Below are positions 1-64,000 of a DNA stretch of 64,000 bases, piece by piece (the stretch's first letter is position 1; the number at the start of each line of letters is the position of its first letter). The stretch covers positions 1-64,000 of the IMG/VR virus record IMGVR_UViG_3300046028_001986; one strand, given 5' to 3'. Position numbers and translations under genes: made by a program. Under the pieces are notes generated by a model that was not told the origin of the DNA, made no database searches, and was given only the letters and a program-made list of their open reading frames with translations. Origin of the DNA: a virus.

Positions 1-141
1 AATAAAATGAGTTTTACTGCCGTTAAGTTTTACCTCAAAGCCGGACCCATCAGCAATAACATTTCCTACCTTTTCAGTACCATCAGTAACAATCCAAAAT
101 TGATTCTTAACGACGGGTTTTGCGATTAGTGGTTTTGTCAT
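1..141 (-). CDS. Conserved phage hypothetical protein (C-terminus outside window)
   Basis: Minus-strand frame opening with ATG at 139-141 and running off the left edge; 47 residues are visible, beginning MTKPLIAKPVVKNQFWIV. From memory this N-terminus matches a small conserved protein of unknown function common in environmental myoviruses, in which 'KPVVKN(Q/K)FWIV' is the conserved opening. An AAAGAAG stretch just upstream is a weak ribosome binding site. It overlaps the end of the next upstream gene by 35 bases. No catalytic motif is visible. Confidence 0.7.
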   Translation of the reverse strand, partial: MTKPLIAKPVVKNQFWIVTDGTEKVGNVIADGSGFEVKLNGSKTHFI

Positions 142-400
142 CTTCTTTCATTTCTATTAATTTTGTAATCTTTTTAAAATTACTTTGTTTGTCTACTATA
201 ACATTATAGGTTACATCTGCAAAGCGAATTGGCAAATCTAAATGAATGACAAACTGCGGACCAATTGTATCATTGATTACAGTATCAAGTCCAATCGCAC
301 CCACAAACGGAATTTTGTTCCAATATCCAAAGACTCGTTGACCAAATGCATATTTAGCCTTGTGCCTATTCTTAGCAAAATAATCAGCTAGACTTACCAT
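107..400 (-). CDS. Hypothetical phage protein
   Basis: 97-residue protein starting MVSLADYFAKNRHKAKY. The frame is open further upstream (other ATGs at 427 and 502), but the ATG at 400 follows the upstream stop (402-404) directly and has GGGA at good spacing, so it is preferred. The sequence has a beta-rich middle (VPFVGAIGLDTVI, GPQFVIHLDLPI) and a basic tail. No known domain is recognised; similar small proteins sit in early gene clusters of T4-like phages. Confidence 0.6.
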   Translation of the reverse strand: MVSLADYFAKNRHKAKYAFGQRVFGYWNKIPFVGAIGLDTVINDTIGPQFVIHLDLPIRFADVTYNVIVDKQSNFKKITKLIEMKEDDKTTNRKTRR

Positions 401-401
401 A

Positions 402-665
402 CTATTCCCATTGATGTGTTTTGTCATTCCAGTGACGAGTATCGTACAGGTACAATTCACATTCGTAACCAAACAGTCCAAATTCCATGCGTAGTCCAGC
501 ATGATCTTGTCTAATTGAATATGCTAATGCTAATTTAACAATATTTGCTGTACAGTAAATATTGGCTTCAACTGCTTTATTCTTAGTGAGTAGCTTGCTA
601 GTACCTGTTAATATTTCAAAGCGGGTGCTGAAGGGATAGTCAATAGAAAAATTTATATTGATCAT
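402..665 (-). CDS. Hypothetical phage protein
   Basis: 87-residue protein, MININFSIDYPF to HWNDKTHQWE. The C-terminal pattern 'ELYLYDTRHWND' recurs, from memory, in small conserved phage proteins of unknown role. It overlaps the upstream gene by an ATGA-type junction at 662-665, so the two are probably translationally coupled. No membrane segment or catalytic motif is seen. Confidence 0.65.
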   Translation of the reverse strand: MININFSIDYPFSTRFEILTGTSKLLTKNKAVEANIYCTANIVKLALAYSIRQDHAGLRMEFGLFGYECELYLYDTRHWNDKTHQWE

Positions 666-871
666 TCTTCAACTCCGAAATATTCTTCTATCTCTTTCAT
701 CGCAGCGACTCCTACCATGCCTGATACTTTTTTATCAACAATGTCGAGGCATTTAATAACAATCAACCGGGCGAACACCTCTAAGTCTGGTTGTGGAAAC
801 GGGATTTCATTACCTAGCCTGTCGTATTTTCTAGTTGCTTCTTCAGCAAGCAGTTTAATTTGTTCGTTCAT
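662..871 (-). CDS. Small phage protein, FGVEE family (paralog 1)
   Basis: 69 residues, beginning MNEQIKLLAEEA and ending EIEEYFGVEE. It shares both ends with the protein at 1455-1703 (MNNQIKLPAQE ... IKEHFGVEE), with a central 'F-x-x-LIV-x-x-C' helix in both. These are probably diverged duplicates. The family is widespread in myoviruses and has no assigned function. It is part of the early minus-strand operon. Confidence 0.7.
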   Translation of the reverse strand: MNEQIKLLAEEATRKYDRLGNEIPFPQPDLEVFARLIVIKCLDIVDKKVSGMVGVAAMKEIEEYFGVEE

Positions 872-903
872 GTTATATCTGCTAGGATGTTTAGTAAAGT
901 CGT

Positions 904-1458
904 TTATTCATTTTCTTTTTCGTTACTATGGGCTGCACATACTGTTTTAATCCAACCGCCACTAGTTTGCTCACCGGGAGCTCCGCATTCTTCACAAGTA
1001 ACCCCACTCATGCTTTCTGCCATACGGACCATTCCGTCAATAATATCATCGCCACCTGTGTAGTAGAAGCGTAGTGTGCCAAACTTTTCTTTAACTTGAT
1101 CTAGTGTAACTTGTGGAATCGGTTCAGGCACTTGTCTACTGTCTCCGGCAATAATTTCCGCAAGCCGTTTTTCTTTGTACTCTGGATTGATAACACTTTT
1201 CATTTCTTCTTCAAACAGATCAAAATTGCCCCCTCTGGCTTGTGTAGCCATATTGTTATAATCTATGGCCCACTTACGCTGTTTCTCTTGCCAATCAAGA
1301 TGATGTTGGATATTGCCCATAAGTTGATCCAATATATTGAACCATCCTTCACCGCATGAAAAACCCCAACACATGCAAGTCTCCATTGGAGATTTATTGC
1401 GGTTGACCATCATCTTTGGATACTTCTCGCATAATAGCGTATCTAATTCTTGTTTCAT
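904..1458 (-). CDS. Conserved phage protein with C-terminal Cys cluster
   Basis: 184 residues. The C-terminal half has 'VKEKFGTLRFYYTGGDD', then 'MAESMSGVTCEECGAPGEQ' and 'GWIKTVCAAH'. The CxxC plus a downstream Cys/His may form a small zinc site. From memory this C-terminal unit is common in phage hypotheticals; the N-terminal half (CMCWGFSCGEGWFNILDQL) is also typical. The start overlaps the previous stop by ATGA (1455-1458). Function is unknown; a small zinc-binding or nucleic-acid-binding role is only a guess. Confidence 0.7.
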   Translation of the reverse strand: MKQELDTLLCEKYPKMMVNRNKSPMETCMCWGFSCGEGWFNILDQLMGNIQHHLDWQEKQRKWAIDYNNMATQARGGNFDLFEEEMKSVINPEYKEKRLAEIIAGDSRQVPEPIPQVTLDQVKEKFGTLRFYYTGGDDIIDGMVRMAESMSGVTCEECGAPGEQTSGGWIKTVCAAHSNEKENE

Positions 1459-1703
1459 TCTTCAACTCCAAAATGTTCTTTAATTTGATCAATACCTTGA
1501 TCTACAGCATCATGCCAAGTACTTGAGTATTCTTGATTATTCATAGTCTGCCACGAGTGCATTTCATTCAGAATGGCACAACATTCACCTACAATCAACT
1601 TGGTGAACTCTCTCATTTGATCAAAAGTATACCCGTGCATATCTCCTTGTTCAGGATCATACCCTAACCATTCTTGCGCTGGTAATTTAATTTGGTTGTT
1701 CAT
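1455..1703 (-). CDS. Small phage protein, FGVEE family (paralog 2)
   Basis: 82 residues starting MNNQIKLPAQEWLGYD. The frame is open upstream to 1754, but the ATG at 1703 has a strong GGAGG site (GTGGAGGTGGT) and overlaps the 39-residue gene upstream by ATGA, so this start is clear. Relative to its paralog at 662-871 it has a Trp/Tyr/His-rich insert (SWQTMNNQEYSSTWHD). Function is unknown. Confidence 0.7.
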   Translation of the reverse strand: MNNQIKLPAQEWLGYDPEQGDMHGYTFDQMREFTKLIVGECCAILNEMHSWQTMNNQEYSSTWHDAVDQGIDQIKEHFGVEE

Positions 1704-1819
1704 ACCACCTCCACTACACGATATTGACTGTGCGGGTAATTCTTCATAAGCCATTCAATCATACCTTCTTCATAAGGAAGAAATACACTATTGAATTTGT
1801 TGGTTATACACTTTTGCAT
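1700..1819 (-). CDS. Very small phage protein (39 residues)
   Basis: Short gene MQKCITNKFNSVFLPYEEG...MIEWLMKNYPHSQYRVVEVV. Support: an AAAGGA ribosome binding site 6 nt before the ATG at 1819, start 2 nt after the upstream stop, and an ATGA overlap with the next gene at its 3' end. It exactly fills the gap between two genes. The pattern 'IEWLMKNYPHSQYRV' resembles other tiny early phage proteins. Function is unknown. Confidence 0.6.
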   Translation of the reverse strand: MQKCITNKFNSVFLPYEEGMIEWLMKNYPHSQYRVVEVV

Positions 1820-1821
1820 GA

Positions 1822-2286
1822 TCAATCCTTTGTTAATTCAGCAACTAATAAGAAATGATCGTATGCTTTCTTAACTGCTGGATTAGAGTATAACACATCT
1901 GCTTCCTTTTGTAAAGCCTTTATAGCTACTTGGGCAATATCATGTGCGCTTGAATGGCTCAATGAGCAAAGTTCATCACCAAACTCTTTGGCCAATTTCT
2001 TCCATGCTCGTTGTTGTCCTTTGGTAACAGGAGTTTGTTGTGGACGCATTTCACTGGCCACACGTATAGCATGAGTAATCGCATCCTCTGCTACGCGGCC
2101 TGCTGCAATCATTGCTGCATAGTTAGGATCGATGTTGTACCTGCGACTCTGCCCTCCCGGATAGCACATCACAAGATGATTACCTTTTGGAAAACTATCA
2201 ATGTATTCACTGTCATATTCTGCAACAGGTTTATAAATTACCCTACCTGCATTAGATAGTAGTTTTTCGTAGTAAATCTTTTTCAT
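1822..2286 (-). CDS. Conserved phage hypothetical protein
   Basis: 154 residues. The N-terminal part 'GRVIYKPVAEYDSEYIDSFP' then 'LVMCYPGGQSRRYNIDP' and 'AAMIAAGRVAEDAITHAI' match, from memory, a conserved protein found in many environmental T4-like phages; no biochemical function is known. The C-terminal half is helical (GQQRAWKKLAKEFGDEL, VKKAYDHFLLVAELTKD). It lies in the early operon between a 279-residue hypothetical and the 39-residue protein. Confidence 0.75.
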   Translation of the reverse strand: MKKIYYEKLLSNAGRVIYKPVAEYDSEYIDSFPKGNHLVMCYPGGQSRRYNIDPNYAAMIAAGRVAEDAITHAIRVASEMRPQQTPVTKGQQRAWKKLAKEFGDELCSLSHSSAHDIAQVAIKALQKEADVLYSNPAVKKAYDHFLLVAELTKD

Positions 2287-2287
2287 A

Positions 2288-3127
2288 TCATGTCCACAAA
2301 CTCTGCCTGATCTTAATTAAACGAATCAGCATTTCTGTATCTTCTTTTTCGTAGGCTTTTTCAATCTTGGATAACAGTTTCATGGCCTTGTTGCTTGCTT
2401 TTTTACTAGCAGTATCTTTTGAATTCATCCCAATCCAGTGATCACCATGTTCATTCCGCAAACTATCGCAGTAAGCACTCCACCCACTTGCATCATGTGG
2501 ATCGGGACGATTGCGATAGGTAACTGTCCACCAAGTATAAAGTTCTTTGAGTTCCTTGGCCCTAATTGCTTGACTAGTAAGTACTGCCTCACCTTTCTTA
2601 TCTTCATCCAAGAATTCTTCATTGGTAAGTGTCATTTCCCAATCAAGATGATCTAGCCCAGCCTGTGGACAGCGCCACACCCTCCAACGCCACCAACCAC
2701 TGGCCCAGAATGGAGGATTGTACTTAGCGCGGGCTGTTTTATCACCCCAGGCAATGTGTGACCATGCTTGTTCAATTTCAACAAAGTCTACCAGTTCGTT
2801 AAACAAGCAAGGAAGAAACCGATTACCAACATCGCACCAATCACCAGGCTTAATATCACGCGCATGGGCAGTAAGACTGTGAGTACGACTAACCCAGCGA
2901 TTATTGATGTAATACTTGATGCTGTATAAACTTCTAATAGGCCAAGTGACAAAATCTTGGATATCACCAAGGGCTTCTTCAGCTACCCAATAGCGGAAGT
3001 TATGTTTCATTTGAGCCCGAGTTGTCCATTCATTCCATTCTTCGGCTGTGCCTGCTTTAAGTTTGTTAGTGCCTCGAATCCAATCAGCGAGTGGACCGCA
3101 AGACCAATAGTGTGTGTGCTGTGCCAT
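2288..3127 (-). CDS. Conserved Trp-rich phage protein
   Basis: 279 residues, very Trp-rich (over 20 Trp), starting MAQHTHYWSCGPLADWIRG. From memory the opening '(K/Q)HTHYWSC..FADWIRG' and the 'SLYSIKYYINNRWV' segment belong to a phage family of unknown function seen in T4-like genomes. The gene abuts its neighbours with 0-1 base spacing. No signal peptide or known catalytic motif is visible; the density of aromatics suggests a compact single fold. Confidence 0.75.
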   Translation of the reverse strand: MAQHTHYWSCGPLADWIRGTNKLKAGTAEEWNEWTTRAQMKHNFRYWVAEEALGDIQDFVTWPIRSLYSIKYYINNRWVSRTHSLTAHARDIKPGDWCDVGNRFLPCLFNELVDFVEIEQAWSHIAWGDKTARAKYNPPFWASGWWRWRVWRCPQAGLDHLDWEMTLTNEEFLDEDKKGEAVLTSQAIRAKELKELYTWWTVTYRNRPDPHDASGWSAYCDSLRNEHGDHWIGMNSKDTASKKASNKAMKLLSKIEKAYEKEDTEMLIRLIKIRQSLWT

Positions 3128-3361
3128 TTATTCTCCTAGTTTTTCCCATACCCATTCAGACTCTTTCATGTGTGCTACTGGTTTCAACCATCCATTACTA
3201 ATGCAGTCAGATATAATTTGCTTATAATTTTCAGGACATTCTCTGTTAATTTCAAAACTAGCCCTAGGAATATTAACAAAACCCTTTTTATCAATCATAG
3301 TAAACTCTGGATCACCGCATCGTATTGTCTTAATGCGAAAAGATGATTCAGTTACCTTCAT
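3128..3361 (-). CDS. Hypothetical phage protein
   Basis: 77 residues (MKVTESSFRIKTIRCGDPEF...). It overlaps the stop of the exonuclease gene upstream by ATGA (3358-3361) and abuts the next gene, so it is translated within the exonuclease operon. It contains 'ISNGWLKPVAHMKESEWVWEKLG' near the C-terminus. No known domain. Confidence 0.65.
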   Translation of the reverse strand: MKVTESSFRIKTIRCGDPEFTMIDKKGFVNIPRASFEINRECPENYKQIISDCISNGWLKPVAHMKESEWVWEKLGE

Positions 3362-4353
3362 TTCAAAATACCCTCATAAGGACTGTTAAGCCATTTTGCA
3401 TAAGTCTCAGCATTTGTACTAATTTTAGCCAAATCGTATTTACCACAAAACTTCAGAAAGTGAATACCAACTTGCGGAATAGTAGTTGTACGAACACCCT
3501 CACGAATATGTGTGTCTACTGACAGTTTAACATCATCGGGCTGGGCTGTCAAGTCTATGAGTACCCGATTGCGTTCATAATCATCACGCACACGATGTTC
3601 CACACCATTGTGGTCCTGCCAATGTTGCAACATCAGATTGTTCCACGCATAGCCTTGCTTAGTTCTATCAGCGTATGCCTCAATCAATCCAGCTTTCTTT
3701 TGTGTACCTTTTTCTCTTACACCCGGATAAGCCGAAAACACATTGTCAGTGGCATCACCCCTCATGGTCTTCTTGAACAGCAGATATTGTGGATCCTCTA
3801 GTAGTTTAATATTCTTTTCTTTGTCCTTTACAGGTTTACCCTTGTCATCAAAATATCCTTCAAGTGTGATTAGATGCCCAGCGACACCGTTATACTGTTT
3901 TACCTTGGGAGTGATAAGTTGCAAATAATCAGTATCGCTACTGATAATAAAATGTTCATCATCGGGATGCAAGTGAATGAATCGTGCAATCAAGTCATCA
4001 GCCTCAGCTTTTGGATCACGCAGGACACTACAGTTTGTGCGGTCTTTAAGATATGTGCAAAATGTCTCATACGTGGTCCAAAACAGGGTGTTCTCATCGG
4101 CCTCAGCTACTGTTTGAGACAAGGTATCTACTACGCGGTTCTTCTTGTACGGAGCATAGAAGTTTTTGCGCCAGCTTTTCCCCTCCAAGCAGAAGACCAC
4201 ATGATCCACCCCAAACTTACGCACAATTTGATTTGTGCTAGCCAAGGTAAGATGTAGGGCCATTCCTATTTTCTCCTCAACTGTACTACTGCGTGATGCA
4301 ATGTGCCGGGCACGAAAAAATGTATTTGCGGTATCGATCAGGGCGTATTTCAT
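3358..4353 (-). CDS. rnh: 5'-3' exonuclease / RNase H, FEN-PIN family
   Basis: 331 residues, close to T4 RNase H (305). It would degrade RNA primers and flap strands during lagging-strand synthesis. Visible features are the N-terminal metal-site region 'MKYALIDTANTFFRARH', the acidic clusters 'DPKAEADDLIARFI' and 'IISSDTDYLQLI', and the helix-hairpin-helix-like region 'RGDATDNVFSAYPGVREKG'. The start must be the annotated one because Asp7 is part of the active site. A perfect TTGACA-17-TATAAT promoter ends only 8 nt upstream, so the mRNA is probably leaderless. Other replication genes (polymerase, clamp) lie at 20-24 kb. Confidence 0.9.
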   Translation of the reverse strand: MKYALIDTANTFFRARHIASRSSTVEEKIGMALHLTLASTNQIVRKFGVDHVVFCLEGKSWRKNFYAPYKKNRVVDTLSQTVAEADENTLFWTTYETFCTYLKDRTNCSVLRDPKAEADDLIARFIHLHPDDEHFIISSDTDYLQLITPKVKQYNGVAGHLITLEGYFDDKGKPVKDKEKNIKLLEDPQYLLFKKTMRGDATDNVFSAYPGVREKGTQKKAGLIEAYADRTKQGYAWNNLMLQHWQDHNGVEHRVRDDYERNRVLIDLTAQPDDVKLSVDTHIREGVRTTTIPQVGIHFLKFCGKYDLAKISTNAETYAKWLNSPYEGILK

Positions 4354-4361
4354 ATGTGTGT

Positions 4362-4390
4362 ATTATATATTACTATGTAGATATTGTCAA
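4362..4390 (-). promoter_or_regulatory. Consensus sigma70 promoter for the exonuclease operon
   Basis: On the minus strand TTGACA (4385-4390), a 17-nt spacer, then TATAAT (4362-4367): both hexamers match the bacterial consensus exactly. The start codon is only 8 nt past the -10 box, so transcription would begin at or next to the A of AUG, predicting a leaderless message. This suggests early transcription by unmodified host RNA polymerase. Confidence 0.8.
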
Positions 4391-4396
4391 ACTATA

Positions 4397-6373
4397 TTAA
4401 TCACCGTTTACCCGCTTACCATTTTGATCATATTTATTTAGGTAATCCTCATTGATTGAGGTTTTCAACGCATCGCTGCTTGCACACCGGGTATATAAAT
4501 TTTCTGGTCTATTGTCAGTTCGGTCACCGTTAAGATGATCACATTTCAACTGTCTTTTCCAATGCATATTGAATTCATCATCAGTCAATTTACGCTTCAA
4601 TTTATGCAGCGCCAGATCATCTGCTTGTACGCTCCCAGTACGTTTACAGAAGGTAACTCCCTTAGCATCAACTAATCCCAAGTCGGTGCAATGTTGGCAA
4701 TAGTCTTTCTTGTTCATTTGATTTTGTGAACCCGGATCGTAACCCTGATCAAAGTGAGGCTTAATCACTTTAGTTACATTATTCTTTTCAACGGGCACAT
4801 GAGTGCGAATGATGTTCAGATACAAGTCTAACCCTTCATTAGGGGTGTGCATGTTTTGCCGGAACTGATCAAACGCAACATCTAGCAATGATGAATCATT
4901 GGGAATGACAATTTTAACAGTATTAACAAACACTACATACTTTGCCAACAGAATTTTTTGTTCAAGTGACACCTCCAATTCAGCAATTTGTCGTGCTTTG
5001 TCGGTGTGATCATATACTCCGCACAATAAACGCTTTGCTCTTGCCATTGTTTGCAATTGCATCAAGCAAACATTCTTTGCGCTAGGATAACCCAAGAATG
5101 AAATTTGTTTCAGTCTAGGTATATCCCAACCCATATTACCTTGCATAACCACACCTAGCAAAAACGGATCTATAATATTAGATTTGTTATTAGCCAAATC
5201 AATAATGTCATACGCATCATTGCAGTTATTATATTGATTATGGCTTGTTTTAAAATACACTTTTTCGTCTGATGTAACAATACCAATATCTGCTTGCAAT
5301 GATTTAGCAAAATTTATGAAATTATTCTTCCGACCACGAGTTTTATACAATGGAATAGACTTACCGGCATCATAACGCCCAAATTTAAAAAACGCACCGG
5401 GAATAATTTGAACAATGTCAATTTCCATTGCCTTTTTCCAAGTTTCTACATCAATGTCATTGAAAAATTTATCACACTTTTCAACAGTCACTTCATAAGT
5501 CAACTTTGACAATTCATATGTATTCAACAATTCACTCCGGTAAGTAGATGAATTGACATATGGTTTAATAGGTGTCATTTCTGCAAACACACTAGTATTT
5601 TTATACTCAGGCATAGGGGACAACGATTTAAACACCTTAGCACCCAATGTAGTTCCGCCTTGCTGACTTACAGTAGCAGTACCGGTATAACCTAAGACAC
5701 GCGATCCGGCAACTGCCATACCATTTATAGTAGGCAACCACTTGGGGTCAAAGTTTTTGTTATTACGACCTTGATCATAAAAGATTGTAGTAGCATCAAT
5801 TGTACCCATACCAAAGTGAATTTCATCAACAAAAATATATTGAGGGACTCCTATATTTTTAGGAATAGCCGGATCACGATAGCTTCCCCAGATACGGCCG
5901 AGCCACTGAGTAGACACAAACCAAACATCAACTACATTTTCCGGTGTTAGTTCATGTAGTTCCCATGACTTTTTAATTTCATCCTTGCAGCGGGCACGAA
6001 TCGTTTTGATTTTACCATCATCACACTGAATACGCCTTTCATTCCACTCTGCGTGAAACTTATGGTAAGGACCAGATACACACCCACTATCAGGTGATGT
6101 GAACACGATAGTTTTCACTGACGAATCACGCTGGATCACAGATGGGATTGTGATTTTAGTAATCACAGTAGATTTGCCTGCGTTAGTCCCTGCAGGTATG
6201 ATTGTAATACGATTGTCGTTAGCTAGTTCAGAATCGGCAATAGAAGTAAAAAGATTGTCGTGCAAATATTTCTTTTGCAGCGGCCGCATAAAATCTAAAT
6301 CAATCTTCTTTGTTGCAGTTGACAATTTGATTATGTTTGTATTTGTGTTTGTGTTTGGAAACAAATGGCTCAT
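4397..6373 (-). CDS. SF2 helicase/translocase fused to C-terminal HNH nuclease domain
   Basis: 658 residues. The N-terminal two thirds is a superfamily 2 helicase-type ATPase: Walker A 'PAGTNAGKST' (K67), motif II 'FVDEIHFG' (D183-H186), motif III-like 'TGTAT' (230-234), and a motif VI-like 'QLQTMARAKR' (about 439-448). The C-terminal part has a Cys pair 'YCQHC' (559-562), then an HNH signature 'CDHLNGDRTDNRPENL' (611-626), which resembles HNH homing or restriction-type nucleases. A helicase joined to an HNH nuclease is unusual for a T4-like phage. It may be a UvsW-like recombination helicase with an acquired nuclease, or a DNA-attack or exclusion enzyme; the role is inferred. A canonical sigma70 promoter lies upstream, so it is expressed early. 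Confidence 0.8.
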   Translation of the reverse strand: MSHLFPNTNTNTNIIKLSTATKKIDLDFMRPLQKKYLHDNLFTSIADSELANDNRITIIPAGTNAGKSTVITKITIPSVIQRDSSVKTIVFTSPDSGCVSGPYHKFHAEWNERRIQCDDGKIKTIRARCKDEIKKSWELHELTPENVVDVWFVSTQWLGRIWGSYRDPAIPKNIGVPQYIFVDEIHFGMGTIDATTIFYDQGRNNKNFDPKWLPTINGMAVAGSRVLGYTGTATVSQQGGTTLGAKVFKSLSPMPEYKNTSVFAEMTPIKPYVNSSTYRSELLNTYELSKLTYEVTVEKCDKFFNDIDVETWKKAMEIDIVQIIPGAFFKFGRYDAGKSIPLYKTRGRKNNFINFAKSLQADIGIVTSDEKVYFKTSHNQYNNCNDAYDIIDLANNKSNIIDPFLLGVVMQGNMGWDIPRLKQISFLGYPSAKNVCLMQLQTMARAKRLLCGVYDHTDKARQIAELEVSLEQKILLAKYVVFVNTVKIVIPNDSSLLDVAFDQFRQNMHTPNEGLDLYLNIIRTHVPVEKNNVTKVIKPHFDQGYDPGSQNQMNKKDYCQHCTDLGLVDAKGVTFCKRTGSVQADDLALHKLKRKLTDDEFNMHWKRQLKCDHLNGDRTDNRPENLYTRCASSDALKTSINEDYLNKYDQNGKRVNGD

Positions 6374-6431
6374 ATAATTTTCCTACAGTTTAAAAATAAA
6401 GTATAAACACTGCTATTCATATTCAATATGC

Positions 6432-6460
6432 ATTATAGCATAGAATTCATTTATCGTCAA
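6432..6460 (-). promoter_or_regulatory. Sigma70 promoter for the helicase-HNH gene
   Basis: Minus strand TTGACG (6455-6460), 17-nt spacer ending TGC, then TATAAT (6432-6437), i.e. also an extended -10. The -10 is embedded in a dyad (TATGC TATAAT GCATA) also seen at 25282-25299 and, in variant form, 48277-48294. The leader is about 50 nt and contains AGGAAA before the ATG at 6373. Confidence 0.75.
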
Positions 6461-6463
6461 CCT

Positions 6464-6919
6464 TTAGCTGACTTCTGTACGCCCGTCACCCAAATCCTTA
6501 GCACGGACCACTCTCATATCAGTAGCTTGTGCCCGATTCTCGGGATCGGCTTGCTGCTGTTCATATAGCTCTAATGCCACATTGCGGCAAACCGTCTGAA
6601 ACCACCGATCGACTATGATAGTATCACTATCATCATCACGCATCTTATACCCTGCACGAATTAAATTTAATACAAATTTGTCATTAAAATCAAGTTCAAA
6701 CGCACCGCTGTTAATATCGTACGGATCAATTTCCATCTTTAAAATATTAACATAGGGAAGACCCTCACTATCTGCTTTTGCCTTGTCAGATATAATAGGT
6801 GCTTCTTTCTTTTCCTTAGGTTTGCGTGGTTTCTTTTCCTTAGTAGTCTTTGGCACCTCTGCTACTGGTTCTGGCTCTGGCTCTGGCTTTTTGCCAAATA
6901 GTTTATCAAATAATCCCAT
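6464..6919 (-). CDS. Hypothetical phage protein with charged KKP linker
   Basis: 151 residues from the ATG at 6919 (MGLFDKLFGKKPEPEPEP). An in-frame ATG at 6934 gives five more residues; the 'MGLFDKLFGKK' opening is typical of an amphipathic membrane- or protein-binding N-terminus and is preferred. Residues about 10-45 are a Lys/Pro/Glu-rich linker. The globular C-terminal part contains 'LKMEIDPYDINSGAFELDFNDKF' and a helix 'WFQTVCRNVALELYEQQQAD'. It overlaps the end of uvdE by 14 nt. Function unknown. Confidence 0.65.
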   Translation of the reverse strand: MGLFDKLFGKKPEPEPEPVAEVPKTTKEKKPRKPKEKKEAPIISDKAKADSEGLPYVNILKMEIDPYDINSGAFELDFNDKFVLNLIRAGYKMRDDDSDTIIVDRWFQTVCRNVALELYEQQQADPENRAQATDMRVVRAKDLGDGRTEVS

Positions 6920-7973
6920 TTTTATATCTTTCAAATAATTTAAAACTAGCTAGGTTTTTTCCTTTACTCTCGGTCATTATATCAAAATTGTCAAGAAATG
7001 TCAATGCCCAATCGTTAACCGCAGTATTCCAATAGTGGTCGCTATGTGCCCGAAGTTTCTGTTTATTATACCCTGCATTAATCAACGCACCATGATCGGG
7101 TAATTGTGTAGTGGAATGATCTGTGAGTACATTTTCGCGGCTAACACTGTAATGCATAGTAGGGCGAACACCACGCCAACTATCAATAACCCGTTGTACA
7201 AGCGTATCAGTAGATTGAATATATTCACCTTCACGAATCCAGTTGTGATGGATATCGAGTACCGTAGGCACGAGGTCAGATAACGATAAGCAGTCAGATA
7301 GTCCATGTGTGTATTCCTCATTTTCTAGTGTAAGTGTGTTTCGGGCTTCTGGGGACAAACGACCATAAACATCTCTGATACCCTGAGGCCCTTTTCTACC
7401 AGAAATGTGTACATTAACTTTGAAGTCTTGAAATGATTTGCCATAGCCCATCCAACGAACCATGTCACAATGATATTCAAATTCTTCTATACTCTTATTT
7501 ACTACTTCTTCACGGTCACTCGCTAAAACTGTAAATTGTCCGGGGTGCATACTAAGACGAACATCATTGGCTCTAGCTGTTTCACCAATTGGTGCCATCC
7601 AGTGTGCTAGTTTGTTTTGAATATCACTATCTTGCCAGAAGTCTTTCCAGTCATCATGGGTGTAAAAACTCAGCATGTCACTAGTCAGACGAACCATGCG
7701 TAGTTCGGGTTGTAGTGTTGCTACCTTTTTGACTAGATTATGAGTATGTAGAATGTTGCGTTTGGCAACTTCAATTACCTTTTCTTCTGCTACACTACGC
7801 TTTTGCCTTGCGGCCCAAGCCAGAGTAGTACCGCCTGTATTCAATTCAGGTATGCTGGTAATCTCACCCTTCTTGTTTAGTTCTGAAAATTTGCAAGCAA
7901 ATCCAATCCGTTTGATATTATTATTTGTCAAGATAAAAGCCCAAAGCGATAAATAAGATATGTATTGTCGCAT
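6906..7973 (-). CDS. uvdE: UV damage endonuclease UvdE (TIM-barrel)
   Basis: 355 residues. It is an ATP-independent nicking endonuclease that cuts 5' of UV photoproducts. Hallmarks of the UVDE family are in order: 'RIGFAC' opening strand, 'MVRLTSDM', 'RLSMHPGQFTVL', 'VNVHISGRKG', 'LTLENEEY' and 'VLDIHHNW' metal ligands, then 'PTMHYSVS'. The start is uncertain: a TTGACT-17-GACAAT promoter-like sequence overlaps the ATG at 7973, and a TTG at 7928 would start the protein at MTNNNIKRIGFAC, where UvdE proteins normally begin. The gene diverges from the plus-strand cargo genes at 8011. Confidence 0.88.
   Translation of the reverse strand: MRQYISYLSLWAFILTNNNIKRIGFACKFSELNKKGEITSIPELNTGGTTLAWAARQKRSVAEEKVIEVAKRNILHTHNLVKKVATLQPELRMVRLTSDMLSFYTHDDWKDFWQDSDIQNKLAHWMAPIGETARANDVRLSMHPGQFTVLASDREEVVNKSIEEFEYHCDMVRWMGYGKSFQDFKVNVHISGRKGPQGIRDVYGRLSPEARNTLTLENEEYTHGLSDCLSLSDLVPTVLDIHHNWIREGEYIQSTDTLVQRVIDSWRGVRPTMHYSVSRENVLTDHSTTQLPDHGALINAGYNKQKLRAHSDHYWNTAVNDWALTFLDNFDIMTESKGKNLASFKLFERYKNGII
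7948..7955 (+). promoter_or_regulatory. Late-type promoter box GATAAATA (plus strand)
   Basis: GATAAATA followed by AGATATG, about 55 nt before the first plus-strand cargo gene at 8011. It is the only such box seen on the plus strand and matches the boxes upstream of the minus-strand late genes (T4 late consensus TATAAATA). It lies inside the 5' end of uvdE. Confidence 0.5.
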
Positions 7974-8010
7974 AATTGCACAATAAAGTCAACTATTTAC
8001 GGGCAACAAC

Positions 8011-9201
8011 ATGAGATTTAATGAAATTATATCCGAAGCAGGTAGTCCTGCCCAACAAGCAGCAATTGCAATTGCCATGAAAAAAGCTGGAAAGAAGCCA
8101 AAGCAAGGTGTGGCGGAAGGCAACCTAGAAGAAATTGACCGCAGAGGATTCTTAAGAGGCTTGGGTGCGGCCACTGTGGCAGGTGCGACTAATAATGCAA
8201 TGGCTGCTCTAGGGTCACCTACTGCTCCAAGGGCACAGGTTAAAGTGCCGCCTGTGCCACAGTTACCCGCACGAGACGGTGATCTAGGTAATGGCAATAG
8301 AGTAACAACAAACAAAGATGGTACTAGAACTTATTCTGGCGGGTTTGGTTCATTTACATACAATGCTCAGGGTAAGGCTATAACATATAGTAGTCCTAAC
8401 TTTAATGGATCTGGCCAAACCATCGACTTAACTACTAATCAAATTACGCAAAATTACAATGCAGGACCATTGAAGATTAAACAAACTACCGATGCTACCG
8501 GTAAGCAAGTAGCGGCTGATAAATCATATGATCTTGGTGCAGCAACTGTCAGACAGCAAACCGACGCAACGGGGAAAAATACTAACACAGCTTATGTTCC
8601 AATGGATGATACAACTCATGTTGTAGATAAACCAACCCTTAGAAAAGCCTTTGCGAAATGGCTGCCGGAAGGCTCTGAGGCAAGTGATAATCTAGTATCC
8701 ACACTGAATTCTTTCGGATATTACTCTGACAACAGTAGTGTTTATGCAAATGATGACGGTGATAAGATTGTTCGTCAAGGTTCTAATTGGAAACATCAAG
8801 ATGGTCAACGTGGTACTGGTGCTGAAGAATTAGGTAATTTCCTCAGTTCACAAGAAGTTGATGAAGGCGAAACTTGGTCAAAGCATAACAACCCAAGAGC
8901 AGGTGGGATGAGTAAAAAGTCTGTTAGTAGCTATCGCCGCAGTCATCCTGGTAGCAAGATTCAAACAGCGGTAACAACTAAGCCAAGCAAACTTAAAAAA
9001 GGTAGCAAGGCAGCAAAGCGTAGAGCTAGCTTTTGTGCCAGAATGCGTGGAATGAAGAAACATCGTACTGGTGCAAAAACAGCAAGAGATCCAAATAGCA
9101 ATATAAATAAAAGTTTGCGTAGATGGCATTGCGAAAGCATTGAAGAACTACATGAATTAGTAATGCTTGCTGAACAATTTATTAGGAATAACAAGAAATG
9201 A
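8011..9201 (+). CDS. Capsid-targeted cargo protein with internal cleavage motif
   Basis: 396 residues. The N-terminus 'MRFNEIISE|AG' resembles the T4 internal-protein capsid targeting sequence (MKTYQEFIAE|A). Residues 32-37 are 'QGVAEG', the repeated putative prohead-protease site of this genome, followed by 'RRGFLRGLGAATVAG', which looks like a twin-arginine signal. The middle is a Gly/Thr/Asn-rich repeat region. The C-terminal ~100 residues (SSYRRSHPGSKIQTAV ... GSKAAKRRASFCARMRGM) are a strongly basic module seen in many phage proteins (from memory DUF6321), probably DNA-binding. Further candidate cut: 'EVDE|G'. It is first of three plus-strand genes; its stop overlaps the next start by ATGA. 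Packaging and cleavage are inferred. Confidence 0.7.
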   Translation: MRFNEIISEAGSPAQQAAIAIAMKKAGKKPKQGVAEGNLEEIDRRGFLRGLGAATVAGATNNAMAALGSPTAPRAQVKVPPVPQLPARDGDLGNGNRVTTNKDGTRTYSGGFGSFTYNAQGKAITYSSPNFNGSGQTIDLTTNQITQNYNAGPLKIKQTTDATGKQVAADKSYDLGAATVRQQTDATGKNTNTAYVPMDDTTHVVDKPTLRKAFAKWLPEGSEASDNLVSTLNSFGYYSDNSSVYANDDGDKIVRQGSNWKHQDGQRGTGAEELGNFLSSQEVDEGETWSKHNNPRAGGMSKKSVSSYRRSHPGSKIQTAVTTKPSKLKKGSKAAKRRASFCARMRGMKKHRTGAKTARDPNSNINKSLRRWHCESIEELHELVMLAEQFIRNNKK

Positions 9202-10853
9202 ACTTCAAAGAATTATTAGAAGGCGCAGAGCCAAAGTTGCCGGGCGCCCCAAAGGGTATCTCAATTATGACACCTCAGCAATTTGTTGCTAGTGCTGGTG
9301 ATATGCCAGATGAAGAAGTAGATGAAGGCAGATTTACACATGGTCCAGGTGGCGTTCCACTTGATCGCCAGGGTAATCCCAAGGTAGCAAAGCCAGCTAT
9401 GCCTAAATTATCAAGAATGTCTGCACCAGAACCTAAATTAGATTTAGATAAGATTTGGTTTGATGTTACTCAGATCATCAGCAACATTTTCCCAGATGGT
9501 GATCCAGCTGACTACTTGCCAAAGTATGCCCGCAAACATGGGATAACATATGATGATATTCGCGCAGCAGCTAAAAAGAATGGTTATGAAGATGAGTATG
9601 CTTACATTGATGATATGAAAACCGGTGACTATGGTTATGATGAGCAAAGTTTAGCGGAAGGTGAAGAACATCTAGCAAGAATTCGTAGTCTATCTGGACT
9701 AGATGAAGCAACTAAACTACCAGCACAAACTCGTGACTTAAAGGGTCAAGAGTTTCAAGATTACATGAAACGAATCGTTGGTACTCCCGATGTAGATAAA
9801 GCAGGCAATGTTAAAGTAGATAAAAAGGGCAATGAAAAATATACAACTGGTAAAACTAAAGGTGACAAGTACAAGATGCCTTACATCCATCGTAGTAGTG
9901 TAGTTACATACTTAAGTCCAGATGGTAAAACATACGATGAAGATGCTGTTAAACAAACATTAGCAATTCGTCCCAAAGCATTACTTAAACAAAACGAAAA
10001 GATGAAGCACAGCAATGGTGAGTTTGAACAATTCTTTAATGTTGGGTTCGCGGCATTGGTAGGTATTGCATTAGATGAACAAACAAATAATCTAATTGTT
10101 GTTAACACATGTCCAGGCGCCGGCTCTTGTAAAGTTGATTGTTTCGCCATGAAGGGCGGCAAGATTCAATTTAAGGCTGCATGGCAAAGTGACGGCAGAA
10201 TACTTACATATCTGTTGAATGATCCAGATGGTTTCTTTAATCAACTAAGCAATGAAATCTCTGCTGAATCACAAGAGGGTGCTGCAGGCGATAAGAAATT
10301 CCCCAATGGATGGAAAGTAACGGTTCGTTGGCATGATGCCGGCGACTTCTTCAGTCCAGAATACTTGGATATGGCATTAAAAATGGCTGCTAAACATCCT
10401 GATGTTAGATTCTATGCGTACACTAAGATGGCAGGAGCAGCATTAGCTAAGAAGCCAGATAACTTCATCATCAATTGGAGTGAAGGTGCTAACACCGAGC
10501 AAGAGAAACAAGTAAAGGCTCAGGATCCTAAATTAGATAAGACAAAGAACAGTCGTATTGTTCCAGAGAAACTATTCTATGACTTATTGGCCAAGGATGA
10601 GAAGGGTAACTTGAAAAAGACGGATGACGGAGCATGGCAACCTGCTGATGACGCAGCACTTAAACAAATGAAACAACGAATTGCTAACGAATACGGCATT
10701 AGTTCTTCAAGTATTTTAAGTTATAATGAATATATGTCTAAGAGAAATTCAATTCCAGCTGGAATGAAGTACAATGTTATCGTTGCACCGGGTGAAGGTG
10801 ATGTTAGTGCGAATGATCCTGGTGTATTGAGTACCCTATTGTTAAGACATTAA
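9198..10853 (+). CDS. GP88-like domain protein with capsid-targeting N-terminus
   Basis: 551 residues. The N-terminus 'MNFKELLE|GAEP' again fits a capsid-targeting peptide, followed by candidate cuts 'EVDE|GRF' (about residue 43) and 'SLAE|GEE' (about 153). The C-terminal ~350 residues match the phage GP88-type domain: 'NTCPGAGSCKVDCFAMKGG', 'VRWHDAGDFFSPEYLDMALKM' and 'VRFYAYTKMAG'. The Cys cluster (CPGAGSCKVDC) and the VRxHDxGDFF strand suggest a metal-dependent enzyme, but its reaction is unknown. Between tag and domain are small helical segments. The gene is followed immediately by the third cargo gene (TAATG overlap). Confidence 0.75.
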   Translation: MNFKELLEGAEPKLPGAPKGISIMTPQQFVASAGDMPDEEVDEGRFTHGPGGVPLDRQGNPKVAKPAMPKLSRMSAPEPKLDLDKIWFDVTQIISNIFPDGDPADYLPKYARKHGITYDDIRAAAKKNGYEDEYAYIDDMKTGDYGYDEQSLAEGEEHLARIRSLSGLDEATKLPAQTRDLKGQEFQDYMKRIVGTPDVDKAGNVKVDKKGNEKYTTGKTKGDKYKMPYIHRSSVVTYLSPDGKTYDEDAVKQTLAIRPKALLKQNEKMKHSNGEFEQFFNVGFAALVGIALDEQTNNLIVVNTCPGAGSCKVDCFAMKGGKIQFKAAWQSDGRILTYLLNDPDGFFNQLSNEISAESQEGAAGDKKFPNGWKVTVRWHDAGDFFSPEYLDMALKMAAKHPDVRFYAYTKMAGAALAKKPDNFIINWSEGANTEQEKQVKAQDPKLDKTKNSRIVPEKLFYDLLAKDEKGNLKKTDDGAWQPADDAALKQMKQRIANEYGISSSSILSYNEYMSKRNSIPAGMKYNVIVAPGEGDVSANDPGVLSTLLLRH

Positions 10854-11749
10854 TGAGAGCAACTGAATTTATCGCAGAAGCAATACTAGATGAAGCAGCT
10901 ACTGCTATTGTCTACCATTATGCCGGTGTATCTGCTGCTGCAAAAATTCTAACTACTGGAGTTTTTCAATTAAGTAGTGTCACAGGTAACTCTAGTGAAG
11001 AACAATATGCACCGCCGGGATATCTTTACTTTCTAAGCACAACTCGCAGCAAAGTGGGAGACTATCACCGATATACTGGTAGCAGCGCCGCTATGTTTGT
11101 AATTGATGGGAACTGGTTAAATCGGCATTACAAAACAAAAGCAATTGATTATTGGGAAAGGTCTTGGCAACATAGTAACGGTACTCGTACCAGTGAAAGC
11201 GAAGATAGAGTATTTTCAAAGACACCTGAAATTCCAATTAACGGAGTAATTGCTGTTCATGTTTTGCTCAAAGAACAGAGCGAAAATCGTAGCCCCGAAG
11301 TTAGAACAATTTTAATCACTGCCAAGAAGCAAGGTATATCAGCTTACTTATACACAGATGAGAAGGCATGGCGTTTACAAGATACCCGCAAAGCAGTTAC
11401 TCCCGGTGACGCTGCTAAATTGCTTAAAGGACAACAACCAAAAGGTTACACACCAAGTCGTCCGCCGACAATGTACCTTGAACCGTGGGTAGAACTAATA
11501 TATAAAAACAAAAAATCAGATTTAACTAGCCGTGCTGAAAAGTTGCGATATGAATTAGTCTACTATGGCAGTAGACGTCCAGATTCCGATAGTAATCTTG
11601 GTGTAGATATGAGCAATGCTCGTAAACCTAATTCTACTGATTATCCAACTGCTGTTAAATTAAATGATTTTATGCGTAAGAATAAGTTACCAGATACAGT
11701 AGCACTTAAAAATATGCTAGTTGATAAATGGGTTAAAATTAAATCTTAA
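10853..11749 (+). CDS. Capsid-targeted protein, possible ADP-ribosyltransferase fold
   Basis: 298 residues. The N-terminus 'MRATEFIAE|AILDEA' is very close to the T4 IP/Alt targeting peptide. The next ~130 residues have the layout of DarT/PARP-like ADP-ribosyltransferases: 'IVYHYAGVSAAAKILTTGVF' (His/Tyr start), 'GYLYFLSTTRSKVGDYHRY' and 'SESEDRVFSK' (acidic catalytic-type motif), then 'VIAVHVLL'. T4 packages and injects its ADP-ribosyltransferase Alt, so such a cargo enzyme would be logical; the assignment is an inference from pattern only. The C-terminal part is unassigned. Its 3' end overlaps the convergent epimerase gene by 11 nt. Confidence 0.55.
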   Translation: MRATEFIAEAILDEAATAIVYHYAGVSAAAKILTTGVFQLSSVTGNSSEEQYAPPGYLYFLSTTRSKVGDYHRYTGSSAAMFVIDGNWLNRHYKTKAIDYWERSWQHSNGTRTSESEDRVFSKTPEIPINGVIAVHVLLKEQSENRSPEVRTILITAKKQGISAYLYTDEKAWRLQDTRKAVTPGDAAKLLKGQQPKGYTPSRPPTMYLEPWVELIYKNKKSDLTSRAEKLRYELVYYGSRRPDSDSNLGVDMSNARKPNSTDYPTAVKLNDFMRKNKLPDTVALKNMLVDKWVKIKS

Positions 11750-12572
11750 GCAAATCTTCCAAAGAGTATACCTCTTTCATATAGGGTGACACATTATCTA
11801 ATACAGATATTGCTAAGTCACCCTTTCTTCTTGGGCCTATCTTTGTAAGCAAATTAATATTAGGTATATTATTTACTTCTTTGAACTTATTAACTATCTC
11901 GGCAACAGTATAACCTACCCCATGCCCTAAACATTCTATTTGATTACTTGGCTTCTCAATAGCAGTACATAATGCGTCACATATCTCGTTAACATGAACA
12001 TAATCACGAATGCAGGTTCCATCTCGTGTATCATAATCATTGCCAAAGATGGTAAACTCGCCTCTTTCCTTAGCCTTCATTAGATTATACATTAATCCAT
12101 CAGGATTGGTTGGATCAAACCCATCACTACCAATAACATTGTAGAATCTAAATATTGTATAAGGTTTAGGATTATGCTGAGTAAAATACTCACGCACCAC
12201 ATCCTCTGCTGCTCGTTTACTAATGCCATACGCACTAGCACATCCCACTGCTGCTCCAGTGCTGGCAAATATAAAGTTCTTTGTCCGTACCTTATTGATA
12301 ACATTCATTGTACCATTCAAATTAGTGATGTAATAACTTAGTGGGATACGCTCACTTTCACCCACATTGACTAGTGCTGCCAAGTGAATCGTTGCATCAA
12401 ACTCGGTTGGTAATTCAAATAGTCTACGAATATCAACTTGATAGAATTCTTGTAATCCGTCAGCTTGCGGAACATTGATATCTAGGCCGTGTACCTCGTA
12501 GTCATTTGCTAGCATCTTAACTAGATGACTACCAATGTAACCCGAACAACCTGTAATTAATATTTTTTTCAT
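11739..12572 (-). CDS. NAD-dependent sugar epimerase (GalE-like, extended SDR)
   Basis: 277 residues, a little shorter than bacterial GalE (about 338). Rossmann motif 'GCSGYIGSH' at 8-16, 'ATIHLAALVNVGES', catalytic Tyr-x3-Lys 'YGISK', and 'TRDGTCIRDYVHVNE', a hallmark of UDP-glucose 4-epimerases. It probably makes a nucleotide sugar for glycosylation of phage DNA or proteins, or remodels the host surface. It sits directly after a glycosyltransferase gene (ATGA overlap), supporting a joint glycan role. The substrate cannot be read from sequence. Confidence 0.88.
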   Translation of the reverse strand: MKKILITGCSGYIGSHLVKMLANDYEVHGLDINVPQADGLQEFYQVDIRRLFELPTEFDATIHLAALVNVGESERIPLSYYITNLNGTMNVINKVRTKNFIFASTGAAVGCASAYGISKRAAEDVVREYFTQHNPKPYTIFRFYNVIGSDGFDPTNPDGLMYNLMKAKERGEFTIFGNDYDTRDGTCIRDYVHVNEICDALCTAIEKPSNQIECLGHGVGYTVAEIVNKFKEVNNIPNINLLTKIGPRRKGDLAISVLDNVSPYMKEVYSLEDLLKI

Positions 12573-13900
12573 TCAAAACTAAAAAGACTCTCGCCTTCTT
12601 CCTCTGGTTCAAACGACGGGTCCTTACTCAAGTAAGTATCATCGTCCGTGTATAGTATACGAAACTTATGCTTGTTTGTCAATACTGATTTGATATCATC
12701 AATGCATAACAAGCTACGACCTAACTGTGTATTAAAATCACTCAATTTAATTGTGGGTTCTTCGCATATCTTTGCAGTGTTGCTATTAGACTTCTTGCCT
12801 TCAAATTCATTGAAGCAGGTATTCCACTTGTGAAATACAGTGGCTTCCACTTGTCGTGCATGTGTTAATGAATCTAAGTTGTACCAAGTTGCGGCGTGTT
12901 CAAACGAATCATACAACTGTTTTGCTCGTTCAGCCATATTTTTCTTAGTACATTTATAGAAAAAATTCTCGTTGAAATTATTAGTCCAGCGTTGATTCTC
13001 TAATACTAGTGTAGGCAACTGAATATGTTGCTCATAAAAAGCCATACCATAACTCTCTACATTACTTGGGTTAAAAGCAACTCTGCAACTGGTGATGAAG
13101 TCTACTTTCGTTTGCCCAATGATACTAACACCAATCTTATAGTCAGTTATTCCCATCTTCTTAAATCGTTCTTCAAACTTCTTAGCACCGTTTGTATTAG
13201 TCATAACTCGTGCAGGTAATTTAGTTTGTTCAATTAGTTCCAAGTAAAGTTCCGGGTTCTTACCTTCTTCCCATCTGCCAACAAACAATACACCATCACG
13301 CGGATGGTGATGTTCTTCTAACAAACCTTGTTCGGTGATTGGAATTGGTAAATGATATGAATCATCAATCTCTAATTGATTGAATTTACTCTGTGTACCA
13401 ATAAATATACCAGTAGTAGTAAGCTGTTGACGCATCAACTCATTTGTGTTATGCAAAAAAGGATTACTGGTATCTCTGAAGATTTGACTTTCTAAATGAG
13501 TATAAGCAATTATCTGTATAACATCCTCTAGACCCATTGTACTTGCAACTTGTACAGTTTCATATGTATTGCATACTAATGCATCGTATATATTATGCTC
13601 TAATGCTTCAATGATACTATTGCGAAAGTTAGCCATGCGTTCATAACAAAATGTATCCCCGAACATAAAGATATTACTGTGGTCAGTGTACTTTAATGAT
13701 TCATTTGGACAAACAATATTAGCTTTGAGAGATTTAACAAACTCACTATCTTGTGGTTTTTTATCTGTGATAATATCAACTTTAATATTATGAATATCCA
13801 TCAATTCACAAAAACTCTTAGCAAACTGTCCTATTCCACCATGCGGAATAAGATACTGGTAGCTAATTAGAAATCCAATTCGTTTGTTATATGTTCGCAT
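12569..13900 (-). CDS. Glycosyltransferase, GT-B fold (GT4-like)
   Basis: 443 residues from the ATG at 13900. An upstream in-frame ATG at 13912 lies inside the GAGG ribosome binding site of the 13900 start and is rejected. N-terminal lobe: 'RIGFLISYQYLIPHGGIGQFAKSF', typical of GT4 acceptor-side glycine loops. C-terminal lobe: 'GVLFVGRWEEGKNPELYLELIE' and 'VAFNPSNVESYGMAFYE', the latter matching the E-x7-E donor-binding region. It would transfer a sugar from a nucleotide donor, possibly the product of the adjacent epimerase. Acceptor unknown. Confidence 0.85.
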   Translation of the reverse strand: MRTYNKRIGFLISYQYLIPHGGIGQFAKSFCELMDIHNIKVDIITDKKPQDSEFVKSLKANIVCPNESLKYTDHSNIFMFGDTFCYERMANFRNSIIEALEHNIYDALVCNTYETVQVASTMGLEDVIQIIAYTHLESQIFRDTSNPFLHNTNELMRQQLTTTGIFIGTQSKFNQLEIDDSYHLPIPITEQGLLEEHHHPRDGVLFVGRWEEGKNPELYLELIEQTKLPARVMTNTNGAKKFEERFKKMGITDYKIGVSIIGQTKVDFITSCRVAFNPSNVESYGMAFYEQHIQLPTLVLENQRWTNNFNENFFYKCTKKNMAERAKQLYDSFEHAATWYNLDSLTHARQVEATVFHKWNTCFNEFEGKKSNSNTAKICEEPTIKLSDFNTQLGRSLLCIDDIKSVLTNKHKFRILYTDDDTYLSKDPSFEPEEEGESLFSFE

Positions 13901-14081
13901 TCTTAACCTCATCTACCGTTGGAACAGTAATCCAATCAGTTAACTCATTTTGTTTTGTAATTTCACCTGTTTTTGGATTTAGTATACAGTAATCCGGTGT
14001 TTCTCTTTCAAAGCGATATTGTAGTATTTTTTCAGGGCCGTCCCAACCAGCTGTTATAAGCCAGCGCATTTCTAAATTCAT
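13887..14081 (-). CDS. Hypothetical phage protein
   Basis: 64 residues (MNLEMRWLITAGWDGPEKILQYRFE...). AAAGGA lies 6 nt before the ATG. The pattern 'GPEKILQYRF' echoes 'GPGEPIFEYRW' in the next gene upstream, so the two may be distantly related. It overlaps the glycosyltransferase start by 14 nt and its own start overlaps the upstream stop by ATGA. Function unknown. Confidence 0.6.
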   Translation of the reverse strand: MNLEMRWLITAGWDGPEKILQYRFERETPDYCILNPKTGEITKQNELTDWITVPTVDEVKNANI

Positions 14082-14302
14082 ATTAAATCCTTTAATCTTG
14101 CTATTAAATATTCATTTTTATCATACCAGCGATATTCAAATATAGGCTCACCGGGACCTGTATACATTGCGGTAATACAATATGCGTACTCTAACCATAG
14201 TAGACGATTTGTTATATGGCAATGTCTAGGCATAAGTGCAACCTTCAATTGTCTGCCCACAACATGGTCCATGAAGTAGTCATTAGGTATAGGACTGTAC
14301 AC
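14078..14302 (-). CDS. Hypothetical phage protein (GTG start)
   Basis: 74 residues. The start codon is GTG at 14300-14302, overlapping the stop of the 33-residue gene (TAGTG) and preceded by GGA at 8 nt; the next ATG, 30 nt in, has no ribosome binding site. It contains 'LLWLEYAYCITAMYTGPGEPIFEYRWYDKNEYL', split here only by family memory: the 'W.DKNEYL' end is common in small phage proteins. Function unknown. Confidence 0.6.
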   Translation of the reverse strand: MYSPIPNDYFMDHVVGRQLKVALMPRHCHITNRLLWLEYAYCITAMYTGPGEPIFEYRWYDKNEYLIARLKDLI

Positions 14303-14403
14303 TATTTAATTCCAGTATAGTCTCTGTCATTTTCATTTGAACGATAGCACATATAGAAAACCCCTACTATATACCCAAGTAAAAATCCCCAAAAGAAATC
14401 CAT
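14302..14403 (-). CDS. Tiny single-span membrane protein (33 residues)
   Basis: MDFFWGFLLGYIVGVFYMC followed by a charged tail RSNENDRDYTGIK. The first 19 residues form one hydrophobic transmembrane helix, N-out/C-in by charge. The ATG overlaps the stop of queE (TAATG at 14401-14405), its stop overlaps the next GTG start (TAGTG), and GGAAT precedes it. This tight packing makes it likely real. It could be a lysis, exclusion or membrane-anchoring peptide; unknown. Confidence 0.6.
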   Translation of the reverse strand: MDFFWGFLLGYIVGVFYMCYRSNENDRDYTGIK

Positions 14404-15251
14404 TAGGTATTCCATGCGTTTTTAAAGAGTGGCACCTGAAGTCTATCACTATAACGCCAGCCTAACCGCATTGCTTCAAGTGCAACTGTTTTGGCATTCA
14501 TGTTATATACACTTTCAACTCCGCCACATGGCATCAAGTAAGCATTACCCCTAAATCCGTGAGTACGATATTGATTAACTGCTTCTTGTGCTTCTTCTAC
14601 ATCTTGTCTATTGGCCACAACAAACTTCAGATATGTATGACCTACTTGACTATATTCATCAATAATTTCAGGACATATTGCTTCTTCCCACTTCTCGCCA
14701 CTGATACCAAGTTTAGGACTAACACTAAATGTTATTGCACCTCTAGAACGATTGATGGCCCATTGATGCAAGTAGGTTTTCAATTGATGTTGCAACGGTT
14801 GAGTGCCATTTGTTTCAAATGTTAGTTCTTGTAAACCCGTCATGTTTTCATGTGAAAGTAAATCAATATAACTGCGTTGCCAACCTAGCAAAGGTTCACC
14901 CCCTGTAATAACAAGATGTTCTTCCATCCAACGCTTGTGCGGAAGCATTGTCATAATACTTTCAACAATACTATCAGTAGTACGTATTGGACTGAAATCT
15001 TTGAAACGAGGATCCCAACTTGCATAACTATCGCAACCTGTACTAACTAATGGTAGTTGGGTGTAAGCCGTGTAGTAATGCACACGGGCTGCGATATCTT
15101 CTACTTCACTACTTATTTCGCCCCTTGGCATACCAAACCCTGCACATTTGAAGTTGCAACCAAATGTTCGTAGGAAAATACTTGGTACTCCGATATATCG
15201 GCCTTCTCCTTGAATACTATAAAATAGTTCACTAATTTTTAATTTGCTCAT
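14403..15251 (-). CDS. queE: 7-carboxy-7-deazaguanine synthase QueE (radical SAM)
   Basis: 282 residues. It converts 6-carboxytetrahydropterin to 7-carboxy-7-deazaguanine with S-adenosylmethionine and a [4Fe-4S] cluster. 'ISELFYSIQGEGRYIGVPSIFLR' is the conserved QueE opening, then the cluster Cys at 32 and 36 (CNFKC). The third Cys is not at the usual spacing but at 73 in 'GCDSYASW', so about 34 residues are inserted inside the CxxxCxxC motif. 'ITGGEPLLGWQ' and 'LTFETNGTQPL' are SAM-binding elements. With FolE, QueD and a DpdA-like transglycosylase nearby it points to 7-deazaguanine modification of phage DNA. Confidence 0.9.
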   Translation of the reverse strand: MSKLKISELFYSIQGEGRYIGVPSIFLRTFGCNFKCAGFGMPRGEISSEVEDIAARVHYYTAYTQLPLVSTGCDSYASWDPRFKDFSPIRTTDSIVESIMTMLPHKRWMEEHLVITGGEPLLGWQRSYIDLLSHENMTGLQELTFETNGTQPLQHQLKTYLHQWAINRSRGAITFSVSPKLGISGEKWEEAICPEIIDEYSQVGHTYLKFVVANRQDVEEAQEAVNQYRTHGFRGNAYLMPCGGVESVYNMNAKTVALEAMRLGWRYSDRLQVPLFKNAWNT

Positions 15252-15266
15252 TTTTTGATCCTTAAT

Positions 15267-15419
15267 CTAACTAATTGCACCTGCTATGATAAACAAGTTT
15301 GTAATGACATAGCATAACACAATACAAGTTCTAATACACGCAATACGGTCAGATTCTGTATCGGTTGTGCCCGCTTTCTCACCTAGGGATTTTGCCCATA
15401 TTCTCCAAAATATCTTCAT
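15267..15419 (-). CDS. Small membrane protein (50 residues)
   Basis: MKIFWRIWAKSLGEKAG...TESDRIACIRTCIVLCYVITNLFIIAGAIS. The N-terminal half is an amphipathic Trp/Lys helix, the C-terminal half a transmembrane helix. From memory the pattern '(F/I)WR.WA.SLGEKA' then 'IRT.I.L.Y.ITN.FI.AG' belongs to a small protein family recurring in environmental myoviruses. The ATG overlaps the upstream stop (TAATG at 15417-15421). Function unknown. Confidence 0.7.
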   Translation of the reverse strand: MKIFWRIWAKSLGEKAGTTDTESDRIACIRTCIVLCYVITNLFIIAGAIS

Positions 15420-15637
15420 TATTTCTTTAATGGCTTTAGAGGCATATCAGGAAATGAACCCCATGCTTGTTTCAATTCGGCTGAAACTCCTTCTGGTCCT
15501 CCACTATTTACCCACGCACGATTGATAACAACAGTTGGATTACCATTGACTATAACATATCGTGTAAGAAAGTCACTGTAATCATAAGTACCATCAGGTA
15601 CCCATTTAAACATTTTAAAGTCTGAATCAGAACTCAT
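15419..15637 (-). CDS. Hypothetical phage protein
   Basis: 72 residues (MSSDSDFKMFKWVPDGTYDY...), Pro/Lys-rich tail. Its start overlaps the queD stop by ATGA, its stop overlaps the membrane protein start by TAATG. It contains 'YVIVNGNPTVVINRAWVNSGG', a probable beta hairpin. No family recognised. Confidence 0.6.
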   Translation of the reverse strand: MSSDSDFKMFKWVPDGTYDYSDFLTRYVIVNGNPTVVINRAWVNSGGPEGVSAELKQAWGSFPDMPLKPLKK

Positions 15638-16137
15638 TCAAACAAATCCTCATTCCATTCACGATGCCCCTCTCTAAAAGCCATATTTGCCTGTGTTTCA
15701 CGTACTTCAACCCGATAGCACCACAAACGCTTTGCTTCACTTTCACCCCACATATCAGGAATGTAAACCCCGTTAACATACTTGTATAGCATATCTGCAA
15801 GACTTTCACATCCTAAGTTGGGGAGAATAGTTAATTTCATAATGCCACGATGTTCCGCCTGCACATACCAGTCTAGATGTGGATCTGATTCAGCCACTAA
15901 TGTTGTATGGTCAAATTGACTCTCTAATGTTTGCTTTAGTTCTTTCAAGCCGCCATAATCCGCAGCCCATCGGCGCGCATCTAAGTCGTTTGTTCCAAAA
16001 TAGAACTTCATTGAGAAGCTATAACCATGTAAAAACTGGCAATGGCTGTCGGCTTTGTACTGTCTATAAGCACAGGGGAACGCATCGTGATACTCTTTTG
16101 TGGAAGTCCACTTATATGTTACTGGTAGTTGTGTCAT
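15634..16137 (-). CDS. queD: 6-carboxytetrahydropterin synthase QueD (PTPS family)
   Basis: 167 residues from the ATG at 16137; the frame extends upstream but that part overlaps the cytidylyltransferase gene. QueD makes 6-carboxytetrahydropterin from the FolE product. Zinc and catalytic elements: 'ADSHCQFLHGYSFSMKFYFG' contains the Cys and HG(Y/H) pair, 'FDHTTLVAESDP' the catalytic Asp-His, 'ESLADMLYKYV' and 'YRVEVRETQANMAF' the C-terminal Glu motif. It lies between queE and folE in the same operon. Confidence 0.85.
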   Translation of the reverse strand: MTQLPVTYKWTSTKEYHDAFPCAYRQYKADSHCQFLHGYSFSMKFYFGTNDLDARRWAADYGGLKELKQTLESQFDHTTLVAESDPHLDWYVQAEHRGIMKLTILPNLGCESLADMLYKYVNGVYIPDMWGESEAKRLWCYRVEVRETQANMAFREGHREWNEDLFE

Positions 16138-16138
16138 T

Positions 16139-16600
16139 TTACTTATCTTTTTGATGTGCGTCCGCAACTCGTTTACGTAGACTTGAACTACTGAAACTGT
16201 GATCACGCTCATTAAATACTATTTCAATTCTGCGAGTTTGACAAATATCGCTACCCGTAAAATCCTTATCTTTGTATTCTACACCCAAGATACGAACATC
16301 AATAGGTAGTATGAGTAGAATATCTTCCAAGTCCTTCTCAGTATTGTAAACAACAATTTCATCTACAAAACGGACAGCACTTAAACTAATCTGCCTCTCA
16401 ACAATACTTTGAATAGGAGCATTCTTCTCCGCTCTATCCCATTGTGCGTTATTCTGCAAACCAGCAATAAGATAGTCGCAATGATTTTTAGCTTCACTAA
16501 GCATTGCAATATGCCCGGCATGTAGAATATCAAATTGGGAGAATACGATACCTATCTTAAGCCCTTGTTGTTTTAGTTCTTTGATTCTGTTGAATATCAT
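16139..16600 (-). CDS. Cytidylyltransferase-family nucleotidyltransferase (HxGH)
   Basis: 153 residues from the ATG at 16600, which overlaps the upstream stop by ATGA; a GTG at 16618 is an alternative. Signature 'KIGIVFSQFDILHAGHIAMLSEAK' (HxGH) and the C-terminal 'SFSSSSLRKRV' (S-x-x-x-x-R) are those of glycerol-3-phosphate cytidylyltransferase/RfaE-like enzymes. Such enzymes activate small phosphorylated compounds with CTP or ATP. The substrate is unknown; the neighbours are deazaguanine genes. Confidence 0.8.
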   Translation of the reverse strand: MIFNRIKELKQQGLKIGIVFSQFDILHAGHIAMLSEAKNHCDYLIAGLQNNAQWDRAEKNAPIQSIVERQISLSAVRFVDEIVVYNTEKDLEDILLILPIDVRILGVEYKDKDFTGSDICQTRRIEIVFNERDHSFSSSSLRKRVADAHQKDK

Positions 16601-16833
16601 TTTTTTAATGTTCTCCACATCTTTATTTTAGAATGTTCATCAAGAAATTCTTCTTCGCCGGCGAATGTAGGTGAATCAGCCATAATCTCATCAAGCAACC
16701 ACTTGATACGATGTAAGTCTTTTTTGATTTCAAACTGATTGAAACCATCGTTGTAGTTGCTATGCAATTCTATTCCAGCTGTGTAAATTTGATGATGAAC
16801 ACCGGTATAGTCCATTGGTTTACGAAATCCCAT
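16597..16833 (-). CDS. Conserved phage hypothetical protein
   Basis: 78 residues beginning MGFRKPMDYTGVHHQIYTAG. The frame is open upstream to 16908, but the ATG at 16833 has AGAGGA at ideal spacing and matches the usual family start. The pattern 'HRIKWLLDEIMADSPTFAGEEEFLDE' is recognisable from other phage genomes; function unknown. It overlaps the membrane protein gene by 14 nt. Confidence 0.7.
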   Translation of the reverse strand: MGFRKPMDYTGVHHQIYTAGIELHSNYNDGFNQFEIKKDLHRIKWLLDEIMADSPTFAGEEEFLDEHSKIKMWRTLKK

Positions 16834-17002
16834 TTTTTCCTCTGCATGTACAGTTACGACCTTGATTACAATTTCCGGTACATACCGAGTTTGTACTTTT
16901 CCAAGCATTAGTAAATATTGATATAAATGCTGCTAGCAGTGGATTTAGTATATATCCAATTATAATTCCCATCATCAAATTGTCTATATTGATCCAGTTC
17001 AT
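16820..17002 (-). CDS. Small membrane protein with Cys-rich tail
   Basis: 60 residues. 'LMMGIIIGYILNPLLAAFISIF' is one transmembrane helix. The tail 'CTGNCNQGRNCTCRGK' is a Cys-rich motif that I recall at the C-terminus of several small phage membrane proteins, possibly metal-binding or disulfide-bonded. The ATG overlaps the folE stop (TAATG at 17000-17004). Function unknown. Confidence 0.65.
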   Translation of the reverse strand: MNWINIDNLMMGIIIGYILNPLLAAFISIFTNAWKSTNSVCTGNCNQGRNCTCRGKNGIS

Positions 17003-17676
17003 TATCGTCCCCTTGCTAATTGATAGAATTCTGCTCTAGCTGCTGGATCAGTTTTAAACCCACCACCTAATCTACTTGTTACAGTACTACTACCCGTATC
17101 CTCAACTCCCCTGCTTTTCACACAGTAATGTTGTGCGTCAACCATAACCGCAACATCTTCTGTTTCAAGTATGTATTGTAATGCGTGAAAGACTTGTTCT
17201 GTTAATCGTTCTTGGATTTGTGGTCGCTTGCTAAAGTATTCTACGATACGATTGATTTTACTCAATCCAAGTACCTTTTGTTTAGGCACATATGCGACAG
17301 TTGCTAGACCGGAGATAATCACTAAATGATGTTCACAATTACTTTGTACATTAATATTGCGTTCACATACCATTTCATTGTACTTCATTTTGTTATCAAC
17401 TGCGGTACATTTAGGGAATGCTTCGTAATCAAGACCCCAAAAGATTTCGTTGACATACATTTTTGCTACACGCTTTGGGGTATCCATTAAACTATCGTCT
17501 GATAAGTCAAGACCTAAGATACGCATAATATGTGCAAAGTGCGCTTCAATATGGTCTATCTTTTCTTTACGGTCGTAGTTGTTTGGGATAGTAGGAGTTT
17601 CAACTCCCATCTTAACTAAATGTTCGTGTACTCGTTGACCCAACTCTGGGTCTGTTTTTTGCTTATTATACGCCAT
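17002..17676 (-). CDS. folE: GTP cyclohydrolase I FolE
   Basis: 224 residues, typical length. It converts GTP to 7,8-dihydroneopterin triphosphate, the first step toward deazaguanine. Family motifs: 'TPKRVAKMYVNEIFWGL', 'NVQSNCEHHLVIISGLATVAYVP' (zinc Cys and His), 'GLSKINRIVEYFSKRPQIQERLT', and 'DAQHYCVKSRGVEDTGSSTVTSRLGG'. It opens the run leading to queD and queE. A late-type GATAAATA box lies about 65 nt upstream; an AAGGTTATCT stretch precedes the ATG as a weak binding site. Confidence 0.95.
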   Translation of the reverse strand: MAYNKQKTDPELGQRVHEHLVKMGVETPTIPNNYDRKEKIDHIEAHFAHIMRILGLDLSDDSLMDTPKRVAKMYVNEIFWGLDYEAFPKCTAVDNKMKYNEMVCERNINVQSNCEHHLVIISGLATVAYVPKQKVLGLSKINRIVEYFSKRPQIQERLTEQVFHALQYILETEDVAVMVDAQHYCVKSRGVEDTGSSTVTSRLGGGFKTDPAARAEFYQLARGR

Positions 17677-17741
17677 AGATAACCTTCCTTTGTGATGGTT
17701 TTTGTTTTGAAATGTAAACTACCGTTGTGTATCTTACATTT

Positions 17742-17749
17742 TATTTATC
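17742..17749 (-). promoter_or_regulatory. GATAAATA box upstream of folE
   Basis: Minus-strand GATAAATA followed by AAAATGTAAGATAC, about 65 nt before the folE start. It matches the late-type boxes seen elsewhere in the window. If active it would give late or middle expression of the modification genes. Confidence 0.4.
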
Positions 17750-17754
17750 ACAGA

Positions 17755-17857
17755 TTAAGCCTTAGCTTCTTTTCTTGCTGCTTTTTCAGCGGTAATTTCG
17801 TTACGGCGATCCTTAACCGCTTTAGCTAGTTCACCCAATACCTCATGGACGAACCGT
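17755..17857 (-). other. Coding-like extension in the +1 frame of the preceding gene
   Basis: The +1 frame reads 'RFVHEVLGELAKAVKDRRN' and 'EITAEKAARKEAKA' before a TAA. This amphipathic, Lys/Glu/Ala-rich sequence looks like real protein, while the same frame further upstream (Thr/Asn/Ile mixture) does not. There is no ATG at its head; a TTG near 17828 with GAGG only 2 nt away is a poor start. It could be read by +1 slippage around CAGGAAACGGTTC, or reflect a mutation or sequencing error. Confidence 0.4.
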
Positions 17858-18049
17858 TTCCTGCCACTGATCTCTTGCAACTTTACCAGATGCAAGTTTT
17901 GTATACTGACGATACACATAACTACGTTGGTCGTAGAGTTCTGCTTCGTTGTACTTATAACCAAAATCCACACAGAATGTTAGATATTTCTCTAGGTCCT
18001 CAAAGATTTGAGTAACACGTGGGTTTGATTGAAAAGTTTGTTTTGCCAT
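17843..18049 (-). CDS. Small phage protein, possibly frameshifted at its 3' end
   Basis: 68 residues, MAKQTFQSNPRVTQIFEDLEKYLTFCVDFGYKYNEAELY then 'RSYVYRQYTKLASGKVARDQWQE'. From memory this is a conserved small phage protein of unknown function. The frame stops at 17843, but a well-formed helical, charged sequence continues in the next frame to 17755 (see next entry), suggesting either a +1 frameshift or a downstream ORF without an obvious start. Confidence 0.65.
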   Translation of the reverse strand: MAKQTFQSNPRVTQIFEDLEKYLTFCVDFGYKYNEAELYDQRSYVYRQYTKLASGKVARDQWQETVRP

Positions 18050-18061
18050 GTTATATTCCTT

Positions 18062-18514
18062 TTAAATAGCGAGTGATTGATACGGGTGAGTTTTACTATA
18101 AAAAATCGTAGCACCATTCTCATTGTCCTCTGAGACTGTGATAGTGATATTACGATTTGGATACCGAGTTGCAATAACCTCATAAAGATCATCACTAATC
18201 ATTTCACAACTTTTATGGTTCAATTCAAGAATATTACCGGCATAGAGATTTTCTAACCAGCGTTTTACTTGAATAAATTCCAAATCACGGTCGTTGTGAA
18301 ATACTTCCATAGTCACTTCAAAATGAAAGATGTGACGATGCAAAGTTCCTAAAAAGCTAACATCATACTCATCACCTGTAGCAAGTGCTGGGTCTGTTGC
18401 TGCTGCCGGGTAACAATGAATACCCTCTTTCTGAAAACGTACAAAAATTGTACGAATTGCTTTTTCTTTAATGCGCTGCCGCTTTTCTGCTTGTGCTTGT
18501 ATCATCTGTTCCAT
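18062..18514 (-). CDS. Possible QueD/PTPS-like protein
   Basis: 150 residues. After an N-terminal helix it has 'YDVSFLGTLHRHIFHFEVTMEVFHND', 'EFIQVKRWLENLY', 'LELNHKSCEMISDDLYEVI' and 'ITITVSEDNENGATIFY'. This order (His-rich strand, long helix, Asn-His before a Cys/Glu helix, final strand with Glu) resembles the T-fold of 6-pyruvoyl-tetrahydropterin synthases. The location among deazaguanine genes supports a pterin-related role, but the canonical Cys and HGH are not clearly present. It may be a divergent, non-catalytic relative. Confidence 0.5.
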   Translation of the reverse strand: MEQMIQAQAEKRQRIKEKAIRTIFVRFQKEGIHCYPAAATDPALATGDEYDVSFLGTLHRHIFHFEVTMEVFHNDRDLEFIQVKRWLENLYAGNILELNHKSCEMISDDLYEVIATRYPNRNITITVSEDNENGATIFYSKTHPYQSLAI

Positions 18515-18681
18515 TATCTATCCCTTTTGTAATCATATGTATCACGTATACTTGCCCACTGCAACTTATTAAGTCGCTGTATGTTATAGTATATCATACT
18601 ATGTTGTGATTGCATAGCTTTACGGGAATCTTTGTCAAAGTTATCAACCTTTTTTTCTATTGCAATTTGTTGGCTATACAT
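18514..18681 (-). CDS. Small helical phage protein (55 residues)
   Basis: MYSQQIAIEKKVDNFDKDSR then 'AMQSQHSMIYYNIQRLNKLQW' and 'ASIRDTYDYKRDR'. The ATG has TTTTGGAG 5 nt upstream and starts 1 nt after the DpdA stop; its own stop overlaps the next start as TAATG. Predicted to be mostly helical. Function unknown. Confidence 0.6.
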   Translation of the reverse strand: MYSQQIAIEKKVDNFDKDSRKAMQSQHSMIYYNIQRLNKLQWASIRDTYDYKRDR

Positions 18682-18682
18682 A

Positions 18683-20269
18683 TTACTCCAAAACTAATGC
18701 GATAGCATCATCACTATCTTCTAGTTCTTCTAACGGTTCTTCATCTACTGAAAACAATTCATCAAACATACTCATAGCATTAACAGTTTTCTTACCACTA
18801 ATACCCTGACTACCTGATTGGAATTGTTTCCAATAACTATTATGAAAATCAATCAAATCTAGTGATTCTTGTTTAGTTTTCTTTGCAAAGATTTCATCAA
18901 CTAATTGAGTAAAGAACCTATCACCTTCAAACTTATGTACTAACATCTTTGGAACTACACCTTGTTCATACTGACGATTAGCCTCTTGAACTGCATTCAT
19001 ATGCATCCAAACATTGTGACTTTGTAACAGTGTATAACTTAATGTATCCCAACTTGTTTTAGTTTCTTTACCGTGCTGTCCCAAGAAACCTACACCACGA
19101 TAACATAAATCTTTCATAACTAATGCATCAGTTACTGGACTATCTGTAAATAATTTATGTATACCATCAGCTAATACAGCATCACGATACTTGCGATTAT
19201 CATTGGCATAACTTTTCTTTTCAGCAGTCTTTTCCATGCTGTAAGACCATTTTTTATTATGCTGGATATTAGTATTGAAATATGCCAATCCTTTAGCAGC
19301 ACTAAAGAATGGGCTGGCACAGTCAAATGTAATTTGTAGTTTTGGATTATGATACTTTCGTATTGCCTTCTGTATATCAGTAAACAACACAGCATATTCC
19401 AAGATACTTGTTCCCAAGCAATGAATCAAATCATGCTTACCTTCAACTAACAATCCATCATGGATAATACCAACTAATCTACGTAGCATTAAATGTATAT
19501 CAATCTTGTTCTGTCCACCGAATGCCCAGCCATTGAAATGATTATCTGGAAAGATGTTAGTATCGCAATACTTTTTCATTTCTTCATACCAATCATCTGA
19601 TTGAGTATGATTGCGACCCTGTAATACATTTAATAACTTGCATTTCCCTGAGCGATTATTTATAAAGTATTCGTTATTAATATGTGTAGCTGCAATGGCT
19701 TCTTCAATAGTACTGATACCGTGTAAACTGTTGCCGTTCTTATCTTTCATTCCAAATGTAGTCAATGATTGACTTGGAATATCTAAACACATACCATAAT
19801 CCATGTATGTGTCCATCCAATTCAATACTGCTTTACGCTTTACCATAGCCCGTGGACAGTTGGGATCCTTCCAATCAGCTGGCCATTGACCTTTTAAAAT
19901 CTGAAAGCCACCACTATCGCCCAATATGAATGTACCTTCTTCACGTTCACGGATGATTGATTCACTTGAATCATCTTTGGTAGTATCCAAATTAGCGTGA
20001 CCAGCACTGTATAGTCCCCACTTGTAGTAGTAAAGACCTTCTTTGCTGTTAAGAAAGTTTAGTTTCTCTACATCACCTTTGAAACTGGCAGGGATACGTG
20101 CTTGGTCAAAATAGTTTTCACCCTTACGTTGCTTACCCAAGCCAGCAATATAAAAACTACTGACTGCGGGTAAGAACAATGCCCAATCTGGGTTATGCTT
20201 CGCTGATAGATTATCTTGTTTCAATTGATACTCTTGATCATTTCTTATTAGCTGGCAACAAGTAAACAT
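18683..20269 (-). CDS. dpdA: DpdA-like tRNA-guanine transglycosylase homolog (DNA deazaguanine insertion)
   Basis: 528 residues. TGT-fold signatures are present in order: 'FILGDSGGFQILKG' (catalytic Asp loop), 'GMCLDIPSQ', 'KLLNVLQGR', 'FNGWAFGGQNK' (TGT 'GLAVGE' counterpart), 'LIHCLGTS', 'QITFDCASPFF' (TGT nucleophile region). TGT relatives of this phage type (DpdA) swap guanine in DNA for a 7-deazaguanine. FolE, QueD and QueE alongside fit that role. The ATG at 20269 has no clear binding site and overlaps the clamp gene by 32 nt; a TTG at 20224 with AAGAG upstream, just after the clamp stop, is a plausible alternative start (MKQDNLSAKHNPDW). Confidence 0.8.
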   Translation of the reverse strand: MFTCCQLIRNDQEYQLKQDNLSAKHNPDWALFLPAVSSFYIAGLGKQRKGENYFDQARIPASFKGDVEKLNFLNSKEGLYYYKWGLYSAGHANLDTTKDDSSESIIREREEGTFILGDSGGFQILKGQWPADWKDPNCPRAMVKRKAVLNWMDTYMDYGMCLDIPSQSLTTFGMKDKNGNSLHGISTIEEAIAATHINNEYFINNRSGKCKLLNVLQGRNHTQSDDWYEEMKKYCDTNIFPDNHFNGWAFGGQNKIDIHLMLRRLVGIIHDGLLVEGKHDLIHCLGTSILEYAVLFTDIQKAIRKYHNPKLQITFDCASPFFSAAKGLAYFNTNIQHNKKWSYSMEKTAEKKSYANDNRKYRDAVLADGIHKLFTDSPVTDALVMKDLCYRGVGFLGQHGKETKTSWDTLSYTLLQSHNVWMHMNAVQEANRQYEQGVVPKMLVHKFEGDRFFTQLVDEIFAKKTKQESLDLIDFHNSYWKQFQSGSQGISGKKTVNAMSMFDELFSVDEEPLEELEDSDDAIALVLE

Positions 20270-20969
20270 AAATTGCTATACCACTATCAACTGTGATTTC
20301 CGTTGCACCTTGTTCACTAATCTTAACTGTCTTGTCCCCGACTAAATCCATGATACTCAAGAATTCTTTAACGGGCCACTTATGTGTACCAGCTAGTGTT
20401 CCGGTAACTGGAGTATTGAATACAAAGTTACCGCTATGTGTTGATGCGTCACCAAAGTATACTTTCAAATCACTTCCATCAGTTTTGAATACAAAATGAT
20501 CTTCTTCGCTATTTGCTTGTGATTGCTTCTTAAGTCGTTGAATACCAGCAATTGTAGGTTCAAATTCAACATTCCACTTAGCACCCTTAAAGGATACACT
20601 TTTAACTTTCTCGTCAACTACACTTTTAAGCATAAGACGATAATCATTAACAAAGTCACCACTCTTTGTTTCAAAGTGAATAGTAGAAGGTACATCTACC
20701 CCGTCACGTTGAGTACGAACAACATTAATTTTAGATGTTCCGTCATATTCATCAAACCCAATAATTGTCTTGAGTTTATTCAAGTTGGGCATTCCGAATA
20801 CACCAATAAAGTCGGCAATCGGATCTTTGAATGTACCACTAATAATTACGCTTTTGTTTTCTGCTACCGCATTGATTACTGTTTCAGTATCAGTACCTGT
20901 AACTTTAATCAGTTCAATTGTACCAAGACCAAGAGTATGATCAATTAAGTCTTTTAAAAAATCTTTCAT
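20238..20969 (-). CDS. 45: DNA polymerase sliding clamp (gp45-like)
   Basis: 243 residues from the ATG at 20969, which has AAAGGA at 7 nt; the longer frame to 21071 is rejected. Phage T4 gp45 is 228 residues. Recognisable elements are 'LIDHTLGLGTIELIKVTGT', 'GVFGMPNLNKLKTIIGF', 'SKINVVRTQRDGVDVPSTIHFET' and 'FNTPVTGTLAGTHKWPVKEFLSI'. It tethers the polymerase and, in T4, activates late promoters together with gp33/gp55. Next to DpdA and close to the polymerase gene. Confidence 0.88.
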   Translation of the reverse strand: MKDFLKDLIDHTLGLGTIELIKVTGTDTETVINAVAENKSVIISGTFKDPIADFIGVFGMPNLNKLKTIIGFDEYDGTSKINVVRTQRDGVDVPSTIHFETKSGDFVNDYRLMLKSVVDEKVKSVSFKGAKWNVEFEPTIAGIQRLKKQSQANSEEDHFVFKTDGSDLKVYFGDASTHSGNFVFNTPVTGTLAGTHKWPVKEFLSIMDLVGDKTVKISEQGATEITVDSGIAIYVYLLPANKK

Positions 20970-21028
20970 TTTGTTTCCTTTGTATGTTAAATTGTACACG
21001 TTTTTAATAAAATATGCATTTAATATGT

Positions 21029-21595
21029 TCACTTCCAATATGGGCCCCATGCCCAACAATTCAGTGACCATCGTTCACCTGCTGTTATTGGTTTTACTTC
21101 ATGTAAATAGAATGCAGGTAAAATGGTCAATGATCCTATTGTTTTACTTACCGCATTCCTAATTACATGAAGATTGCCTCCCTGATATTCTGATCCATCA
21201 GTTAATTGCAATAGCATTGTTAATTTTCGTTCAGTACCTGCTGTGCCATAATATTGGTCAACATGTTCTGTGACGTAATCTCCTTCGCTATATCTTTTTA
21301 TCTCATATTGTTCTACATGAGTTACATGAAAACCATAATAGTTAAACGCTTCTTCCCAAATAGGAGACAATATTTCGTGTAATTTATTGTCATTCCAATT
21401 TAAAGGTACTCTACAAGTATGGCATTCAATGTCCCAATGTTTGGGAGTACGATTAACAGAACGATGCCAGCCTGATTCACTGCTTAATGCAAACTCTCGT
21501 AGTGAATGGCAAATATCAAAACTTAATGCTTTTTCTTTTTTAAATAATTTTATTGGGAAACTATTATTTCTAGTAAATTCAATTTGTTGTATCAT
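21029..21595 (-). CDS. 2-oxoglutarate/Fe(II) oxygenase (prolyl-4-hydroxylase-like)
   Basis: 188 residues. The double-stranded beta-helix core shows 'VEQYEIKRYSEGDYVTEHVDQYY' (HxD iron ligands in EHVD), 'RKLTMLLQLTDGSEYQGGNLHV' and 'GSLTILPAFYLHEVKPITAGERWSLNCW' (distal His and 2OG-binding Arg). This order is that of P4H-type phage hydroxylases. The target, protein or nucleic acid, is unknown. T4-like environmental phages often carry such genes beside polymerase. Confidence 0.85.
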   Translation of the reverse strand: MIQQIEFTRNNSFPIKLFKKEKALSFDICHSLREFALSSESGWHRSVNRTPKHWDIECHTCRVPLNWNDNKLHEILSPIWEEAFNYYGFHVTHVEQYEIKRYSEGDYVTEHVDQYYGTAGTERKLTMLLQLTDGSEYQGGNLHVIRNAVSKTIGSLTILPAFYLHEVKPITAGERWSLNCWAWGPYWK

Positions 21596-21624
21596 AATAA
21601 TATATTTAAATGTCCCTGTTGCGT

Positions 21625-21653
21625 ATTATAACGGAATATTTTACTAAAAGCAA
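21625..21653 (-). promoter_or_regulatory. Possible sigma70 promoter for the oxygenase gene
   Basis: Minus-strand TTGCTT (21648-21653), 17-nt spacer, TATAAT (21625-21630), about 29 nt before the ATG at 21595. The -10 is perfect, the -35 only half matches. Confidence 0.4.
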
Positions 21654-21660
21654 TAGCAGT

Positions 21661-24366
21661 TTACCCGAAGCTGAACAAATCATCAAATGTTGAGTTAACA
21701 TCAGTATTACTTCTGATATCCCAATCCAATACACCAAGTAAGTTGTCTATCTTCTCATCTACTAGTGTTGATTCCATTAGTAAATCATCAAATGGCAAGT
21801 CTTTGAACCATTGTGGTAATCTTAATTCATCAACCGGATATGCAATACTAGTGAATCCCAATGCATTATCTTTGAGTTTACATACAACAATCTTCATACC
21901 ATCTATAATCTTTTGACTGTAATTATCCCCGTATACTCTGCGTAGATAGTTCCAGTTAATTGCTGCTCGGGCATGACCAACACCACACTTGCCCGACTTT
22001 TCAAACTCAATAGTATGTTTAGTTAGATTGTTAACACTCTTTGGTGATCCCTTTGTCCAGCTATCTTGTTCAGACAACTTGTTTTTGAATTCTTTAACCA
22101 TTTCAATAACTTTGTCCCGCTGCTCACCAGCAAGGACCTTTGTAAGCACCGTCATTAAGAATTCTTGTATATACTTTGGGGTATCGGCACGCTTTAAGTC
22201 AAGGCCCGTCGCTTTGATATCACCATTCTTACCATTGATATCTTTACGCTTGCCTTCTTTATCAAAGATATTGATGGCATAGCGTTTCTTTGTGATGAAG
22301 ATAGCACGATCACCAATCAATTCACGACCAGCTTTGATGATTTCACCGTTCTTTCTTGGGGCATGAAATGCCTTTTCCATGAATGCAGGGAATGATTCAT
22401 TTGCTTGATCAGCTATACTATCATACAAGCCGATACAAGTTTCTTTGTTCCACTCTAGTTCACCACTTGCTATTTGTGTTTTGAGAATAGGATATGCAGT
22501 AAAATAACATGAGTCAGTATCTCCATACACAATAGCTTGACCATCATGTGAATATTCACCTGCGATTGTTTCATTGATTGTACTCATCATATGCTTAACA
22601 ATCTGACGACCACTCAAGGTAACACTTTGACCGATGCGCTTATCATAGAATCTGCAATGCTCATTCAACAACGCACCATATGCTGAGTTCAACAAAATTT
22701 TACGAACAAGCTGACGCTTATCAAAATATTCATATTGATCAGTGCCATAAGCTGATTTAGCTTTAGCTTGCATTTCTTTACGCTCACTATACCAGCGAGT
22801 AAGTAGTCCAGGGACTACACCCTCTTTTTCGTAAGTAAAGATAGTAGCATTAGCTGACAACATCCATGGGCGATTGCTATCAAAAATCATCTTCCAAATC
22901 TCGGCTGCACTCATCTCTACTGACCTGCCATCTTCGTAGTCTAATGTCAGTATTGTTCCGCGTTCTTGATTCATAATAGCAGTATATTCTAATACGCTAA
23001 ACAAGTTTTCCCAAAGAATAGCACCAGTAACGTCCTCGTCACCCTCTTTGAATCGTTTCTTAACGCTAGCAAGTTGCTTGCCTTTGTCGTCCATATACTT
23101 GTCAGTTAATGTCTGTCGGACTTGACCGATGATGGTTTCTCCTGCCATGTTGAGGGCACGAATAACCGAGGGATAGAGCGAGTTGATGTCAACTGCTCCG
23201 ACATATTCGTGCATGCCTCTTTTCGGCGTAGCAACGAAGGCACCTGCTGCTGTCGTTGTTTCTTCTGCATTTTCAATCTTTCGTTTTTTGTCTGGCACTA
23301 CCAATCCACGTTCGTGGGCTTCATTAAAAATTGCCATCTCAACCATTGCTACTGAACCCATGACTGTTGGAAGCAGTACAGTGTTCTCGTGCGCCAATTG
23401 ATTAGCAAGTTCTAAAAACTTAAGTTTGTTGTGAATCTTCACCAACAACATAGTATCTTGTCTGTTGTATTCAATAAACTTTTTAAAGTCTTTGTTATAC
23501 AATTGATCTAGCGTACCTTCGTATTGAGTTTTGTTTTCTCCTACTTCCATTTCACCAATCGCATCTAACTTGTAGCTGTGACGGGATTCATAGTTGTATT
23601 TCTTGTAGAGTTGTAAGTAGTCCAAATGAATACGACCAACTAAGTCGTATGTTTGTTCTTCTTTACCAAACCGTTCATATGTGCGTGGTTTAGGCAGTTG
23701 ACCCATCAAACAAAACTTGCGTGTATCATCTTTACTCATTACTCGGGTAACCCGATTAACCATGTAAGGTATGTCATATCCTTCTGAGTTCCAACCAGTC
23801 AATACATCAGCATCTTCAATGAGTTGAAAGAAAACATCAAACATATCCTTCTCATTGGCAAAAAGTAAACAGTTTTCAAACTCATTACAAATTTCCTGTG
23901 CTGTTTCTTTACTCATATGCTTGGGAGCAATGACCAATGTAACCAATTGATCCAGCCAATCTAGATAACAACTGATAGCGGTTACTGGATTGAACGGATC
24001 GGTTGTTGGACTAAACCCCTTAATCGGATCAAAATCAGTTTCAATGTCAAAGAAGCAAGTATGCAGATTGGGAACATCTGCCTTAAGATAGTTTTCACTA
24101 AGGCAACGAAACACCACTGGTACATCACTTTCAAATAATTTCTTACCTGAATGGATGCGTCTTTCTTTTTCAAACTCTTGTCGTTTGCGTGTGCTGAAAC
24201 GATTTACGGGGTCACCGTATATACTGCGATACTTGCCCTTACGATCAGGATAATACAGTACATAGTTTGTGGAATATTCTTTGTATTGACGCTTGCCATT
24301 CTTATCCCGTTCTACTACAAAAATTTTATCTTCATCTCTGGAATGTATTGCATCCACATATGACAT
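21661..24366 (-). CDS. 43: DNA polymerase, family B (T4 gp43-like)
   Basis: 901 residues, almost the length of T4 gp43 (898). It has proofreading exonuclease motifs 'TCFFDIETDFDP' (D107, E109), 'VLTGWNSEGYDIPYMVNR' and 'YNRQDTMLLVKI'. Polymerase motifs are 'YVGAVDINSLYPSVIRALNM' (motif A), 'RKILLNSAYGALLNE' (motif B) and 'AIVYGDTDSCYF' (motif C, catalytic Asp pair). All catalytic residues are present. The start overlaps the DsbA-like stop by one base (24366). It is the replicative polymerase, working with the clamp at 20238 and loader at 45724. Confidence 0.97.
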   Translation of the reverse strand: MSYVDAIHSRDEDKIFVVERDKNGKRQYKEYSTNYVLYYPDRKGKYRSIYGDPVNRFSTRKRQEFEKERRIHSGKKLFESDVPVVFRCLSENYLKADVPNLHTCFFDIETDFDPIKGFSPTTDPFNPVTAISCYLDWLDQLVTLVIAPKHMSKETAQEICNEFENCLLFANEKDMFDVFFQLIEDADVLTGWNSEGYDIPYMVNRVTRVMSKDDTRKFCLMGQLPKPRTYERFGKEEQTYDLVGRIHLDYLQLYKKYNYESRHSYKLDAIGEMEVGENKTQYEGTLDQLYNKDFKKFIEYNRQDTMLLVKIHNKLKFLELANQLAHENTVLLPTVMGSVAMVEMAIFNEAHERGLVVPDKKRKIENAEETTTAAGAFVATPKRGMHEYVGAVDINSLYPSVIRALNMAGETIIGQVRQTLTDKYMDDKGKQLASVKKRFKEGDEDVTGAILWENLFSVLEYTAIMNQERGTILTLDYEDGRSVEMSAAEIWKMIFDSNRPWMLSANATIFTYEKEGVVPGLLTRWYSERKEMQAKAKSAYGTDQYEYFDKRQLVRKILLNSAYGALLNEHCRFYDKRIGQSVTLSGRQIVKHMMSTINETIAGEYSHDGQAIVYGDTDSCYFTAYPILKTQIASGELEWNKETCIGLYDSIADQANESFPAFMEKAFHAPRKNGEIIKAGRELIGDRAIFITKKRYAINIFDKEGKRKDINGKNGDIKATGLDLKRADTPKYIQEFLMTVLTKVLAGEQRDKVIEMVKEFKNKLSEQDSWTKGSPKSVNNLTKHTIEFEKSGKCGVGHARAAINWNYLRRVYGDNYSQKIIDGMKIVVCKLKDNALGFTSIAYPVDELRLPQWFKDLPFDDLLMESTLVDEKIDNLLGVLDWDIRSNTDVNSTFDDLFSFG

Positions 24367-24626
24367 TATAAAGTTTTTCCCACAGTTTCCAAAATTGTCA
24401 CAAGTTCTTCGTGGTCAGCAGTGGTTTGGCCAAGACTTGCTTTGTGTGCCACAGAGATTGCTTTCTTAAGTATACTAGGCTTAACTTCTAGTTCTTCACC
24501 AATAGCCTTAATAGTATCGGATAGTCCCTCACGAAGGGTATCAATCTCATGTAGGACTACCATTCCTTCATTCACCAATTGGGTTAACTTAATTTTTTGC
24601 TCACCTGTAAACATTTTTGCTGACAT
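24366..24626 (-). CDS. dsbA: DsbA-like small DNA-binding protein
   Basis: 86 residues: 'LVNEGMVVLHEIDTLREGLSDT', 'IKAIGEELEVKPSILKKAI', 'DHEELVTILETVG'. Length and the layout (helix, 'K.I.EEL.VK...LKKAI', acidic C-terminal helix) match T4 DsbA (89 residues), a dsDNA-binding protein affecting late transcription; in marine T4-like phages it is commonly found near polymerase. AAGGAG lies 8 nt before the ATG, downstream of a clear sigma70 promoter. Confidence 0.65.
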   Translation of the reverse strand: MSAKMFTGEQKIKLTQLVNEGMVVLHEIDTLREGLSDTIKAIGEELEVKPSILKKAISVAHKASLGQTTADHEELVTILETVGKTL

Positions 24627-24647
24627 AAAAACTCCTTATAAAAATAT

Positions 24648-24676
24648 AGTATACAGGCTTTGTGTAGAAAAGTCAA
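24648..24676 (-). promoter_or_regulatory. Sigma70 promoter for dsbA and DNA polymerase
   Basis: Minus-strand TTGACT (24671-24676), 17-nt spacer, TATACT (24648-24653). The leader is about 15-20 nt with AAGGAG. It overlaps the last codons of the TilS-like gene. It would drive dsbA and polymerase in the early phase. Confidence 0.7.
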
Positions 24677-25281
24677 ACATTTTGCTGATTTTCTACAATC
24701 TTTTTTACCACCGTTCTTAGCCCGGGGTTAATATGGAATGCGTGTGGTATAATATGTTGTCTGACATAGTTACGCATATATTTGGTGTCATCATTACTAT
24801 TATCGTGACACCAATCAATAGATTTCTGTTTACACCAATTTGTGAATTCGGTTTTAGTTGTTGTTAGAAATGGGCGTACTACATTGTTTCTTTTTGCTGG
24901 GATAACTTTTGCCTGGCCATGCATTGATGACCAAAGATATGTTTCTACGCAGTCATCTAAGTGATGACCGGTAATAATTGGACCCAATGAATCACCAAAG
25001 CTGTCCAAGAAGTCATAGCGTTCGTTGCGCCAGTGTTCTTCTGTACTAAGTACTTTAGGTTTATCATTCTTAATCAGGCCAACCATAAGTGGAAGATTTC
25101 GTTCAGTGCAGAATTTAGCAACAAATTCAAATGCCCGTTCACTATTCTCTGTTCCATGATGGAAGAAAGCGCAAGTTACTTTATGTTTACGGGAAAGGAA
25201 ATCTGTAATAGCAACAGAGTCAACCCCGCCGCTTAGTGCGACAACAACTTCTTTTGGCAACGGAAAGAGTAGTTTAAGCAT
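24673..25281 (-). CDS. tilS: PP-loop ATPase, TilS-like (tRNA-Ile lysidine synthetase)
   Basis: 202 residues, shorter than bacterial TilS (about 320-430) and corresponding to its N-terminal catalytic domain. PP-loop 'VVVALSGGVDSVAITDFL' (SGGxDS), 'CAFFHHGTENSE', 'IITGHHLDDCVETYLW', 'VVRPFLTTTKTEF' and 'DNSNDDTKYMRNYVRQHIIP' match TilS motif for motif. TilS changes C34 to lysidine in tRNA-Ile(CAU) so that AUA is read. QueC was considered, but its zinc Cys set is absent. A sigma70 -10 box ends 6 nt before the ATG, so a leaderless mRNA is likely. Confidence 0.8.
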   Translation of the reverse strand: MLKLLFPLPKEVVVALSGGVDSVAITDFLSRKHKVTCAFFHHGTENSERAFEFVAKFCTERNLPLMVGLIKNDKPKVLSTEEHWRNERYDFLDSFGDSLGPIITGHHLDDCVETYLWSSMHGQAKVIPAKRNNVVRPFLTTTKTEFTNWCKQKSIDWCHDNSNDDTKYMRNYVRQHIIPHAFHINPGLRTVVKKIVENQQNV

Positions 25282-25287
25282 CTATGC

Positions 25288-25316
25288 ATTATAGCATAGA
25301 AATGATTTTATTGAAA
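25288..25316 (-). promoter_or_regulatory. Extended -10 promoter with dyad, tilS
   Basis: TATAAT (25288-25293) preceded by TGC (extended -10), with a weak -35 TTTCAA (25311-25316) at 17 nt. The -10 sits in a perfect dyad CTATGC-ATTATA-GCATAG (25282-25299). Only 6 nt separate the -10 from the start codon. The same dyad recurs at 6429-6444, and a variant at 48277-48294. Confidence 0.65.
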
Positions 25317-25892
25317 GATTTCCGGGTGATCTTTGCCAAATACTTTCATATATTTTCCGGCACTCATATCAGCTAGCATTTCAATTGGACTACCTGGGTA
25401 ACTATCACCTGGTTTAATCATATCCAATTCACCTTGACGGACATGAGTAAGTTCATGCAGGACCGTACGCATAATATCAACCATATTACGATTAGCAACA
25501 TATACCCAAACATTATTATCATTTGTACTATGGCGACCAGTATGATGACCTTCTTGTGCTTCTTCAGTATCGTAGCTGAATTCAATTTCGGGTACTGATT
25601 GTAGATTAAGTTTTTGTGCTGCAAATTGAATGAATTTCTGCATTATTGGGTTATCTGCTAAAAAGTCTGGTTCGTCATTTTCTTCATCTAGCTTGCCCTT
25701 AACCCAGTTATCCGGTGATCGTTTGAATTTCCGCACAAATAGGTCATGTAGTGCTTTGCTAGTAATACTATGTCTACTAGCAACTTGACGCATTAATTTG
25801 TCAATCGTTGTGTAGTCATGTTTTTGCAATGACGGCAAGCGTTTTGCCAATTCATTTGTAGCGGATTCAATAATAATGTGTTCAGTGAGCAT
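25308..25892 (-). CDS. HExxH metallopeptidase with capsid-targeting-like N-terminus
   Basis: 194 residues. The N-terminus 'MLTEHIIIE|SATNEL' fits the cargo-tag pattern. A helical middle (residues 12-70, 'RQVASRHSITSKALHDLFVRKF') is followed by a short zinc peptidase domain with 'IMRTVLHELTHVRQGELDM' (HELTH, catalytic Glu) and 'PIEMLADMSAGKYM' (third ligand candidate Glu). It may be a virion-borne peptidase acting at the host envelope or inside the host; this is inference. A GATAAATA box 4 nt upstream predicts leaderless late expression. Confidence 0.7.
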   Translation of the reverse strand: MLTEHIIIESATNELAKRLPSLQKHDYTTIDKLMRQVASRHSITSKALHDLFVRKFKRSPDNWVKGKLDEENDEPDFLADNPIMQKFIQFAAQKLNLQSVPEIEFSYDTEEAQEGHHTGRHSTNDNNVWVYVANRNMVDIMRTVLHELTHVRQGELDMIKPGDSYPGSPIEMLADMSAGKYMKVFGKDHPEIFQ

Positions 25893-25918
25893 TATGTATT
25901 TATCAAAAGGTGCTCACT
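25884..25918 (-). promoter_or_regulatory. Late box GATAAATA inside an 8-bp inverted repeat over the start codon
   Basis: GATAAATA at 25897-25904, 4 nt before the ATG at 25892. The box is flanked by perfect 8-bp arms AGTGAGCA (25884-25891) and TGCTCACT (25911-25918), the downstream arm covering codons 1-3. The dyad could be an operator or a DNA cruciform; as RNA it would exist only for read-through transcripts. Confidence 0.5.
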
Positions 25919-25988
25919 TTAACGAACTAAATGGGTAGCGATTCCTATTCGTTGGCCAGCAGCCGGCCACACGGCCCTAAGGGTGTTC
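25893..25988 (-). other. Intergenic stretch with GC-rich hairpins
   Basis: No gene. It holds the GATAAATA box and, at about 25953-25984, an unusually GC-rich run with GGCC-GTGT-GGCC and GGCC...GGCC pairings on the minus strand, right after the stop of the gene at 25989. There is no T-run, so it is not a classical terminator, but it may slow or end read-through from upstream. Confidence 0.35.
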
Positions 25989-26441
25989 TTACCAAGAACT
26001 TTCTTTAAGTTCTAGTGTATATTTATCAAATCGTTTTAATCTGGCCAAGAATTCATTAGATTCTTCTGTTGATATTCCAGTAAGTTGTAATATAATTCTG
26101 TCACTATTTCCTGCGTTTGCACTAGCATAAGAAGTATTATGCCAATCAATTCCATACACTTCCCCTGCTTTCCAGTTGGTATGATTAACATCATCAAAGC
26201 AATAAAAATGCCCTGGTACCCAATCTGTTAAATGAATACAGATTCTTTTAACAGTGAAAGGTTGATCCAAATTATAATGTTCTAAATTATCTTTAATAAA
26301 AGTAGAGACTTGATTTGGCTTTTGTCTATCTAAATTAATATTGCAATTTCTAAGTTTGATTAGATTGCTTAGTTGTTGAAGTAAAGTATCATTGATATTA
26401 CTCCAATCACCGATAAATGTACCTAATTTTGTGATGTTCAT
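25989..26441 (-). CDS. Hypothetical protein, possibly cupin/2OG-hydroxylase-like
   Basis: 150 residues. The C-terminal half, 'RICIHLTDWVPGHFYCFDD' then 'WKAGEVYGIDWHNTSYASANAG' and 'DRIILQLTGI', has the strand pattern of cupin or Asp/Asn-hydroxylase jelly-roll proteins (W-x-P-G-H, later W-H-x4-A-x-N-x-G). Iron ligands cannot be placed with confidence. An ACTAAATA box lies 5 nt before the ATG. Function unknown. Confidence 0.5.
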   Translation of the reverse strand: MNITKLGTFIGDWSNINDTLLQQLSNLIKLRNCNINLDRQKPNQVSTFIKDNLEHYNLDQPFTVKRICIHLTDWVPGHFYCFDDVNHTNWKAGEVYGIDWHNTSYASANAGNSDRIILQLTGISTEESNEFLARLKRFDKYTLELKESSW

Positions 26442-26446
26442 ACTGA

Positions 26447-26454
26447 TATTTAGT
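26447..26454 (-). promoter_or_regulatory. Late-type box ACTAAATA
   Basis: Minus-strand ACTAAATA with 5 nt to the ATG at 26441, the same geometry as the other putative leaderless late promoters in this window. Confidence 0.45.
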
Positions 26455-26481
26455 GTGAACTATTAATGTTAATATTAAACC

Positions 26482-26922
26482 TTAATTACACCAACTAGTT
26501 TTAGCTTCACCATAGTATTCTCGGGCAAAACCTTGACTAATTAACATTTGTCTAAGACTTTGTCCATTTAATATTACATCACCCAACACACGCCCGCCAT
26601 ACTTGTCCCAATCCATGAGAACAATTTGTCTTTTAGTTGCTACTTCAATTGCATGTTTAGTGAAGGCAGTTGCTGCTTGACCTCGTTGCTCCTCACTAGG
26701 ACATTTTGCCCTGAAACCTTTTTCCGGTGTATCAACACCAAACACACGAATACTTAATTCTTTCTTTAATGGATCAGGTAAGAACGGTGCGTGAAAGGCT
26801 ACCGTATCACCATCAATAACCCTAGTTATTACAGCATCATATGTTACACCTTCTTTTTGTTTTTGTGCTAATACAACACTAGATAGTATTGTCAATGCTA
26901 ATAATATTATTATTTTTTTCAT
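26482..26922 (-). CDS. Secreted thermonuclease-like nuclease (SNase family)
   Basis: 146 residues. N-terminal signal peptide 'MKKIIILLALTILSSVVLA', cleavage likely after VLA. Mature part has the staphylococcal nuclease motifs 'VIDGDTVAF', 'IRVFGVDTPEKGF' (Arg, Asp, Glu of the active site) and 'DKYGGRVLGDV' (second Arg). It would cut DNA or RNA in a Ca2+-dependent way in the periplasm or outside. Its start overlaps the previous stop by ATGA, so it is co-translated with the upstream cargo gene. Possible uses: nucleotide scavenging or destruction of competing DNA. Confidence 0.85.
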   Translation of the reverse strand: MKKIIILLALTILSSVVLAQKQKEGVTYDAVITRVIDGDTVAFHAPFLPDPLKKELSIRVFGVDTPEKGFRAKCPSEEQRGQAATAFTKHAIEVATKRQIVLMDWDKYGGRVLGDVILNGQSLRQMLISQGFAREYYGEAKTSWCN

Positions 26923-28295
26923 GTTGATTTAATGCGTTTCTTGTAATCTATAAAGTTTGCGTGTCTATCTTCTAATCCTGATAGTGAAGAATTAATTTTC
27001 TTAGTAACTGCGGCAGTATCATCAAAGTTATTTATCCCCGGTTTAACTCTTGTGTTCCAATACCACAGTGCTACCTTTAACGCTATGTCAGGCCTTGCTG
27101 CAAGTTCAGGTTGTTTGAGTAAGTTTATCTTCAAGGCGTCACCTGCCATACGATAGTTGTCACGACCGGTCAATTGAATATATCCTCTGCCGTGATATCT
27201 AGCACCATCTCCCACTTGTTTATTACCAAGTATCTTAGCAGTTCTGGGTGAATGTTTAACATCGTATTTTTTAGCAAAATAATCTTTTACCTTTGGTTGT
27301 GGCTTTTCTTGTAACCTACTAAAATTCCAAGTTTCATGTTTCGTCTGAGCTAAAAATTGTGCTAATTCTGATCCCTTCATTCCTTCTTTTTTTGCAGTTT
27401 GATATAAAACATTTTCTGCTTGTGTATCTACTGTGGGAGATGCTGCTTTAACTACGGGTGTTGCTGCTTTAACTTGTACTTCAGGAGCAGCATCGGGTTG
27501 AGTTATTTTAGATATTTTAGCTGTTCTAACTGGTTCTACCGGAGAATTATATTGATTAGCAGCACCTAATGCTCCCAATGCCATAGCACCACCAGCGACC
27601 CAGTTCTTCCAATCTTCTTCTAAATCATCTAGTTCAACTAATTGTCTATATGGCTCATCACCGGTCCATCTTGAACCCTGATCCATTGCTTCGCCGACTG
27701 CTGGATCCCACTTCATGCTCTTACTACCCTTGTGTATAGGAGCGAAGCCTTGCCCCTTGTAGAACTTTGTTAGTTTACTTTGACTTACTTGACCGTGTTG
27801 CCAAGGGAACAATGTTAGTGCAATTCCATCTGCTTGTGCCATGGCTTGCAATTCTTTCATTGCGCGTGAGCCGACCCCTTGACGTAGTGGATATGCTTGA
27901 AACCATTTTACTTCTACTGCACCTCGTTTGCTGAAACTTGGGGTTAGTTCAAACATTGCAAGCTGCTGAGTGTCACCTTCGCCCCACATCATTACATGAT
28001 TATTTTTAAAGATAGTTGGATACTTTTGATAGACCTTTTCAATCCAAGCCTTTGCGGCATCGTTGTTGCTTATTTTGATTGGTTCATCTTCCTTCATTAA
28101 TTTACTAATGCGAGGCTTGAATAACTGTACTTCACCTTTGTTAGTTTTTAGTACAGGTTGATTGTGCTTGTCTTTAGTAAAGCCTTTAATCTCTGCTGGA
28201 CTATTCTTAAATTTACCCTTGAGGATTTTATCACCAACTGATAACTTGGGCGGTTGATATGAGGCAGTCTCATTAATAAATTCAATTGCTCTCAT
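26919..28295 (-). CDS. Capsid-targeted fusion: GNAT-like domain plus GH19 lysozyme domain
   Basis: 458 residues in four parts. (1) Tag 'MRAIEFINE|TASY'. (2) A small beta domain, about 15-65: 'LSVGDKILKGKFKNSPAEIKG'. (3) About 70-205, a GNAT-like acetyltransferase region with 'YPLRQGVGSRAMKELQAMA' (acetyl-CoA loop Q-x-x-G-x-G/S) and 'KFYKGQGFAPI'. (4) After a Pro/Ala linker, about 290-455, a GH19 muramidase/chitinase-type domain: 'QFLAQTKHETWNFSRLQE' (catalytic Glu) and 'YHGRGYIQLTGRDNYRMAG'. Candidate cut 'VGEA|M' lies between (3) and (4). It may be a virion lysozyme with an extra enzyme. A second GH19 protein, the likely endolysin, is at 52943. Confidence 0.75.
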   Translation of the reverse strand: MRAIEFINETASYQPPKLSVGDKILKGKFKNSPAEIKGFTKDKHNQPVLKTNKGEVQLFKPRISKLMKEDEPIKISNNDAAKAWIEKVYQKYPTIFKNNHVMMWGEGDTQQLAMFELTPSFSKRGAVEVKWFQAYPLRQGVGSRAMKELQAMAQADGIALTLFPWQHGQVSQSKLTKFYKGQGFAPIHKGSKSMKWDPAVGEAMDQGSRWTGDEPYRQLVELDDLEEDWKNWVAGGAMALGALGAANQYNSPVEPVRTAKISKITQPDAAPEVQVKAATPVVKAASPTVDTQAENVLYQTAKKEGMKGSELAQFLAQTKHETWNFSRLQEKPQPKVKDYFAKKYDVKHSPRTAKILGNKQVGDGARYHGRGYIQLTGRDNYRMAGDALKINLLKQPELAARPDIALKVALWYWNTRVKPGINNFDDTAAVTKKINSSLSGLEDRHANFIDYKKRIKST

Positions 28296-28735
28296 TACTC
28301 ACGGGCTTTTTTAAGTGTAGCACGAATCATCCATGCTTTCTTGGCATATAAGTCTTGTAGTTCAGCTAGATAATTGGCAATTCCCTGTGCTTTTTCTTCT
28401 GTTGCAATGTCAAATAATTCAGTTACTAACTTAATCATTTTTTCACAATCAACTAGTAGTTCTTCAAGCATTAATTCAGCACGAGGAATTTTATGTTGTT
28501 CTTCAATGATACTCAATTCAAGCATTCTGCCTAAGCTGCCTGGAGAATAACTGCCTAAAGTTCTGATATATTCGGCAATAGTATCAATAGTTCCATAGAT
28601 TTCATCATACATTTTATTTAAAAATTTATGATATTGCGGGAAATTGCTTCCTTCGATATTCCAGTGAAATCCGTGAGTTTTTGTATACAGTACAAATGTA
28701 CTGCCCAATAGTGTTTTTAAGTTATCTGATAACAT
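28295..28735 (-). CDS. dps: Dps-like ferritin (DNA protection protein)
   Basis: 146 residues, near the size of bacterial Dps. The family core is obvious: 'LLGSTFVLYTKTHGFHWNIEGSNFPQYHKFLNKMYDEI' has the His and Asp/Glu of the intersubunit ferroxidase site, followed by 'IDTIAEYIRTLG'. Dps assembles as a 12-mer that oxidises and stores iron and may coat DNA. There is no capsid tag here, yet the gene lies between two tagged cargo genes with 0-2 nt spacing. It may protect phage DNA from oxidative damage in the cell or in the head. Confidence 0.88.
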   Translation of the reverse strand: MLSDNLKTLLGSTFVLYTKTHGFHWNIEGSNFPQYHKFLNKMYDEIYGTIDTIAEYIRTLGSYSPGSLGRMLELSIIEEQHKIPRAELMLEELLVDCEKMIKLVTELFDIATEEKAQGIANYLAELQDLYAKKAWMIRATLKKARE

Positions 28736-28737
28736 TA

Positions 28738-29889
28738 TTATCCTTTAGTTTTCTTTGTGTTGACATTGATGGCTTTACCACTACGCTCTGGATTGGGATC
28801 TTCTCTGCGTTTTCTTGCTGCTGCACTTGCACGACCCTTTTTACCTAAACTGTGTGCTTTACTTTGAGGCAAACATTTTGGTTTACCTTCTCCCGGCTCT
28901 CTTGCACATGGACCCTTGATATTACCTTTGGTATCCATGCGAACCCACTTTTCTTTATTAAACCAATCATGTAAACTTTCATCCGTTTGATTTATGCCTT
29001 CTAGTATAGAACTTTCATTCTTACTACTATTACCCCAATTACTTGCACCTTTTTTACGACATTTGACTAATGCACCGCTAGCATAGGCACTTGGCCATAC
29101 TTTATAACGGCTTTTTACTTTATAGTAGCAAGCATCTTTCTTTTCATTCATTATCATTTCACTGAACATTGGTCCATTACAGTGTGGGCAACTATGTTGT
29201 TCCTCCGCCACACCTTGTTCTTTTTGACCTTGCTGTTGCGCCCATTGAGCAATTTTTCCAAAGAGTGTATCAGGAACACCGAGGTCTGTAGCAGCCTTTG
29301 GATCGCTAATATCAACTACGTTAATAGTTCTATCAGCAAGTGGACCGCTTGATTGAATAGGGCCACCTGATGCAATCGTTGCGGCACCTGTGTATTTTTT
29401 TTCTGGATCATTTAGTCTTTGATCTAATCCCAATTGTTTAGCAACATTAGGAGCCACTGGTTTTATGTCAATAAATGATGCTGAGTTACTTGCAGTAGAT
29501 AAATTTTGGTTGCGGCGCCAACTGGCTGCAACGTATGTGCCATTGGCTAATCTAACATAAGTGGTCACTGGAGCAAAGATATCTAATTCATTTAACTTGT
29601 CCTCCGACACACCTTGTTCGGTTGTTAGTGTACCAGTGCGTCTTTGTCCGGAACCTTTGAACATATCATTTGTTTCTTCATATGTTCCTGGATAAGGTAT
29701 ACCAACTGATTCTTTCTTAACATCATTTGCAAATTGTTTATTAGTTGCTTTTACAATGCCACTAAAACGCTTGTTGCCACGAGCAAAATCTTTTTCTTTA
29801 TCTGCTTTACTGGCATCGGCTGCGGCAGCAGTTTTGTATTGTGCTAACTTTTCGTTAGATAGTTCTGTTAAAAAATCTGATGGTTTCAT
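28738..29889 (-). CDS. Capsid-targeted multi-segment protein with zinc-ribbon and basic modules
   Basis: 383 residues. Tag 'MKPSDFLTE|LSNE'. Segments are separated by 'EQGVSE|D' (about 92-97) and 'EQGVAE|E' (about 224-229). The first segment is Lys/Ala-rich and basic. The second is a beta domain (TYVRLANGTYVAASWRRNQN). The third has 'CPHCNGPMF', then 'DACYYKVKSRYKVWPSAYASGAL' and 'CRKKGASNWG'. The last is a basic tail with 'WVRMDTKGNIKGPCAREPGEG' and 'GKKGRASAAARKRREDPNPERS'. The last two are modules I recall from many phage proteins with no known function; they look nucleic-acid-binding. Cleavage by the prohead protease is inferred. Confidence 0.7.
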   Translation of the reverse strand: MKPSDFLTELSNEKLAQYKTAAAADASKADKEKDFARGNKRFSGIVKATNKQFANDVKKESVGIPYPGTYEETNDMFKGSGQRRTGTLTTEQGVSEDKLNELDIFAPVTTYVRLANGTYVAASWRRNQNLSTASNSASFIDIKPVAPNVAKQLGLDQRLNDPEKKYTGAATIASGGPIQSSGPLADRTINVVDISDPKAATDLGVPDTLFGKIAQWAQQQGQKEQGVAEEQHSCPHCNGPMFSEMIMNEKKDACYYKVKSRYKVWPSAYASGALVKCRKKGASNWGNSSKNESSILEGINQTDESLHDWFNKEKWVRMDTKGNIKGPCAREPGEGKPKCLPQSKAHSLGKKGRASAAARKRREDPNPERSGKAINVNTKKTKG

Positions 29890-29890
29890 A

Positions 29891-32260
29891 TTATTTCTTA
29901 TTCTTGTTATCTAACATGCCGCGTTTGTTAGCAGTTGCCCAAGCAATGTTCTTAGCGACTTTCTTTGACTTGCCTGCCTTTTCTTCACTCTTTTCAATAT
30001 GACTAACCATACGATCTACTTTGGCACCTTCACTAACTTTTTTCTTAGCAGCATCCCATGCAGCATCAGTCTTTACATTGTATTCTTTACCACCGGCGCC
30101 AATATCAGCAATTTCGTCCTTGTCGAAATTTGGATATCTGGACCAGCGGGTGGAAGGTGTGTATCCTTTACGGCATAATTTCATCTCTGCGTTAGCTTGT
30201 TTGTCTGACATATAGGGACTTGGAGAGCTGCCTTCCGCCACATCTTTCTCTGGTTCTGTTGGTTTGGGTTTCTTTCTGGGACTATCTAACCAAGGATACT
30301 TGGAGCCTTCCGCTACATCTTGTGTTGCATACTTGGCGTACACCTTGCTATTTTCACCATAGCCATGTCTCCTAGCCATTTGTTGTAATTGCGCTTGGGT
30401 CTTGCCTTTGAAGTATTCTTTCTTTTCAGCATCGGTCATCAGGCGAATTTTTTCTTTGACACGAATTACTGATGCTGGCATAGCACCTTCTGCTATATTT
30501 TTATCTTGTAACCGTTTTTCTGCACGATTCAATCCAACACTTCTCATTGAAAATTTATGACCTGCTTTATTTGCAGATTTTGGGTCATTGTCTCTTATAC
30601 CTTTACCAATAGTGGTAAATTGTTTATCTTGATCTTTCTCCGCTTTGTCATAGTAAGAAGTAACAGTGTCTCTATTCAATTCATCTAACTGGCCTTCTGA
30701 CACACCTTGCTCCGGAGGTATAAAGTCTTCCAAATCCATACTAGAAAATCCTATAAAATCGTTTTGACTTCCGTGTGCCGCATTTTGTTTAATTTCTTGT
30801 ACATACCGATCGGCACCTTCTGACAGATCACCGGCATCAAGTCCATCAATTGGATACATTACATATTGTTTATCTCCACGATGAAACGACACTGCATAGG
30901 AGTTACTGTCGGCCACGGCATAAATTTCAATAATGTATTTTCCGTCGTCGCTTTCAAAGTCTTCCTGAAAGAAAAATCTATCTCCCTGACCGTCTTTACG
31001 CTCAGGTGGTGCTAACTCGTTCAATCCTTTCGAGCCTTTCGCCACACCTTGCTCATTAAATCTTGTATCATGTTTCATTGCAAGTGCATCATTTGTCCGC
31101 GGATCGTCAATGAACTTTAATTCGTAATCAGGATGCTTCATTATCTGTTGATTGATATCATATGCTTTAGTGTGATGCTGCTGAGCCTTTTCTTTGTTAC
31201 CTCTCTTTAGATATGTTCTTGACAAGTAAGTGTGATGTTGATATTTTGATTTCAAATCATCTAATGATTCATTAAAGCCTTCCGCCACACCTTGCTCTGT
31301 ATGACTTAAAATATTATTTTTAGGAACACGATATTTTGCCACAGTCTTTTCGGTGTTTCTTGGGCTTGGATCAACTGATTTAACAATAAGATGCCCGTCT
31401 TTCCAACCAACTATGGTGCCTTCAATTTCAGGATAATGATTGCTGTGATACCAAGTAATCTTATCACCGGGATCGTAACCTTCCGCCACATCTTTCTCTG
31501 GTTCTGGTTTCTTTCTGGGACTATCTAACCAAGGATACTTGGAGCCTTCTGACACACCTTTCTCTGGTTCTGTTGGTTTGGGGTTGGGGTTCTTTCTGGG
31601 ATTATCTAACCAAGGATACTTGGAGCCTTCCTCCACATCTTTTGGTGTTACTCTATCGATACCTTTTTCTCTCCGTGAAATCATGCGTTGAGCAATGTCT
31701 TTATATTCACCTTTTTTAGCATCTGGGGTAAGTCCTTTAACTTGTGCTTTTGCTTTTTCTAAATAACTTGCTTTAGTAGCATCACTAACCTCCGCGACAC
31801 CTTGCATCTCTTGGCTGCTGATTAGATAATCCATAACACTAACCATCATGCTTTTTGCTGCGCCAATCTTCTCTGATACCCACTCTGGGAATTCAGATTG
31901 AACAGATAATCTCTCGTCTAAATCACTGGCAGCACGGGCGATAGTGTGTAAACTGTTCTTTAATGTGTGGCCTTCATGTTCACCTTGATCTAAATCATGT
32001 TTAACAAATCCGGTTCTTTTTAATCTGCCTTGTCCAGGAACAACAATTAAGTCTTGTTCTGAAAGATCATCTTCAGTGACTTTGCTTTCTACAATGCTAT
32101 TAGCGTAAGGACCTTTCTTTTTAGATTTGCCCTTTATTAATTGTTGTACTGGTTTTAGTCCACGAACATTAGTATTTTCGCGGGTTTGAGTCATCATAGG
32201 CTGTGCTACGGTGGCAACCGATCCTGCTGTTGTATTTTCTACTATTTGATTAAATCTCAT
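29891..32260 (-). CDS. Capsid-targeted polyprotein with about eleven QGVAEG-type junctions
   Basis: 789 residues built of short unrelated segments joined by a repeated motif. Tag 'MRFNQIVE|N'. Junctions in order: MQGVAE|V, DVEE|G, GVSE|G, DVAE|G, GVAE|G, GVAK|G (Glu lost), GVSE|G, NIAE|G, DVAE|G, DVAE|G and KVSE|G. After three of them the same sequence SKYPWLDxPRKKP follows. Segments include a beta domain (KITWYHSNHYPEIEGTIVGW), a helical one (YLSRTYLKRGNKEKAQQHH), one with 'RFFFQEDFESDDGKYIIEIYA', and a basic C-terminus (VDRMVSHIEKSEEKAGKSKK ... ATANKRG). Each junction fits a T4-type prohead protease rule ([LIV]-x-E|G/A). The product may be a set of small head-packaged proteins. Confidence 0.75.
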   Translation of the reverse strand: MRFNQIVENTTAGSVATVAQPMMTQTRENTNVRGLKPVQQLIKGKSKKKGPYANSIVESKVTEDDLSEQDLIVVPGQGRLKRTGFVKHDLDQGEHEGHTLKNSLHTIARAASDLDERLSVQSEFPEWVSEKIGAAKSMMVSVMDYLISSQEMQGVAEVSDATKASYLEKAKAQVKGLTPDAKKGEYKDIAQRMISRREKGIDRVTPKDVEEGSKYPWLDNPRKNPNPKPTEPEKGVSEGSKYPWLDSPRKKPEPEKDVAEGYDPGDKITWYHSNHYPEIEGTIVGWKDGHLIVKSVDPSPRNTEKTVAKYRVPKNNILSHTEQGVAEGFNESLDDLKSKYQHHTYLSRTYLKRGNKEKAQQHHTKAYDINQQIMKHPDYELKFIDDPRTNDALAMKHDTRFNEQGVAKGSKGLNELAPPERKDGQGDRFFFQEDFESDDGKYIIEIYAVADSNSYAVSFHRGDKQYVMYPIDGLDAGDLSEGADRYVQEIKQNAAHGSQNDFIGFSSMDLEDFIPPEQGVSEGQLDELNRDTVTSYYDKAEKDQDKQFTTIGKGIRDNDPKSANKAGHKFSMRSVGLNRAEKRLQDKNIAEGAMPASVIRVKEKIRLMTDAEKKEYFKGKTQAQLQQMARRHGYGENSKVYAKYATQDVAEGSKYPWLDSPRKKPKPTEPEKDVAEGSSPSPYMSDKQANAEMKLCRKGYTPSTRWSRYPNFDKDEIADIGAGGKEYNVKTDAAWDAAKKKVSEGAKVDRMVSHIEKSEEKAGKSKKVAKNIAWATANKRGMLDNKNKK
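30271..30310 (-). repeat. 40-bp repeat, copy 1 (SKYPWLD unit)
   Basis: Encodes EGSKYPWLDSPRKK in the polyprotein. The other copies are at 31510-31549 (identical) and 31591-31630 (one mismatch). Flanking sequence, including the following Lys/Pro/Glu stretch, is also similar. Confidence 0.85.
31510..31549 (-). repeat. 40-bp repeat, copy 2 (SKYPWLD unit)
   Basis: Identical in DNA to copy 1 at 30271-30310, about 1.2 kb away, which implies recent duplication or conversion. Confidence 0.85.
31591..31630 (-). repeat. 40-bp repeat, copy 3 (SKYPWLD unit)
   Basis: One mismatch to copies 1 and 2 (ATTATC for ACTATC, giving Asn in place of Ser after the Asp). Adjacent to copy 2, forming a partial tandem of about 81 bp. 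Confidence 0.8.
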
Positions 32261-32283
32261 GCTGGTTTCCCAAAGTTATAGAG

Positions 32284-32291
32284 TATTTATC
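32284..32291 (-). promoter_or_regulatory. Late-type box GATAAATA before the polyprotein gene
   Basis: GATAAATACTCTATAA on the minus strand, with a 23-nt leader that contains GGGA before the ATG at 32260. The 16-nt sequence is identical to that upstream of the small gene at 38795. Confidence 0.6.
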
Positions 32292-32312
32292 AAAATACCA
32301 TAATATGGAAAC

Positions 32313-33638
32313 TTAAGAGATTTTTCCGTTTGTAGGGGCAGTTTTTGGTACACCGCTTCTTTTTATTTTACCTAACCCTAGTCTCGTAGAGTTGTCCTGA
32401 ATGCTATACGGATTCACATCCACGGTTAGTGCGGTCTTAAATCGTGGATCATTTTTTTCTGACTCGGAAGGAATGTAACCACTTGCTTCACTTATTCCAC
32501 CACGATATTGATTGTCTTTACGCCCACCGTATGGATTTATTGCTGAAGTCTTTTCACTGGCAAATTGCATAGTGTAATTTTCACCGACATTATATGTAGG
32601 ATCAACTTTCTGTCTAGGCATACCTTTAGGTTGTTTTGGATCAACTGGATCAATATCTGTTGTTGTTAATCCAGTCTTTTTTAGTGCATCAATATACTTA
32701 TGTTCTTCATCTTCACTTCCAAACGCCAGTATGGTACTAGGTGGTCCTTTACCAAAATCATGCTTTCCTAATCCTTTAAGATTGCTAATATGTTGACCTA
32801 ACTTATACCAATCATATACATCACTAACATCTACTTTAACAGTACCTGCGGGCATCGTTGGTTTAAACTCTGGTCCAGGAGGAGGACCATTTGGATCATA
32901 ATCTTCGTCTGTGACATTACGATACATAGTTTCAAACGATAACTTCTCACTATGTAACTTGTTTCTTAAATCATACAACTTTGTAATATATCCCTGGCTA
33001 CGCAACATCTTAAATGCTAAATTCTCAGGTGAAAATTCACCCCCTTTATCTAACCCTGCTTGTCTATATCTTTTGATTGTATCTAATATATGTTTTACTC
33101 TGCTGTACTTTCTTGATTTGAGGGCAATCTCCATTACAGCTAATAACTTTTCATACTTACTTTTAGTGGCAGTTTGGTCAAAATCACTTCTACGCTTAGT
33201 GGGTATTCTTATCCACTGGTCATTAATTATACTATATTCACCTAAACTTACTACAGGTTCTCTACTGTCTTGTACATACAATTCTACTGGAATTTTATGA
33301 ATTGTTATATCATGGGAATCATTGTAAATTGTTTTCTTTGCATTGAATAACTCTTTATATACTTCATCTATAGGCAAATTGCCCATGTCTACTAATATAT
33401 GCAAATCTAAATCACTGTGCTTTGTGTAACTAAATGCAGCATTACTGCCTGATATGGTGATGTCTTTTACATCTAAATCATGTACCCCTAATTCCGATAA
33501 AAAGTCTTGTGCTATCTTTATAAGTTGTTCTCTAACTTCTGACCGTAGTTTAGTACCGTTCCATAACTTTGGATTAAGTTTGTCGTGGAATGTAACTGCA
33601 TCACTTAGTTTAAAACTGTTTAATTCTTTTAGGTTCAT
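32313..33638 (-). CDS. Nucleotidyltransferase-fold protein with C-terminal ISEA cleavage motif
   Basis: 441 residues. The N-terminal ~200 residues form a Pol-beta-type nucleotidyltransferase: 'ITISGSNAAFSYTKHSDLDLHILVD' has the G-S and D-x-D metal motif, 'KIPVELYVQDS' supplies the third acidic strand. A middle module starts 'YDPNGPPPGPEFKP' and contains 'VSDVYDWYKLGQHISNLKGLG'. The C-terminal 60 residues follow 'RGGISE|ASGYIPSESEKND', an ideal I-x-E|A prohead-protease site. The N-terminus (MNLKELNSFKLSD) is tag-like but lacks the Glu cut. Substrate unknown; may modify nucleotides or tRNA. GATAAATA lies 4 nt before the ATG. Confidence 0.75.
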   Translation of the reverse strand: MNLKELNSFKLSDAVTFHDKLNPKLWNGTKLRSEVREQLIKIAQDFLSELGVHDLDVKDITISGSNAAFSYTKHSDLDLHILVDMGNLPIDEVYKELFNAKKTIYNDSHDITIHKIPVELYVQDSREPVVSLGEYSIINDQWIRIPTKRRSDFDQTATKSKYEKLLAVMEIALKSRKYSRVKHILDTIKRYRQAGLDKGGEFSPENLAFKMLRSQGYITKLYDLRNKLHSEKLSFETMYRNVTDEDYDPNGPPPGPEFKPTMPAGTVKVDVSDVYDWYKLGQHISNLKGLGKHDFGKGPPSTILAFGSEDEEHKYIDALKKTGLTTTDIDPVDPKQPKGMPRQKVDPTYNVGENYTMQFASEKTSAINPYGGRKDNQYRGGISEASGYIPSESEKNDPRFKTALTVDVNPYSIQDNSTRLGLGKIKRSGVPKTAPTNGKIS

Positions 33639-33642
33639 TAGT

Positions 33643-33650
33643 TATTTATC
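33643..33650 (-). promoter_or_regulatory. Late-type box GATAAATA
   Basis: Minus strand, 4 nt before the ATG at 33638, directly after the T-run of the terminator at 33651-33672. The geometry predicts a leaderless message. Confidence 0.6.
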
Positions 33651-33672
33651 AAAAAAAAGCCCCTTTCGGGGC
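33651..33672 (-). terminator. Rho-independent terminator after the A/E-rich glycosyltransferase gene
   Basis: Minus strand GCCCC-GAAA-GGGGC followed by eight T. A perfect 5-bp GC stem with a stable GAAA tetraloop, 4 nt beyond the stop codon at 33677. Confidence 0.9.
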
Positions 33673-33676
33673 CTTC

Positions 33677-34606
33677 TTATGCTGCTTTAATTGATTTGAC
33701 TTCGTTGCCGTCTTTGTCAACTAGTTTCAATCCCAGACTTTGTTGTCTTTCCATGAACATTGGTCCAACTGTGTTAATTAGATGTTCTTGATTTTCCTGA
33801 CAGAACACATAACTACCTGAATGACGCAATAGAACACGCTTATCCACCCAAATCTTACCACCGATATCCCGCCAGTTTTCACAGAAAGTCCAATCTTCGC
33901 TATAGTAACGATTCTGACGCACCGCAGTGTCAAAATATGTTTTCAAGTGTTGATCATACTTTGGATCTAATCCAATGTCATTCTTGTATTGCTTGACTGC
34001 TGGATGAGATTTCAATTTCTCAAATACATGTTTCTTCATTAGTAAGAAGCCAGTGCCTGCTTTAGATACTTCTTGTAATCCGTCTGTTCCTTCTTCAGCA
34101 CCGTCAAATCCGTTAACTACCCACTTGATAGGCATAGTCTTCATGGGATACAATCCACCGATAACATCTACATCCCGATTTAACAATACCAACAAATGCC
34201 ATGGTTCCCAACCAATGTCAGCATCAACAAAGAATAAGTGTGTTGCGTCAGGCATGTCTAAGAACTTAGCAGTTAGTGTATTACGGGCACGACTGATTAG
34301 TGATTCGTTGACCATTGTTTCCAATGTCCAGTCAATGTTTAATTGACGGGCGGTGTTAGCCCACTTGATGAAACTCATAAATGTTGATTCAGTCAACATA
34401 CCTCCATAGCAAGGCATAGAAATATGCACTTTGGTTGTACGCAGAAAGTCTACATTAACTTGTACTTGTCCTGCAGCGGGTGCTTCAGCAGGAGCATCTG
34501 CTGCTTTTTCTGCTTGTTCCTCTGCTGCTTGTGCAGCAATTTCTTGTACCATTTCTACTGGTACTGATTTTTCTTCTGCTGCTTCTTTGGGTTTTCTTGT
34601 TGCCAT
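33677..34606 (-). CDS. Glycosyltransferase, GT-A fold
   Basis: 309 residues. The first ~50 are an Ala/Glu-rich, low-complexity helix (EMVQEIAAQAAEEQAEKAAD). The catalytic domain has 'TTKVHISMPCYGGMLTESTF', 'VNESLISRARNTLTAKFLDM', and 'HLFFVDADIGWEPWHLLVLL' with a D-x-D metal site, then 'VDVIGGLYPMKTMPIKWVV' and 'GTGFLLMKKHVFEKL'. This is a common phage GT-A of unknown acceptor; many decorate capsid or tail proteins. AGAGGACC precedes the ATG. A terminator ends the gene. Confidence 0.8.
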   Translation of the reverse strand: MATRKPKEAAEEKSVPVEMVQEIAAQAAEEQAEKAADAPAEAPAAGQVQVNVDFLRTTKVHISMPCYGGMLTESTFMSFIKWANTARQLNIDWTLETMVNESLISRARNTLTAKFLDMPDATHLFFVDADIGWEPWHLLVLLNRDVDVIGGLYPMKTMPIKWVVNGFDGAEEGTDGLQEVSKAGTGFLLMKKHVFEKLKSHPAVKQYKNDIGLDPKYDQHLKTYFDTAVRQNRYYSEDWTFCENWRDIGGKIWVDKRVLLRHSGSYVFCQENQEHLINTVGPMFMERQQSLGLKLVDKDGNEVKSIKAA

Positions 34607-34662
34607 AAGGTCCTCTTAAATGATGTAATTATTTACATCAGGCAGAGGGGTACGAAATATTT

Positions 34663-37600
34663 TTATTTTTCGTCTAGATAATCAAATTTAGGAGCTTGCG
34701 GACGACCATAATCTTGTTCACGTTTTTTCATCCGTTCTTGATCTCTTGCTGCTCTTAGTTTGGCAATAGGTGCACCTTTGATTAAGGCGTTTGCCATATG
34801 AGCCATCACCTCTTCTTCTTCTATAGGTTCAATGGTAGCACCCATCTCATCTAGATGTTGTTTTGCTTCTAACAATTGATTGTATATTTTAACTTTCTGA
34901 ATAGGAGTAGCATACTCAAGCATTGGCTTAATCTTTTTAATATACTCTTTAATAGCTTGCGGTTGATTGTTTGAATATTTTGCAGTAGTATCCATTAAAT
35001 GCTTTATCCACGCTACTCCTAGCTTTTGTGAATCAAATGCCTGCATCCAAACGTTTAATTTGTCTTGTTCACTTGCATTAGGATTTTTTAAGATATCACG
35101 CAATTGAGTAAAACTTATTCCAGTTCCACCTTTTTCAGGATCACGCTCTGTACCAATTGTTTGAAATTCAACTTGATTTTGTGTCCCACCATACTTGGCT
35201 AATGCAACTGGATCTTTCATGCGCTTTTCTAAACTATTTAACCACGACTCTGTACTGTCTTTTCTATCCGCACCTACTACAACTATAATTTTATTGTATT
35301 TACTATTAGCCGGAAGAACAAGTTCTTTTTCAATCTTCTTCATTGCAGTTCCGCCTGCATCCCAAACTTGAATGTTGTTTGCATATTGTGGATACAACTT
35401 CTGCAATGTTTTAACTTTGTCTGCTGGTGGAATAGGATCATCTGGACCAACAACTGGACTTACATATATGAATGGTACTCCACCCACTTGTTTTGCTATA
35501 GCAATTGTTTCATCAATTAACTGTTCATGTCCTTTATGACCCACAAATGAACCATAAGTGATTACTGCGGTGGTTGTGCGATTTCCACCTTCAGTTGGCT
35601 TCTTGTTCATGGCTTGTTTGTCAGCCATCTTTTGCTGCATGTCAGGACTTGTTACTTTAGCAAGAGTACCGCTTGGCATATTAATAACAAGACCTTCAAT
35701 CATATCACCAAGTTGATCTTTCCCTGGTATAGGACTGTTAATAATCACCTTGCTTAATGCTTGTCTTGCAGCAGATAATATTGCTTTTGCTTTTTGTTTG
35801 TCAGGTGAATCCCCTCTCTGAGACACCGCATTCAATAATGCTGCTGAGTTCTTTACGATAGGATTAACAATTTTACTAACATCAATGCCTTTATGGCTCA
35901 ATGTATTATTAATCATTTTGATATCAGGGGTGCTATCTTTAATTAATGCTTCTTTAATCTCATCAGCATCAGGACTTTGTTCACCCGTACTGTATTGCTT
36001 AACAGTAATTGGAACAAGAGTCATTACCTTACCTAATTTCTTAGGATCATATGGGATGTTAACAAACTTAAAACCACCACTATCTTGTTGTGCCATTGGA
36101 TTGAATAACATTTCAGCATTGACAATTGTATCAGGTGGAATATCTTTCATAAATTTAGCATTAACAATTATACTTAATACTTTATCATAATTTTGTGTTC
36201 TTGTCAGTTGCTCATCAGATTGACCTTGACTTCTTCCATACTTCTCAAAATCACCAATGTTGGCTTTAGTCATGGGAGTTTCAACTCTACTAGTCATAAA
36301 GAATGGTTCACCATTTTGTGTTCTGCCAAATCTTATGCCAGCACCATCTACTTTCAAGTTAATAGGAACATTTGCAAAATTGCCACCATCTTGTGCTATC
36401 TCTTTACAAAAATTGATAAAATCTGCATCCTTCATCTCAGTAGATGAACCAGGATTGTATATATGTTGAATACCCTTACGCTTATAGCTAGGAACTGCTT
36501 CGGCTAATGTATTCTTTGCCATTGATTTTACAACATCGGCATCAGCTCCTGCTTTTTCTTCAGCACCAGCTGATGTATATTTGAATGATTTACGGTATGC
36601 AGCAAGTAGTTGGTCTAATTCAGCGGACTTAGATAGTTTTAATGTGTCTAGTAAGGTGTTGATCGCTACCATTTTCTCTGCAATATCTTTATCAGGGTTA
36701 TTTTTGTACATACCCTGTGCACCTGGCCCTATTGTCTTTTGCAAGAACCCCTGCATTACTTGTTCTTTTTCTTCAGGACTCATCAAAGAATTCATTACTT
36801 GTAATAAGCCAGTGAATGACCAGAATTGTTTTTGCAATGCTTTTGCTTGTTTAGGATTTAATCGTTGGTCTAAAATCGTTGAAAAGATTTGTCCAATGTC
36901 TTGATTATATCCTGATGTAGGTGCTTCCCGCATTACAGGTAAACCTTTACTAACTAACGGTTTTCCATTATCATCTAATACCGGTTCATACTTTGCTCGT
37001 AGTCCGCCACCTTCTTTGCTAGATACTGCAAAAGAATACATGTTATCTGTGGTAGGAACATCTTGTTCTTGTCTTAATTTACCTCTACCAACCAATTTTC
37101 GTAATATGAAGTCTTTGCGAGTTAGTGCTGTAAATGCTTGTATCAACCATTTATGGAATACACCTTTAACTCCTGCTTGCAAATCCTCCCATGCGCTACT
37201 ATGACTAAATCTAGCCCAATCAGTTGGATTGTCTTTTTCAAATTCTACAAATTCAAAATCAATCTGTACTTTAACAGGTGGGTCTTGCAATTCAAACAAT
37301 CCAGAGAATTGTTCATTGCCTCTTTGAAATCCTAAAAATGTCGCAGCACCTATTTGTTTGTTAGTGTATGCTGTCAAGAATTGTTGTAAGTTAGGTTCTT
37401 TTGTTTTGTCAACCATGGTGTCAATATCACCAACAGTTGGTTTCTTTTCTGTAAATACCTCATCAGAGATACCCTTAACATTAAAGAAATGCAATGAACT
37501 TCCACTTAAGAACTTACCACTTGTTAAGAGTTCATTACTCCATAATCCTTGCTTATACATTTTAAAATAAGCAGAATTAATTGCGTAAAGTAGTTCATTT

Positions 37601-37728
37601 AATTTAGGAACCATGTAACTACGCTTAGTTACCTTTAAATCTAAATGCTGTGCTTCTTTTCCGTTAATAGATAGATTGCCACCTTCGTCTAGGTGTGTAC
37701 GACCTTCAAGTAGGGCACTGATTTTCAT
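34663..37728 (-). CDS. Capsid-targeted NTase - ATP-grasp-type ligase - NMNAT fusion protein
   Basis: 1021 residues. Tag 'MKISALLE|GRTHL'. Domain 1 (about 30-240) is a nucleotidyltransferase: 'SGSSLHFF' (75-80), 'VGDIDTMVD' (D101, D103), 'VQIDFEFVEF' (third acid). A helical linker follows to a perfect site 'TLAE|AVPS' (410/411). Domain 2 (about 412-700) has the layout of a nucleic-acid ligase core: 'LKVDGAGIRFG' (K459, KxDG), 'IVNAEML', 'IEGLVINMPSG', 'AKVTSP'. Domain 3 (about 718-880) is a NadM/NMNAT-type HxGH domain: 'YGSFVGHKGHEQ', 'VVVGADRKDS', 'ISFTQLRD'. A C-terminal helical tail has 'LLE|AKQHL'. Ligation plus NAD synthesis on one packaged protein is a striking combination; all activity is inferred. 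Confidence 0.75.
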   Translation of the reverse strand: MKISALLEGRTHLDEGGNLSINGKEAQHLDLKVTKRSYMVPKLNELLYAINSAYFKMYKQGLWSNELLTSGKFLSGSSLHFFNVKGISDEVFTEKKPTVGDIDTMVDKTKEPNLQQFLTAYTNKQIGAATFLGFQRGNEQFSGLFELQDPPVKVQIDFEFVEFEKDNPTDWARFSHSSAWEDLQAGVKGVFHKWLIQAFTALTRKDFILRKLVGRGKLRQEQDVPTTDNMYSFAVSSKEGGGLRAKYEPVLDDNGKPLVSKGLPVMREAPTSGYNQDIGQIFSTILDQRLNPKQAKALQKQFWSFTGLLQVMNSLMSPEEKEQVMQGFLQKTIGPGAQGMYKNNPDKDIAEKMVAINTLLDTLKLSKSAELDQLLAAYRKSFKYTSAGAEEKAGADADVVKSMAKNTLAEAVPSYKRKGIQHIYNPGSSTEMKDADFINFCKEIAQDGGNFANVPINLKVDGAGIRFGRTQNGEPFFMTSRVETPMTKANIGDFEKYGRSQGQSDEQLTRTQNYDKVLSIIVNAKFMKDIPPDTIVNAEMLFNPMAQQDSGGFKFVNIPYDPKKLGKVMTLVPITVKQYSTGEQSPDADEIKEALIKDSTPDIKMINNTLSHKGIDVSKIVNPIVKNSAALLNAVSQRGDSPDKQKAKAILSAARQALSKVIINSPIPGKDQLGDMIEGLVINMPSGTLAKVTSPDMQQKMADKQAMNKKPTEGGNRTTTAVITYGSFVGHKGHEQLIDETIAIAKQVGGVPFIYVSPVVGPDDPIPPADKVKTLQKLYPQYANNIQVWDAGGTAMKKIEKELVLPANSKYNKIIVVVGADRKDSTESWLNSLEKRMKDPVALAKYGGTQNQVEFQTIGTERDPEKGGTGISFTQLRDILKNPNASEQDKLNVWMQAFDSQKLGVAWIKHLMDTTAKYSNNQPQAIKEYIKKIKPMLEYATPIQKVKIYNQLLEAKQHLDEMGATIEPIEEEEVMAHMANALIKGAPIAKLRAARDQERMKKREQDYGRPQAPKFDYLDEK

Positions 37729-38258
37729 TATTTACCCGGTGGGTTATATGTTTGTTCGTATTCTACTTTAGCAATACGATAGTAGTTATCACCGTCTTTG
37801 ACTAGGTAATCCCCTGGCTTTAATACCATTTGCTCACCCCATGACGCAGTAAATGTGATTGGTTGTTGACCAGTATACAATGCTACCATTCTAGGACCCT
37901 GTTCGGGCACAACAACTTCACCTAGTTTACCTTGATATAATTTAGGAAATTTTGCTGACTTAACAACATAATTTTCTCTGCTTGGGCCAGACATAATTAT
38001 ATCATTTGGTTCAGCAACATTTTGTGTTTCTTTACCATCACTAGTAATAGTAACAACTGGCATTTGTTGTGTTGCTACAGTATATGTCATTGCTGGCATC
38101 TTACCTGGCATACCACCATCTACATATTTGTATTGTTTTGGTTGCTTATGTGTAGGTAAGAATTCCATACCTGCTGCTATTTGTTGTATGTCAGCAGGGC
38201 CACCTTCTTGTGCCTCATTTATCATATCAATATATTTTCTAAAAAGTGCTGTACTCAT
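37728..38258 (-). CDS. Conserved virion-associated protein with capsid-targeting-like N-terminus
   Basis: 176 residues. 'MSTALFRKYIDMINE|AQEGG' is a longer version of the tag with an I-x-E|A site. The rest is a beta-rich module: 'NYVVKSAKFPKLYQGKLGEVV', 'GPRMVALYTGQQPITFTASWG', 'VLKPGDYLVKDGDNYYRIAKVEYE'. From memory the last block recurs in environmental phages as a small stand-alone protein. Its stop overlaps the ATG of the 1021-residue fusion by one base. Function unknown. Confidence 0.65.
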   Translation of the reverse strand: MSTALFRKYIDMINEAQEGGPADIQQIAAGMEFLPTHKQPKQYKYVDGGMPGKMPAMTYTVATQQMPVVTITSDGKETQNVAEPNDIIMSGPSRENYVVKSAKFPKLYQGKLGEVVVPEQGPRMVALYTGQQPITFTASWGEQMVLKPGDYLVKDGDNYYRIAKVEYEQTYNPPGK

Positions 38259-38268
38259 TTTATTTCCT

Positions 38269-38628
38269 TTAATAACTTAGTTTAATGTACCCAACAATAC
38301 CTTGTTGGAAGTCTGCTACTTTTGCTCTCATGTAAACAAAGTTACCAGTAACATTAGTATATACATTGGCGTTTGGATTAGCACTTCCATCATACTCATA
38401 TACATCAAACCATTGATTGTCAACTGTCGCTGGATTTGCTAGTGTAGCTTGAATAACGATATTACCAATAATATTAGATACATTAAAGTTAACTGTTTGT
38501 AAATCTCTATTACCCAAGTAATACGCAGCAGCAGGTTGAGCATTCCCTACAACTGTGTAGGGTGCCCCGTTACCTGGATTTTGATAGGTAGTTTGCGGTA
38601 ATAGAATAAGTGTGGTAGATTGACTCAT
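38269..38628 (-). CDS. Probable virion structural protein
   Basis: 119 residues, beta-rich and Asn/Gln/Val-rich: 'TVNFNVSNIIGNIVIQATLAN', 'QWFDVYEYDG', 'FVYMRAKVADFQQGIVGYIKLSY'. The last motif ('F.RAKV.DF..G.V.Y.KLSY') is familiar from T4-like environmental phages as a structural protein with a jelly-roll fold. The start overlaps the 55-residue gene (TAATG). Confidence 0.6.
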   Translation of the reverse strand: MSQSTTLILLPQTTYQNPGNGAPYTVVGNAQPAAAYYLGNRDLQTVNFNVSNIIGNIVIQATLANPATVDNQWFDVYEYDGSANPNANVYTNVTGNFVYMRAKVADFQQGIVGYIKLSY

Positions 38629-38795
38629 TATGCTTTTACCACTTCAACTACTACGCCTCTGCCTACAAGTTCCTGGGCAACTTGCTCCAATGCTTGCTGA
38701 ACGTCAGCCCCAACGATATCAGCATTATCTGATTCGCCATCCTTAACAATTTTACTAAAGGTTATTACAACCGATTCTGTTACGATTTTTGCCAT
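38628..38795 (-). CDS. Small protein (55 residues) upstream of a structural gene
   Basis: MAKIVTESVVITFSKIVKDG then 'ADIVGADVQQALEQVAQELVGRGVVVEVVKA'. One beta strand, one amphipathic helix, one strand. Its stop overlaps the next ATG (TAATG at 38626-38630), GGGG lies 9 nt before its ATG, and a GATAAATACTCTATAA box lies further upstream. From memory similar tiny proteins precede structural genes in related phages. Function unknown. Confidence 0.7.
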   Translation of the reverse strand: MAKIVTESVVITFSKIVKDGESDNADIVGADVQQALEQVAQELVGRGVVVEVVKA

Positions 38796-38816
38796 GAAAA
38801 ATACCCCATTATAGAG

Positions 38817-38824
38817 TATTTATC
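38817..38824 (-). promoter_or_regulatory. Late-type box GATAAATA
   Basis: Minus-strand GATAAATACTCTATAA, 21 nt before the ATG at 38795; identical 16-mer to the one before the polyprotein gene (32284-32291 region). Confidence 0.6.
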
Positions 38825-38827
38825 ATT

Positions 38828-39553
38828 TTAGATAGGTATTATACACTTCTCTAATTTATATCGTTTTCCAAGCATGTCACCATACATTAGCATCAAATAG
38901 CTTAGTGTACTTTCATTATCGTAATCAATAGAATGACTACTATGGGTGTAATTATATCTCCACTTGAAGGGATTAAATAAGGAATACTCTTTTAACCAAG
39001 AGATTAACGATTTACTAGCAACTAAGTCTTGGTTTTTCTTAAGTGTAACAGCTAAATCGTTGATAAAGTTTTTATCCTTAATATGAGCAGATTTTAGATA
39101 AATTCTGTACTTATGCTTTGGCTCATTAACATAGTATTTTATACCTGAAAATTCCTCCACCTGTGCTTCAGTGATTTTAATATCATTACAAACTTCTTTC
39201 AATGTTAGTAACAACTCTAAATCATTACTAAAGATTGCGGCACTATCCTGCTCAATTCTACTGGTCATCTCACCCGTCTTTTTGCGAGTTTTGTGAGTAT
39301 TACGCCAATCAACAAATGCACAAAGTCTTTGTAAATTTGGCATAATCTCGGATTTCCTATTGGCGTGAATACGTCTATATCCGATTGCATTCACTCTATT
39401 CACCAATTCTTCTGGAGTTTTAATATAATAAGTAAAATTCAACCCCGGGATATTTAGTTTAGCACGATATCTATATTTGTTATAAAACTTACTATCCCGA
39501 TATTCATAATAATCAATATCGGGAATGTCTTTAATTGATCTTATCAAGCCCAT
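38828..39553 (-). CDS. Hypothetical phage protein
   Basis: 241 residues, beginning MGLIRSIKDIPDIDYYEYRD. Tyr/Lys/Arg-rich. Features: 'FYNKYRYRAKLNIPGLNFTYYI', 'RRIHANRKSEIMPNLQRLCAFV', 'KYYVNEPKHKYRIYLKSAHI'. No catalytic motif recognised. It follows clpA with 8 nt spacing. Function unknown. Confidence 0.65.
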   Translation of the reverse strand: MGLIRSIKDIPDIDYYEYRDSKFYNKYRYRAKLNIPGLNFTYYIKTPEELVNRVNAIGYRRIHANRKSEIMPNLQRLCAFVDWRNTHKTRKKTGEMTSRIEQDSAAIFSNDLELLLTLKEVCNDIKITEAQVEEFSGIKYYVNEPKHKYRIYLKSAHIKDKNFINDLAVTLKKNQDLVASKSLISWLKEYSLFNPFKWRYNYTHSSHSIDYDNESTLSYLMLMYGDMLGKRYKLEKCIIPI

Positions 39554-39561
39554 TATGTTCC

Positions 39562-41823
39562 TTAGTTAACAATAATTAATCCATTGTCATCAACCATTGC
39601 TGTTAGTTTGTGTGTTACTACAAAATCAATTGCTCCGGCTGACATTACAACATTGATTGTTGCAGATTTAATGCGCTCAAACAAGACTTTCTTACTTAGA
39701 GGTACCCGAATCAATTCATCAATCTTACGACTTAATGGTCGTGCGCCCATTTTCTTATCATATCCTTGCTCTGCTAAGTATTCTACCACTGGCTCACTTA
39801 GATTCATTACAATTTCATGTTTGTCTAACAAACTCTTTTTCAAGTCATCGGTAAACTTGATAACAATCTTCTTAATAGCAAGTGTATCCAACTTGTTAAA
39901 CTTGCAAATCAAATCAACACGATTACGGAACTCAGGCTTGAAGAATTCTTTCAATGCTTTGTCATCTTCACCGGTCTTTTCTTGTGTGCCAAATCCAATG
40001 TTGTTGCGTTCGCTATCACTAGAACCCAAGTTACTAGTCATAATGATAATACTGTTTTTACAGTTAACTTGCTTGCCATTACTACCGGTAAGATGCCCTT
40101 CATCTAACATCTGTAGAAAGATATTAAAGATTTCTGGATGTGCTTTTTCAACCTCATCAAATAGCATAATACTATGTGGGTTCTTGCTCAAGTCATTAAT
40201 CAATCTACCACCCGACACTTGACTATCACCGAATCCAACATAGCCCGGAGGAGGTCCAATCAAACTTGAAACACTATGCTTCTCTGAATACTCACTCATG
40301 TCATACTTAAGTAGCGGCATATCCAAGTTCTTGCTAAGTAGTTTGGCAAATTCTGTTTTACCAGTTCCAGTAGGGCCTAAGAATAAGAAACTACCTGTTG
40401 GTTTACTATCATTACCAATACCAGCAAAGTTAACATAAATTCGTTCAAGTACTTTTTGTACAGTTTCATCTTGACCATATAGTTTGTCCTTGATATTTGA
40501 TTCTAAATTATGAATCAAATCAAAGTTGTCACCCTTCATCTTGTCAGCAGGGACTCCGGTGAATCGTTCAACTTGATCAAATACAAGGTCTTTGGTAATG
40601 ATTGCCCCTTTGTTCTCTGCTACTCGTTGTTTAGCGCAAGCAGCATCAAGTAAATCAATAGATTTGTCTGGGTTCTTTCGGTCATGAATATACCGATCAG
40701 CACTTTCAACTGCTGCTTTGATTGCCTCATCTGTAATTTCAACATTGTGAAAATCATTAAGTCTAGCACTTAATCCATTCAATATACGAATAGTTGTGTC
40801 GTGATTAGGTTCATCAACTGACACACGATAGAATCTACGCATCAATGCACGGTCCTTTTCAAAACTTTCGTAGTATTCTTCCCAAGTTGTGCTAGCAATA
40901 ACTTTAAGAGTACCTTTAGTAATTGCGGGTTTAATCATGTTACTGAAGTCCACTGAACCAGTAGATGAACCCCCTGAACCCTGCATAGTATGTGCCTCGT
41001 CAATGAAAAGGATAGTCTTTTTCTTTGTGTTTAACGCATCCAGTACTGCTTTGACTTTTTCTTCAAAGTCCCCGCGATATTTACTTCCTGCAAGCAATGA
41101 GCCAATCTCCAAGCTATATATTTGATGATCATGCAAGAATTCAGGTACTTCTTTGTTGATCATCATCTGTGCTAGACCTTCGGCGATTGCTGTTTTACCA
41201 ACCCCAGGGTCACCTACCATCAATACATTACTCTTGAATCGTTTAGCAAGTACATTAATGATATCGTCAAGTTCTTTGCCGCGACCAATCATTGGTTCAA
41301 GTTTACCTTGTGCCGCTAATTGTGTTAAGTTGATGGTATATTCTTCTAGAATTTCGTCGGCTTGATTCTCGGTGAGATTACCCACTTCGTTGTGCTTATA
41401 ATTTTTCTGCCAATGTGCTACAAATTCATTTTTGTTGATTCCGTATTTCAACAAGAAATAATGAGCATGACTATTCCCTTCTGCCGCAATGCTAAGATAC
41501 AAGTCAATAGTTGTTACTTGCCTACGACCGGTGAATAACACTTGTGTTACAGAACGATTCATAACTCGTTCTAAACTATTTGTTTTACGAGGTACTACTT
41601 CATCCTCTTTGCTTACAATGGCATGTAAACTGTCTAAGTATGCCTTAATCTCTTGATCCATTGTTTCAATATCTGCACCAAAACTATGCAAGCATTTTTT
41701 GAATGCACTGTGATTTATCAAACCAAGAAGTAAATGTTCTACGGTTACATATTGATGTTTTCTTTCTTTAGCATGATGAATCGCTTGTTCAATAATGCTA
41801 TCAATTTCGGGTGAATGGTTCAT
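39562..41823 (-). CDS. clpA: ClpA-like AAA+ unfoldase
   Basis: 753 residues, the size of E. coli ClpA (758). The N-terminal Clp repeat domain is 'IEQAIHHAKERKHQYVTVEHLLLGL'. D1 ATPase: Walker A 'MVGDPGVGKTAIAEGLAQM', 'SLLAGSKYRGDFEEKVKA', Walker B 'TILFIDEAHTM'. D2: 'LGPTGTGKTEFAKLLSKN', 'SSLIGPPPGYVGFGDSQVSGG', 'IMLFDEVEKAHPEIF', 'GARPLSRKIDELIRVPL'. No phage clpP is seen nearby, so it may redirect host ClpP or act as an unfoldase alone. Overlaps dnaJ by ATGA, suggesting a joint proteostasis role. Confidence 0.93.
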   Translation of the reverse strand: MNHSPEIDSIIEQAIHHAKERKHQYVTVEHLLLGLINHSAFKKCLHSFGADIETMDQEIKAYLDSLHAIVSKEDEVVPRKTNSLERVMNRSVTQVLFTGRRQVTTIDLYLSIAAEGNSHAHYFLLKYGINKNEFVAHWQKNYKHNEVGNLTENQADEILEEYTINLTQLAAQGKLEPMIGRGKELDDIINVLAKRFKSNVLMVGDPGVGKTAIAEGLAQMMINKEVPEFLHDHQIYSLEIGSLLAGSKYRGDFEEKVKAVLDALNTKKKTILFIDEAHTMQGSGGSSTGSVDFSNMIKPAITKGTLKVIASTTWEEYYESFEKDRALMRRFYRVSVDEPNHDTTIRILNGLSARLNDFHNVEITDEAIKAAVESADRYIHDRKNPDKSIDLLDAACAKQRVAENKGAIITKDLVFDQVERFTGVPADKMKGDNFDLIHNLESNIKDKLYGQDETVQKVLERIYVNFAGIGNDSKPTGSFLFLGPTGTGKTEFAKLLSKNLDMPLLKYDMSEYSEKHSVSSLIGPPPGYVGFGDSQVSGGRLINDLSKNPHSIMLFDEVEKAHPEIFNIFLQMLDEGHLTGSNGKQVNCKNSIIIMTSNLGSSDSERNNIGFGTQEKTGEDDKALKEFFKPEFRNRVDLICKFNKLDTLAIKKIVIKFTDDLKKSLLDKHEIVMNLSEPVVEYLAEQGYDKKMGARPLSRKIDELIRVPLSKKVLFERIKSATINVVMSAGAIDFVVTHKLTAMVDDNGLIIVN

Positions 41824-42635
41824 GCTTGATTCCTTTGTTGTTTATAAGCCGTAATGCTATTGATAACTTGTTCTCCTATTATATCAGGGATGAATGCTTT
41901 TAACAATATAATTTGGTCACCGTAGCTAGTAGCATTTAGTATAGGCATGCCTTGTCCCGCTAATTTTAATTGAATATAGGGTTGAGTTTTAGGTTTAATT
42001 GTTACATCCAGCGTTTTTCCTGATAGAGTAACAAATTCAAAACTTGTGCCAATAATCAAATCTAACACGGAAATTGGATGGTTGCAAATTAAATCATTAC
42101 CTTGTCTATCATATTTGAGATGGGGTTCAACCCGAAAATCTACTATTAAACTAGCACCATCTATGACTTTATCTATACGCATTTGATTATCATTTTGAAT
42201 CCCTTTAGGAATCTGAATGGTTATGGCATGTACATTCGTGGGTGTTTGTAGTTTTAATATTTGTTCACCGCCGTTATATGCTTGTTCTAATGATATATTT
42301 ATTGTTGTTCTAAATAATTGTTGTTGAGGTTGTTGTTGTCTACGTTGTTGACTGAATATGTCAAAAGGATTATTTTGACCAAACATTTGACCAAATATAT
42401 GTTCAAACCCTGGGGGTATTCCACCTTGCTGCGGAAATCCTTGTGGCATGGGATTATCATATTGCTGGCGTTTATTTGCATCACTTAATGTTTCATACGC
42501 AGCTTGTGTTTCCTGAAATTTGACTTTATCCCCTCCCTTATCGGGATGATGCTGACTAGCCAATCTTCGCCAGGCCCCTTTGATATCCTCTTGTGAGGCG
42601 GTTTTAGTAACACCTAAAATTTCATAATAATCCAT
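41820..42635 (-). CDS. dnaJ: DnaJ/CbpA-type J-domain cochaperone
   Basis: 271 residues. J-domain 'MDYYEILGVTKTASQEDIKGAWRRLASQHHPDKGG' with the HPD tripeptide, then a Gly/Pro/Gln-rich linker (FGQMFGQNNPFDIFSQQRRQQQ) and a beta-sandwich substrate-binding region (TINISLEQAYNGGEQ, 'HPISVLDLIIGTSFEFV', 'KLAGQGMPI'). It lacks the zinc-finger of type I DnaJ, so it is type II (CbpA-like). It probably recruits host DnaK. A consensus promoter ends 6 nt before the ATG. Confidence 0.92.
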   Translation of the reverse strand: MDYYEILGVTKTASQEDIKGAWRRLASQHHPDKGGDKVKFQETQAAYETLSDANKRQQYDNPMPQGFPQQGGIPPGFEHIFGQMFGQNNPFDIFSQQRRQQQPQQQLFRTTINISLEQAYNGGEQILKLQTPTNVHAITIQIPKGIQNDNQMRIDKVIDGASLIVDFRVEPHLKYDRQGNDLICNHPISVLDLIIGTSFEFVTLSGKTLDVTIKPKTQPYIQLKLAGQGMPILNATSYGDQIILLKAFIPDIIGEQVINSITAYKQQRNQA

Positions 42636-42641
42636 CTTATT

Positions 42642-42670
42642 ATTGTAGCAAAATAATCTGCTATTGTCAA
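42642..42670 (-). promoter_or_regulatory. Consensus sigma70 promoter for dnaJ-clpA
   Basis: TTGACA (42665-42670), 17-nt spacer ending TGC, TACAAT (42642-42647); 6 nt to the ATG, so a leaderless message is predicted. Strong early promoter for the chaperone pair. Confidence 0.8.
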
Positions 42671-42676
42671 TAGTAG

Positions 42677-43300
42677 TTAGGCTTTATTTTCTAGTTTTTC
42701 TTTAGTTCTGCCGTATGCGGCCACACCCAATACAGCACCCATAGCGATATGGTAAAGACCAGCACCTTGCAGTGTTAGAGGTTGCCATTGCATAGTGACG
42801 CTACCTTTGCTCATTGCTTGTAATAAACTCCATAATATAGGGAATATAACAAAGTCACATGTACAAGTAAGCATATAAACAAATGCCATTAGTGGTCGCC
42901 ATTTTTTATTTATGAAATCGTCGTTGGTGTTCTTAATTAAGATACTGGCATCTTGGGCAGCATTTACTCCGGCACCTGTTAATACGGGTTGATTACCCAG
43001 ACTTACATTCATGTTACTTGATCCGATTGATCCCATGTTGCTTGTTGATGCTGGCGAACCGTTGCCCACGGCTGCTGGTGCACCAAACGAACCGGGTAAC
43101 CCGAATCCTCCTGACGAAGGTGTGCTAAATGCTGAAGTACTGCTTGCTGATAAGGTTGTGTTTGGTGTTGTTGTGCCATAACTACTTTCTTGTGGAAATT
43201 GAGGTATAGTTGGATCTGCTGCTAGTTGAGTATGCTGGTCATCACTTTTTGCTATTGGGGTATCAGTTGTTGCTTTCTTTGCTAATATTGTTGTTGCCAT
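42677..43300 (-). CDS. Putative holin with Ser/Gly/Pro-rich N-terminal domain
   Basis: 207 residues. The first ~115 are a low-complexity Ser/Thr/Gly/Pro stretch (SSTSAFSTPSSGGFGLPGSFG). The C-terminal ~85 have 'KKWRPLMAFVYMLTCTCDFVIFPILWSLL' and 'QGAGLYHIAMGAVLGVAAYG', two to three hydrophobic helices. This matches, from memory, the '3TM holin' family of phages and gene transfer agents, which opens the inner membrane for endolysin. The endolysin candidate is at 52943. Confidence 0.7.
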   Translation of the reverse strand: MATTILAKKATTDTPIAKSDDQHTQLAADPTIPQFPQESSYGTTTPNTTLSASSTSAFSTPSSGGFGLPGSFGAPAAVGNGSPASTSNMGSIGSSNMNVSLGNQPVLTGAGVNAAQDASILIKNTNDDFINKKWRPLMAFVYMLTCTCDFVIFPILWSLLQAMSKGSVTMQWQPLTLQGAGLYHIAMGAVLGVAAYGRTKEKLENKA

Positions 43301-43301
43301 T

Positions 43302-43847
43302 TTATAAACCTGCCATTGATATAAATGCTTTTAATTCACTATCCGGTTCACCGTGTAAATTTACTGTGTCTAATCCTGCACGATGACGCATTTCATTTAA
43401 TTCTTTTTCATCTTCGTTTTCTTCACGATATTCATGTGGGCTGATAGGTATCAATTCTTTCAATATTTCTGTATCTGCCGAGTAATCTTTTTCATCAATA
43501 GTCACCTCCCATTCATCCACTGTCATTCCTGTAAGTGTTTCTAAATCATCAAGCAATTCTACAACTCGTTCCGGTATTTTTGTTCTGCGTTTCATTTCAA
43601 CAAATACTAAATATCTACCAGGGCTTAATTCACCATCACTCAAGCTGGCATCAAGTATCCAGTCATATCCTCGCTCAAACCAATCAACTAAATCATTACC
43701 TGCTGCTTCGCTCTTGACAATAAATGCAAGTGTAACAATATCACTATCCTTGCCCATCTTGGCAGAATATTCATCAATGGATACATTTGGTTCAATTTGA
43801 TGTTCCATATCCATATAATCTAAACCTTCATTAATGATTCTTGTCAT
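43302..43847 (-). CDS. Hypothetical virion-associated protein
   Basis: 181 residues, acidic. The opening 'MTRIINE|GLDYM' weakly fits the tag-and-cut pattern. It contains 'DSDIVTLAFIVKSEAAGNDLVDWFERGYDWILDA', here recognised only as a family seen in environmental phages, and an acidic C-terminal half (LDDLETLTGMTVDEWEVTI). It is followed by the holin with 1-nt spacing. Function unknown. Confidence 0.6.
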   Translation of the reverse strand: MTRIINEGLDYMDMEHQIEPNVSIDEYSAKMGKDSDIVTLAFIVKSEAAGNDLVDWFERGYDWILDASLSDGELSPGRYLVFVEMKRRTKIPERVVELLDDLETLTGMTVDEWEVTIDEKDYSADTEILKELIPISPHEYREENEDEKELNEMRHRAGLDTVNLHGEPDSELKAFISMAGL

Positions 43848-43855
43848 ATTACACC

Positions 43856-44467
43856 TTACATTGGAGGGGCACCAGGAGCTGCCGGAGGTGGCATGCCGCC
43901 CATTCCCATATCAACTGGTTGTTGCGGATTTTCTTCCTCGCCCTCACCATTGTCTTTATCTAAATCTTCATCGTATGAATCATCTAGTTCTTCCAGATCA
44001 ATTGTTTGTCCTGCCAAGTCAATAGAACCTTCTTTAATATCGTCCAGCAAGTCTTTGGGAATCTCTATGAAAACAAACCAAACTTGTTTAGGTGCCATCT
44101 TTGGATATCTTGTCCCTGCAACATAATCTTCGTAATCTTTGACTTCTACTGGAACTTCAATTTTGCTTTTAGCAAATTTAACTTTACATCCAATTGCTAC
44201 TAATCGTCTGGCACCTTTTGGATTGGGCATTAGTTTGTATGGCCACATGAATATGCAACTAACTGTATAGCGTTTTATGTCAGGACCTTGAACTAATTCA
44301 CCTAGTTCCCAGTTACGGTAGGCGTATAGGTCAGATTCGTCTAGTACTCGTTCAAAGTCCAATAAGGTATTCATTGAACCATCACTAGTAAATATACCTT
44401 TTACGGTGTCTATGATGCTGACATAATCAACACCATTAAAAAAATTGTCTGCGGCTTCGTGCTTCAT
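43856..44467 (-). CDS. Hypothetical virion-associated protein
   Basis: 203 residues. The N-terminal part 'FNGVDYVSIIDTVKGIFTSDG' then 'RNWELGELVQGPDIKRYTVSCIFMWPYKLMPNP' is typical of a conserved phage structural or assembly protein; the C-terminal ~50 residues are acidic and then Pro/Gly/Met-rich (MGMGGMPPPAAPGAPPM). A GATAAATA box with 5 nt to the ATG marks it as late. Function unknown. Confidence 0.6.
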   Translation of the reverse strand: MKHEAADNFFNGVDYVSIIDTVKGIFTSDGSMNTLLDFERVLDESDLYAYRNWELGELVQGPDIKRYTVSCIFMWPYKLMPNPKGARRLVAIGCKVKFAKSKIEVPVEVKDYEDYVAGTRYPKMAPKQVWFVFIEIPKDLLDDIKEGSIDLAGQTIDLEELDDSYDEDLDKDNGEGEEENPQQPVDMGMGGMPPPAAPGAPPM

Positions 44468-44472
44468 TAATA

Positions 44473-44480
44473 TATTTATC
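44473..44480 (-). promoter_or_regulatory. Late-type box GATAAATA
   Basis: Minus-strand GATAAATA, 5 nt before the ATG at 44467; predicted leaderless late promoter for the three genes 42677-44467. It lies in the 178-bp divergent gap to phoH, which otherwise holds AT-rich DNA with no gene. Confidence 0.6.
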
Positions 44481-44645
44481 TTTTATTGATTAATAGCACT
44501 AATAAGAAATTACAATAGTTGAACCCTTAGCCTTATATTTAGTCTAGAAATTTGTGTTAAAAGTCTACTACATTAGTCTATTTAACCAGTTGTAAATAAC
44601 TATGAGTATTATGAGAACTCACGCTCTTATAAAGGAGAATTTACA

Positions 44646-45434
44646 TTGAGCAAACGGAAAACTAGTGCTTTACGCACAACGCAAGAAGATTCACGCTATT
44701 TAACTAGCAAAAAACAAACAAATCAAACTTTTTATATGAAAGAATCCAAAACAATAGATTTCTCACAAGCACAAAGAACTACTAGGGTTAATAAAAGACC
44801 CGTGCAGTTGATCCCCAAATCGCTAAATCAAGAAAATTATATTATCGCATTACTAGATGAAAACACAGATATTGTTGTCGTCTCTGGCCCTGCCGGTACT
44901 GGAAAAACATATCTTGCAATCTTGGCAGCAGTTAAAGCACTTCGTGCCGGCGAATGTAAACGAATCGTTCTTACCAGGCCTGCGGTAGCCGTGGAGGATG
45001 AGGATCATGGATTCTTGCCCGGTGATTTGAATGAGAAACTGGCCCCTTGGGTAAGACCAATGGTGGATATTCTGCATGAGTATTACACGGTGAAGGAGCT
45101 TGCGGAGATGATAGCTGAACAAGTCATTGAATTCTCTCCGTTGGGCTTTATGCGTGGCCGCACATTCAAGGACTCTATCATCATTCTGGATGAGGGCCAA
45201 AACAGTCGTCCAGGCCAGTTAAAAATGTTAATGACCCGGATAGGGTCAGGAAGTAAAATTATCCTGACGGGTGATACCGAGCAGACAGACCAGCGAAAAG
45301 AAAACAATGGTCTTCTCGATTTAGTCACAAGACTTGGTCAGCACCCTGTCTCCGGTATTGTGTCATGTAAATTTGAAGTAAAAGATGTACAGCGACACCG
45401 GATAATTGAGCAAGTACTCAAACTGTATAGTTAA
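44646..45434 (+). CDS. phoH: PhoH-like ATPase
   Basis: 262 residues, starting at TTG 44646 with AAAGGAG 8 nt upstream. Walker A 'VVVSGPAGTGKTYLAILAAVKAL', then 'RIVLTRPAVAVEDEDHGFLPGDLNEKL', Walker B 'SIIILDEGQNSRPGQLKMLMTRIG', 'KIILTGDTEQTDQRKENNGLLDLV': the full PhoH signature. PhoH is a predicted RNA helicase/NTPase common in marine and freshwater phages, role in infection unclear. The gene stands alone on the plus strand in a minus-strand region and ends at a terminator. Confidence 0.93.
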   Translation: MSKRKTSALRTTQEDSRYLTSKKQTNQTFYMKESKTIDFSQAQRTTRVNKRPVQLIPKSLNQENYIIALLDENTDIVVVSGPAGTGKTYLAILAAVKALRAGECKRIVLTRPAVAVEDEDHGFLPGDLNEKLAPWVRPMVDILHEYYTVKELAEMIAEQVIEFSPLGFMRGRTFKDSIIILDEGQNSRPGQLKMLMTRIGSGSKIILTGDTEQTDQRKENNGLLDLVTRLGQHPVSGIVSCKFEVKDVQRHRIIEQVLKLYS

Positions 45435-45459
45435 AAAAGAGGGCTTAAGCCCTCTTTTT
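45433..45459. terminator. Bidirectional rho-independent terminator
   Basis: A run of A, a perfect 16-bp palindrome GAGGGCTTAAGCCCTC (45439-45454), then T5. It serves phoH on the plus strand and, read in reverse, the minus-strand gene ending at 45458. The A and T flanks provide a U-run in both directions. Confidence 0.9.
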
Positions 45460-45727
45460 ATTTCTTCTTAACTTCGCTTTCAGTATTATTCTTTTCTAAT
45501 TGATCAACTAATGCCGGGTAAATACGCTTATAGTATTCATTTAGTTTATTCCAGTCTGTATCCACAGTCTTTCCTTCAACTACGCATTTTTCAACTTTCT
45601 TCTTACCAAAATCCATAATGACATTACATGTTTGAATGTCTGCTGGTCGCAAGCGTTTGCTAATAGACACCTGTTCGTCAATTTGGCCATTAGGTTTCCT
45701 CAAGAATTGGATAAGTAAATATTTCAT
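45458..45727 (-). CDS. Conserved phage hypothetical protein
   Basis: 89 residues: 'MKYLLIQFLRKPNGQIDEQVSISKRLRPADIQTCNVIMDF' style opening and 'VEKCVVEGKTVDTDWNKLNEYYKR'. From memory this is a well-conserved small phage protein encoded near clamp-loader genes; function unknown. It is too short and different in sequence to be a gp62 clamp-loader subunit. It overlaps the clamp loader by ATGA and has a basic KKK tail. Confidence 0.75.
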   Translation of the reverse strand: MKYLLIQFLRKPNGQIDEQVSISKRLRPADIQTCNVIMDFGKKKVEKCVVEGKTVDTDWNKLNEYYKRIYPALVDQLEKNNTESEVKKK

Positions 45728-46650
45728 GCCGTCAACTCCACAATTGAGGCCGCTATTGCTATTTCAGGAATCCCTACTAAGGGCAATGTTGCCAAACCAT
45801 TGCGAATGATAATGATACTTGCATCACGCTTTTCTTGTGTCTTTCCCCACAAATCTAAGTTAGAGTAAGCCCAAGTATAAATTTCTTCAACTCGGGTCGG
45901 GTACAATGCAGTGTACTGCATAAGTTGCTGACGACCCTCAAGAATCTTGCCAGCTTTGAACAATGTAGTTGCTTCTATTAGAAGCTCATGTTCGCTATTA
46001 CCCTGTGATTGCGGAGGCAATAGTTTACCGGTGCTTGAATTAACTTGTAGTTGATTCAAACATTTACGCAAGTCTGGGTATGCTACACGAACATAACTGT
46101 CCAATGTATCTAAATCAAACTCAATACCTTCTGTCAATAAAACAGTTGCTGCCCTTGCTGTATATTCTGTACGATCGGGTTTAGCAATATGAAACTTATG
46201 GCAACGACTTTCACGCAATGCTGGAATGATTTTGTGTTCATAGTTACAAGTAAGAATAAATCTCACTGTATCAGCATATGCTTCCATATCGTTACGCAAT
46301 GCTGCTTGAAACTCTGGGCTAGTGTAATCGGCCTCATCAAGTAGGATTACCTTAAACTTACCGAATGGCATGGTTTGTGCAAATCCATTAATCTTATCAC
46401 GCACGATTGCTACGCCATTTTCACGACTAGCATTGATTTCCATTACATCATAATCTTCCACACCAAGTTCATGGATCAATACTTTAGCAAGAGTAGTCTT
46501 ACCAGTACCCGGGTCGCCGCTTAACAATAGATGCGGAATGCTACCATTAGCTATCCAACCTTCTACCTGTTGTTTTTGTCGTTCATCCACAAAAACATAA
46601 TCTTTAACAGATTTGGGACGATAACGCTCAACCCAAAGTTGATTTTTCAT
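45724..46650 (-). CDS. 44: Sliding clamp loader subunit (gp44-like, AAA+)
   Basis: 308 residues, T4 gp44 is 319. 'WVERYRPKSVKDYVF' opening, Walker A 'LLSGDPGTGKTTLAKVLIHEL', Walker B 'VILLDEADYTSPEFQAAL', sensor 1 'RFILTCNYEHKIIPAL', arginine finger region 'LRESRCHKF'. It loads the gp45-like clamp (20238) on primer ends. No gp62 homolog is seen in the window. Confidence 0.93.
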   Translation of the reverse strand: MKNQLWVERYRPKSVKDYVFVDERQKQQVEGWIANGSIPHLLLSGDPGTGKTTLAKVLIHELGVEDYDVMEINASRENGVAIVRDKINGFAQTMPFGKFKVILLDEADYTSPEFQAALRNDMEAYADTVRFILTCNYEHKIIPALRESRCHKFHIAKPDRTEYTARAATVLLTEGIEFDLDTLDSYVRVAYPDLRKCLNQLQVNSSTGKLLPPQSQGNSEHELLIEATTLFKAGKILEGRQQLMQYTALYPTRVEEIYTWAYSNLDLWGKTQEKRDASIIIIRNGLATLPLVGIPEIAIAASIVELTA

Positions 46651-46931
46651 TTTCTAAGCATCTCAAGTGTTATGATGTGGGCGATACTTTGACCCAAGTC
46701 TTGTTCACTGGGAATGATATGTAATGTGGAATCGCGTTCTTCGGTTCTGTCATTATACGAAACATATTCCATTACATATCCTCCGTTAGCAGAGTAGATA
46801 GTAAAGTTCATTCCATTTCGGTCAAATCTACGCCTTCTAACTGAGCCGACCGTCGATTCTTCCACTCTAGAAGCATTTTCCCAATCTTCACTGGCCCAGT
46901 TGTGAATCTTTTTCTTAAACCATTTTATCAT
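46647..46931 (-). CDS. Conserved phage hypothetical protein
   Basis: 94 residues, MIKWFKKKIHNWASEDWENAS... with 'FTIYSANGGYVMEYVSYNDR' and 'LHIIPSEQDLGQSIAHIITLEMLRK'. From memory it is a conserved small protein of environmental myoviruses. Basic amphipathic N-terminal helix, then a beta sheet. ATGA overlap with clamp loader and one-base overlap with the GroES-like gene. Function unknown. Confidence 0.75.
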   Translation of the reverse strand: MIKWFKKKIHNWASEDWENASRVEESTVGSVRRRRFDRNGMNFTIYSANGGYVMEYVSYNDRTEERDSTLHIIPSEQDLGQSIAHIITLEMLRK

Positions 46932-47320
46932 TAGTACACCATTTCGCTTAATGTTGAATCCGATACTTCTTCATCTGACATCATTAGTATATCATCAGCG
47001 TCAACTCTACGCAATGTTTTCTTACCCGTTTCATCTTCTATCTCAATTCCACGAGTCCAGCGTCCATGACTGACACAAACCCATTTACCTTCAACAATGT
47101 CAGTATCTTTGTTTTCTGAACCCACAGCATATATCTTTCCCCAGCGAGGCCTGATACCTGCACTTTTCATATCATCATTGGGCAATAGAATACCGCCATG
47201 TGTAATGCGTTGGTCAAAACTCATATCACATACGATAATATGTGCGCCAATTGGGTTGAACTGGCTTTTATTGAATTTATGTGGAGCAAATGCTAATTTT
47301 TTTGGTTCGGTGTGTGTCAT
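46931..47320 (-). CDS. GroES-like cochaperonin (gp31 analogue)
   Basis: 129 residues from the ATG at 47320 (MTHTEPKKLAFAPHKFN); the frame extends upstream but overlaps another gene with non-protein-like basic sequence. 'NPIGAHIIVCDMSFDQRITHGGILLPNDD' is a GroES-type beta barrel with the mobile-loop position ('ITHGGILLP'), then 'RPRWGKIYAVGSE', 'GKWVCVSHGRWTRGI', 'LRRVDADDILMMSDEE'. T4 gp31 replaces GroES to fold the large capsid protein; this is likely the same job with host GroEL. Confidence 0.75.
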   Translation of the reverse strand: MTHTEPKKLAFAPHKFNKSQFNPIGAHIIVCDMSFDQRITHGGILLPNDDMKSAGIRPRWGKIYAVGSENKDTDIVEGKWVCVSHGRWTRGIEIEDETGKKTLRRVDADDILMMSDEEVSDSTLSEMVY

Positions 47321-47321
47321 G

Positions 47322-47693
47322 TTATTTCTTCTTTGTTGCTTTCTTGATTTCTTCTTCTTTGATTTTTTCAATCGCCAAATCATCTTCAATTGATTCATCT
47401 AACTCAAATTCTTCTGGGTGGAGTTCAGCAACGGCTATTTTTGCTGGTGTGGGAACATCCGGTTGTATTCTACTTTGTGGCTTGCTTGCGTTTGCTGAAC
47501 GATTTCCCACTGTTTTAGCATAAGCATTGTTTACTTTAGCAGTTGCGGGTTGAATTATTCTACCCATTGAATCAATGGTGTCACCTCGTGCGTTAAGATT
47601 TTTGACATTCCCCACGGCTCTGACTTTTTCATTTTTTGCTACAATAGCTGACATGTCAACGGTTTTACCCATTGCGGATCTGTATGTGGCCAT
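47322..47693 (-). CDS. Conserved phage protein, basic/acidic, unknown function
   Basis: 123 residues: 'MATYRSAMGKTVDMSAIVAKNEKVRAVGN', then 'NLNARGDTIDSMGRII', ending in an alternating E/K region (IEDDLAIEKIKEEEIKKATKKK). The N-terminal pattern is familiar from other T4-like environmental phages. AAAGGAG precedes the ATG. Likely unstructured at both ends. Possibly a virion or assembly protein. Confidence 0.65.
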   Translation of the reverse strand: MATYRSAMGKTVDMSAIVAKNEKVRAVGNVKNLNARGDTIDSMGRIIQPATAKVNNAYAKTVGNRSANASKPQSRIQPDVPTPAKIAVAELHPEEFELDESIEDDLAIEKIKEEEIKKATKKK

Positions 47694-47766
47694 TTTATCT
47701 CCTTTTAGTTAGTAATATTTAATCTTCTGCTAGTATGCCTTAATTTTTACTCAGTATTCCAATTAC

Positions 47767-48276
47767 TCACCTTAGAAATTCATCAATTGATAATTGGTAA
47801 AAAAGACTGTTAATTCTGTGAATCCCTATCAAAAACAACACAAAACTAGCCACACTACTACCTCTGCCCACTCCCCAAACTATGTTATTACTACGCATAG
47901 TATCAACAAGATATTTTAAGTATTGTAGTAATGAAAACATATTCCTATCATGGAATTTTAATAGTTCATCACCTGCTCGTTGCAGTTCTTCTTCGGTTTT
48001 GCATTGAGCTAATACCCATTTAGCAATATCCATTTCATAATATTCTTTGGGCATTTGCCATTGTGATTGATTTTGACTATCAAATTCTTTTACTGATAAA
48101 TTAGATTTAACATACTCTATTAGAACGGGTAAGTTTTCATTTGAAAGAAATATGGTACCCAGAGTTATCTTTTCATCTACCAAACAATCTTTTATAGTGC
48201 GGGTAGAATCACGCATATACAAATCACACAGGTCATTTTCTGTGAGGATTATTTGATCGTATATGTCGGTTCTCAT
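47767..48276 (-). CDS. Small DnaE-like fragment (DNA polymerase III alpha relative)
   Basis: 169 residues. The C-terminal 'NNIVWGVGRGSSVASFVLFLIGIHRINSLFYQLSIDEFLR' segment matches the bacterial PolIII alpha palm motif 'GPGRGSA.GSLVAYLLGIT.IDPL.Y.L.FERFLN' (GxGRGS...). The PDxDxDF catalytic motif that follows in DnaE is absent because the protein ends there. It is thus only the fingers/palm entry part, unlikely to polymerise; it may bind nucleotides or interfere with host DnaE. A sigma70 promoter ends 6 nt before the ATG. Confidence 0.65.
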   Translation of the reverse strand: MRTDIYDQIILTENDLCDLYMRDSTRTIKDCLVDEKITLGTIFLSNENLPVLIEYVKSNLSVKEFDSQNQSQWQMPKEYYEMDIAKWVLAQCKTEEELQRAGDELLKFHDRNMFSLLQYLKYLVDTMRSNNIVWGVGRGSSVASFVLFLIGIHRINSLFYQLSIDEFLR

Positions 48277-48282
48277 CTATGT

Positions 48283-48311
48283 ATTTTAACATAGACCAAT
48301 AGATAAATCAA
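48283..48311 (-). promoter_or_regulatory. Extended -10 promoter with dyad, DnaE-like gene
   Basis: TTGATT (48306-48311), 17-nt spacer with TG at the end, TAAAAT (48283-48288). The -10 lies in the dyad CTATGT-ATTTTA-ACATAG (48277-48294), a variant of that at tilS. Only 6 nt to the ATG at 48276: leaderless. Confidence 0.65.
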
Positions 48312-48314
48312 CAC

Positions 48315-48917
48315 TTATGGTTGTTTATGGTAGTCATTGTTGAAAATAATTTCAGTAGAGGTATGTTCTTTTTGTTCCCAATCCAAACTAACTCCGGCCC
48401 AATCATTATGATGTTTTATCAATCTAACTATTTTATCTTTTTTATTAGATTTGGATAAATCAGATATAGAAGTGGAAGCACATTCCCACCAGCCCTTGTT
48501 ACCAAAAGGGTGATTAGCTACAGTTTCTACATCATAAATAAATTTAACATCATCACTTAATCCAGAAATAAGTGATATATCAGTTATATGTAATTTACCT
48601 TCTGTTATGGCGTTTAGTTTCAACAATAGCAGAATGGTTATGATCTGATCATACGGCTCGTCCGGAAGAGTACAAACTTTGATATCAGCTTGTAGATACT
48701 TCTCAATCGCTTTTTTTTCTGAATCTTGCACAAAAATACTATTGCCCAAACAGTTATGTAAGAAGTAATGTATCCGGTCCATTGCTATATTTTGTTCTTT
48801 AATAGATGCTGTATCAACTTCCATGCTCAATGAAAGTTCATATATGTTCATTAAGAACTCCCCTTCAAAATAAACAGCAGCTTGGAATGCAAATTCACGT
48901 TCAATTCTTGTTGCCAA
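48315..48917 (-). CDS. Hypothetical phage protein
   Basis: 200 residues, MATRIEREFAFQAAVYFEGEF... Contains 'LSMEVDTASIKEQNIAMDRIHYFLHNCL', 'DEPYDQIITILLLLKLNAIT', 'DISLISGLSDDVKFIYD' and 'GNKGWWECASTSISD'. From memory it is one of the conserved hypotheticals of environmental T4-like phages. Overlaps the upstream gene by 17 nt. Function unknown. Confidence 0.7.
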   Translation of the reverse strand: MATRIEREFAFQAAVYFEGEFLMNIYELSLSMEVDTASIKEQNIAMDRIHYFLHNCLGNSIFVQDSEKKAIEKYLQADIKVCTLPDEPYDQIITILLLLKLNAITEGKLHITDISLISGLSDDVKFIYDVETVANHPFGNKGWWECASTSISDLSKSNKKDKIVRLIKHHNDWAGVSLDWEQKEHTSTEIIFNNDYHKQP

Positions 48918-49158
48918 TTTCGCCCTCTTTCTGAATAGAAACTTGATTATGCAGGTTTTGTTTTTTCATTACCTCATCAAGTTTTTTATTTGCTTCGTTG
49001 CGATAACTTTCAACCACCATTTCAAGTTGATTGATTAGTGGTCTATTACCCATTCGGTGAGCAAAAGTAAGTTTATTCATCAGCCCGGTTAGGGTAGCTT
49101 GAATTTCCTCTAGTGTCTTTTCAGACAGTGTTTTTCTATCTAAGAATGGATGTTCCAT
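48901..49158 (-). CDS. Hypothetical helical phage protein
   Basis: 85 residues. Predicted helical hairpin: 'EKTLEEIQATLTGLMNKLTFAHRMG' and 'LINQLEMVVESYRNEANKKLDEVM'. An AATAAATA box 5 nt before the ATG suggests leaderless late expression. It follows the structural gene at 49170. Possibly a chaperone or cofactor for tail or head assembly; unknown. Confidence 0.6.
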   Translation of the reverse strand: MEHPFLDRKTLSEKTLEEIQATLTGLMNKLTFAHRMGNRPLINQLEMVVESYRNEANKKLDEVMKKQNLHNQVSIQKEGEIGNKN

Positions 49159-49163
49159 TCAAA

Positions 49164-49171
49164 TATTTATT
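49164..49171 (-). promoter_or_regulatory. Late-type box AATAAATA
   Basis: 5 nt before the ATG at 49158, overlapping the stop codon of the upstream gene; same geometry as the other late boxes. Confidence 0.45.
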
Positions 49172-50441
49172 ACCACGGCGACAGTACAATTTTTTTCCAA
49201 ATATCATTACCAACATAATAAGTAGCACTAGTTGCTACTATATTTGAAGTTAATGCAACTACTGTTCCCGCCACACCGTTTGTCCTAGATTGACTTACTG
49301 TGATATTTGGGCTAGCAACAGTTTTGATATAATATACTGTATTAGAAATCAATCCACCCATATTAGCAGTAAAGATAATTGGTGAGTTTACTGCACTAGT
49401 TATACTTGACAAATTACCCGACAGTGTAATCACATTGCCACTCGAAAATGTGTTTGTTACACTAGTTGCACACGCAGTAGAATTATATGTGTCAGTTGCT
49501 ATATAAACGTATGATGTTGGGTTAGCAAGCATTGAAGTACCAGATGCATTTGCTCCAATAGCAATATTAGCACCACCAATAGATGATGACACTGTAAATG
49601 TAGTGCTTGACACTACATTTCTTACATAATATGTTGTGCCCACCACTATATTACCTGCAAGTGAAGTACCGGTGAATACGATTGGCAAATCAGTATAAAG
49701 TTGTGTAGTGTTCCCGGAAGTCGTAAGATACGGGTCTGTATTAGCCCCAGTGATAGTTAATTGATTAACCGAAGAACCAACTGCAATATCTCCGTTTACG
49801 TCACCTTGAAATCCAGTAGGAGGAACAAGACGTTGTTGAATTTGTGTAGACTGAATTGGTCTATTAGTTGCGGAAATAGACAATGTAGTACCACAATCAA
49901 CTGTACTTATTAAATAATTAAGTTGAGTTACCCCATATGGAACAGTGACCGATGTATTTCCATTTATATTTGAATAATTTTCAAGTGTAGTTGCTCCCAA
50001 TGTTACATTTGACGGGAAAGTAATAGTAGAAAGGGTATTAGATATTGATAGATTTAATTGAACATTACTTTGCGTGCCGGCTGGTGCCCAACTACCAAAA
50101 TTGATTGTAGTATTTGCTGCTATTGTTCCATACTGAACATCTGCTAATGAAGTATTTACTAGAACAGTACCTGATAATGCGTTGCCTAAATTATAAGTGG
50201 TTGCTCTGAAACTGCGTGTACTTGCGTTGCTGATAAGCGTGTTGGCCATATCATTGTTAATAGTAGTACCTATTAAAGCCTGCTTAACTACTACTTTATT
50301 TTGCAGGTCAGTTATTTCTGTTCCGGCAGCATTAAGATTGGTTACAATAGATGCAAAATTATCTCTGAATCCTTGACTGTTGTTGTTAACACCCGGGACA
50401 GGATAATTTACATTAATTGGATTTGTGTTGATTGTACTCAT
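49170..50441 (-). CDS. Virion structural protein, fibre/baseplate-like
   Basis: 423 residues, Thr/Ser/Asn/Val-rich beta protein. The N-terminal 'INVNYPVPGVNNNSQGFRDNFASIVTNLN' resembles the attachment part of tail-fibre-type proteins in T4-like cyanophages, as does the fibre at 53940. The middle contains repeats of the type 'GTTYYVRNVVSSTTFTVSSS' / 'NTVYYIKTVASPNITVSQS', also seen in the next gene (GQTYYIKTIDTTNTAFTIST), a beta-hairpin repeat. No enzymatic motif. Preceded by a CTAAATA-type box and CGGAA. Confidence 0.7.
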   Translation of the reverse strand: MSTINTNPINVNYPVPGVNNNSQGFRDNFASIVTNLNAAGTEITDLQNKVVVKQALIGTTINNDMANTLISNASTRSFRATTYNLGNALSGTVLVNTSLADVQYGTIAANTTINFGSWAPAGTQSNVQLNLSISNTLSTITFPSNVTLGATTLENYSNINGNTSVTVPYGVTQLNYLISTVDCGTTLSISATNRPIQSTQIQQRLVPPTGFQGDVNGDIAVGSSVNQLTITGANTDPYLTTSGNTTQLYTDLPIVFTGTSLAGNIVVGTTYYVRNVVSSTTFTVSSSIGGANIAIGANASGTSMLANPTSYVYIATDTYNSTACATSVTNTFSSGNVITLSGNLSSITSAVNSPIIFTANMGGLISNTVYYIKTVASPNITVSQSRTNGVAGTVVALTSNIVATSATYYVGNDIWKKIVLSPW

Positions 50442-50463
50442 TGTTTTATTCCGTTATATATAT

Positions 50464-52941
50464 TTAGTATTGAGTTTCATCTGGTAAAATAGTTGCACGA
50501 GGGAACAATACAAAGAAATCTTGACTATTGATTGGGTTTGGTACTGGAGTAGCACTAGGTAAACTAGACCATGCAGGTGGATTAAAATCATTTTCCCAAT
50601 TATAAGTAGTACTCTTATCTACTGTAAATCTATCTATATTGAAATTAATCTGATTAAGAGTATATGGCCAGTTAGTTTCTATATTCGTTTTAATAGTTTC
50701 AGCTTGGCCTGGTTTTGTATAGCATATTACCCATGCTTGAGTATAGCCCAAAGTACTACCATTTGTTTGTTGACTAGTCATCCATACTGGCAATAGTGTG
50801 CTGTTTAATACTTGTCCCAGGATATCAGCTACTCTATTACGCATGTTAAATAAACTGTTAGGGTATAGCGTTCTAGCATATCCGGAAGTCAAACTAGTAA
50901 AGTATTGTTGATTTAACAATTCAACATAGCTAGTGAATATATCGGTTACACTTGTGTACCAAGGTCCCAAATGTAAATCAATTGGAGTTGGCCAATATAT
51001 ACTACTAGGAACACTAACCCCTTGGGGATTTATCAAATTATCAATTACTTCACTGTATACTACTTCATAAATTATATTATTATTGTTATCTCTTGCAATA
51101 GCAGTTTTTAGCTCACCTAAAGTGATATTTCTCCAGTAATGATTTTGTGTGACTGATGCTATATATTCTTGTAGACCACTTGCATATATACCATATGCAT
51201 GGTCGTATATGACATTGGTTGCTTTTCCAAAATTAACATCATCTGATCTGTATAATAATTCAGTAGGTATTAGTGCTTCACTGTCTAACAATGTTCGTAG
51301 TATATTTCTATCGTTAATGCTAGGGGCCGCTTGAATATATAATATATCAGTAGGTTGCCCATATTCTTGATATACATTTACGGTAAATGTTTTGCTAGAT
51401 TCTACAATAGCAAAGTTTGACGAGTATGCTTGAATTGTAAATGTAAAAGCAGTTTGTTCACCAACATTTAAAAAAGTATTTGTTGGTTGACTAGCTACAA
51501 TACCTGTTATTTCACCGCTGGGTAATAATGTTAAATTCGGAGGTAAACTACCTGAAGTTAATCTATACTCTAATGGGGTGTCCGAAACTGCAAGGACTTT
51601 TAATATGCTAAGAGTGTCGTTATATATTGTACCTAAATCTTGTAGTGTGACCCAAGATATTGTACCAGTGATATCCAAACTTAGATTGAATGCAAAATTA
51701 AACACCGGAGACACTATTCCAGTATTACCTGCTCTTACTACTTGTGCAGTAAAACTATAGTTATTAATACCCGGTGATGACAAAATAGGAGTTCCTGTTA
51801 TCCAACCTGTGGTAGAATCATGTGCTATTCCCTGCGGCAATCCAGAAACATAATAATTAATATCGTTGCCATCAAACTCATATCCAATTAATTTGAAAGC
51901 AAAGTAGTTATCACTTAAAAATGTACCTAATTGAGCATTCGTTGAAGTTGCTATCGGTGGCAATAAATAATAACCATAATACGGATCACTATCATTTACT
52001 GTAATTGTCAATGGTCTAGTATTTAATAAAGTGGGCTGTCTTGTGTTAGGTGGGTTTCCAGGACCACCTTGACTTACAGGGGTGTTTTGATTTAAAACTG
52101 TAATTGAATAAGAAGCAGTTGCGTTACCCAAAGCACTTACTAGTGCCAATACAAAATTGTAAGTTCTAATTATAGGTTGACCGGTAGAAATTGCAGGTAA
52201 TGTAATATTCATCCCTCCTGCATCTTCACTCAATACAAAAGTACTTCCATTTTGGGTGGTAGATATAGTAAATGCAGTGTTAGTCGTATCAATAGTTTTT
52301 ATATAATATGTTTGTCCTGCGATTATTCCACCTATAGGATCGGTAAATGTCACCGGTCTTCCAATAGTTATACCTATAATTGATAAACAATAAATCAACG
52401 ATGTAGATGATGTATTTAAACTAAATGCGGTTACTAAGGGTAATGTAACTATTGTTGTTGGTGGTTGTGGATAGCCCTGTATCAACCCTGATGTAGAAAT
52501 TTCAAGACCCGGAGGCAATAGCCCCTGTTGTAACTCTATTAATACTATATTGTTTGGAACAGGATTAGAATATTCTATTTGTATCTGTGTCCAAACACTA
52601 TCTTGGGTAGTTAATATTACCCCACTTGGTGTAGTAATCTGTGGTGTAACAGCACCAGTAATCAACATACTAAATGTTCTATCACGGATATTATTTAAAT
52701 TATCTGTTGCTCTTACAGTGAATATAGTTAGTGTGTCAGATGTTACTATTGCAGGAATCCCGGATAATACACCGGTATTAGTGTTTAGTACTATTGCGTT
52801 AGGTAATGATCCTGCTAAAACTTGATAGCTTACACTAGTAGCGGGGGCAACTGGTGTTGCCAATAATACATATGAAGTTGCATATCCATATGGATAACTT
52901 CCTATAGAGCCAGCAGGGGTATTCCAAATAGGCTGTGACAT
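50464..52941 (-). CDS. Large structural protein with immunoglobulin-like (He_PIG) repeats
   Basis: 825 residues. At least three cadherin-like Ig repeats: 'YQVLAGSLPNAIVLNTNTGVLSGIP', 'IELQQGLLPPGLEISTSGLIQGYP' and 'YRLTSGSLPPNLTLLPSGEITGI', each with L-P-x-x-(I/L)-x-L-x3-G-x-(L/I)-x-G; in between 'YVSGLPQGIAHDSTTGWITGTP'. The C-terminal ~300 residues (YDHAYGIYASGLQEYIASV, 'QHYWRNITLGELKTAIARD') look like a separate adhesin or baseplate domain. The 'GQTYYIKTIDTTN' hairpin is shared with the previous gene. Probably a tail or head decoration adhesin. Confidence 0.75.
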   Translation of the reverse strand: MSQPIWNTPAGSIGSYPYGYATSYVLLATPVAPATSVSYQVLAGSLPNAIVLNTNTGVLSGIPAIVTSDTLTIFTVRATDNLNNIRDRTFSMLITGAVTPQITTPSGVILTTQDSVWTQIQIEYSNPVPNNIVLIELQQGLLPPGLEISTSGLIQGYPQPPTTIVTLPLVTAFSLNTSSTSLIYCLSIIGITIGRPVTFTDPIGGIIAGQTYYIKTIDTTNTAFTISTTQNGSTFVLSEDAGGMNITLPAISTGQPIIRTYNFVLALVSALGNATASYSITVLNQNTPVSQGGPGNPPNTRQPTLLNTRPLTITVNDSDPYYGYYLLPPIATSTNAQLGTFLSDNYFAFKLIGYEFDGNDINYYVSGLPQGIAHDSTTGWITGTPILSSPGINNYSFTAQVVRAGNTGIVSPVFNFAFNLSLDITGTISWVTLQDLGTIYNDTLSILKVLAVSDTPLEYRLTSGSLPPNLTLLPSGEITGIVASQPTNTFLNVGEQTAFTFTIQAYSSNFAIVESSKTFTVNVYQEYGQPTDILYIQAAPSINDRNILRTLLDSEALIPTELLYRSDDVNFGKATNVIYDHAYGIYASGLQEYIASVTQNHYWRNITLGELKTAIARDNNNNIIYEVVYSEVIDNLINPQGVSVPSSIYWPTPIDLHLGPWYTSVTDIFTSYVELLNQQYFTSLTSGYARTLYPNSLFNMRNRVADILGQVLNSTLLPVWMTSQQTNGSTLGYTQAWVICYTKPGQAETIKTNIETNWPYTLNQINFNIDRFTVDKSTTYNWENDFNPPAWSSLPSATPVPNPINSQDFFVLFPRATILPDETQY

Positions 52942-52942
52942 A

Positions 52943-53563
52943 TTATGCTGTTAAGTAATGCATCGCTAATTCAAAGTGATGTTTTCTATCTGCTAACCCA
53001 ATAGTACCACCGTTGATACGTTTAGTTAATGTAACAAAATCTCCACTATCACAATATTGATTTAATTTGTTATTTTCCCAGAACCATCCTGCACTTGCTA
53101 CTGCACCGTTTGGTGTCTCTAAGTAAGCAACAGTATCTTCTAAACTCATACCCAAATCGTTGGCAAATTTAGTATAATTATCACGACCAGTTAATTGAAT
53201 AAGTCCACGCCCGCGGAATTTATATCCATCACCGCTTGATTCATCCCCGTTTTTCATTCGGTTAGCATAAACACGATTAGCAATCTTTTCTGGCTTTTTT
53301 GCATATTGATTTGCCATGTCATCATTGGTAAAATATTTACCAAATGTACTGCGTAGTCCATTAGAACTATAATTTAGATTTTCTTTAATGAAGTTATAAC
53401 CACCGGATTCGTGTGCAGTTTGTGCTAGAAAGCCAGCCAATCTTGCTGGATTCACATTCATTTCATAGTATTCAGCCACGGTGTTAAGTGGTTCAATATA
53501 TCCCTCAAGAATACTTGATTTTGTGTGCGGACATATCTGCGTTAATAAATCTAAAGTTACCAT
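52943..53563 (-). CDS. Endolysin, glycoside hydrolase family 19 type
   Basis: 206 residues from the ATG at 53563 (AGGA 7 nt upstream); the frame extends to 53626 without support. 'GFLAQTAHESGGYNFIKENLNYS' holds the catalytic Glu, 'GYKFRGRGLIQLTGRDNYTKFANDL' the substrate loop, 'SAGWFWENNKLNQYCD' and 'LTKRINGGTIGLADR' complete the family pattern. It would cut peptidoglycan at lysis; no signal peptide, so a holin is needed (candidate at 42677). Related to the GH19 domain of the cargo protein at 26919. Confidence 0.9.
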   Translation of the reverse strand: MVTLDLLTQICPHTKSSILEGYIEPLNTVAEYYEMNVNPARLAGFLAQTAHESGGYNFIKENLNYSSNGLRSTFGKYFTNDDMANQYAKKPEKIANRVYANRMKNGDESSGDGYKFRGRGLIQLTGRDNYTKFANDLGMSLEDTVAYLETPNGAVASAGWFWENNKLNQYCDSGDFVTLTKRINGGTIGLADRKHHFELAMHYLTA

Positions 53564-53619
53564 TTTTTTTCCTAATATGCGTATGCCTACCAGAATCTGC
53601 TTATGTCGCCGTAACCGAC

Positions 53620-53690
53620 TACACAAGACTGTGGGGTGCTGCCCTCTGCTAGAAGGCCGAAAACCCCACGGTTTTTGATTTCAGGTAATT
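53620..53690. ncRNA. Possible structured RNA upstream of endolysin
   Basis: GC-rich stretch with nested stems: outer GTGGGG (53631-53636) with CCCCAC (53664-53669), inner GCC-c-TCT-gct-AGA-a-GGC (53641-53657). It is close to the endolysin leader and unlike the surrounding AT-rich DNA. On the plus strand it is followed by GGTTTTTGATTT. No tRNA features. It might be a regulatory or antisense RNA (C4-like RNAs of other phages came to mind) or a processing hairpin; strand and function are open. Confidence 0.35.
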
Positions 53691-53692
53691 TT

Positions 53693-53836
53693 TTACTCCG
53701 CGGGTACAGATGCGTCCTTGGCTTGCTCTTGGATCCCCTGAATCAATACAACAACGTCTTGGTAGGGGCGTGTGGCCAGATACTGCAAGATGCCGTTGAT
53801 CAAGTTTAAAGATAGTTCAATTTTTTTGTCGTTCAT
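53693..53836 (-). CDS. Small protein (47 residues)
   Basis: MNDKKIELSLNLINGILQYL then 'ATRPYQDVVVLIQGIQEQAKDASVPAE'. The pattern 'L.L.NGILQYLATRPY.DV..LI..IQ.QA' is familiar as a tiny protein in several phage genomes. TGGAA lies 8 nt before the ATG. Two short helices. It lies between tail fibre and endolysin, in the lysis-proximal region; function unknown. The remaining gap 53837-53939 holds a GCATAAATAT box-like sequence and no gene. Confidence 0.7.
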   Translation of the reverse strand: MNDKKIELSLNLINGILQYLATRPYQDVVVLIQGIQEQAKDASVPAE

Positions 53837-53939
53837 TTTAATTTCCATTTATGTTTTGTTACCTAAGATACGCCGGATGCGACCCCAGGAATTTTACAAT
53901 GTTGTCACATATATTTATGCCGCCGCAAATTACACATAA

Positions 53940-59148
<5,209 letters not shown>

Positions 59149-59170
59149 GTTTTTTAAGAAACAACAACCC

Positions 59171-59200
59171 AAAAAAATACCCGACATAAAGCCGAGTATT
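59171..59200 (-). terminator. Rho-independent terminator after the 982-residue gene
   Basis: Minus strand AATACTCGGC - TTTAT - GTCGGGTATT, a 10-bp stem with two G-U pairs, followed by seven T (59171-59177). It lies 17 nt after the stop of the gene at 59217. Confidence 0.88.
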
Positions 59201-59216
59201 TTAAGTTACGATTCTT

Positions 59217-62165
59217 TTATAGACCGCTTAATTTCATGTAGTCTTTTAACAACTCAGTGGATTCTTTCATAGGATTACCTAAGCCATCAGCACCCATGCG
59301 ATTCTTTTGCCCTGAGATTACTGGGATAGTTGTTTGACCGGTAGATTTTTGTTTATTCAATCCACCACTTATAACATTCATCATAAATCCAATGTCAGCT
59401 TCAAATGTATCATCTGCACTGTTAGCGTATGATTCTTCTATTGAACTAGTATCCTTTTTTACATCAGACAAGTGGGCATCAATGCCAGCTGTACTTTTAA
59501 GTCCCCATTTCTGAGCAGCTTTTTGTGCTGCTTGATAACTACTACTTGCTTTAACTTCGCACTTACCTTTTTTAGCATGTACACAAATAAAAGGTCTTTC
59601 TTCTGATTCTTCTACTTTAGTTGATTCTTCTGAAAGCATTGCTATTTTTCTGAAAAGATTAGTGAAACTTGATTCTGACATTGTTTCGCATTTGCAAGGA
59701 TTGCAATCACATTTTTTGCAATTGTTATCTTCATCTAATGCGTCTGTGCCGGCTTCTTCACCTGTTTCATCTTCAGCTTCGTTAGTTGGGCTTGAATATA
59801 CTTCACCTTCTTCTTCGTCTGCACCTGCATCTGCCGTTGCCAATGCACTATTAGCTGCTGCATTCCCTGCAACATCAGCATTGGTATTATCAGCACCGGA
59901 ATCTGGGGCATTTGCTTCAGATACATCATCAGTCATTTGATCTTCTGATTCATCTTCGCCCATAACTGGTTGTTCATCGGATTCACATTGATGATTCTCT
60001 TCCATCATGTCGCCACATGACTCGCATGTTTCTGCCTCATGCCCATGATCTTCTTCACTGGAACCTTCTTCATCTTCATAGTCACCGTCATCTGTCATTT
60101 CTCCGCCGCCAGTGCCTGACAATTTCTTCATCAATGACATCATACCGTCATGGTCATCAACTACGCTGATACCACCGTGAGCACCTGCTGAGCCTTGTGG
60201 TGCATTGAAACCTTGTTCTTCACCTCCAAATAAGCCTAAACCTGCTGATTTAATTATAGATAACAATTGGTCAGCTTCACCATCTTGTGCTGATACTGAC
60301 ACTGAATCAGGTGATCCTTGTTGACCTTTACTGATTGAAACTGTCATTCCTTCAGATACATTTTCTTCACTTTTCACATTGGCTTTGAATTCAGCCTTAG
60401 TTTTACCGTATTTCTTTTTGAATTCTGCGTCAGTTAACTCTTTAAAATCCAATGATAGTTCATTCATTCTACCTTCATTAACATTTTCAAGTAAAGAATT
60501 TAATTGCTTATCTAATGATTCAAAAGCAAATTCATCTAAAACATTGTTATCACGCATTGTTTGTCCAAATGCTTTGAAAGTGTTACCGGGCGTTGTAATT
60601 GCTTGTTGCTTCATGTAAGAAGTCTTATCCATCTCATCTACTTCACCCATGCCTTGCTCGTTAAATATATCTCGGGCGAATGATACTATCCGATCATACA
60701 TTTCTTCAAACAACATAGGATCAAATACTCCACCGTTTGATTCTACATATTTTTTAACTGCGGCCATTACTCTTGGTTTTCTACTTGGACTCATATAGCG
60801 GCGATTATTATCAATCATGTCTTGGATAATATCCATATAATCATCTTCACCAAACATATCTATATCACCTTTACCCATGCCTTCATCCATTACATCATGT
60901 GCGCCATAACTAGCCATTGTGCCAACTTCAGGTCCTTGACCCATTTCACCAATTGCAGTGAGACCTAGTATTGGCATTTGACCATAGCACTCATCTAAGC
61001 CTTCTTTGAACCCGTCGTGATAGTGTCTTGCTTCTTCCATATCATCGTTTGTGCAATTGTATGGCATTTTTCTTAGTGCATGGCTTTTACCTTGAAGTCT
61101 TGCAGCTTGTAAATTATGTTCCATGCCTTCTTTAACTTTCTTTTTATCTTTGACAGCTTTCTTCATTGGCTCTTTCTTATTACCGTCTTTATCTATATCT
61201 AGAAAGTCTGGTTTGGCAGATTTCTTAGCAAAAGGATTAACACCTTTCTTAGGTGCGTTCCCTTTCTTCTCATCCTTTTCTATATCTTTGGTAACTTTTT
61301 TTCCAATCTTTTCAGCCTTGTCATCTTTCTTGACAAAAGGATTTACACCTTTCTTGCCTTCTAATACACCGCGATTAGCAGTGCTTAGTGGACTTGATTG
61401 TGCAAAGTACTGTGGAGCTTCAGCCTCATGCATCTTGCTTAATGTCGTAGCAAGTTGTGCTTGCTTTTCTGTCTTAGCAGGATAATCTTCTTTGTGTGCT
61501 AAGACTTTTGCTCTGAATTGAGTAGGAGTCATACCGTGAGATTTTGCTTTTGTGGTGAAGGCGCCCGGATGCTTAATAGCACCCTTGATCCAATTTTCAC
61601 CATCTTCAGCCATTTGTTGATCAGGCATTAAAGTCAGTTCACCTTTACCAATAGATTGTTTAATCTGTTGTGCTAATTGAGCGTTGTCAACTGTACCTAG
61701 TGTCTTATCACCTTGTGCAATAACTTGTGTGTTCTTTTGTGGTTGACCTGCCATTTGTTGCTGTTGTCCGGGCTGTAGTGTTTGTCCGGGCTGCTTAGGC
61801 ATTTGTGAAGCCGGTTTGATTTCAATTTGATCAGCTTCATTCAATGCTTGGGTTAATTGATCAAAGTATTCTTTCAAACTATGCTTAGTAGTTTTACTTT
61901 TATCCCACTTGGGCAACTTAACATCTTTACCTGTTACACCAAATGCTGACCAATCAGGCTTGCTACCTGCAGGGGCTGCTTTTGGAGGACGACCTTTGCC
62001 ACGCTTCACGGCAGGAGGTGCTTGCTTAACTGGGTTACCGTCAGCATCTTCATCGTCTTTACGACCGTAACCACCTGGGTCAGCAGTGTGAACTTCACCT
62101 GTATCAGTAGTAGTTGTGGCTTCTGATAAATTGTCAAACGATTTTAATATATCTCTGAAATCCAT
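59217..62165 (-). CDS. Large acidic capsid-targeted polyprotein or head-core protein
   Basis: 982 residues. Tag 'MDFRDILKSFDNLSE|ATTTT'. Many candidate prohead-protease sites: 'ALNE|ADQ', 'GVLE|GKKG', 'KVKE|GMEH', 'VMDE|GMGK', 'NVNE|GRMN', 'NVSE|GMTV' and 'DVSE|ANAP'. Segments: a Gln-rich linker, a duplicated basic unit 'KKGVNPF(V/A)KK', 'PDFLDIDKDGNKKEPMKKAVKDKKK', an acidic Cys-containing part (CESCGDMMEENHQCES; CKKCDCNPCKCE) and a domain 'PFICVHAKKGKCEVKASSSYQAAQKAAQKWG'. It may be the scaffold/core or the main packaged internal protein of the head. It ends at a strong terminator. Confidence 0.65.
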   Translation of the reverse strand: MDFRDILKSFDNLSEATTTTDTGEVHTADPGGYGRKDDEDADGNPVKQAPPAVKRGKGRPPKAAPAGSKPDWSAFGVTGKDVKLPKWDKSKTTKHSLKEYFDQLTQALNEADQIEIKPASQMPKQPGQTLQPGQQQQMAGQPQKNTQVIAQGDKTLGTVDNAQLAQQIKQSIGKGELTLMPDQQMAEDGENWIKGAIKHPGAFTTKAKSHGMTPTQFRAKVLAHKEDYPAKTEKQAQLATTLSKMHEAEAPQYFAQSSPLSTANRGVLEGKKGVNPFVKKDDKAEKIGKKVTKDIEKDEKKGNAPKKGVNPFAKKSAKPDFLDIDKDGNKKEPMKKAVKDKKKVKEGMEHNLQAARLQGKSHALRKMPYNCTNDDMEEARHYHDGFKEGLDECYGQMPILGLTAIGEMGQGPEVGTMASYGAHDVMDEGMGKGDIDMFGEDDYMDIIQDMIDNNRRYMSPSRKPRVMAAVKKYVESNGGVFDPMLFEEMYDRIVSFARDIFNEQGMGEVDEMDKTSYMKQQAITTPGNTFKAFGQTMRDNNVLDEFAFESLDKQLNSLLENVNEGRMNELSLDFKELTDAEFKKKYGKTKAEFKANVKSEENVSEGMTVSISKGQQGSPDSVSVSAQDGEADQLLSIIKSAGLGLFGGEEQGFNAPQGSAGAHGGISVVDDHDGMMSLMKKLSGTGGGEMTDDGDYEDEEGSSEEDHGHEAETCESCGDMMEENHQCESDEQPVMGEDESEDQMTDDVSEANAPDSGADNTNADVAGNAAANSALATADAGADEEEGEVYSSPTNEAEDETGEEAGTDALDEDNNCKKCDCNPCKCETMSESSFTNLFRKIAMLSEESTKVEESEERPFICVHAKKGKCEVKASSSYQAAQKAAQKWGLKSTAGIDAHLSDVKKDTSSIEESYANSADDTFEADIGFMMNVISGGLNKQKSTGQTTIPVISGQKNRMGADGLGNPMKESTELLKDYMKLSGL

Positions 62166-62175
62166 TTTATTTTCC

Positions 62176-62805
62176 TTAACGGTTATATGCTGCGCCAGTC
62201 TTTGGCTTTGGTGGCATCTTTATAGTACTCATTGGGCTCTTGTCCCCCATCTTCTTATCATCTAAATATGGCTTGAACGGGTCAAACGCATCTTTTGTTC
62301 TTGTCCCTGCATATGGAATATCAATCTTAGACTCTTTAGCTTGATCTTTGATTGATTGTAAATATGAATCCCCGTACGCCTTGCTTGCTGCTTTGGCATC
62401 AGGCTGCTCACCCATTTCTTCTTTATCAAGCAATGGGCTATGACTCATTTCATTTTGATATCCCGCCTGTTCACTATCAATACTATCATCAAAAGCAGTT
62501 GATATCATACGCACCATGTTAACATTGTATCCGCATAACTGAGCAAGTTGTTGCACCATTGGTTCTGTAGCTGGGTATCTAAACTCAACTTTAATCAATG
62601 TAACACTTTCGTTCTCTAAGTTAGGAAAACCATATGGTGATTTCTGTATTGGAGTACTTTTTGGTTCACCAATTTCCACTGGGTCAAACTTTTTTAGATT
62701 GTACTTAAACATGTCTATAAAGTTTTTGTCAATGGTGCCGGCAATTTTGATAGTATACTTGTAAGTATGTATACTTTCAACAATGAAATGTTTAAGGCTT
62801 CGCAT
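62176..62805 (-). CDS. Head-associated protein with targeting-like N-terminus
   Basis: 209 residues from the ATG at 62805 (AGGAAT 8 nt upstream); the longer frame to 62883 is rejected because it overlaps the terminase gene. 'MRSLKHFIVE|SIHTYKYTIKIAG' begins with a tag-like peptide. The core 'KNFIDMFKYNLKKFDPVEIG', 'TPIQKSPYGFPNLENESVTLIKVEFRYPATEPMVQQLAQLCGYN' is strongly conserved in environmental T4-like phages from memory. The C-terminal part is hydrophilic (AKAASKAYGDSYLQSIKDQA). Probably a head or packaging component; exact role unknown. Confidence 0.7.
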   Translation of the reverse strand: MRSLKHFIVESIHTYKYTIKIAGTIDKNFIDMFKYNLKKFDPVEIGEPKSTPIQKSPYGFPNLENESVTLIKVEFRYPATEPMVQQLAQLCGYNVNMVRMISTAFDDSIDSEQAGYQNEMSHSPLLDKEEMGEQPDAKAASKAYGDSYLQSIKDQAKESKIDIPYAGTRTKDAFDPFKPYLDDKKMGDKSPMSTIKMPPKPKTGAAYNR

Positions 62806-62825
62806 GTTTTTATTCCTGTATATAT

Positions 62826-62833
62826 TATTTATC
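62826..62833 (-). promoter_or_regulatory. Late-type box GATAAATA
   Basis: Minus strand, 20 nt before the ATG at 62805, followed by ATATATACAGGAAT; a leadered late promoter that overlaps the stop region of the terminase gene. Confidence 0.6.
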
Positions 62834-62836
62834 TTT

Positions 62837-63313
62837 TTAAGTGGATTTTGCTGCCAACATCTTAAGCAACTCGTTTCTATCAAGTTCTCTACCTTCTCCT
62901 ATTGGGGTAGCTTCAATTTCCTTGTCCCTACTTGATTCTTTTTGATCCAATTGTGCTTTTTTCAACTGTAAATCAATCATCTTTAACTTCTTATTTAGTT
63001 TAGCAGTTTTTGCAGTAATAGCATGACCAAGCATAGTTCCAGCAACATTAAATATCTCACTGGCATATCTGCTATCCACTTGCATCCCAAGATCAATTAA
63101 GTCTTTGTAGCTGCTTGTAGCCATCTCAGCTAATGCATCCATCTCATCATCTGCGGCTTCTAATCCACGGACTTGAGGTAATGCTTGTTCTATTTTTGAT
63201 AGACTATCTAATGCTTCAGTGGTTATTTCCTGTGCATTTTCTGGTGTTGGTTTCGCCAAGGTGTCTATTTCATCTTGCGGCAGTTCAAAAAGTTCTTCTA
63301 GTCGTTTCGTCAT
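62837..63313 (-). CDS. 16: Terminase small subunit (gp16-like)
   Basis: 158 residues, T4 gp16 is 164. Central coiled-coil: 'EALDSLSKIEQALPQVRGLEAADDEMDALAEMA', 'SYKDLIDLGMQVDSRYASEIFNVAGTMLGHAITAKTAKLNKKLKMIDLQLKKAQLD'. This is the gp16 family pattern in T4-like phages. It forms a ring that regulates the large terminase during DNA packaging. The large subunit gene is not in the window. Confidence 0.85.
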   Translation of the reverse strand: MTKRLEELFELPQDEIDTLAKPTPENAQEITTEALDSLSKIEQALPQVRGLEAADDEMDALAEMATSSYKDLIDLGMQVDSRYASEIFNVAGTMLGHAITAKTAKLNKKLKMIDLQLKKAQLDQKESSRDKEIEATPIGEGRELDRNELLKMLAAKST

Positions 63314-63319
63314 AGAAAG

Positions 63320-63327
63320 TATTTAGT
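63320..63327 (-). promoter_or_regulatory. Late-type box ACTAAATA
   Basis: Minus strand, 6 nt before the ATG at 63313; variant late box at leaderless spacing. Confidence 0.45.
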
Positions 63328-63354
63328 TACTTTCGTGACCCATTTCTAAAAAGG

Positions 63355-63804
63355 TCATCTTCTTTTTTTTACACTACTAGTAGTATTTGCAAAAATTGAA
63401 TCTTCACTAATGACCCTAAAAACATAACCGTGCTGTTTGCAATATGCAGTAGCGGATAGGAATTTAGCTTGGTTAACTATTGCATGTAATTTATCATGTC
63501 TGGTTTTTGCTTCAGTCAATGATGTTTGACTTTTTGGTTTTACTTCAACTATTTCTGCCTTAATTTGATGTGATTTATTTTCATAAACCACAAAAAAATC
63601 AGGAATATATTGATGTATTTTTCCATCTAATGGGCTACGATACGGTATTGAAATTGATTCACTTGCCCAATGTGTAATATGTTTATTTTCATCTAAAAAC
63701 ATCATAACCCGCATTTCCCAAGACGATCTGTATTTGGGTTTATGTTTACCTACATACTTTTGTGGATTTCGGCAAGTATAAGTACCCTGAGCATAATTAG
63801 CCAT
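63355..63804 (-). CDS. 4: Head completion protein (gp4-like)
   Basis: 149 residues, T4 gp4 is 150. 'RNPQKYVGKHKPKYRSSWEMRVMMFLDEN', 'ITHWASESISIPYRSPLDGKIHQYIPDFFVVYEN', 'KAEIVEVKPKSQ': the PDFF...EIVEVKPK pair is the PD-(D/E)xK-like nuclease core of gp4. In T4 gp4 acts at the end of head filling before tail joining. It starts 2 nt after the partial gene at the right edge. Confidence 0.9.
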   Translation of the reverse strand: MANYAQGTYTCRNPQKYVGKHKPKYRSSWEMRVMMFLDENKHITHWASESISIPYRSPLDGKIHQYIPDFFVVYENKSHQIKAEIVEVKPKSQTSLTEAKTRHDKLHAIVNQAKFLSATAYCKQHGYVFRVISEDSIFANTTSSVKKRR

Positions 63805-63806
63805 AC

Positions 63807-63998
63807 TTATTGCACTATGTTTCGTGCCACTGGTTGATTTGATTTTGGTATGATAGCTATGCCATATAATGAAGTTTTGCTTTTAAAACTATTTAGATAG
63901 TAAGCAAGAATTTGATTCATTTCCATTTTCTTTGTACCTTTGATTTGGTCAATTAATTGTAATACAGGTATCTGTGTTTCTTGTGCTATTCTAAATAA
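63807..63998 (-). CDS. C-terminal part of a conserved phage protein (truncated by window)
   Basis: 63 residues and stop: '...QIPVLQLIDQIKGTKKMEMNQILAYYLNSFKSKTSLYGIAIIPK...ARNIVQ'. The gene enters from the right edge. The pattern 'LAYYLNSFKSKTSLYG' and terminal '(A/S)RN(I/V)' is familiar from small proteins next to head-completion genes in related phages. Function not recognised. Confidence 0.7.
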   Translation of the reverse strand, partial: LFRIAQETQIPVLQLIDQIKGTKKMEMNQILAYYLNSFKSKTSLYGIAIIPKSNQPVARNIVQ

Positions 63999-64000
63999 CA

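Follow-up and report, generated by a model that had tools for sequence, protein, structure and literature searches.

T4 internal proteins and Alt carry a short N-terminal propeptide ending in hydrophobic-x-Glu, and T4 Alt is an ADP-ribosyltransferase (ART). T-even phages also use short conserved DNA words as exchange junctions, both in mobile regulatory cassettes (PeSL), where the junctions lie between genes, and in motifs within adhesins. The specificity of the T4 prohead protease gp21, which cuts these propeptides, is described as L/I-x-E, and the same source already suggests that capsid-targeting sequence (CTS) tags may enable T4-like phages to load varied proteins (PMC9026906). According to Iyer et al. 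2017 (PMC5512222), the polyvalent proteins of phages and conjugative elements combine several domains and are presumably delivered along with DNA and processed into parts. In the phiKZ-like phage SPN3US, the prohead protease cuts the propeptides of ejection proteins after Glu and the packaged sets are large (PMC5694885 and PMC10052503). The early effectors of uncultured jumbo phages are mostly unknown. Here, we analysed a stretch of DNA of 64,000 nucleotides (the window) from a large aquatic virus that infects bacteria. It belongs to a 72-kb contig, which is a fragment of a genome of probably about 350 kb.

N-terminal tags on unrelated proteins

A sequence-only reading of the window had named 11 proteins with short N-terminal peptides that would target them into the capsid. 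All 11 named start sites are the ATG of open frames, and the described tag, a short peptide ending in aliphatic-x-Glu, was confirmed for all of these proteins (Table 1). The Glu follows [LIV]-x at residue 8-10 in 9/11 named tags and stands at residue 15 in the other two (38258 and 62165). As in T4-type CTS, the propeptides fall within about 8-20 residues and end in L/I-x-E, with P3 being L or I in 11/11. The same reading had placed the peptide MKTYQEFIAE on Alt as well; this was wrong, as the peptide is one of the internal proteins.

Tags were counted with a strict rule ([LIV]xE[AGSTNQEDL] with E at residue 8-10; called proteins >=80 aa; 1000 draws). The rule was modelled on T4 L/I-x-E and written after the list of tags was known, so it is not blind and the independent tests are the relatives and T4. 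In the window, 11/67 proteins matched, compared with 1.5 ± 1.2 (maximum 6) after shuffling residues 2-25 and 1.8 ± 1.3 (maximum 7) in an internal-window control. Nine of these 11 had also been named before, and the other two (a radical-SAM QueE-like enzyme at 14403 and a gene at 62837) are probably chance matches. Tags were read in three of six large relatives, which gave 16/206, 20/238 (G003) and 23/353 (G005), with 4.0, 4.7 and 6.4 in the respective shuffles. In a T4 control, 14/213 proteins of at least 80 aa matched (shuffles 6.0 ± 2.4; 14 reached by 2/500), among them gp21, gp22, gp24, gp2 and two proteins starting with MKTYQEFIAE, presumably IPII and IPIII. The isolated phage CBB, counted with the same length limit, gave 25 matches in 21 genes, four of them repeated in the terminal repeat.

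These counts bear on the possibility that the N-terminal peptides reflect chance or start-codon context and have no targeting role, which we regard as highly improbable. Short motifs are indeed common, and chance would account for about 6 of the 14 matches in T4 and about 11 of the 25 in CBB. With a looser rule, the window gave 13/75 (four ORFs dropped as spurious, four starts moved), against 4.4 in shuffles (reached by 0/2000) and 5.6 in internal windows (reached by 4/2000); in G005 the count at the loosest rule (28/353) hardly exceeds the internal controls, being reached by 86/1000 draws. However, the strict count was reached by 0/1000 shuffles in each of the four genomes (the window and three relatives) and in G005 by 1/1000 internal draws, and the surplus of matches falls mainly at Glu 9. 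Furthermore, 87 distinct ORFs begin with MRAxEF[ILV]xE (among the matches listed in the fetched loci, near-identical N-termini deduplicated). What recurs of the tag in relatives is the peptide rather more than its codons, and in homologues of the 25308 protein it varies while L/I-x-E is retained.

The domains behind the tags in the window and its relatives are unrelated (GP88, GH19, ART-PolyVal, sigma-70 region 4, NUDIX, amidoligase, ART fold), and no Pfam match at E 0.01 was found in 5/10 tagged proteins scanned. Single linkage sorted 127 distinct tagged ORFs (among the matches listed) into 18 groups, a poor count of families because shared modules chain 84 ORFs into one group. The structural model of the 10853 protein (pLDDT 78.5, pTM 0.55; residues 1-13 with pLDDT <50) has an ART fold, the protein being a putative member of the ADP-ribosyltransferase superfamily. 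Foldseek matched the model to DarT with E 2.3e-4 and prob 1.00, but with a TM of 0.31-0.47. Over model residues ~10-178, comparison with Tpt1 gave a VIA Z of 11.4 (rmsd 2.9, 114 aligned) and with DarT a VIA Z of 9.8 (rmsd 4.0, 148 aligned). The alignment for invariant residues of this family took in 11/19 loci.

Table 1. Tagged genes and linker words of the window (arrow, predicted cut)
Feature	Position	Strand
Tagged starts	8011, 9198, 10853	+
Tagged starts	25892, 28295, 29889, 32260, 37728, 38258, 62165, 62805	-
Mosaic cargo gene, 396 aa: MRFNEIISE↓A, QGVAEG linker, Tat signal, C-terminal DUF6321 module	8011..9201	+
Tag MRFNEIISE	8011..8037	+
Linker word CAAGGTGTGGCGGAAGGC = QGVAE↓G, exact copy	8104..8121	+
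Tat signal stretch, residues 42-65 of 8011 protein, behind predicted cut after Glu 36	8134..8205	+
Cargo gene MNFKELLE↓G, 551 aa, GP88 domain	9198..10853	+
Cargo gene MRATEFIAE↓A, predicted ADP-ribosyltransferase-type fold (DarT/Tpt1-like)	10853..11749	+
Tagged gene MLTEHIIIE↓S; weak match to WLM metallopeptidase (below cut-off)	25308..25892	-
Tagged gene MRAIEFINE↓T, GH19 chitinase/endolysin domain	26919..28295	-
Mosaic gene MKPSDFLTE↓L, modules common to cyanophage T4-GC 119 family	28738..29889	-
Linker word in 28738 gene	29200-29217	-
Second linker word in 28738 gene	29599-29616	-
Mosaic gene MRFNQIVE↓N, 789 aa, eight linker words (<=3 mismatches)	29891..32260	-
Linker word KDVAE↓G	30230..30247	-
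Linker word QDVAE↓G	30305..30322	-
Linker word QGVSE↓G	30692..30709	-
Linker word QGVAKG, Glu lost	31034..31051	-
Linker word QGVAE↓G, exact copy	31277..31294	-
Linker word KDVAE↓G	31478..31495	-
Linker word KGVSE↓G	31544..31561	-
Linker word KDVEEG, degenerate	31625..31642	-
Tagged gene MKISALLE↓G, 1021 aa, cytidylyltransferase-like domain (PHROG 3041)	34663..37728	-
Tagged gene, longer tag with DMINE↓A end (Glu 15)	37728..38258	-
Tagged gene MDFRDILKSFDNLSE↓A, 982 aa, several LSE/VSE sites	59217..62165	-
Tagged gene MRSLKHFIVE↓S, homologue of CBB_210	62176..62805	-

A linker word inside mosaic genes

Internal linkers of a like cut-site type (8104; 29200-31642) had been overlooked in the sequence-only reading. 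The mosaic cargo genes with repeated VAE↓G linkers conserved as DNA are the more novel part of our analysis. In the window, 11 matches to the linker word were found at <=3 mismatches, compared with 0.02 expected. The viral linker loci are the matches listed and no random sample, and their totals are lower bounds. Among them, the exact word stands at 95/174 QGVAEG sites, where codon usage predicts 0.36 (7 of the S77 loci taken in, L085-L090 left out; near-identical flanks deduplicated). Among linker proteins with a complete start in the matches listed (viral loci, L351-L376 being bacterial and excluded; near-identical N-termini deduplicated), 46/145 carry the strict tag against 3.7 expected; it is absent in 99/145, of which 58 are without a loose tag as well.

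In many tagged proteins, internal VAE↓G linkers connect a series of modules, and half of the inner modules measure 65-139 aa (segments of 25 aa or more). Near-identical modules occur between linkers in unrelated contexts. Among the matches listed, 35.6% of 854 ends of >=85% DNA identity lie <=18 nt from a linker, compared with 4.3% at random (HSPs of at least 90 nt ending at least 60 nt from an ORF end), and module exchange at linkers was also seen at base level in individual examples. At one locus compared in four genomes, the module set differs in each. The 29891 gene additionally has VSE↓G, IAE↓G and LSE↓G sites and several of its module borders coincide with linkers; tblastn at E 1e-5 found no phage homologues of its protein. 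Although the build is multi-module, known effector families account for few of the modules; ART-PolyVal occurs in relatives, in tagged proteins that are separate and have this single domain.

Such conservation would also be expected if the linker were a DNA element only, serving as a recombination or nuclease target and encoding a neutral flexible spacer that stays uncut. Synonymous sites of the linker are nearly invariant (the Ala codon is GCG at 149/168 deduplicated sites among the matches listed, against 12% of Ala codons), module borders coincide with the word, and the Glu is missing from some copies (31034). We nevertheless consider this explanation unlikely. The linker is read in one frame, that of the longest open frame, in 93/93 newly fetched viral matches (among the matches listed; 16/26 for bacterial ones), and variants change codons yet keep aliphatic-x-Glu-Gly, as in GTGTCAGAAGGC = VSEG. 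In addition, linker proteins are tagged above the shuffle level, and Tat signals lie directly behind the linker. All 6/6 distinct RRGFL-type Tat signals (among the matches listed) have 3-8 residues between the linker Glu and RR, a zone that holds 3.2% of residues; the six cases are not independent because the Tat-bearing modules look related. The one in the window (8011 protein) scores 19.0 bits with TIGR01409 (NCBIfam; cut-off 16.7) and 18.4 bits with Pfam TAT_signal, below the cut-off of 22.7.

Other origins of the word were considered and rejected. A bacterial or adapter sequence was one of them: a search of bacterial and archaeal genomes (257 Gb) gave 26 single 18-mer matches, with about 7 expected from length alone by a rough estimate, and the linker frame was the longest open one in only 16 of them. 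Another was a trait of cultured relatives, as 8/9 isolate or single-cell records are without the word: at <=3 mismatches it is absent from Atu_ph07, Phosso, Vibrio phage 2.275.O, T4, three cyanophages and the single-cell virus AG-345-E15. The sole isolate match, with 3 mismatches, is in CBB_149 of CBB (untagged, 917 aa, labelled structural), a protein absent from the CBB virion mass spectrometry (MS) table. Assembly chimaeras at the repeat are unlikely, because assemblers normally use k-mers longer than the 18-letter word and the genes recur elsewhere: G008 contains the 8011 gene at 100% identity, and L003 and L082, which come from two other metagenomes, contain a 789-aa gene that starts like 29891.

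Prohead protease and virion proteins

An S77 (gp21-type) protease gave no match on the 72-kb contig and was found in 6/8 related records, including 6/6 above 200 kb. Among the matches listed, S77 is absent in 11/22 other linker-bearing records >100 kb and in 2 of 7 linker-bearing records >250 kb, all of which may be fragments. In G001, the S77 gene adjoins gp22-like and gp23-like genes; portal, gp22 and gp23 of the relatives owe their names to the order of the genes and to their similarity to those of T4 and CBB. Their gp22-like and gp23-like proteins carry N-terminal L-x-E sites of their own, the gp23-like propeptide repeating the tag type (MSKVLLEG..EALLEG..VILEN..QLLAES), and gp21 of G001, G003 and G005 contains VVESVSEG. 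P3 of the linker is Val, unlike in the described T4 gp21 site. Candidate S77 cut-site peptides are KEQGVAEGSL, MRATEFIAEAIL and QLLAESSAG.

In CBB virions, CBB_210 was detected by MS with 13 peptides and 60.5% coverage, in a section that gives no cleavage sites; the homology of the 62805 protein to it is weak (22%, E 1e-4). The MS table includes only 5/21 rule-matching genes of CBB. For one of these 21 genes, CBB_199, the annotated start is three codons later, which would shift the motif. A search for homology between the 59217 protein and CBB_214 found none.

The multi-linker proteins could instead be core or scaffold proteins like T4 gp22, cut to small peptides that empty the prohead, and not effectors. 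T4 gp22 and other core proteins give several gp21-cut fragments (PMC9026906). By eye, several modules of the 29891 gene look short, charged and low in complexity, and the 59217 protein with its LSE/VSE sites may be core/scaffold rather than cargo. For the multi-linker proteins, however, we judge this explanation quite unlikely. The gp22-like and other core-like genes sit elsewhere, adjoining gp21; tagged genes encode enzyme-like or ART domains and modules contain zinc-finger-like cysteines (by eye) or Tat signals; and the differing module sets of the four genomes fit effectors better than scaffold.

Taken together, the proposed capsid targeting is supported in part, by a tag above chance with unrelated domains behind it that recurs in relatives, by the S77 protease in these relatives and by CBB_210 in virions; the proposal was incomplete, the mosaic build having been missed.

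Proposed mechanism

T4-style capsid targeting is the best reading of the tags because of the tag excess, S77 in relatives and CBB_210 in virions. By analogy with T4, we infer that the tag acts as a capsid-targeting sequence of 8-15 residues ending in L/I/V-x-E, which would bring unrelated proteins into the prohead core. The S77 prohead protease would cut after the tag Glu. Packaging of the tagged proteins would follow and, probably, their injection along with the DNA. Because the internal VAE↓G linker resembles the tag cut site, maturation may free separate modules. Some freed modules would begin with a Tat signal, and since the proposed cut exposes this signal peptide, export to the host periplasm is possible. 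The linker DNA word would be a short-homology recombination junction as well, most likely so because a one-frame DNA word marks the borders of exchanged modules, and recombination may be the cause of its conservation.

It seems likely to us that the window derives from a jumbo T4-like phage with tagged cargo, including some polyproteins whose linkers serve both as cut sites and as points of shuffling. The narrower proposal is that one in-frame 18-bp word is both prohead protease site (QGVAE↓G) and module-exchange junction, the kit being cut inside the prohead, then injected and some of it Tat-exported; for this we see the chances as evenly balanced. If true, the tag would make the injected proteins of uncultured jumbo phages recognisable from sequence, and every tagged gene would be a candidate counter-defence or takeover protein. 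Selection of one DNA word both as protease-site peptide and as recombination joint would be a rare case, explaining how effectors are reshuffled without loss of frame or packaging, and the grammar of tag, module and cut site could be used for phage protein loading and delivery.

Comparison with known systems

As with the T4 propeptides, the tags are short, N-terminal and end in hydrophobic-x-Glu, S77 is present in the lineage, and an ART-like protein is among the tagged ones. Unlike in T4, tag matches are more numerous (20/238 in G003 by the strict rule, about 5 by chance) and internal linkers and module shuffling occur, with cleavage here being predicted from sequence.

Polyvalent proteins may resemble the proteins described here in their multidomain build, and Pfam ART-PolyVal is also found in tagged proteins of the relatives. 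Their processing is attributed mainly to zincin-like metallopeptidase domains, whereas here a repeated linker resembles a prohead protease site and is kept as one DNA word; the only match to such a domain is the weak WLM one, below cut-off, in a separate gene (25308). In the text of PMC5512222, 'linker' and 'capsid targeting' are absent and 'prohead' occurs in a reference only. In contrast to our tags, the SPN3US motif is A-x-E or S-x-E and the propeptides are mostly longer; a repeated linker or module shuffling was not found in the accessible parts of PMC5694885 and PMC10052503.

The cyanophage T4-GC 119 family (labelled structural in S-B68) shares DUF6321, DUF5872-like and KKDACYxKVKSRY modules with the 8011 and 28738 genes. 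In P-SSM2, S-SM1, S-SSM7 and S-B68 its members have no strict tag (by eye), unlike here, and the linker word is absent from the three of these four cyanophages that were searched. In the related marine virus AG-345-E15, such modules stand behind the tag-like MKTFEQFTE↓G. Compared with PeSL and the adhesin motifs, the linker word described here differs in its position within coding frames and in its similarity to a protease site.

The tag and the proteins behind it

The window forms bases 1-64000 of a viral record of 72,065 bases, the remainder of which was read as well. The record covers part of the genome of a T4-like jumbo myophage. In a search of annotated phages, the family-B DNA polymerase came out nearest to that of Sinorhizobium phage Phosso (48%), with Vibrio phage 2.275.O and Agrobacterium phage Atu_ph07 also near and the RaK2/CBB group after these. 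Six uncultured relatives (records of 230-525 kb) share 84-94% polymerase identity. An aquatic jumbo-phage lineage with a prohead protease was described in 2025 (PMC12619734).

The sequence-only reading had proposed that unrelated proteins share one short N-terminal tag, and had listed eleven such starts, all of which are present in the window. The shared tag was borne out by a strict rule ([LIV]-x-E, then A/G/S/T/N/Q/E/D/L, with Glu at residue 8-10). This rule matched 11 of 67 window proteins, nine of them on the list, compared to 1.5 ± 1.2 for shuffled N-termini and 1.8 ± 1.3 for internal windows; 11 was attained in none of the 1000 shuffles and none of the 1000 internal draws. Two listed starts carry Glu at residue 15 and fall outside the rule, and the two unlisted matches (14403 and 62837) are probably due to chance. 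Because the rule, guided by T4 L/I-x-E, was framed after the list had been seen, the relatives and T4 are fairer tests. Three large relatives gave 16/206, 20/238 and 23/353 (shuffles 4.0, 4.7 and 6.4), counts attained by no shuffle and, in the related record G005, by 1 of 1000 internal draws. A looser rule gave weaker separation in G005 (28/353, matched by 86 of 1000 internal draws). The excess is concentrated at Glu 9. In T4, 14 of 213 proteins matched (6.0 expected), including gp21, gp22, gp24, gp2 and two MKTYQEFIAE proteins. The isolated phage CBB gave 25 of 482 (11.2 expected), representing 21 genes. Five of these (CBB_210, 214, 254, 256 and 299) are in the virion mass spectrometry table of 55 proteins (PMC5259590), and two more, 308 and 321, are labelled structural protein.

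That the tagged proteins are otherwise unrelated was supported by the domains that follow the tags: GP88, GH19, ART-PolyVal, sigma-70 region 4, NUDIX and amidoligase. Pfam gave no match for 5 of 10 tagged proteins scanned. The start MRAxEF[ILV]xE occurs in 87 distinct ORFs of the fetched viral loci, and its codons mostly track background usage (Ala GCA 55/87, background 43%; Phe TTT 59/87, background 70%), with the exception of Arg2 (AGA in 75/87, background 39%); the tag is therefore conserved chiefly as a peptide. A model of the 10853 protein, built on a 12-sequence alignment (mean pLDDT 78.5, pTM 0.55), has pLDDT below 50 in residues 1-13, which comprise the tag and slightly more. Its body resembles the ART-fold proteins DarT (Foldseek E 2.3e-4, TM 0.31-0.47) and Tpt1 (Z 11.4). 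T4 Alt is a packaged ART (PMC9026906). Tag-like starts outside the strict rule were seen in marine relatives (loci L381 and L379): MKTFEQFTE/G in AG-345-E15, directly before a DUF5872-like module, and MKNFQEFQE/A in S-SSM7 GC 422.

Further observations in the window and related loci
Position	Strand	Record	Observation
14403-20269; 24673-25281	-	window	Radical-SAM (QueE-like, under cut-off), PTPS (QueD-like), GTP cyclohydrolase I and PP-loop genes, with a 528-aa gene TGT/DpdA-like by eye (Pfam no match); together these might make up a 7-deazaguanine DNA modification set
26482-26922; 28295-28735	-	window	Untagged amid tagged genes: staphylococcal-nuclease-like protein with Sec-like leader (by eye); ferritin-like protein
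26919-28295	-	window	LEEDWKNWVAGGAMALGALGAA at ~residues 220-250, before GH19, like the Tat modules minus the RR pair; might be a signal-like stretch that an L-E-E cut would expose
43302-43847	-	window	Starts MTRIINE/G (counterparts MTRRIINEGLDYLDM in G001/G003, MTNKTILNEGLDYHDL in G005); likely a further tag, Glu at 7-9, absent from the earlier list; Pfam no match
53940-59117	-	window	1725-aa tail-fibre-like protein, long collagen-like GATGATG repeat
14983-15936 (G005 284983-285936)		L150	25308-protein homologue, sigma-70 region 4 inserted, differing tag MRAIELYES; possible packaged sigma-like factor
G003 117507, 117878; G005 16385		L126/L135	Small tagged proteins (124-128 aa), middles partly different, common C-terminal FKGYKRK, perhaps a second signal
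957-1556		L403 (CBB_455)	CBB hypothetical protein, start MEMKKLMED, ART-PolyVal domain; tag-plus-ART protein of an isolated phage, testable there; absent from the CBB virion table
		four genomes	Gene near GP88: window 1 linker, 396 aa; G001 5, 560 aa; G003 5, 826 aa; G005 0, 441 aa

An internal linker and module exchange

Several tagged proteins carry an internal QGVAEG-type linker, which the earlier reading had missed; nine [VIL][AS]EG sites lie in the 29891 protein. The DNA word CAAGGTGTGGCGGAAGGC matched the window 11 times at up to 3 mismatches (0.02 expected), only in genes 8011, 28738 and 29891. A codon-degenerate scan of viral contigs found at least 118 ORFs with at least 168 deduplicated sites. 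Of the 168 sites listed, 149 have GCG for Ala, 146 GTG for Val and 156 GGT for Gly, where the usual shares of these codons in the ORFs concerned are 12%, 22% and 42%. Outside the word there is little conservation except in the partly kept preceding codon (GAG at 92/168 listed sites). For QGVAEG only, 95 of 174 sites among the matches listed are exactly the word, compared to 0.36 expected from codon usage. In a 17-base scan the linker frame was the longest open one in all 93 new viral matches listed and in 16 of 26 bacterial matches. The word was found in 8/8 related records searched; among nine phage records from isolates or single cells that were searched, eight did not have it. In the related record G004 identical linker matches repeat at a spacing of 347,553 bases, so that its real genome is probably ~348 kb. 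Among the matches listed, 145 linker proteins have a complete, distinct start; 46 carry the strict tag (3.7 expected), 87 the looser tag (26 expected) and 58 neither.

When 214 linker proteins among the matches listed were split at their linkers, 688 segments resulted. They fall into 480 clusters, of which 40 have at least 3 members; inner segments (n=295) have quartiles of 65, 89 and 139 aa. A module of 61 aa was seen 11 times, next to 9 different neighbours on its left and 9 on its right, and the C-terminal DUF6321 module has 11 different left neighbours. At a locus near the GP88 gene, four genomes have tag type and C-terminal module in common and different middles. Of 854 ends of DNA homology at 85% identity or more, 35.6% fell no farther than 18 nt from a linker, compared to 4.3% for random places; for homology of 70-85% the share was 18.6% of 3248 ends (random 4.5%). 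In two base-level alignments, modules were 97-99% identical between linkers and both outer flanks were unrelated. Within gene 29891, block 178-459, common to other phages, has one end at or beside linker 457, and shared blocks 764-989, 1546-1752 and 1771-1937 have both ends at or beside linkers 766, 967, 1552, 1759 and 1939. One chief rival explanation takes the linker as a DNA joint alone that is never cut.

The linker proteins and window proteins contain six distinct Tat signals of RRGFL type, and in all six there are 3-8 residues between the linker Glu and the RR pair, a zone that contains 3.2% of residues. Seven further RR matches from a looser scan have no signal form and follow a linker by 12 to 2155 residues. 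The five signals submitted to NCBIfam, all but the one in L201, passed the Tat cut-off (window signal 19.0 bits, cut-off 16.7); with the Pfam Tat model, the window signal scored 18.4 bits, under the cut-off of 22.7. A seventh signal, in G005, follows GLKEA, an L-x-E site, without a linker. Residue 44, 346 or 694 is a sensible place for a Tat signal if the part ahead of it is cut off. The Tat-bearing modules look related, so the six cases are not independent events.

Protease and virion evidence

The gp21-type prohead protease S77 gave no match on the 72,065-base record. Of the 8 related records, 6 encode it, and these are all six of those above 200 kb; it was also matched in 11 of 22 other linker-bearing records above 100 kb among the matches listed (5/7 above 250 kb and 6/15 below, where small records may be fragments). 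In the related record G001 its gene adjoins a gp22-like gene, after which comes a gp23-like one; both were named by their position and by their likeness to the T4 and CBB genes. On the other chief rival reading, proteins with several linkers would be core proteins to be disposed of, as gp22 is. The gp23-like protein of G001, G003 and G005 begins MSKVLLEG...EALLEG...VILEN...QLLAESSAG, so that its propeptide resembles a string of cargo tags. Near its start, gp21 of the same three records has VVESVSEG, a putative cut site with P3 Val and P1' Gly like the linker. T4 cleavage follows L/I-x-E, and the first ten residues of T4 IPIII suffice for targeting (PMC9026906). The 62805 protein has a homologue in CBB_210 (22% over 163 residues, E 1e-4, alignment from residue 1), which was identified in virions of CBB by 13 peptides that cover 60.5% of it (PMC5259590); the gene neighbouring 62805 also has a CBB homologue (E 5e-14).

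Proposed mechanism and comparison with known systems

The simplest account, each step of which we infer, is T4-like. The tag would direct cargo proteins as in T4, S77 would cut behind the tag and also at the linkers, and the cut cargo would be packaged and then injected, with the linker word doubling as a joint in module exchange. Its main weaknesses are that S77 is not on the record, that the linker has Val at P3 and that many linker proteins lack the strict tag. In the literature searched, mostly outside subscription journals, the QGVAEG string was not found, and titles and abstracts held nothing similar on shuffling with a prohead protease or polyprotein, or on capsid targeting in jumbo phages. 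Tagged cargo is already a known kind, and a broad CTS role has been suggested (PMC9026906). The idea of multidomain delivered effectors is common to our proteins and the polyvalent proteins (PMC5512222). Processing of the latter, by contrast, is ascribed in that source mainly to metallopeptidase domains.
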